The notes beneath the pieces are model-generated. The model was not told where the DNA came from. It saw only the letters and a list, made by a program, of their open reading frames with translations, and ran no database searches. The translations under genes were made by a program, and so were the position numbers. A stretch of 21,911 nucleotides of DNA from a virus: IMG/VR virus record IMGVR_UViG_3300010885_086710, positions 1 through 21,911 of that record. One strand, given 5' to 3'. Shown in pieces: positions 1-21,911 of the stretch. Each line of letters starts with the position of its first letter. Position 1 is the stretch's first letter.

Positions 1-79
1 CTCTAAATTCATCATCCCCTATTATGTTTAAATCATAAAGAGTATTTACATCTTTCCAGTAATTTTCTATATTTAGCAT
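1..79 (-). CDS. N-terminus of a leftward gene, product unknown (partial)
   Basis: An ATG at 79-77 on the minus strand opens a frame that stays open to the window edge. The 26 visible residues begin MLNIENYWKDVNTLYDLN and match no family I recognise. The start is supported by an AT-rich stretch, ATATATAAAT, lying one base upstream, which resembles the boxes in front of several other starts here. A host-type -7 box at 248-255 and two hairpins of the CTAAAGA family lie upstream and could form its long leader. The rest of the gene is outside the window, so no function can be given. Confidence 0.55.
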   Translation of the reverse strand, partial: MLNIENYWKDVNTLYDLNIIGDDEFR

Positions 80-133
80 TATTTATATATTATTTCTTTT
101 GCTCCAGTATCTGGTATTTTAGTTCCGATAATC

Positions 134-157
134 ACACATGAGCTAAAGACTGATGTG
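134..157 (+). repeat. CTAAAGA hairpin R1
   Basis: The arms ACACATGAG and CTGATGTG flank the loop CTAAAGA. One position of the stem is mismatched. The 24 nt are the exact reverse complement of R2 at 216-239, so the two copies can pair with each other perfectly. Similarity to R2 continues for about 15 bases past the hairpin through a CTTTGA segment. Confidence 0.75.
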
Positions 158-215
158 ATTACTTTGATTGACCAATTACAATTTTTTCTAGATTTATATT
201 GATCGTCAAAGAAAA

Positions 216-239
216 CACATCAGTCTTTAGCTCATGTGT
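216..239 (-). repeat. CTAAAGA hairpin R2
   Basis: Read on the minus strand this is the same 24 nt as R1, with loop CTAAAGA, followed by TTTTCTTTG, which gives it a terminator-like look. A TATATTTG box lies 8 bases upstream on the same strand (248-255), so a transcript from there would begin almost directly with the hairpin. Confidence 0.75.
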
Positions 240-247
240 AGTTCATA

Positions 248-255
248 CAAATATA
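248..255 (-). promoter_or_regulatory. Possible host-type -7 box (TATATTTG)
   Basis: On the minus strand the sequence TATATTTG matches the Bacteroidota -7 consensus TAnnTTTG. No clear TTTG or TTG stands about 19-21 bases upstream, so the match is only half a promoter. It lies just before hairpin R2 and would drive the gene beginning at 79. Confidence 0.35.
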
Positions 256-310
256 GTATCCCAGTACTCGAATCGATATCGAGAGAATCCCCCGAAATGG
301 GTAATCTATT

Positions 311-349
311 ATGAAGTACGGATCAGTCTTTAGCTGATCTGTACTTCAT
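311..349 (-). repeat. CTAAAGA hairpin R3, 16-bp stem
   Basis: This is one of the two longest members. On the plus strand the arm ATGAAGTACGGATCAG (311-326) pairs with CTGATCTGTACTTCAT (334-349) around TCTTTAG, with a single G-T wobble. Compared with R6, the stem changes a G-C pair to T-A six pairs from the base while pairing is kept. It lies 3' of the tRNA cluster, so it could end or process the tRNA transcript. Confidence 0.8.
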
Positions 350-375
350 TGATCTACATTTTTTTAGATCACTTG

Positions 376-451
376 TAGGCTCGGTGGGACTCGAACCCAC
401 ATGTGACCATTACCCTTTCTACACTGTATAAGAGTGAGGAGATACGAGCCT
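376..451 (-). tRNA. tRNA-like element, body not recognisable
   Basis: The minus strand holds a perfect 7-bp acceptor stem (AGGCTCG with CGAGCCT), a perfect 5-bp T stem (GTGGG with CCCAC) and a canonical T loop TTCGAGT, with a total length of 76 nt. The 44 nt between acceptor and T arm do not fold into a normal D arm or a 5-bp anticodon arm in any register I tried. The best local helix is a 4-bp CACT/AGTG stem around CTTATAC, which would leave no room for a D arm. It lies directly after tRNA-Gly and tRNA-Arg in the same orientation. It may be a decayed tRNA or a tRNA mimic. I assign no anticodon. Confidence 0.45.
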
Positions 452-459
452 GTTTTTTG

Positions 460-531
460 AGCGATAGGTGGGACTCGAACCCACAGCCCCCAACTTGGAA
501 GGATGGTGATCTACCGTTGATCTACTATCGC
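460..531 (-). tRNA. tRNA-Gly (UCC)
   Basis: The 72-nt cloverleaf has acceptor GCGATAG/CTATCGC with discriminator T, D stem GATC/GATC around AACGGTA, anticodon loop CTTCCAA (anticodon UCC, reads GGA), and T arm GTGGG-TTCGAGT-CCCAC. The anticodon stem has one T-T mismatch. CCA is not encoded. The discriminator and D-loop match typical glycine tRNAs. GGA is a common glycine codon in AT-rich phage genes, which would explain carriage. Confidence 0.9.
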
Positions 532-543
532 TTTCATTTTTAA

Positions 544-551
544 CAAAGATA
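544..551 (-). promoter_or_regulatory. -7-like box before tRNA-Gly
   Basis: TATCTTTG on the minus strand matches TAnnTTTG and lies 12 bases before the tRNA-Gly 5' end. The place where a -33 box would be expected is inside the 24-bp hairpin at 554-604 and contains no TTG. This may be chance, or a start site controlled by the hairpin. Confidence 0.3.
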
Positions 552-553
552 GA

Positions 554-604
554 TATTTTAAACCTAAAATTGAAAATTACATTTTCAATTTTAGGTTTAA
601 AATA
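554..604. repeat. Perfect 24-bp hairpin between tRNA genes
   Basis: Positions 554-577 and 581-604 are exact reverse complements separated by only TAC. The arm starts TATTTTAAACC and ends TTGAAAAT. It separates tRNA-Arg from tRNA-Gly. It has no strong T-run, so it is more like a processing hairpin or operator than a standard terminator. Confidence 0.8.
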
Positions 605-615
605 CAAAAAATCTG

Positions 616-688
616 TAGTTCCCATGGGATTCGAACCCATATTATCGGTTTAGAAGACCAATGTCCTATCCGGTTGAACGAGAGAACT
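616..688 (-). tRNA. tRNA-Arg (UCU)
   Basis: The 73-nt cloverleaf has acceptor AGTTCTC/GGGAACT with one wobble, D stem GTTC/GGAC, anticodon stem TTGGT/ACCGA around CTTCTAA (anticodon UCU, reads AGA), variable loop TAATA and T arm ATGGG-TTCGAAT-CCCAT. The discriminator is A. AGA is the dominant arginine codon in this AT-rich phage, a usual reason for carrying this tRNA. It is the first tRNA behind the promoter at 703-732. Confidence 0.92.
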
Positions 689-702
689 TTTTTTTGTCAC
701 AT

Positions 703-732
703 CAAATATACGATCCATTTCAATTAAATCAA
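703..732 (-). promoter_or_regulatory. Host-type promoter for the tRNA cluster
   Basis: On the minus strand a TTG (732-730) is followed after 19 bases by TATATTTG (710-703), matching the Bacteroidota sigma-A arrangement of TTTG and TAnnTTTG. The predicted start lies a few bases before the tRNA-Arg 5' end at 688. The spacer 689-820 holds nothing else I can support. Confidence 0.65.
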
Positions 733-820
733 TACATTTTTAGGATGATAATTCAGTTATTTTTTCGAAGGGTTAGTACCAATGTCCTTCTTGAAAACAT
801 GTGGAACGTCATTGCCTCGT

Positions 821-1522
821 TTAAAATATGTATTTTTTTACGTCAGAAAACCTATAATCTATGGACTTATTATAAGATGATTCATCGATATAGTTTGTAT
901 TATTAGACAGATATACTCCATGGCAAAATATCTGAGGTGTGAAGGCGTAGGATTTATTTCTGGGCTGTATAGATGAGACGAAATATCGATCTATCTCCAT
1001 GGGAAATTTGTCTCTATAGAGGTTAATAGTCTCAATCATGAGGGATTCACTAGGTGAGTATGCATAGAGTCCCCATAGATTTTTAGATAAAAAGACTTCT
1101 TTAGTTAAAAATCTATCATTTATTATGTTATAGTCCCAAAAAAGACAATCATCGGTTAGAGGTATCCAGCCCAAATATAGAATATCATAATCTTTATCTT
1201 TTATGAACTCATGGAAGGTCGAAAATAATTTTATCGCATCTTCATGTGGACAAACATCATCTTCTAGAATAAGGATTCTTTTGAATCCCCTCGATAGGGC
1301 ATCGTTATAAATACATAGATGGGATATGTTACAGGCCAGATAATTCGCATTTTCGAAAAATGGATTTTTTAATTCTTTCCATATTTTGTTCATCGTGTAT
1401 CCATCACACGCATCGAAAAATTCAAAATCGATATTGAGTCTATTGAATTTTTTTTCTATCGATCGCCTTCTTTCCACATCTCTTTTTAAAGAGAGAACAT
1501 ATATTTTTTCGAAAAAGTCCAT
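821..1522 (-). CDS. Glycosyltransferase family 25-like protein
   Basis: This 233-residue protein resembles the GT25 (LPS biosynthesis/collagen galactosyltransferase-like) family. It begins with the typical YVLSLKRDVERRRSIEKKF segment (residues 8-26), has the FFDACDG strand near residue 37, and carries ILEDDV at 85-90, whose acidic residues would bind the metal-nucleotide sugar. A PQIFCHG-like segment near the C-terminus also fits. I chose the ATG at 1522 over a TTG at 1534, because the TTG lies almost in the preceding terminator hairpin. It is probably cytoplasmic, with no signal peptide. Acceptor and sugar are unknown; phage virion protein, host glycan or modified DNA are all possible. It lies just downstream of the terminator of the 135-residue gene and upstream of the tRNA promoter. 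Confidence 0.75.
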   Translation of the reverse strand: MDFFEKIYVLSLKRDVERRRSIEKKFNRLNIDFEFFDACDGYTMNKIWKELKNPFFENANYLACNISHLCIYNDALSRGFKRILILEDDVCPHEDAIKLFSTFHEFIKDKDYDILYLGWIPLTDDCLFWDYNIINDRFLTKEVFLSKNLWGLYAYSPSESLMIETINLYRDKFPMEIDRYFVSSIQPRNKSYAFTPQIFCHGVYLSNNTNYIDESSYNKSIDYRFSDVKKYIF

Positions 1523-1538
1523 ATTCAAATTCAATGAA

Positions 1539-1571
1539 AATGAAGGATAGTTGAATCAACTATCCTTCATT
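1539..1571 (-). terminator. Terminator hairpin after the 135-aa gene
   Basis: A perfect 14-bp stem, AATGAAGGATAGTT (1539-1552) with AACTATCCTTCATT (1558-1571), has a 5-nt loop. On the minus strand it is followed by TTTCATTG. It lies between the stop at 1580 and the next start at 1522. Confidence 0.65.
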
Positions 1572-1579
1572 GGATTGCA

Positions 1580-1987
1580 TCATTTCGCATTATCTAAAAT
1601 ATCCCTTTCCTTTTTAGTTAAGGAATCTATGCCATGCTCATTTATCTTATCCAATATAGAATCAATGTTAGATTCGGTTTTGTCAGTAGTCAAGGCAAAA
1701 TCAGATTTTTTGACTTTTTTATATGAAATACTTTTCATCTCCCTTAGACCGGAAATGTAATCTTCATTTATGAGAATATTTTTTCTACCGTTTTCCCTAT
1801 CTATCCAATAGACCAAATCTAGACTAGAAGCATCTAACCAAATCTTTTGTATACCATTCTTTTTCATTTGCCATAGTTCATCTGCATCCATGTTCGTAAA
1901 TTCCATATTTTCGATCATCTCATCTATCTCAGTTAGAGATCGAAGAGATGTTAAATGTATACAAATTAAGTTTGTGTAGTCAAACAT
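1580..1987 (-). CDS. Unknown protein with rhomboid-tail-like C-terminus
   Basis: The 135-residue product has no signal peptide or membrane segment. The first 95 residues are not recognised; they contain a tryptophan-bearing segment (DELWQMKKNGIQKIW) and an INEDYISGLREMKS segment. The last 30 residues, with IDSILDKINEHGIDSLTKKE, resemble the short C-terminal domain (DUF6576-like) common on Bacteroidota rhomboid proteases and some other host proteins, consensus roughly D-x-ILDKI-x-x-x-G-x-DSLT-x-x-E. This points to a Bacteroidota host. The gene has a good host-type promoter at 2046-2077 and its own terminator, so it is probably expressed early as a single gene. Function is unknown. Confidence 0.7.
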   Translation of the reverse strand: MFDYTNLICIHLTSLRSLTEIDEMIENMEFTNMDADELWQMKKNGIQKIWLDASSLDLVYWIDRENGRKNILINEDYISGLREMKSISYKKVKKSDFALTTDKTESNIDSILDKINEHGIDSLTKKERDILDNAK

Positions 1988-2045
1988 TTTTTTAATTGAG
2001 GATTAAGGTGAGTTGGGGAGATTTTCTGTCCTTTCGGACTTGATA

Positions 2046-2077
2046 CAAAGATAACAGATCTTCTCAATAGATACAAA
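2046..2077 (-). promoter_or_regulatory. Host-type promoter of the 135-aa gene
   Basis: On the minus strand TTTG (2077-2074), a 20-base spacer and TATCTTTG (2053-2046) form a full match to the Bacteroidota -33/-7 pattern. The leader of about 50 bases contains a small GTCC-GAAA-GGAC hairpin (2027-2038 region). Confidence 0.7.
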
Positions 2078-2138
2078 CTTTGTTTACATTTTGCATTTTC
2101 GAAAGTGGAAAATTCTCATTTTGAATGTGATTATTTTT

Positions 2139-3395
2139 TCAATAACCATAGTACAATCCATATGTACCATCTGTTTCTCTCAATTCGAAGACATCGTCAG
2201 TTGAATCAAGATAATCTGGATCGTTTGACAATAAACCACTTCCATCTGATTTTATCTGCACATAAGGCAATGTATCTAAGAATGGATACTCATCAAAAGA
2301 AGCGTATTTTAATTTAACTGAAATGGGATATGTTAACGAAGTTCCATTTTTAATTCTAGCAAATTTTTCTGATATTGAATCTTGGTATTTTTTATAGGAC
2401 CATCCATTATGTATGGCAAAGTTTTTAAACAATTCCACATCAGAATCTTTATTGTAGTAGATTCTATCCATGAACATATCACCATTTTCCAATTTCCAAA
2501 GAAGAGCTCTACCGTCTATTTTTGTACCCGTTAATTTCCCATCTTTAAAGACAACACTTTTTGGTGAATACAAGATAACCAATTGACAAACATCTGAATT
2601 ATCACAATATATACCAAAATATTTCCCACACTCTTCATAGGACATACACGAATCATTGAGAACCGTTGATTTATTTTTATCCTCATAGTTTTCCCGATAG
2701 TACCATTTTTGGATATGATATCCCCGAACTATATCAAATCTCGAAAAAGCACTATGGTAGATGTCCCAAGCGGCCTTATATCCATTCACAAATTTTTCCA
2801 ATTCAGAAGATGTGAACTCCATTCCGGATTTAGTCAAAATCCCATTCACAAGTCTTCCTACTTTACCATAGTCTGATCGTTTGGAATATAAATGTGAATC
2901 ACCAGTGTATTTAGTTAGATAATTTTTGAACATACAACATGTTTCGATATTCCCATCTGGGCTCTTAAATTCGAAAAGAACATAAGTATGTCCACTTTCA
3001 GTATCGGCAAATTGGGATTTTACTATCCCCAATTGTCCGACCCTTGGTGGAGAGGGATTTTCTAGAGGGGGACTTTTTGGACTAAAGCCAAGTCCGTCAA
3101 AAATTTTCTTATAAATATACTCACCATTTGGATATTTTAAGTAATTTAAAACATATGGAACTGTCCTGACTTTATACAACTCGGTTTTAGCAATCTCTCT
3201 AGATTTCTCATCGGCTATGAAAGAAATTTTATCATTTTCATCTCGTGATATCTCTAAATAGTTATAGACAAGATTTGGTATCTCAGTATTTAAAAACGAT
3301 AAATCCATCAAATAATTTCTTATCCGATCGTCTTTAGACATTATTCTAAGAATTGCGCCAAAATCATCCGAATATTTCAAGGTACCTTCATTCAT
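2139..3395 (-). CDS. Conserved-looking phage protein of unknown function
   Basis: The 418-residue product has no signal peptide and no membrane segment. I recognise no named family. Its clearest feature is a central segment STVLNDSCMSYEECGKYFGI with two cysteines seven residues apart, followed by YCDNSDVCQLVILYSP, then GRALLWKLENGDMFMDRIYY and DSDVELFKNFAIHNGW. I have the impression that similar segments occur in unnamed proteins of other large phages, but cannot verify this. An ATG also exists at 3458; I prefer the ATG at 3395, because the extra 21 residues would be encoded by hairpin R4, a dispersed non-coding element, and the same order (13-nt box, hairpin, ATG) is seen before gp25. Little can be said about its role. 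Confidence 0.7.
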   Translation of the reverse strand: MNEGTLKYSDDFGAILRIMSKDDRIRNYLMDLSFLNTEIPNLVYNYLEISRDENDKISFIADEKSREIAKTELYKVRTVPYVLNYLKYPNGEYIYKKIFDGLGFSPKSPPLENPSPPRVGQLGIVKSQFADTESGHTYVLFEFKSPDGNIETCCMFKNYLTKYTGDSHLYSKRSDYGKVGRLVNGILTKSGMEFTSSELEKFVNGYKAAWDIYHSAFSRFDIVRGYHIQKWYYRENYEDKNKSTVLNDSCMSYEECGKYFGIYCDNSDVCQLVILYSPKSVVFKDGKLTGTKIDGRALLWKLENGDMFMDRIYYNKDSDVELFKNFAIHNGWSYKKYQDSISEKFARIKNGTSLTYPISVKLKYASFDEYPFLDTLPYVQIKSDGSGLLSNDPDYLDSTDDVFELRETDGTYGLYYGY

Positions 3396-3407
3396 CGGCA
3401 AAGAAAA

Positions 3408-3430
3408 CACAGAAGTCTTTAGCTTCTGTG
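3408..3430 (-). repeat. CTAAAGA hairpin R4
   Basis: Read on the minus strand, CACAGAAG pairs perfectly with CTTCTGTG around CTAAAGA, followed by TTTTCTTTG exactly as in R2. Compared with R5 (CACATCAG/CTGATGTG), three consecutive stem pairs differ and all remain paired. The start codon at 3395 lies 12 bases downstream, so the hairpin probably occupies the 5' leader. Confidence 0.8.
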
Positions 3431-3506
3431 ATGAATTTGAACTTAAATAATTTAACATAGGACATACAAAATAATTTACGATATTTTAAAAACAAAGTTT
3501 AGAAAT

Positions 3507-3519
3507 GTAATGTATATAT
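3507..3519 (-). promoter_or_regulatory. 13-nt box ATATATACATTAC, copy A
   Basis: This 13-nt string on the minus strand occurs identically at 11727-11739 and 20999-21011. All copies are intergenic and, in two cases, precede a CTAAAGA hairpin and then a start codon. It may be a phage promoter element recognised by a phage sigma factor. The assignment is inference. Confidence 0.45.
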
Positions 3520-3537
3520 TGTATAATGAGTATCCGC

Positions 3538-3569
3538 TCAGACTTCTGTGAAGAAGCATACTCTGTGAA
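3538..3569 (-). repeat. 32-nt companion element of hairpin R5
   Basis: On the minus strand this segment matches 21821-21852 at 30 of 32 positions. In both places it follows a CTAAAGA hairpin after 7-8 bases. It contains its own small hairpin CTTCT-TCAC-AGAAG and, in this copy only, GAGTAT pairs with ATACTC further downstream. Confidence 0.75.
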
Positions 3570-3576
3570 GTCCGAA

Positions 3577-3601
3577 ACACATCAGTCTTTAGCTGATGTG
3601 T
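3577..3601 (-). repeat. CTAAAGA hairpin R5
   Basis: This is a perfect 9-bp stem, ACACATCAG with CTGATGTGT, around CTAAAGA on the minus strand. It lies between the sigma-factor stop (3686) and the box at 3507-3519, and is followed by the 32-nt companion element. It is the cleanest copy of the family. Confidence 0.85.
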
Positions 3602-3685
3602 AGTTCATCGACCAATTTTGATAATTTTTTAATTGCTGGCACCAAAGAAAAGCAATGATATGATTCACAATCGAATGTCATTGAA

Positions 3686-4291
3686 TCATCGATCAGAATC
3701 GATTTTTTCGAATCTACTCTTTGTTTGGTTTATGAGAATTATCCTACCATTTCGGATCTGACTTTTGATGGTAGATAAGTTTCTATTCAACTCCAGGGAT
3801 ATGTCCCTATAAGACATCTTTTTTATCTCCCTCATTTCTATGACACTCTTATAGGGATCTTTGAGGGATTGTATTTGATCCATCATTATTTGAGCTTTCT
3901 TTTGGATCACATCTTGTAAGGTAATATCTACTGGATCATCTTCCTTTATAAAATCTTTTAAGCTAGATCCATCTTCATCATATTCAACATCTAAAGAAAT
4001 AGTTTTTTTGGAAACCTTTATATCTTGTAAGAGAATGTTTCGAGCTATGGTAAAGAGCCAAGTAGAGAACTGTGACTTATCCTTATCATATTTGTCTATT
4101 TTCTCGAAAGCAGTCATGAAGGAATCAGTGGTGATGTCTTGAGCTTTTTGAACATCCCCACACATCTTGGATGTGTAGTAAATCAGTTTTGGGTAATACT
4201 TTTTATAAAAAAAAGTAAAGTCATTTCCCGTTCTTTCCTTAAAATAGAGTTCATGTTCAGTAAAGGTCTTGCCTTCTGGTAATTTGATCAT
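3686..4291 (-). CDS. ECF-type RNA polymerase sigma factor
   Basis: The 201-residue protein has the two-domain layout of extracytoplasmic-function sigma factors. A sigma-2 region spans about residues 20-95, with FYKKYYPKLIYYTSKMCGD and the region 2.4-like FSTWLFTIARNILLQD. A sigma-4 helix-turn-helix region spans about 135-190, with MSYRDISLELNRNLSTIKSQ. The linker is acidic. It would bind host RNA polymerase core and redirect it to phage promoters. T4 uses gp55 for late genes; this protein could fill that role, and the AT-rich boxes at several starts are candidate targets. It is divergent from the 628-residue glycosyltransferase and has a host-type promoter at 4327-4356, consistent with earlier expression. 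Confidence 0.88.
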   Translation of the reverse strand: MIKLPEGKTFTEHELYFKERTGNDFTFFYKKYYPKLIYYTSKMCGDVQKAQDITTDSFMTAFEKIDKYDKDKSQFSTWLFTIARNILLQDIKVSKKTISLDVEYDEDGSSLKDFIKEDDPVDITLQDVIQKKAQIMMDQIQSLKDPYKSVIEMREIKKMSYRDISLELNRNLSTIKSQIRNGRIILINQTKSRFEKIDSDR

Positions 4292-4326
4292 TTTTGAAAA
4301 ATTTAGTTTATTTGTAAAAACTTTAA

Positions 4327-4356
4327 CAAAGATAAAGCATAGAGATATGTATCAAG
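4327..4356 (-). promoter_or_regulatory. Host-type promoter of the sigma factor
   Basis: On the minus strand CTTG (4356-4353), 18 bases and TATCTTTG (4334-4327) approximate the Bacteroidota -33/-7 pattern. It lies about 35 bases upstream of the sigma ATG at 4291. The upstream half overlaps the leader of the divergent glycosyltransferase, so the two could affect each other. Confidence 0.55.
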
Positions 4357-4358
4357 CA

Positions 4359-6245
4359 ATGGATAAGAAAAAATTAAACATATTAACTAGGTGTACAAGA
4401 CTTCAAAATCTCTTAGAAGTACGTCAGAGCATATTCAATCATCTAGAAAAAAGTCCCCACTCAAAATGCATAGATTTGTATTGGTATATATTATTTGACA
4501 CCTCATTCTTATCACAAATCCCAACCGATATTCTAAACTTTTCCAAAGATAAGAGAATAAAATTTAGATTTTCTAAGGGCCAACCACAAGATCTTGGACA
4601 TAATTTAATCAACGAATGCATCAATGATGACATAGAATCAGGATGGGTTTATGTCCTAGATGATGATACGGTGATGCATCAAGATTTCATAGATAGTATC
4701 TATGAGGCCATATCAAACAATAAAGATATAGGCGGAATCTTTTTCCATCAAAAAGTGGATGGGAAAGATTTCACCAAAAAAGATATACGATATGCCACCC
4801 CGGATTCTGTCAAGGTATCGAAAATAGATTTTGGTCAATTTATTCTGAAAAGAGAAATAATATCTGATACTAAATTGGTCAGTGGTACCTATGTTGCAGA
4901 TGGTATTTTCATAGAAGAAATCTACAATAAAAATGATAAAAGTCAATTTTTATTTTTAGATAAGATCCTTTCCTACTACAATTTCTTATCTGATAATAAA
5001 AATGAGTCTGACTTTTTTTTACCTAGAATTCTAATAGTTGGTGATAATATACCAAAAACGTTAACTAGTCAATATTTATCTGATTGGGAGTCGACTGATC
5101 TAAAATGTTTACACATATGTGATGATAAAAATATTGAAATTTTGTTATCCGAATTTAATCCAGATTCGATCGTGACTTCTGTTGAAAATTTTGACATATA
5201 TGAAAACTTAAATTCTCTTCCATATGAAATTAGAAGAAGATGGATAAACATAGATCCAAATCATACAGATGCTCACATAGGACAACAATCTTATTCATGT
5301 TCAAAGAACTTTATTCTAAACCCGCCCGATCACACATCGGGGAATAAAACTAACCCCTTGGTTAGTTTTTTTACTCCTTTTTATAATACTGGAAAAAAAT
5401 TAAAGAAAGCATATGAATCTCTAAAAAATCAAACATATTCAAATTGGGAATGGGTCTTAGTCAATGACTCAGATGAGGAGTCTAATGAAACTCTCAATAT
5501 AGCAAATGATATGTCTAAGAATGATCCTAGAGTAAAAGTTTTTGACATATATCCAAGAACAAAGGGTATAATAGGTGAATCCAAATATAGAAGTGCTTGT
5601 TTGTGTAGTGGGGCATATTTGGCCGAGCTCGACCATGATGATTATCTTCTGCCCGATGCATGTTTGTACATAGTCAAGGCCTTCGATAAATACAAAGAAT
5701 GCAAATTTGTGTATTCGGACTGCGCCGAGATATACGATAATAATGAATCATTAACATATGGGAATGGGTTCGCATTTGGATATGGGAAATATAGAGATGA
5801 AGAACATAGAGGCATTGTATACAAAACTTGCATAACTCCTAATATAAATCCAAAGACGATACGACACATTGTTGGTGTGCCAAACCATATACGAGTATGG
5901 GAAAGGGAATTCTATCACTCCATAGGGGGACATAACAGAAGACTTTCCATTGCCGATGATTATGAAATAATTGTAAGGACGTTCCTGAATACAAAAATGC
6001 TCCATATACCAAAATTATTATATTTGCAGTTTTACCACTCTTCAAACACTCAAGATAAAAGAAGATCAGATATACAAAGAAGAGTCCGCACAATCTCTGA
6101 TTTCTACTGCATGGATATAAATAAGAGATTTAAAGATCTGGGCCTAAAGGACTGGGCGTATGACGAGAATAATTTAAATCCCCTATTGAGTTGTAGTGTA
6201 TTTGGACCTGAGGAGCAAGTAGCAAATCTTACTTACGGTATCTAA
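4359..6245 (+). CDS. Two-domain glycosyltransferase, C-terminal GT2
   Basis: The 628-residue product has two glycosyltransferase-like parts. The N-terminal part (about 1-200) resembles a GT-A fold with GWVYVLDDDTVMHQDF near residue 120, whose DDD would be the metal-binding motif. The C-terminal part (about 335-590) is a clear family 2 domain: VSFFTPFYNTG start, SLKNQTYSNWEWVLVNDSD, and AELDHDDYLLPDA. A linker with Rossmann-like segments (RILIVGD) joins them. No membrane segment is visible. I chose ATG 4359 because GATATGTATC, similar to boxes before other starts, lies 5 bases upstream; ATG 4347 is possible and an earlier start would overlap the sigma gene. It may transfer one or two sugars to virion protein or host glycan. 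Substrates are unknown. Confidence 0.8.
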   Translation: MDKKKLNILTRCTRLQNLLEVRQSIFNHLEKSPHSKCIDLYWYILFDTSFLSQIPTDILNFSKDKRIKFRFSKGQPQDLGHNLINECINDDIESGWVYVLDDDTVMHQDFIDSIYEAISNNKDIGGIFFHQKVDGKDFTKKDIRYATPDSVKVSKIDFGQFILKREIISDTKLVSGTYVADGIFIEEIYNKNDKSQFLFLDKILSYYNFLSDNKNESDFFLPRILIVGDNIPKTLTSQYLSDWESTDLKCLHICDDKNIEILLSEFNPDSIVTSVENFDIYENLNSLPYEIRRRWINIDPNHTDAHIGQQSYSCSKNFILNPPDHTSGNKTNPLVSFFTPFYNTGKKLKKAYESLKNQTYSNWEWVLVNDSDEESNETLNIANDMSKNDPRVKVFDIYPRTKGIIGESKYRSACLCSGAYLAELDHDDYLLPDACLYIVKAFDKYKECKFVYSDCAEIYDNNESLTYGNGFAFGYGKYRDEEHRGIVYKTCITPNINPKTIRHIVGVPNHIRVWEREFYHSIGGHNRRLSIADDYEIIVRTFLNTKMLHIPKLLYLQFYHSSNTQDKRRSDIQRRVRTISDFYCMDINKRFKDLGLKDWAYDENNLNPLLSCSVFGPEEQVANLTYGI

Positions 6246-6265
6246 AATCCATTATTGTGGATTTT
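6244..6265. terminator. Bidirectional terminator between convergent genes
   Basis: AAAATCCA (6244-6251) pairs with TGGATTTT (6258-6265) around TTATTG. It overlaps the stop codons of the rightward glycosyltransferase and the leftward hub gene, whose ends are only 6 bases apart. A/T runs on both sides fit termination in either direction. Confidence 0.7.
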
Positions 6266-7814
6266 CGTTTTCTTGGGACTGAGTTGGTTCTTGGGATACT
6301 GATTTTTTTGTCGATAATTCAGCAGAAATCTCTTCATCAGAGAGGCTCAGATCTCTTCTAACTAGCTCTACTTTTTGTTTAAATTTACCTGATATGAAGG
6401 TGAAGGATATATCACAAATAATCCACTCACCTGTTAGTCTTGGATTGAACAGGGAATATCCAGGTGAAGATTTGTTATTGGAAACGATCAAATATATCTT
6501 TTTGAATTTATATAAATTATAATTCGGAGTTGGTAAAAGGCATATAATAGATATTTTATCTAATTCATTGTAGTTTATTTTATTCTGAACCTTAGCATAA
6601 GAATAGTTCACATGACAATTATCGGTGTCTATGTATCCATCATACTCATAGTTCACATTTTTCTTAAAAAATGAATCATCTCGGGGAGCCCCACGAAGAG
6701 ATATTTTTTTATCTGATTCAGAAGTGAGAGCATCGACATCGAATTCGAGAAACTCTTTCGATAACTCATTATAAAATTTCAATCTAGTTAAATATCCCCT
6801 TTTCAAGGAGTTTCTAGTTGAGTTATTTATGAGTTTATATTCCTCGAAGTAAATATTGCTCTGCTTTAGAGAAAAATCATTAGTTAAATAGTCAGAACCA
6901 ACAGTATCGGGGTTTTTAGAATTTTTTATCAGTTCTTCTATTCCAGTATTGGAAATATTGATATCTTTGGAAACATCCCTCCTGTATTCCTTCTCTATAT
7001 CAATCATGTTCAAATTATAGTAGTAATCGATATATTGAGTTAAGAACGTCTCATCAGACTTATAGGAGGATTCTATGGAATCATTTATGAACTCATAGAC
7101 CCTTCTTCCGGTATTTATCCATGTCATCTTATCGTTGGTGTTATCGATATTTGTATTGAACCCCAGACCACATTCTTTGGCTACTTTTTGATATAACTCA
7201 AAACTGGTCATGTCTTTATAAGATTGAAATTTTCTCAAGTATAGATCATTAATGTCTATAACTCCGAATATTTCGTAATTTGTCCCATTTTTATCGAAAT
7301 CCACTATCTTAAAATCCATATGTATGGGTTTTAAAAATTTAGTTCTGGGATTTAAGAATATAGATATAGTACTATCATCAAGAGGCATCCCATCTTTGCC
7401 AATTTTACCAAGAGTGTCACCGAAAGCAACGGATAAAGATGGTAAATTCTGCTTAAAAGATAATTCGAGGGACTTTATATCAGTATACTCTATTTGGTAG
7501 GAATTATAGTACAGGACAGGTAGATTACCAAAACTTTCTTTATATTCTTCTTGATAGGACTGAGAATTATTTAGGTCTATTCTTATAGATTTTGGTTTTT
7601 TAGTATTCTCAAAAATGTTAGTTATGAATTTAATTGGTTGATCGTCGGGAGCCTTTTCGTTTTCTGAACTTGGACTCTGATTTGACGTATCAGATGATTC
7701 CAAATTCTGTTCCTCTACAGCAGTGGGCGCTGTGGGCTGATCAATCAATGTTTGATCGGTGGGAATCGAAAAGGGATCGGATTCTAAATTAGTTACATCT
7801 GTTGTTATTGACAT
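6252..7814 (-). CDS. Baseplate hub-like protein
   Basis: The 520-residue protein looks like a contractile-tail hub protein (gp27/gpD class). After a low-complexity Ser/Thr/Glu/Gln N-terminus (about 1-75), it has strand-rich segments such as KPIHMDFKIVDFDKNGTNYE, then the helical SFELYQKVAKECGLGFNTN followed by NDKMTWINTGRRVYEFIND and YKSDETFLTQYIDYYYNLN. That sequence pattern (secondary domain of the hub that orients the spike) is characteristic. The C-terminus ends in a Gln/Glu/Ser tail. In the virion it would form the central ring under the tail tube. I chose ATG 7814; TGATATATAT lies 6 bases upstream. A terminator (7873-7907) separates it from the ATPase gene, so it probably has its own promoter. 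Confidence 0.72.
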   Translation of the reverse strand: MSITTDVTNLESDPFSIPTDQTLIDQPTAPTAVEEQNLESSDTSNQSPSSENEKAPDDQPIKFITNIFENTKKPKSIRIDLNNSQSYQEEYKESFGNLPVLYYNSYQIEYTDIKSLELSFKQNLPSLSVAFGDTLGKIGKDGMPLDDSTISIFLNPRTKFLKPIHMDFKIVDFDKNGTNYEIFGVIDINDLYLRKFQSYKDMTSFELYQKVAKECGLGFNTNIDNTNDKMTWINTGRRVYEFINDSIESSYKSDETFLTQYIDYYYNLNMIDIEKEYRRDVSKDINISNTGIEELIKNSKNPDTVGSDYLTNDFSLKQSNIYFEEYKLINNSTRNSLKRGYLTRLKFYNELSKEFLEFDVDALTSESDKKISLRGAPRDDSFFKKNVNYEYDGYIDTDNCHVNYSYAKVQNKINYNELDKISIICLLPTPNYNLYKFKKIYLIVSNNKSSPGYSLFNPRLTGEWIICDISFTFISGKFKQKVELVRRDLSLSDEEISAELSTKKSVSQEPTQSQENENPQ

Positions 7815-7820
7815 GAAGCC

Positions 7821-7830
7821 ATATATATCA
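7821..7830 (-). promoter_or_regulatory. AT box before hub start (TGATATATAT)
   Basis: A TGATATATAT box lies 6 bases upstream of the ATG at 7814. Similar boxes precede the 2H phosphoesterase, terminase and DUF5872-like genes. It may be a phage late promoter with a very short leader, or a translation-initiation signal replacing Shine-Dalgarno. Confidence 0.4.
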
Positions 7831-7872
7831 TATTCACCCAATCAGACTGAATGATAGGCAATGATTGAGCAA

Positions 7873-7907
7873 AAAAAAACAGTGAGAAATCATCTCACTG
7901 TTTTTTT
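7873..7907. terminator. Strong bidirectional terminator
   Basis: A perfect 15-bp stem begins with seven A, contains CAGTGAGA/TCTCACTG, and ends with seven T, with loop AATCA. It has the classic rho-independent form on both strands. It ends the ATPase transcript, whose stop is at 7914. Confidence 0.9.
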
Positions 7908-7913
7908 AAATTT

Positions 7914-9050
7914 TTAATTTTTACCGGAATTAATCCTTCGGATATTGATCATATGTTCCCTAAATTCAGAAAAAAACTTTTTGGTTTTGGGATCACTTGG
8001 ATCAGTGTGTTCACTATCGATTAAATAGAGTAGATAAGATGTCTTCTCATCATCACCGATCCTATTTAGGAACTTAATCAGATTCGAAATCTGAGATTGT
8101 TTTAGATCCTTTAACTTATAGACCTTTAATGAGTTTATAAGTTCGGAATTCTTGTCCCTATTGAACTTATCCAAATCTGATTCAATATCATCGAATCTGT
8201 CTAAGATATCTTTTGCAGTTATGTTAATTAAGTCATTGCAATATTTAATGAACCTAACGGAAGAATTCCCAACATAACTAAAGGCAGACTCGACTATGTG
8301 CGGTAAAAGATCTGAAACGGTTGAGTCTCTACCAAAATTGGTAATAAGGTAGTCACTGAAGAATGTCCAAGATCGAGGTGTAGCAAATGCCTTCGTGTTG
8401 GAACCGGCTTCTTTATATAAAAGCTCAGGATATGACTCTATGTAAGATACAATTAGACTATGGATATTATCCTTAGCATAATTATTGATCCACTCTTTAT
8501 GACTGAGAGTATGGTCAACGTGTATGAGTCTGTTGTTGAGAGCACTGTCGAACTCTTCAACATCACATCCATCTTCCTCTCCTAAATTACCTGAGCTCAT
8601 CATGAGAACCCCTTCATTGAATTTGAAGTCGATTCCAATCTGACGCTCAAGTAATATTTGGAGAGCTGCGTTTCTGACATTTTGAGTAGCTCGATTGATC
8701 TCCTCAAAATGTATGATGGTTGGTACTTTATTGGCCTCAACTGCCCACCTTGGTACAATAAAGTCCAAACATTTTACACCATCTATAGTGTCGACACTAG
8801 GATAGAGACCAACGTCAGTTTCATCAACCATTGAAAGTCGTATATCCATGTGTCTATATCCCATCTTCTTGGCTATACTTTTAGATATGGCCGACTTCGC
8901 AATACCTGGCTTAGAGGTTATATAAAGTACGCCAGATTTGGGATACATCATCATAAAATACTTACGCTCTCTATCCGTAAGGGTTTTAAGACGATGTTTC
9001 AAATCGTCTTTTAGAGAAGTAGACGATTTTATTTCAGTGAAATTGAGCAT
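7914..9050 (-). CDS. MoxR-like AAA+ ATPase
   Basis: The 378-residue protein matches MoxR/RavA-type AAA+ ATPases. The Walker A segment at about 45-54 reads TSKPGIAKSA, so the usual first glycine is Ser and the glycine before lysine is Ala, while Lys-Ser is kept. Walker B at 112-121 reads IIHFEEINRA, with the family signature EEINRA. Sensor 1 is in MMSSGNLGEEDG (about 151-161) and an SALNNRLIHVDHT segment follows. The last 150 residues are less conserved, with helices and acidic stretches. Such ATPases remodel protein complexes, often with a VWA-domain partner; none is seen in this window. Start at ATG 9050 is preceded by an AT-rich stretch. It may act in phage assembly. The altered P-loop may lower nucleotide affinity. 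Confidence 0.82.
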   Translation of the reverse strand: MLNFTEIKSSTSLKDDLKHRLKTLTDRERKYFMMMYPKSGVLYITSKPGIAKSAISKSIAKKMGYRHMDIRLSMVDETDVGLYPSVDTIDGVKCLDFIVPRWAVEANKVPTIIHFEEINRATQNVRNAALQILLERQIGIDFKFNEGVLMMSSGNLGEEDGCDVEEFDSALNNRLIHVDHTLSHKEWINNYAKDNIHSLIVSYIESYPELLYKEAGSNTKAFATPRSWTFFSDYLITNFGRDSTVSDLLPHIVESAFSYVGNSSVRFIKYCNDLINITAKDILDRFDDIESDLDKFNRDKNSELINSLKVYKLKDLKQSQISNLIKFLNRIGDDEKTSYLLYLIDSEHTDPSDPKTKKFFSEFREHMINIRRINSGKN

Positions 9051-9094
9051 AGGTTGTTATGATATATGAGAGTTTTTTTTACAAATTTAGATTT

Positions 9095-9367
9095 TCATTC
9101 GGAAAATTCCAAATATTTACTAACTTTTTTTATTATTTTTTGGGAATCCATCCGATCCCAGATATCAATAACTTCTTTTGCCTACTCGGATTCTCTACCA
9201 GTCCATCCATACAAAACAGACCCCCTGTACATGCCATCTGGCATGATCGAGTTATCCTATACAGCCACTTGGATGAAGAATGAATTAAGTTTGGAATTGG
9301 CTTTTTTTCTATGTTCATCTTTGTTGCGTATTTGGATATCTTGGCCATTTTCTTTTTTTAGGGACAA
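9095..9367 (-). pseudogene. Small coding frame with two in-frame TAG codons
   Basis: On the minus strand a frame from TTG 9367 to TGA 9095 reads like real protein but is broken by TAG at 9259-9257 and 9184-9182. The three parts are 36, 24 and 28 residues; the middle one begins DNSIMPDGMYRGSVLYGW and the last begins AKEVIDIWDRMDSQKIIKKV. Codon composition (G or A first, A or T third) fits coding for the whole length. A competing open frame at 9133-9348 (71 residues) reads far less like a protein. The putative TTG start lies in the U-tract of the terminator at 9371-9410, so expression is doubtful. It may be a recently inactivated gene, or a gene needing amber readthrough. TAG appears to act as stop in gp25 and other genes here, which favours decay. 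Confidence 0.5.
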
Positions 9368-9370
9368 AAA

Positions 9371-9410
9371 AATACTCTAACTTAAGAATTTTCATCAAAA
9401 TTAGAGTATT
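9371..9410 (-). terminator. Rho-independent terminator
   Basis: A perfect 10-bp stem, AATACTCTAA (9371-9380) with TTAGAGTATT (9401-9410), has a 20-nt loop and is followed on the minus strand by TTTTTTG. It would stop transcripts from the 95-residue gene to the right. Confidence 0.75.
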
Positions 9411-9423
9411 CGGGTATTAAAAA

Positions 9424-9502
9424 ATGTTTACCGAGAACATTTAAGAAGTTTTTTTAAAAAATCATATTTATAAGTAACACTACTTACCGCTTCGGTAAAC
9501 AT
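9424..9502 (-). terminator. Nested hairpins, possible terminator
   Basis: ATGTTTACCG (9424-9433) is an exact complement of CGGTAAACAT (9493-9502). The same CGGTAA can instead pair with TTACCG at 9484-9489, and TAAGTA (9470-9475) can pair with TACTTA (9481-9486). On the minus strand the outer stem ends in TTTTTTAA. The pairings exclude each other, so this may be a simple terminator or a switch-like structure. The stretch 9503-9606 holds no other gene I can see. Confidence 0.45.
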
Positions 9503-9606
9503 ACGTCAGAGGTAAAGATTTTTGTATAATTATCTAGATTGGTAGATCATTAACTTAGATTATAGTTGGATTGGCGATCTATGTTTAGAAAAAATTTGAT
9601 TTTTTT

Positions 9607-9894
9607 TCAATAATCATCATCGTAGATCAAATATGAGTCCTGATCATCCTCATCCCCATCCTCATCATATTCATTATATGGATCATAATCAGGATATTCT
9701 AAAAGATCATATTGATCAAAGAAATACAATACTTCTTTACTCTGCCTATCAGAGAGACCGATATCTCTTATTTCTATGATATCATTAGAAATTAGCTTGT
9801 AGATAATGAGATCATTACTCTGCAAATCATCTAGGTAATCAAAAACTTTCTCTCTATGGTAGCACTCCTCTAGGCTATAATAATCACAAATCAT
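9607..9894 (-). CDS. Small acidic protein
   Basis: The 95-residue protein has about 30 Asp/Glu residues against about 6 Lys/Arg. The last 30 residues are almost all Asp, Glu and Tyr (for example EYDEDGDEDDQD). The first half contains LDDLQSNDLIIYKLIS and could fold into a small domain. There is no signal peptide or membrane segment. I recognise no family. Strongly acidic small phage proteins are sometimes DNA mimics that block restriction or nucleoid proteins, but an acidic tail alone does not show this. It starts 14 bases after the 2H phosphoesterase stop, so the two are probably one operon, with terminators after it. Confidence 0.72.
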   Translation of the reverse strand: MICDYYSLEECYHREKVFDYLDDLQSNDLIIYKLISNDIIEIRDIGLSDRQSKEVLYFFDQYDLLEYPDYDPYNEYDEDGDEDDQDSYLIYDDDY

Positions 9895-9908
9895 GGAAGA
9901 TATCTAAT

Positions 9909-10655
9909 TTAAATATTTGTTCTTTTTAATCTTTTACGTACTAAATTTTCTGACATGGTCGGTATTTTATCAACACTTTGCCATTTTTCTCCGATCTTAA
10001 GTGTGGTGTCATCTTTTATGATAACGGAAAAATAATCGATGTCACCACACCTAAAAACTGATATACCATCATTTATTTTTATTGGCTCAATAAGTTTAAA
10101 AAAATCGAAAGAAAAATCTTTAAGACCTTTCAAGAACTCAAAAGATTCACCACCTTTGTAGTACTCAATCCTTAATTTGGGCAAAAGAAGACTTAGGTTC
10201 ATCACTTCGTTTTTTCTTACACCATAAACATCCCTATTCTTAAATCCTAACGTTATGTGGAAATCTTTCTCATTAAGTTTCATAAAAGTTCTTACATTAT
10301 CCAACTTCCGTGACTCACAAACAATGTAGTAGGCAATATTTCCAAATTTTTCAGCCCGACCAATCCCTTTGAATACTAAATCATCTATTTTGAAATTGAG
10401 TACTGACTCCAAATCGGATGAAAATTTCGAGACATCAACCCTATCCATCATCTCTTTATATTCAGTCGGTAGAGCAACTGTTAAGTGGTATTTATCTGAA
10501 TCTCTTCTTTTTTGATTATTCACATATGTATCATATTCGACATCTAAATAAAGCTTAAGATATTCCAAATAAGGTGAAATCTCCTTTTCCTCTATATCTA
10601 TACCCAAATAACAACTCCCAAATGAGTCTTTTATTATTTCAATTGATTTGACCAT
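9909..10655 (-). CDS. 2H phosphoesterase superfamily protein
   Basis: The 248-residue protein has the two His-x-Thr motifs that define 2H phosphoesterases: YHLTVALP (His57, Thr59) and FHITLGF (His133, Thr135), spaced as in a single two-lobed domain of about 180 residues. The last 70 residues form an extra, unrecognised part. Members of this superfamily act on 2',3' or 2'-5' or 3'-5' phosphodiester bonds in RNA ends and cyclic oligonucleotides. They include the T4 anti-CBASS protein Acb1 and viral 2-5A-degrading enzymes, as well as RNA-repair enzymes. The exact substrate cannot be read from the sequence. I chose ATG 10655 because an ATATATATCA box and AGGA precede it; an ATG at 10670 lies within that box. 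It is probably co-transcribed with the acidic 95-residue protein. Confidence 0.78.
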   Translation of the reverse strand: MVKSIEIIKDSFGSCYLGIDIEEKEISPYLEYLKLYLDVEYDTYVNNQKRRDSDKYHLTVALPTEYKEMMDRVDVSKFSSDLESVLNFKIDDLVFKGIGRAEKFGNIAYYIVCESRKLDNVRTFMKLNEKDFHITLGFKNRDVYGVRKNEVMNLSLLLPKLRIEYYKGGESFEFLKGLKDFSFDFFKLIEPIKINDGISVFRCGDIDYFSVIIKDDTTLKIGEKWQSVDKIPTMSENLVRKRLKRTNI

Positions 10656-10659
10656 TCCT

Positions 10660-10669
10660 ATATATATCA
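10660..10669 (-). promoter_or_regulatory. AT box before 2H phosphoesterase (TGATATATAT)
   Basis: The minus strand reads TGATATATAT and then AGGA just before ATG 10655. It is the same ten bases as the box before the hub gene (7821-7830). The AGGA makes this one of the few starts with a possible Shine-Dalgarno sequence. Confidence 0.4.
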
Positions 10670-10718
10670 TTTTGGGGAAACTTGATTCACTTTTACAACT
10701 AAAACGATAAGACTAAAG

Positions 10719-11702
10719 ATGAAAAAATTACTATTATCTGAAAGATGGCGACCCAAAACTATGGAAGATATAATTCTTTTACCAAGGATTCGAAAAATAT
10801 TCGAAAATGGATCAAATGATAATGTCATTCTGTATGGAAGTTTTGGGTGTGGTAAGACTACATTGTCCAGAATATTAATCGGCAAATATTCCAAGAACAA
10901 ACCTTATATAGAGTTAAATAGTTCGTTTTATACATCCATAGACACTCTTAGAAGTAAAATAGATGAATTCTGCTCCATGGTCTATATCGGAGTCGATCTC
11001 GATATTGAAATCGATAAGGATGCTATTAAATACGTCTTCCTAGATGAATTTGAGAGAACATCAGTCCAATATCAAGATGCCTTGAAGGCATATATCGAGG
11101 AGTATTCATCTAAGAATGTTAGATTTATTTTGGCAACAAATCACATATCAAAGATATCTCAGGGGATAAGATCTAGAATGTTGGAGATAAATTTTGATTG
11201 CCTAGATAAGACAGAAGAGAAATTTTTGAAAAAATCCTTCTACAAAAGAATAAAAGATGTCATATGTCAGAAAGAGGGAATAGATATACCCAAAGAAGAT
11301 ATCGTTCATATAATTCAATCAAAGTTCCCCGATTTCAGATCGACCTTAATACAATTAGACTCCTTCAATATAACTGGATCAATTGAGGATACTACAGATT
11401 CATTGAGTGAGTCCTTAAAAAAAGAAACATTTGAATTAATTACCTCAGATTCCGACTATGGTCAGGTATATAATTTCATAACAAGTAAATATGGTCAAGA
11501 TGGTATTGAAAACCTAATCTCCAATTTAGGTAGGCCATTTATGCAGTATCTATTATTGAACCATTCTTCGATCCCAACTAATAATCTGTTCGAAATAAAT
11601 TATGAGGTATGTAATCACAATAGATTATTAGAGAATTCCACAGATCCCATAATAGTGGGTATGTCTTTAATTGGTAAGATTAAGGAAAAAATCATCAAAT
11701 GA
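10719..11702 (+). CDS. DNA polymerase clamp loader, gp44-like AAA+ subunit
   Basis: The 327-residue protein matches the T4 gp44/RFC-type clamp-loader subunit, which with gp62 loads the sliding clamp onto primed DNA. The N-terminus LLLSERWRPKTMEDIIL is typical. Walker A is YGSFGCGKTTL (residues 40-50), Walker B is KYVFLDEFER (about 105-114), sensor 1 lies in FILATNHISK, and GIRSRMLEINF supplies the arginine of the SRx motif. The C-terminal third is helical, as expected for the collar domain. Length is close to gp44 (319). Start ATG is preceded by GACTAAAG without Shine-Dalgarno. It is divergent from the 2H phosphoesterase gene. The partner gp62 and clamp gp45 are not in the window. Confidence 0.88.
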   Translation: MKKLLLSERWRPKTMEDIILLPRIRKIFENGSNDNVILYGSFGCGKTTLSRILIGKYSKNKPYIELNSSFYTSIDTLRSKIDEFCSMVYIGVDLDIEIDKDAIKYVFLDEFERTSVQYQDALKAYIEEYSSKNVRFILATNHISKISQGIRSRMLEINFDCLDKTEEKFLKKSFYKRIKDVICQKEGIDIPKEDIVHIIQSKFPDFRSTLIQLDSFNITGSIEDTTDSLSESLKKETFELITSDSDYGQVYNFITSKYGQDGIENLISNLGRPFMQYLLLNHSSIPTNNLFEINYEVCNHNRLLENSTDPIIVGMSLIGKIKEKIIK

Positions 11703-11726
11703 TGGATGGGTGATGATCATCTAGAG

Positions 11727-11739
11727 ATATATACATTAC
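11727..11739 (+). promoter_or_regulatory. 13-nt box ATATATACATTAC, copy B
   Basis: The box is identical to those at 3507-3519 and 20999-21011. Similarity to the 20999 copy extends to both sides (leading G, trailing TCT, then AT-GG-TTC-like positions and a GGACCCA downstream). It lies 119 bases upstream of the gp25 ATG with hairpin R6 in between. Confidence 0.45.
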
Positions 11740-11780
11740 TCTCGATAGGTTTCGTTTGCAAGATTAATGCACTGGGACCC

Positions 11781-11819
11781 ATGAATTACACATAAGTTTT
11801 TAGCTGATGTGTAATTCAT
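11781..11819 (-). repeat. CTAAAGA-type hairpin R6 before gp25
   Basis: ATGAATTACACATAAG (11781-11796) pairs with CTGATGTGTAATTCAT (11804-11819) with one A-G mismatch. The loop is TTTTTAG on the plus strand (CTAAAAA on the minus), one base off the family loop. Against R3, several stem pairs differ with pairing kept. The gp25 start at 11846 follows after 26 bases. Confidence 0.75.
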
Positions 11820-11845
11820 CATCACCCCTACCCCATAATTCTACA

Positions 11846-12217
11846 ATGGCTTTTGATTTTACTGATTTCTATATTCTATACGAAGGGTACCCAAAATATA
11901 ATTCTTCCTCCTTAATAGAGGACGATCTAATTCGGGTAATTGTACAAAAATATCAAATGATATTGATGACAAACAAGGGCGAGGTAATGGGTGATCCAGA
12001 TTTTGGAGCAAATCTCGAAGAGATTTTAAATGAAACAAATGTTTCTCAATACTACGTCAAGGAGATAATAGATAATCAAATATCTACTTATATACCAGAG
12101 ATCTTGGGAACTTCCTACGATCTAAATGTGTATTTTGCTCAAGATCCAGAAAATTATAGGGACATCATGTTTGTAAACCTAAAGATATCTGAATATAATA
12201 TAGTTACTCAAATCTAG
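11846..12217 (+). CDS. Baseplate wedge protein gp25-like
   Basis: The 123-residue protein resembles T4 gp25/GpW-type baseplate lysozyme-like proteins, a core part of contractile injection machines. The pattern fits: an N-terminal FDFTDFYILYEGYP, then DLIRVIVQKYQMILMTNKGEVMGDPDFGANLEEIL, where GxxxxxPxFG is the family signature, and a C-terminal strand-rich region ending in LKISEYNIVTQI. Length is close to gp25 (132). It joins the sheath to the baseplate. I chose ATG 11846; an ATG at 11807 lies inside hairpin R6. The stop is TAG in the palindrome AATCTAGATT, shared with the convergent hydrolase gene; the two genes overlap by 4 bases. Confidence 0.88.
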   Translation: MAFDFTDFYILYEGYPKYNSSSLIEDDLIRVIVQKYQMILMTNKGEVMGDPDFGANLEEILNETNVSQYYVKEIIDNQISTYIPEILGTSYDLNVYFAQDPENYRDIMFVNLKISEYNIVTQI

Positions 12218-12837
12218 ATTTTTCTATCAATTGGGCAATGGGACGCAGAATAAATGTATAAGTAGTTTTTCTTTACGATAACACCTAAACTCTTAGCTGA
12301 TATCTCAACATCTGCAAGGCATTCCGACATACTACCACCAATTAAGGTCACTTCCTTTCCTTCCAATTTTTTAAATAACTGGTATAATTTTTTTGGTATC
12401 TCAAACCAAACATGATTATTTCCAATGAAGACTATTGCGTTTCCCATTTTAGTAGTGAACAAATCACCTACTTTTAATGTTTTGGATCTCTCCATTTCTC
12501 TTATGTAGTTTAGTGTTTTTGTGTCCAATATTGATTTGTAGAAATCAATATTTACATCGTATTGATATCTTTTCTCAATTAATTCAACTTGATTTGGAAA
12601 CTCATACAATTGCTCAGAAGTCTCTCTTTCAGGATTTTCATGGTAAAGATAATTTTTATTCATCTTAACTCCATCTACGTGATTATCAAATATTTGATAG
12701 ACCTCTCTGAAATTAGAGCAATACTTCTTTACCTCATAGAGGTACATTTCATTGAAGTATTTTTTAAAACTTTTCTGAACATCTACGATTATTAAAATAT
12801 CATCTTTGAAACTCTCAAAGAGTTTTAACCTGCGCAT
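12214..12837 (-). CDS. Isochorismatase-like cysteine hydrolase
   Basis: The 207-residue protein resembles the isochorismatase/nicotinamidase superfamily. The candidate catalytic triad is Asp19 (ILIIVDVQKSF), Lys89 (IEKRYQYDVNIDF) and Cys173 in VTLIGGSMSECLADVEISAK, at the expected places in the fold. Members hydrolyse nicotinamide, isochorismate, ureidoacrylate or related amides. The region between about 20 and 80 lacks the usual zinc-ligand residues of nicotinamidases that I would expect, so the substrate is open. The N-terminus, RRLKLFESF, is shared with two other proteins here and may be a head-targeting tag. The stop is TAG, four bases overlapping gp25 from the other side. It might act on NAD-related metabolites early in infection, but that is inference. 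Confidence 0.62.
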   Translation of the reverse strand: MRRLKLFESFKDDILIIVDVQKSFKKYFNEMYLYEVKKYCSNFREVYQIFDNHVDGVKMNKNYLYHENPERETSEQLYEFPNQVELIEKRYQYDVNIDFYKSILDTKTLNYIREMERSKTLKVGDLFTTKMGNAIVFIGNNHVWFEIPKKLYQLFKKLEGKEVTLIGGSMSECLADVEISAKSLGVIVKKNYLYIYSASHCPIDRKI

Positions 12838-12873
12838 TTGTTTTTTTAAATCTTCTTTTTTTTAACTAAAAAA

Positions 12874-13749
12874 CTAATTATTGTAATTACGATGAGTGTA
12901 ACCATAATGTGGCAAACTTTCATTTTCTCCACCCATTAAAGTTTTTCTCTTACCTTGAGCTTGTGATTGAGCCTGAGCTTGTGCCTGACCTTGAGCTTTA
13001 GATTGTCCTTGAGCTTGTGCCTGACCTTGAGCTTGTGCCTGACCTTGAGCTTTAGATTGTCCTTGAGCTTGTGCCTGACCTTGAGCTTGTGCCTGACCTT
13101 GAGCTTTAGATTGTCCTTGAGCTTGTGCCTGACCTTGAGCTTTAGATTGTCCTTGAGCTTGTGCCTGACCTTGAGATTGACCTTGAGATTGTCCTTGAGA
13201 TTGTCCTTGAGCTTGTGCCTGACCTTGAGCTTTAGATTGTCCTTGAGCTTGTGCCTGACCTTGAGCTTGTCCTTGAGCTTGTGCCTGACCTTGAGCTTTA
13301 GATTGTCCTTGAGCTTGTGCCTGACCTTGAGCTTTAGATTGACCTTGATCTTTAGATTGTCCTTGAGCTTTAGATTTCACTTGAGCTTGTGCCTGAGCTT
13401 GAGTTTGTCCCTGAATTTGAACTTGCACTTGAGATCCCTTTTTATTGTTTTGTTGGATCTCAACCCCACCAACTAAAGCAGTAGCCGGAATCTTATCGAC
13501 ATCTATGCCGTGTAGAGTGGTATATCTGACCATATCTTCTGCTATGTCGATATCACCATGGAATTTTCTAATGTCTTTACCTGTGAATTGTTTCACTTTT
13601 TCCACATATGAATCGATTAGTGATTGTGGGACATCTACAGCAATTTTTACTCTGTAGACATCATCTACTTGCATAACTGATTCAGATAGTCTTTGAGATT
13701 GTTGATTTTTTGTTTTTGAGAACGGTTTAAAGGATTTAATGTATGTCAT
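12874..13749 (-). CDS. Gln/Ala/Gly/Ser/Lys repeat protein
   Basis: The 291-residue protein has three parts. The N-terminal 105 residues look folded, with [20 protein letters not shown] and [18 protein letters not shown]. Residues about 106-265 are low complexity, built from alternating GQAQAQ and GQSKAQ units encoded by 18-bp repeats. The C-terminal 25 residues are basic and polar and end in Tyr/Asn. The repeat is uncharged apart from regular Lys and is rich in Gln, so it is likely extended or self-associating. The N-terminus YIKSFKPF loosely resembles the KxFESF tag of two other proteins. Start ATG 13749 has ATATATACAT one base upstream. The stop is TAG, with TAA three codons later. Function is unknown; a virion or head-internal protein is possible. 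Confidence 0.75.
12955..13430 (-). repeat. 18-bp tandem repeats in coding sequence
   Basis: About twenty units of two kinds alternate (plus strand): TTGAGCTTGTGCCTGACC and TTGAGCTTTAGATTGTCC. Edges of the array are degenerate. The antisense frame at 12967-13476 is open only because of the repeat. Copy number is likely to vary by slippage or recombination. Confidence 0.9.
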
Positions 13750-13784
13750 TATGTATATATTTTTTAGAAAAAATGAAAAGGTAA

Positions 13785-14294
13785 CTATTTTGAAGAAATG
13801 AACAAATATGTTAAAATAAAATATGAAGCTATAAGAATAATAGTTATTTTTTTATATCTTCTAATTTCCCTTTCTTTATATTTGACAATTTCATTAGAAT
13901 ATTCTAGAGATTTATTACATATTTCTGATTTATTTGAATAATTATTTATTTGATCATTAAGTTTTTCAATTATTTGTTTATTGTATTTATCGAGATCTTC
14001 TAAAGAAGAAACTTTTATCTTAAAAAGTTTTTGAGTGTTTTCATACTCATTGAGTAAAAGGACATACCTATCATTTAAAGTATCATTTTCCGCCCTAAGA
14101 TTTTTCAGAAGAGAATATAACTGCAATTTTTTAGAGACATCACATGCCTGGCTCATAGATATTATAATTCCGACAGTATCAGACCCGACTACATACCAAG
14201 TAGGAAATTTGTCCACATTGATTGTTTGAGACTTCGAAGACAGGGGTAAAATAAACAGTAAGCATATTGATATCGATGTTAATATTCTTTTCAT
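13785..14294 (-). CDS. Exported coiled-coil protein, possible spanin partner
   Basis: The 169-residue protein starts with a signal peptide ([20 protein letters not shown]), followed by a globular stretch with [20 protein letters not shown], a coiled coil at about 60-140 ([16 protein letters not shown] onwards) and a C-terminal membrane segment at about 148-166 ([16 protein letters not shown]). The order, exported N-terminus and membrane-anchored C-terminus, recalls unimolecular spanins, but there is no lipobox cysteine next to the signal peptide. Its ATG overlaps the stop of the upstream gene, so the two are translated together. A role in host lysis is possible. It may also be an unrelated periplasmic protein. 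The stop is TAG. Confidence 0.65.
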
Positions 14295-14737
14295 TTAAGT
14301 AAAAGTGATTTTTTTAAAGAAATCATAATTTCTTTTTTAGGAACAGGAGTTGTGTCATTCTCTATTCTTTCTATATCTTTTTCAATGATTGATTTTCTTT
14401 CTAGTTTGGCGTTTAACTTAATTTTCAGTGTATTTATATTTCCCAAACTTATATTCAATTTTTTAGATATAGAATCTATATATTTTCTTTTTTTACCATC
14501 TTCAACCAAAAGAGAGTCGACTTGGTGACTTTCCCTGGTTAAAATTTTTTGTATAGAATCCTGTTTATATTTAAAATATTTGAGTCTGTCATCGTACTCT
14601 TTCATGGAGGGACTTTTATCCCCATCTGTATATTTGGGTAGATAAATAGTTAATAGTGAAAAAATGAAAATGCCAATTAGTAAAATACCTAAGTAGGTAT
14701 ATGCCCTTTTCGATAAGATAATTATTATTTTATTCAT
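14291..14737 (-). CDS. Membrane-anchored coiled-coil protein, Rz-like
   Basis: The 148-residue protein has one N-terminal membrane segment (about 13-33, YLGILLIGIFIFSLLTIYL) and then a charged region with heptad-like spacing to about 130, with many Lys, Glu, Ile and Leu. This is the layout of inner-membrane spanins (Rz), which span the periplasm and fuse membranes at lysis. It is encoded between ClpS (stop 3 bases upstream) and the 169-residue exported protein (4-base overlap), so all three are in one operon. No holin or endolysin is visible nearby, which weakens the lysis reading. No sequence family is recognised. Confidence 0.65.
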   Translation of the reverse strand: MNKIIIILSKRAYTYLGILLIGIFIFSLLTIYLPKYTDGDKSPSMKEYDDRLKYFKYKQDSIQKILTRESHQVDSLLVEDGKKRKYIDSISKKLNISLGNINTLKIKLNAKLERKSIIEKDIERIENDTTPVPKKEIMISLKKSLLLK

Positions 14738-14740
14738 ATT

Positions 14741-15013
14741 TTAAGAAATTTCCACTGTTACCGTGAGACCATTTGATTTTAATTTTGTGTAGGAATCATT
14801 TACAGTATCATGATCACCTCTTTTGACATCACATTTTCCATTAAAATGAACGATATTTGCGCACTGGTTAGCCTGTTCATATTCGTGCCCACAATATTTG
14901 ATAAGGATCGATATCACATGATCAAATGAATTATGATCATCGTTATGTAACATCAACACATAGGGTTGTGATAGTTTAAAGTCTATTTGGGATTCTACTT
15001 CTTCTTTTACCAT
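14741..15013 (-). CDS. clpS: ClpS-like adaptor protein
   Basis: The 90-residue protein resembles ClpS, the adaptor that delivers N-degron substrates to ClpA/ClpC-ClpP. The signature appears as VLMLHNDDHNSFDHVISILI (residues 18-37), with HNDD and the following acidic His/Val positions of the binding pocket. It continues with YCGHEYEQANQCANIVHFNG and KCDVKRGDHDTVNDSY. The QCANIVHFNGKC pattern matches the Bacteroidota ClpS subtype more than the proteobacterial one, which suggests uptake from a host. It starts 43 bases after the terminase stop. In infection it could redirect or block the host Clp protease. Whether it still binds N-degrons cannot be seen. Confidence 0.85.
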   Translation of the reverse strand: MVKEEVESQIDFKLSQPYVLMLHNDDHNSFDHVISILIKYCGHEYEQANQCANIVHFNGKCDVKRGDHDTVNDSYTKLKSNGLTVTVEIS

Positions 15014-15055
15014 GATTTTTACTTAAGTTTTTTTAGATCAATTCATCTAAATTGT

Positions 15056-17206
15056 TTAGTTGACAAACCAATTTTTAATGTTCAACTTGCTTTTTTCTAT
15101 CATATCATCCATTCTTCTTCTTTTATTGATTTCAATTATGGATGAATAATCTAAAATTTCTTTATAATCCACTCTTTTTAATATTTCTTCATATTTTTCC
15201 ATTTTAGACTCGGGTAATATCCGCGGAGCATAATCTAAAACAATCTCTTTATAAGTGTATTTATCGAATACACTCGAGGCATTGACCAACGTCATGACAA
15301 TATCATCATTTCCCGTATCGGCCGCATATCTTATATTCCCAGCTGAGGTTATATGTTTAACAAATGTGGTTATCTCTTTGATAGTTTCATGGTGATTAAC
15401 TATGATATCCTTTCTATCCATGGCCTCTTGATAAGACTTAACTAACATATTTTTATTATCACCCACTTTCAATCCAATTTTTTCCTCGTTCGAATCTGAT
15501 CTATGTTTATATCTAAAGAAAACACTTGACCCATAATTATTGTTACCATCAAAAATATTTGGCAAATGGGCCAAAAACTCATTACCATAATTATTGAGCT
15601 CAATTACGACTCTGAAATTCTCATAATTGAAATATTCAAAGCATAACAAATAAAATATTTCTGATAATTGTTTGACAGAAGCGAAATTACTTCTGAAAAT
15701 TCCTATTTGTTTGAGACAAAAAAAATCAGACATCTCTGTATATGAGCTTCTTTGAATATCCATCAATTGATCTGATTTAGGAACTATTCTCATGATGTTT
15801 ATTATTGAATAGTCCTGACCTAGTCCCTCGGATATATCTATCGATATGATACCATAAATTGATTTTCTTTCTTCTTCCTTAAAATCATCTGGATCGTTGA
15901 CCCATGTGAGTCCATCGTATTGAAATTTCAATTTTTTTTCCATGCACTCTATGGGCCTATAGACATATTCTTTTTTAGATTCCAATAAACCTTCTATAAT
16001 CGATTCACTTAAAAGAGATCTGGTAGCATTTATGAATCTGAGCCCATATTCTTGATTGAAAGCATCCTCTCCACCAATATCTCGGACAGCCTCCTCTTTC
16101 CATGTGGAAATATCGGATATGGCATGTATGGACATTTCTTTTCCCTCCCCCATATTCAATATCATAGATCTGATATCTTGATCTGAACATTTTTCGTTGT
16201 TGAATACATGAATTATGTCCTTACCCCTTTCTTTGTTATTTCTCAATTCAACCTTAGTTACAGATCCAAATTTGGAGTCTAATTCTTTATAGACATCTTC
16301 TTTACTTATATCATATTCAAAAAGTTTGGAAGCATTCAATTTCACATACGTGACAAATCTACCCGGTACCTGATACCAATAAATCCTCATGGACTTATAA
16401 CTATTTTTTAATGGGTCCCCTTCCGATCTTTCAGCATCGGATAGTAATCTATAAAATAGATTCATACCATTTGGGGTCGATGTTATTATGATCTTAGAAT
16501 TTTCTATTGCCGATACTGTCGGAAAGGCCGCCGTGTAATAAGGCTCTATTATATTTGATGGGATGTGTGCAAATTCATCCAGATATAAAAAATCAATTGT
16601 GAAACCAATAGCTGGGGTCTTACTTCGAGCAGAAGATTTTATCCTACATCCATTTTCGAATATGATAGATTGTTGATTCCAGTTCTTTATACCCACCTTT
16701 AGAAAAAAAGGCAATTGGATGTATATATTTTTTATCTTATCAATTATCTCAATAGTCGTTGCTCGTATGTTGGCCGATATCATAATATTCTTATCGTTAT
16801 TGAAGGTTATGAAATGAAGCATGGCAATGGAAGCATTTATTGTCTTACCACATTGTCTACTGGCTGCCAAGATACTAAATCTATTTTCAGAATATAGTTT
16901 AAGTATTTCCCTTTGGTAGTCTCTTAGTTTTATATTTTGAACTGATCCATCTTCGGTTTTTATCTTACAGTACTTTTCAGCATAATAGAGTATATCTATT
17001 TTACATCTAATATATTCATTGATCTCAGTTTCACTCATTTTGAAACTGAGACCTGTTCTCCTTACACCAACCTCACCCTTAAACCATGGATTGAGTATTC
17101 TTTTGAGAATAACACCATCGTTTATTTTATTTGTCGTATCTGAGACTAATTGGGTCGTGAAGACAATTTGTCTTTGTTCCTCATCTGCAAAATTACGAAT
17201 AGCCAT
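15056..17206 (-). CDS. Terminase large subunit, gp17-like
   Basis: The 716-residue protein is the DNA-packaging motor ATPase/nuclease. Walker A is AASRQCGKTINAS (about 114-126), Walker B is FLYLDEFAHIP (206-216), and the coupling motif lies in IIITSTPNG (about 238-246). The nuclease domain (about 440-680) shows IISIDISEGLGQDYSI, with the first catalytic Asp, VVIELNNYGNEF, and NDDIVMTLVNA near the end with the last acidic pair. Length is larger than T4 gp17 (610), with an N-terminal extension and an insertion between motor and nuclease. Start ATG 17206 has ATATATA a few bases upstream. ClpS and the spanin-like genes follow. The possible small subunit is divergent, just upstream. Confidence 0.93.
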   Translation of the reverse strand: MAIRNFADEEQRQIVFTTQLVSDTTNKINDGVILKRILNPWFKGEVGVRRTGLSFKMSETEINEYIRCKIDILYYAEKYCKIKTEDGSVQNIKLRDYQREILKLYSENRFSILAASRQCGKTINASIAMLHFITFNNDKNIMISANIRATTIEIIDKIKNIYIQLPFFLKVGIKNWNQQSIIFENGCRIKSSARSKTPAIGFTIDFLYLDEFAHIPSNIIEPYYTAAFPTVSAIENSKIIITSTPNGMNLFYRLLSDAERSEGDPLKNSYKSMRIYWYQVPGRFVTYVKLNASKLFEYDISKEDVYKELDSKFGSVTKVELRNNKERGKDIIHVFNNEKCSDQDIRSMILNMGEGKEMSIHAISDISTWKEEAVRDIGGEDAFNQEYGLRFINATRSLLSESIIEGLLESKKEYVYRPIECMEKKLKFQYDGLTWVNDPDDFKEEERKSIYGIISIDISEGLGQDYSIINIMRIVPKSDQLMDIQRSSYTEMSDFFCLKQIGIFRSNFASVKQLSEIFYLLCFEYFNYENFRVVIELNNYGNEFLAHLPNIFDGNNNYGSSVFFRYKHRSDSNEEKIGLKVGDNKNMLVKSYQEAMDRKDIIVNHHETIKEITTFVKHITSAGNIRYAADTGNDDIVMTLVNASSVFDKYTYKEIVLDYAPRILPESKMEKYEEILKRVDYKEILDYSSIIEINKRRRMDDMIEKSKLNIKNWFVN

Positions 17207-17221
17207 CCATTATATATATGG
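17207..17221 (-). promoter_or_regulatory. AT box before the terminase (ATATATA)
   Basis: CCAT-TATATAT-ATGG lies directly upstream of ATG 17206, so the box ATATATA ends 5 bases before the start codon. It resembles boxes before the hub, 2H and DUF5872-like genes and may be a late promoter element. Confidence 0.35.
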
Positions 17222-17312
17222 ATGTAATGGGGTCTATCTATGAACAATTTCCTTCCCATTCTCTAAAATATTTCAGATCATTCAAAAGATATTTGGAATG
17301 ATCAGATCAAAG

Positions 17313-17912
17313 ATGTCGCAAAAAGAAGATAAAAAAAAATCCCTAGAAGAAGAACTCAACCGTATTCAAAATGACAACCAAGATTTGGTCGTTAGTAATT
17401 ATATTGCCCAAGAAGAAGATATCCCCGATTTTGGATCAATAGAGATCTACGACTACAACAAAGATGTTGAAGATTCCAATAAATCCGCAAAAGAACTCAT
17501 GGAATCTTTATTCGAATTCTATTTCAAGGATGTGCCTGGCATAAAGGAAAATAAATATCTCATGAAAAAAATAGAAGAGGATGCTCTCGTTTATGCAGAA
17601 TCAATATTTCTTCAAAAAATGACAAGGAGGAATTTTATAAAACAACTCAGTCAAGTCGATAGTGGATCTGATTCAGCTCGACACCATGAGGTCATAAACG
17701 ATACTGTTTCCCAAATAAGAGATAATATAAAATTCTCACAGAGCCAAAGGACAGAGCTCGAGAAGTATTACAAGGAAATGAGAAAGGATTACGATGAGAT
17801 GTTATCTCATGTGGATCCCGTCGAAACGGGGGATGGTGAAGATGGAGGAAAAATATACGATGCTCGGACCCTCAATGATATAATCGATAAGGCCATGAAA
17901 TCAAGAATTTAA
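17313..17912 (+). CDS. Acidic helical protein, possible small terminase subunit
   Basis: The 199-residue protein is rich in Glu, Asp and Lys and mostly helical. Segments include KKKSLEEELNRIQNDNQDL near the start, SAKELMESLFEFYFKDVPGI (about 66-85), and a coiled-coil-like stretch with RTELEKYYKEMRKDYDEML (about 145-163). I recognise no family. It is divergent from the large terminase across 107 bases, and a T4-type small subunit is a helical protein of about 165 residues encoded beside gp17, so position, size and helical content are consistent with that role. I chose ATG 17313; an ATG at 17298 lies inside a hairpin formed by GATCATTC and GAATGATC (17276-17303). That hairpin could affect translation. 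Confidence 0.6.
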   Translation: MSQKEDKKKSLEEELNRIQNDNQDLVVSNYIAQEEDIPDFGSIEIYDYNKDVEDSNKSAKELMESLFEFYFKDVPGIKENKYLMKKIEEDALVYAESIFLQKMTRRNFIKQLSQVDSGSDSARHHEVINDTVSQIRDNIKFSQSQRTELEKYYKEMRKDYDEMLSHVDPVETGDGEDGGKIYDARTLNDIIDKAMKSRI

Positions 17913-18758
17913 AGTGAACTGATTCCAATTCATTACTCTTTCATTCATTCCACTTATCCTCAATGGGACCTTTAAAAAAGTTACTTTCTGTAATTCATTA
18001 TCGTTGATCTTATGGATCCAAAGAACAGGTGATTTTTTTTCCAGAATATCCTTCACTATCTCAACAATATTTTTTTCGGATTTGGATAGTGTATATTCAA
18101 GAAACTTATTCAAATTTGTGCCTATATCCAAAACATCCCTACTTGAATCATAGTAATGTATTTGGTCATATCTAGGCAAAGACACGTTGGTCATTATCCC
18201 ATCTTTTATTTCGAATCCTATGAGGTGATCAATGATGATTGACATTTTTTTCTCCCTGATCTCACTCTCATCTGATGTCTTTAAATTTTCTGAAATTGTG
18301 AAGAATTTCTTTATTTTAAAACCAAAATTATTGGACTCTAATTGAAATTTATTTATAATCGTCGAGAAGTTCCTTTTATTTTGGGATGATAGTATAATAT
18401 AGTTATCATCTTCTTTAGATATTGATGACATAATTTCATATTTTATCTCAATTTTCTTATCATCTATGACTCCCTTCTTATCGAATTCTGATAAATCGAA
18501 TTCGATATCTTGCATATAAATTTTGTTTCTATCACAAATTCTCTTCAATTTTTCATAGAATTCTTCCGATGCCCAGTATCTGCCCGAGTGGGTATTTATT
18601 TCTCTGTTTGATCCCCTAAAGACCCCGCTTTTCAATATTTCAAAATCAGATAAATCTATCTTGGAGAGAACATGATCTGGATCATTCTTATCTACAATTC
18701 GAACACCTATGTCCAATATGGAAACGATTGCATTGAAATCTATGAAATTAGCTCTCAT
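17901..18758 (-). CDS. Unknown protein, possibly degenerate HAD-like
   Basis: The 285-residue protein has no signal peptide. Its middle and C-terminal part follow an order reminiscent of HAD phosphatases of the RNA-repair (SAK) type: NYIILSSQNKRNFSTIINKF (about 118-137) at the place of motif II, and YDQIHYYDSSRDVLDIG (about 206-222) at the place of the final acidic motif. The N-terminal DxD nucleophile motif expected in HAD enzymes is not evident. This match is weak and from memory only. Its ATG overlaps the stop region of the Nudix gene, so both are translated from one message. If the HAD reading is right, it could process nucleotide or RNA-end phosphates with the Nudix protein. It converges with the 199-residue gene and overlaps it by 12 bases. 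Confidence 0.6.
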   Translation of the reverse strand: MRANFIDFNAIVSILDIGVRIVDKNDPDHVLSKIDLSDFEILKSGVFRGSNREINTHSGRYWASEEFYEKLKRICDRNKIYMQDIEFDLSEFDKKGVIDDKKIEIKYEIMSSISKEDDNYIILSSQNKRNFSTIINKFQLESNNFGFKIKKFFTISENLKTSDESEIREKKMSIIIDHLIGFEIKDGIMTNVSLPRYDQIHYYDSSRDVLDIGTNLNKFLEYTLSKSEKNIVEIVKDILEKKSPVLWIHKINDNELQKVTFLKVPLRISGMNERVMNWNQFTLNS

Positions 18759-19323
18759 TTAAGTTTAGATAATTTTTTAATTTCATTAACATAAACTCGG
18801 TCACCACATCTGATGATGATATTGAATTTATGTATTTGATATCAACTTTTATTGTCTCACTCATTTTTTCTAATAAACTACCATCCCCCATTATGGCAAT
18901 CTCACTATAATCACCTTCACTTAAAGGAATTATTGCAAAATGGAACCTATTGACGAATCCCTTTGAGTAAAACAATGGCCCCTCTAAATCTATTTTATAT
19001 CCATCTCTGAGTACGATACCAGCTTCCTCTTGTAATTCTCTTGACATTGCTTCCTCAATGTTCTCACCCTCTTCGACACCACCTCCTACACATACAACAT
19101 GTTGTTGATTACCATCTGCATATTTAAATGATGGTACATATTCCCTTCGTATTATGAATCTATTTTGCTCAATAAAATATGGGATACAAATTACACAATC
19201 ATTGCTTTTGATTATAGGCCATTCTTCATATTTGAAAATCTCCATATCATTATCCTTGTATAGAGTATCTTCCTTTTTGGTATGTGAGTCTTTATCTGAT
19301 TTAAGATTAGAGAATTTTCGCAT
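18748..19323 (-). CDS. Nudix hydrolase
   Basis: The 191-residue protein has a complete Nudix box at residues 81-103 (G-x5-E-x7-REL-x-EEAGI; it reads GGVEEGENIEE then AMSRELQEEAGI). Upstream, NRFIIRREYVPSFKYADGNQ is typical of ADP-ribose or sugar-nucleotide pyrophosphatases such as NudF. The first 26 residues are a charged extension; an internal ATG at residue 27 could also be a start. It would hydrolyse a nucleoside diphosphate linked to another group; candidates are ADP-ribose, NAD-related compounds, nucleotide sugars or mRNA caps. With three glycosyltransferases in the region, a nucleotide-sugar substrate is also possible. A TATATTTG box at 19363-19370 may be its promoter. Confidence 0.88.
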   Translation of the reverse strand: MRKFSNLKSDKDSHTKKEDTLYKDNDMEIFKYEEWPIIKSNDCVICIPYFIEQNRFIIRREYVPSFKYADGNQQHVVCVGGGVEEGENIEEAMSRELQEEAGIVLRDGYKIDLEGPLFYSKGFVNRFHFAIIPLSEGDYSEIAIMGDGSLLEKMSETIKVDIKYINSISSSDVVTEFMLMKLKNYLNLNES

Positions 19324-19362
19324 TTTGTTTCTTTGTTAAAAATTTTTTTAGGCGATTATATA

Positions 19363-19370
19363 CAAATATA
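19363..19370 (-). promoter_or_regulatory. -7 box before the Nudix gene (TATATTTG)
   Basis: TATATTTG on the minus strand matches TAnnTTTG and lies 40 bases upstream of ATG 19323. No -33 TTG stands at the expected distance, though TTG occurs 11 bases upstream. The spacer 19371-19507 contains only AT-rich sequence. Confidence 0.4.
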
Positions 19371-19507
19371 CACCTTTTGATCAATTTTTGATCTATTATG
19401 TTCAAAGTCTGATTCGATTTAAGAAAAATTTAAAAAAATTTAATTAAAGTTGATGAATCTGAGGGGGGTATATATCATAATGTTGCAGCTTTTTTAAACT
19501 CATTAAT

Positions 19508-19990
19508 TCATTTTGAGTAATTCGGACTTCTTTTGCTTCCTTTTTTACCTTCTTTTTCGGCTTTTCTTTTTCTTCGAACAGCATTTGCTTTTTCCTTATC
19601 GGTCATTATTGCAGCCACTTTAAATTTTCTACATTTTGGATAAGCTCCCTTATGAGCATCTTTTCTTCCACAGGGAGGATGGGTTCCGTCTTTATTTGTT
19701 TTTGAGATATCTACCCATTTTTCATCAAACCATTTACGAAGATTTTCATTAAATTCATCAAAGTTTTCTATGGATTCATTAGATTCGACTGCCCACTTAC
19801 CACCTTTACTTTTATATCTTTTGGCGGCTGCCCCACAGGCATATGCCGATGGCCAAACATCATATTTTCTTTTGGCCCAGGCTACGCAACTGTTCCATAG
19901 ACGTTTGTCTTTAGGGACATTTTTCTCAACAAGTAGATAATATTGTTGATCGTATTGATCAAAAGATTCAAAAGTTTTAATATTCGCCAT
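19508..19990 (-). CDS. DUF5872-like basic protein
   Basis: The 160-residue protein has two recognisable parts. Residues about 29-70 (LWNSCVAWAKRKYDVWPSAY, then ACGAAAKRYKSKGGKW) and 84-125 (LRKWFDEKWVDISKTNKDG, PPCGRKDAHKGAYPKCR) resemble the DUF5872-type domains seen in large DNA viruses and phages, with a conserved Cys pair. The C-terminus is strongly basic (AVRRKRKAEKEGKKGSKRSP), which suggests nucleic-acid binding. The N-terminus ANIKTFESFDQYDQQYYLLV carries the KTFESF tag shared with the hydrolase at 12214; it may direct the protein into the head. Start ATG 19990 is preceded by TGATATATATCA. Function is unknown; a DNA-condensing or injected head protein fits the composition. Confidence 0.78.
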   Translation of the reverse strand: MANIKTFESFDQYDQQYYLLVEKNVPKDKRLWNSCVAWAKRKYDVWPSAYACGAAAKRYKSKGGKWAVESNESIENFDEFNENLRKWFDEKWVDISKTNKDGTHPPCGRKDAHKGAYPKCRKFKVAAIMTDKEKANAVRRKRKAEKEGKKGSKRSPNYSK

Positions 19991-19994
19991 TATC

Positions 19995-20006
19995 TGATAT
20001 ATATCA
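19995..20006. promoter_or_regulatory. Shared divergent AT palindrome TGATATATATCA
   Basis: A perfect 12-nt palindrome stands between the divergent starts at 19990 and 20030. It is four bases from the DUF5872-like ATG and 23 bases from the fucosyltransferase ATG. Since it is symmetrical it could serve both genes. Confidence 0.45.
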
Positions 20007-20029
20007 AAAAAGAAAATTTAAAATACATA

Positions 20030-20869
20030 ATGATAGCTGTTACTTTAATGGGTGGCCTGGGAAATCAACTTTTTGAGTATGCCTTTGCCCGCAGTTTATC
20101 GATAAAATACCAAAAAGACCTTAAAATTGATCTTTCTTTTTTGAAAAGAAAAGATTTGGGTCTAAATTTCGTTTACCGGAATTATGATTTAGATTTGTTT
20201 CACACAATTGAAGATTTTAAAATTGGATACGAAAGTTTCATCAGAATTGATGAAACTCATTTTCATTACTCACGAGACATTGTCGATTCAATATCTAATT
20301 TCTCATCGTCGAATTTAATACTTAATGGATATTGGCAATCACCAAAATACTTCCATGGATTTGAATCCGACATTAAATCAGAATTTCAATTTAAGAAAAA
20401 AATAGAAAATTCTAATGATGAATTGATTAAAAAAATGCATCAAAAAATACAAAATGAAAATTCAATTATGGTCAGTGTCAGGAGAACTGATTACTTAAAT
20501 TCAAATTTTCATGCCTTAGTTGGGATCGATTACTTCGAATCTGCAATCGAAGAAATGAAATCTAAAGTCGACAATCCACATTTTTTCATTTTTTCGGATG
20601 ACATACCATGGTGTCACCAAAATTTAAAAATAGATAATTCAATTTTTGTTGATCATTCGTATTCTGGGGAAAAATTCGGATATTATCTCCAGTTAATGTC
20701 TTCTTGCAAAAACTTCATTATACCAAATAGTACTTTTGCTTGGTGGTCGGCTTGGCTTTGTGAAAATGAAAACAAAATAATAATTTCACCTAAGAAATGG
20801 ACAATTGATGATTCCATCGATACAACGGACCTGATCCCGAAATATTGGACAAATCATCTCTGGATTTGA
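20030..20869 (+). CDS. GT11 alpha-1,2-fucosyltransferase-like protein
   Basis: The 279-residue protein matches family 11 fucosyltransferases, which transfer fucose from GDP-fucose to galactose in alpha-1,2 linkage. Motifs in order: GGLGNQLFEYAFARSL (8-23), NGYWQSPKYF (99-108), VSVRRTDYLN (148-157) and NSTFAWWSAWLCENE (233-247), the donor-binding region. The usual HxRRxDY motif has Ser in place of the first His, which could reduce activity or mark a subfamily. No signal peptide or membrane segment. I chose ATG 20030; an upstream frame to 19943 overlaps the divergent gene. Such enzymes are common in Bacteroidota glycan clusters, so transfer from a host is likely. In a phage it may decorate virion protein or change host surface sugars. 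Confidence 0.88.
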   Translation: MIAVTLMGGLGNQLFEYAFARSLSIKYQKDLKIDLSFLKRKDLGLNFVYRNYDLDLFHTIEDFKIGYESFIRIDETHFHYSRDIVDSISNFSSSNLILNGYWQSPKYFHGFESDIKSEFQFKKKIENSNDELIKKMHQKIQNENSIMVSVRRTDYLNSNFHALVGIDYFESAIEEMKSKVDNPHFFIFSDDIPWCHQNLKIDNSIFVDHSYSGEKFGYYLQLMSSCKNFIIPNSTFAWWSAWLCENENKIIISPKKWTIDDSIDTTDLIPKYWTNHLWI

Positions 20870-21408
20870 AAAAATTACCAAAACTTACCTTTAAAAAAAC
20901 ATACATGTTAAGTAATTGCATAAAAATTTAGATCACTTGGGTGATTTTTGATTTGATATCCTTGCGTTTCTCGATACCTAGGGGAGATTAATAATATGAT
21001 ATATACATTACTCTTCATGGGCTTCCTTTAGGACCCACACAAACCCATAGGGGAATTAAAAAATATAACAAACAAATAGGGCAACGTTTGCCCGAATTTA
21101 CGCTTGTGGACAACCCAACTATGGATGACAAACTCAGTAATGAGGTACTAAAAAGTAGTGGTTGGATGAAACAAGAAAATCAACGTGAAACGAACTGTAT
21201 AAGTTTGTGTAACTTTGATTGAACGGTCAGGTATGACCCAGATAGGACATGAAATACCTGGATTTCCAGAATCTTTCGAAACCTCAAGATATCCAAATGA
21301 AAAATGGGCCAAGTGGCTTATATTTGTATATCATTACCTTTGTTAAGGGTCATCCTTGCATGTAATTACCTACACAACATTCAAAAACAAAAAAAAATAC
21401 TCATCTCT
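20870..21408 (+). other. Long spacer with small uncertain frames
   Basis: No gene can be firmly supported in these 539 bases. A frame stays open from 20995 to TGA 21222; its only ATG (21121) gives 33 residues starting MDDKLSNEVLKSSGW. A second frame, 21233-21346, gives 37 residues starting MTQIGHEIPGFPESFETSRY. Both have plausible composition but no recognised family, and could be remnants of one gene. Hairpins are present at 21079-21093 (GGGCAA-CGT-TTGCCC) and 21228-21260 (CAGGTAT/ATACCTG). The 13-nt box lies at 20999-21011. Confidence 0.35.
20999..21011 (+). promoter_or_regulatory. 13-nt box ATATATACATTAC, copy C
   Basis: Identical to copies at 3507-3519 and 11727-11739. It shares flanking positions with the 11727 copy, including a GGACCCA some 20 bases downstream. 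The next clear gene to the right is the lipoprotein at 21409, with small frames in between. Confidence 0.45.
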
Positions 21409-21612
21409 ATGTCAAAAAAACAAAAACTTTCCATCGCCATACTAGCTACAATTTCAACATTTTTGTTAGGTATTTTTGTAGTATCGTGTTCAAATGTGTC
21501 CAAGCCAGAATCCTCTTCACTGGACTCCACTCATGTGGACTCCACTCATGTGGACTCCACTCATGTGGATCCAACAAGTGTAGATTCTACTCTTGCAGAT
21601 TCATTGCGATGA
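21409..21612 (+). CDS. Small lipoprotein with five-residue repeats
   Basis: The 67-residue protein has a lipoprotein signal: MSKKQKLSIAILATISTFLL, then GIFVVSC with the lipobox cysteine at residue 27. After cleavage about 40 residues remain, rich in Ser, Asp, Thr and Val, with tandem DSTHV units (three exact, then DPTSV and DSTLA). The mature part is short, extended and has no folded domain I can name. It would be attached to the host membrane, possibly the outer membrane. Phage lipoproteins of this size often act in superinfection exclusion or lysis, but nothing in the sequence decides this. I chose ATG 21409; an upstream start at 21304 would put residues before the signal. A strong terminator follows at 21691. 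Confidence 0.75.
   Translation: MSKKQKLSIAILATISTFLLGIFVVSCSNVSKPESSSLDSTHVDSTHVDSTHVDPTSVDSTLADSLR
21522..21581 (+). repeat. 15-bp tandem repeats in the lipoprotein gene
   Basis: GGACTCCACTCATGT occurs three times exactly (21522-21566), followed by a degenerate unit to 21581. The repeats encode DSTHV units. The exact DNA identity suggests recent expansion. Confidence 0.85.
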
Positions 21613-21690
21613 AAAAGATTGGATTTGTTCTATTTGCCAATTAAAAAATTAAATACAACTGGTGGATTGGAGGACTATTGGTCATCCCCT

Positions 21691-21723
21691 AAATTCCCAT
21701 CATTTAGATGGGAATTTTTTTTT
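21691..21723 (+). terminator. Strong rho-independent terminator
   Basis: AAATTCCCATC (21691-21701) pairs perfectly with GATGGGAATTT (21707-21717) around ATTTA, followed by a run of T. It ends the lipoprotein transcript. Confidence 0.9.
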
Positions 21724-21790
21724 CATATAGTTCATATCATCACCTTACCGAACCACTAGCATTCTTTCACTGTGGAAAGATAACGGATTA

Positions 21791-21814
21791 CGCATTATCT
21801 AAAGACTAATGTGC
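21791..21814 (+). repeat. CTAAAGA hairpin R7 (degenerate)
   Basis: The loop CTAAAGA and right arm CTAATGTG are kept, but the left arm CGCATTAT has two mismatches. It is followed after 6-8 bases by the 32-nt companion element shared with R5, which confirms that it belongs to the family. Confidence 0.6.
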
Positions 21815-21820
21815 TTGAGA

Positions 21821-21852
21821 TTCACAGAGTATGCTTCTTCGCAGAAGTCCGA
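21821..21852 (+). repeat. 32-nt companion element of hairpin R7
   Basis: Matches the reverse complement of 3538-3569 at 30 of 32 positions and contains the hairpin CTTCT-TCGC-AGAAG. A further hairpin GCCAC-CTTTGTA-GTGGC follows at 21860-21876. The stretch 21613-21911 holds no gene I can support; it contains the terminator, R7, this element and this last hairpin. Confidence 0.75.
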
Positions 21853-21911
21853 TTTGATCGCCACCTTTGTAGTGGCAAGTTCCTTACCATATATTTAAAC
21901 TTTCTTTAAGA

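Follow-up and report, generated by a model that had tools for sequence, protein, structure and literature searches.

Several described systems resemble the hairpins that we analyze here, and two of them, the palindrome-associated transposable elements (PATEs) of Haloquadratum and the solo IS605 stem-loops of Borrelia, are the nearest precedents. In IS608 (ISHp608), cleavage occurs at the tetranucleotides TTAC and TCAA, which pair with the guides AAAG and GAAT at the base of the hairpin (PMC5934647). Derivatives that retain IS605-type ends without a transposase are known as PATEs in Haloquadratum, where deletion of the core between two palindromes yields fused ends (PMC3119063), and a PATE-like element of Halanaerobium is built likewise (PMC7290912). 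On Borrelia plasmids, solo LE and RE stem-loops of IS605 lie apart from any transposase, and some of these free-standing structures have extended perfect stems with compensatory changes (PMC2775950). The TnpB guide RNA of ISDra2 is ∼150 nt long and spans the 3′ end of tnpB through the RE plus ∼16 nt of flank, and its target motif is the insertion site of the element (PMC8612924). TnpB has already been noted as frequent in phages, megaphages included (PMC12607003), while PATE-type derivatives in large phages have no description in the open-access literature that we searched, a body of work outside which most subscription papers fall.

The window analyzed here is a complete IMG/VR record of 21,911 bases from a large T4-like phage, and its terminase is 60% identical to those of 634- to 642-kb phages. 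An earlier note on this sequence had described seven hairpins with a nearly fixed CTAAAGA loop (TCTTTAG on the other strand) and compensated stems. We recovered all seven (R1 to R7) at the same positions and well above chance: five window sequences match a 23-bp consensus with ≤3 mismatches, with 0 expected from 100 dinucleotide shuffles, and the one altered loop is that of R6, which reads TTTTTAG. Across 1.47 Mb of related loci, CTAAAGA/TCTTTAG is also by far the commonest 7-nt loop in perfect hairpins. Both sides of the stem vary at 7 of 8 pairs, and 96% of cells are paired, compared with 77% after shuffling (0 of 500 shuffles reached the observed value), in a set of copies partly chosen by pairing. 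The covariation survives a choice of copies that is independent of pairing, since in a set picked by loop and flank only the paired share is still 91%, whereas shuffling gives 61% and at most 66%. The structure is under selection, as the note had proposed, and we conclude that the hairpins are almost certainly palindromes that lie subterminally at the left (LE) and right (RE) ends of an IS605-type transposon and its non-autonomous derivatives, with the folded single strand as the end signal. The motif, for which the note knew of no description, belongs to the known IS200/IS605 kind of transposon.

The anatomy and homology of the elements are directly apparent in related phages. The hairpins fall into two roles according to their arms, with a B/C-type hairpin (CACAGAAG, CACACAAG) followed on the same strand by an A-type hairpin (mostly CACATYAG), and between them lie either divergent tnpA and tnpB genes (L122 and L198) or tnpB alone (L237). 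The two subterminal hairpins thus share one orientation, and the elements lack terminal inverted repeats. Pfam assigns the element genes to Y1_Tnp (1.8e-31), OrfB_IS605, Cas12f1-like_TNB, and HTH_OrfB, and the phage TnpA, a Y1 HUH transposase, matches the ISHp608 transposase (PDB 2a6m; E = 1.7e-15), and its HIH pair (HUH) and KQYI tyrosine align with those of that protein. When 64 tnpA loci were collected by protein only, an LE hairpin lay ≤600 bp 3′ of tnpA in 34 and a second hairpin (RE) 0.7 to 2.6 kb away in 29, with the hairpin missing from the other 30 under a strict search. Stems in these loci are as unlike as CCCATTTG and CCCACAGG, and the loop is identical. Intact tnpA or tnpB was absent from the 21.9-kb window, which holds only 3′ remnants of tnpB, at R5 and R7.

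A close comparison is with Helicobacter pylori IS605, represented by Helicobacter phage UKEN32U (KX119206), in which tnpA and tnpB are likewise divergent and the transposase is 58.6% identical to the phage TnpA. Just 3′ of tnpA, this element carries CCCAAATA-TCTTTAG-TGTTTGGG, with the same loop as the phage hairpins, and at its other end a second hairpin followed by TAATTCAC. The stems differ, being CACAnnnn in the phages and CCCAnnnn in H. pylori IS605/IS608, and, unlike the H. pylori elements, those described here reside in large phages. Parabacteroides phage PF672P2 (OP172820), a 61-kb phage of another group than the window phage, encodes TnpB with the RE hairpin CCCATAAG-TCTTTAG-CTCATGGG-TAGTTCAC, which has a matching GAAG guide. 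We note that the product of PF672P2_00027 (L280) is annotated as a hypothetical protein and reads as TnpB with an intact-looking RE hairpin. The residence of a lineage in large phages is a modest novelty; this kind of mobile DNA is known, and its host is little described.

Boundaries and guide code can also be read directly from the alignments. Left ends retain TTTAT, and right ends retain TAGTTCAT, with conservation falling from 1.6 to 0.3 bits right after TTCAT, so that the element boundaries fit TTTAT on the left and TTCAT on the right. As in IS608, each cleavage site is a tetranucleotide that pairs with a guide at the base of the hairpin, although the sites themselves are TTAT and TCAT rather than TTAC and TCAA: the phage code is TTAT/AAAA at the LE and TCAT/GAAA or TCAC/GAAG at the RE. 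All three guide pairs are present in 29 of 30 LE and, within the tnpA set, in 29 of 29 RE, and sites and guides change together (TTAC/AAAG, TTAA/AAAT, and TCAC/GAAG). Within the window, R5 fits this code, R4 has a mutated left site, and R2 departs from it by a single mismatch at its RE side. The guide code marks the IS200/IS605 mechanism at the DNA level, and an RNA model of any sort would have difficulty accounting for it.

By analogy with this mechanism, the Y1 transposase TnpA would bind each end as a folded single strand and read the invariant TCTTTAG loop; the stem would covary because TnpA reads the loop and the stem need only pair. The hairpin-foot guides, AAAA on the left and GAAA on the right, would pair with TTAT before the LE and TCAT after the RE and so place the cuts, and the element would exit as a single-stranded circle and reinsert 3′ of TTTAT. 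This insertion rule derives from the boundaries only, as no exact empty site was found among related loci, in two collection scans, or in twenty records. Copies without tnpA or tnpB would be either moved in trans or decaying, and the window copies would have been bound, cut, and moved in the way predicted here.

The most complete window copy is R4-R5 (3386 to 3608, plus strand), a non-autonomous, PATE-like LE-RE element with a deleted core. It is one element made up of an LE, the 3′ end of tnpB, and an RE. Its LE hairpin, R4 (CACAGAAG-TCTTTAG-CTTCTGTG; 3408 to 3430, plus strand), keeps the AAAA guide, and the upstream TTTAT site has mutated to TTCAT, a change predicted to leave this element unable to move. 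A remnant of the tnpB 3′ end (RSDFCEEAYSVKSETH; 3535 to 3582, plus strand; tblastn E = 6.8e-4 against TnpB of L122) precedes R5, an RE hairpin followed by TAGTTCAT (3577 to 3608, plus strand) with the GAAA guide at its foot, and the 71-mer at 3538 to 3608 is identical at 67 of 71 positions to the RE of the tnpB-bearing element L169. R7 lies on the minus strand with a tnpB 3′ end that runs off the contig end (21776 to 21911; hairpin, 21791 to 21814); its tnpB tail at 21823 to 21894 is detected by tblastn (E = 1.8e-5), and the region is 86.5% identical to L169 over 126 bp. R2 (193 to 246, plus strand; hairpin, 216 to 238) is a fused one-hairpin element, with the TTTAT cleavage site at 193 to 197, an LE-type left flank (GTCAAAGAAAA), and an RE-type right flank (TAGTTCAT, 239 to 246), an LE-left/RE-right arrangement as expected from deletion between two palindromes.

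The remaining copies, R1, R3, and R6, are worn solo ends. R1 (CACATCAG-TCTTTAG-CTCATGTG; 134 to 157, minus strand) shares the CTCATGTG mismatch with R2 and so is probably a partial copy of it in inverted orientation. R3 (ATGAAGTACGGATCAG-TCTTTAG-CTGATCTGTACTTCAT; 311 to 349, plus strand) and R6 (11781 to 11819, plus strand) are RE-like hairpins with 16-bp stems that are unlike those of the active LE or RE and that the TnpA rules leave unexplained. They recall the solo IS605 ends of Borrelia, including those with extended perfect stems; the Borrelia stems have a bulged T and another sequence, whereas the phage stems have no bulged T (PMC2775950). R6 occupies a 144-bp gap between gp44 and gp25, a gap that is 21 to 33 bp long and hairpin free in 15 of 15 syntenic relatives. 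The earlier statement that no copy is clearly inside a gene needs some qualification. R4 falls within a long open reading frame (ORF; 2139 to 3458), in an extension of 22 amino acids at the N terminus, just ahead of the probable start at MNEG, and R6 overlaps the gp25-like ORF only in an upstream extension, with relatives starting later, at M[AP][FA]DFTDFYI. The ORF at 2139 to 3458 returned no relatives when used as a query for related loci. Directly beside R4-R5 is a gene for an ECF-like sigma factor (Sigma70_r2 and r4_2; 3686 to 4291, minus strand).

There is good evidence that non-autonomous copies have moved: phage record G019 contains two tnpB-less copies that are ∼97% alike between their boundaries (counted on the alignment) and have unrelated flanks. 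These two copies and the window elements at 3386 to 3608 and 193 to 246 all have IS605-type palindromic ends too close together to hold a transposase, as in PATEs; near identity at unrelated sites was seen for the two G019 copies and for none of the window copies. Fused LE-left/RE-right hairpins occur in L011, L013, L103, L119, and L153 as well as in R2. Such fusion sets the LE guide AAAA against the RE site TCAT with one mismatch; a change of this site to TTAT in L013 makes the pairing complete again.

The phage elements differ from the Haloquadratum and Halanaerobium PATEs in their phage host and in that several tnpB-less copies, indeed most of these elements, retain a guide-RNA-like segment near the RE (L095, L012, L141, L182, L187, and L225); this segment is absent from R4-R5. 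The hairpin in this segment has a GGGAC/GGAAC loop that is conserved and a stem that differs between subtypes and still pairs, as judged by inspection; a MAFFT pair count had a gap out of register and was not used. Retention of the segment may be passive. We also raise, as a speculative and rather unlikely alternative, that tnpB-less phage PATEs keeping the tnpB-derived reRNA segment may be mobile guide RNAs, with TnpB of autonomous copies acting in trans to cut empty alleles beside TTTAT and so protecting insertion sites in phage populations.

A covariance model of 34 hairpin copies, an approach that the earlier note had suggested, found further copies in related phage records. It matched all 39 hairpin-bearing records searched whole, which had been chosen for carrying the motif. 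When 49 records were instead selected because their terminases are related, 15 matched at E ≤ 0.01 and only two strongly (3e-13 and 3e-9), indicating that the motif is sporadic across the phage clade; the lack of hairpins in most terminase-related phages is as expected for a mobile element. In the 39 hairpin-bearing IMG/VR records, 27 of 110 hairpins lie ≤200 bp from a contig end against 1.6 expected, and multi-copy IS605 repeats appear to break phage assemblies, both ends of the window included. When the element was looked for in bacteria, the hairpin pattern turned up in 14 genome contigs, all of which lack the TAGTTCAT box, and a TnpA search at E ≤ 1e-20 returned no match in 296 genomes of one phylum. 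As that search had no positive control, we make no claim of phage restriction.

The hairpins could instead act as RNA, with a protein-binding loop, as terminators, processing sites, or the promoter/stem-loop cassettes of T4-like phages that the earlier note had brought up. Intergenic placement and strong covariation would suit such a role, one of the seven hairpins is terminator-like by score (on the minus strand only), and transposon ends can be exapted, as with the lipoprotein-linked IS605 stem-loops of Borrelia that are conserved at the RNA level (PMC2775950). We consider this very improbable, however, because the hairpins occur on both strands, most terminase-related phages lack them, R6 is absent from its 15 syntenic relatives, and the sequence outside the hairpin is explained by tnpA/tnpB and the guide code. 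Neither a consistent association with promoters or T-run terminators nor a conserved position across related phages was found, leaving the cassette proposal unsupported, and the terminator and processing-site proposals fare no better, given that the hairpins read as ends of a transposon and that two still have a tnpB remnant attached. Of the suggested protein-binding sites, a DNA-binding partner is plausible in the form of TnpA, and a phage-specific control element is unsupported.

We give almost no credence to the idea that a site-specific tyrosine recombinase uses the hairpins as crossover sites, with inverted arms flanking an asymmetric core of 7 bp. The LE-left/RE-right hybrids are joined at TCTTTAG and many contigs end near hairpins, as such sites might predict, but repeat-mediated core deletion explains the hybrids, as in PATEs (PMC3119063), and assembly breakage by a multi-copy IS explains the contig ends. 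Moreover, the element boundaries lie outside the hairpins, and the enclosed genes are a Y1 HUH transposase and tnpB, with no tyrosine recombinase; this att-site model was dropped on finding tnpA/tnpB between the hairpins. Anticodon-loop mimicry by CTAAAGA was also dropped, as there is no tRNA-like context and the loop is TCTTTAG on the active strand of the transposon.

With the hairpins identified as IS605-type ends, what looked like a new control motif of phages becomes a mobile element of a known kind. The case also cautions that an invariant loop on covarying stems does not have to indicate RNA, since the same pattern is selected by transposases that recognize single-stranded DNA in folded form. 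The elements provide a signature for searching viral metagenomes for IS605 and PATEs (a TCTTTAG/TCTTCAG loop, TTTAT...AAAA-hairpin, and GAAA-hairpin-TAGTTCAY) and add a group of phage-borne candidates for TnpB guide RNAs, for which TTTAT is the predicted target motif.

The window contains another perfect hairpin at 21691 to 21717, AAATTCCCAT-CATTTAG-ATGGGAATTT, which recurs with an unchanged loop (CTAAATG on the other strand) in five terminase-related loci (L038, L040, L044, L046, and L060) and is possibly a conserved terminator. Rfam detects only two tRNAs in the window. A tRNA-like stretch at 378 to 452 (minus strand), with a T-arm (GTGGGTTCGAGTCCCAC) and acceptor stem pairs GGCTCG/CGAGCC, is absent from the ARAGORN output and from the Rfam hits at the gathering threshold and is possibly a degenerate tRNA adjoining tRNA-Gly and tRNA-Arg. 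The ORF at 12874 to 13749 (minus strand) contains a long low-complexity repeat of 10 residues, and a ClpS-like adaptor protein (PHROG "ATP-dependent protease") is encoded at 14741 to 15013 (minus strand), adjoining the large terminase gene.
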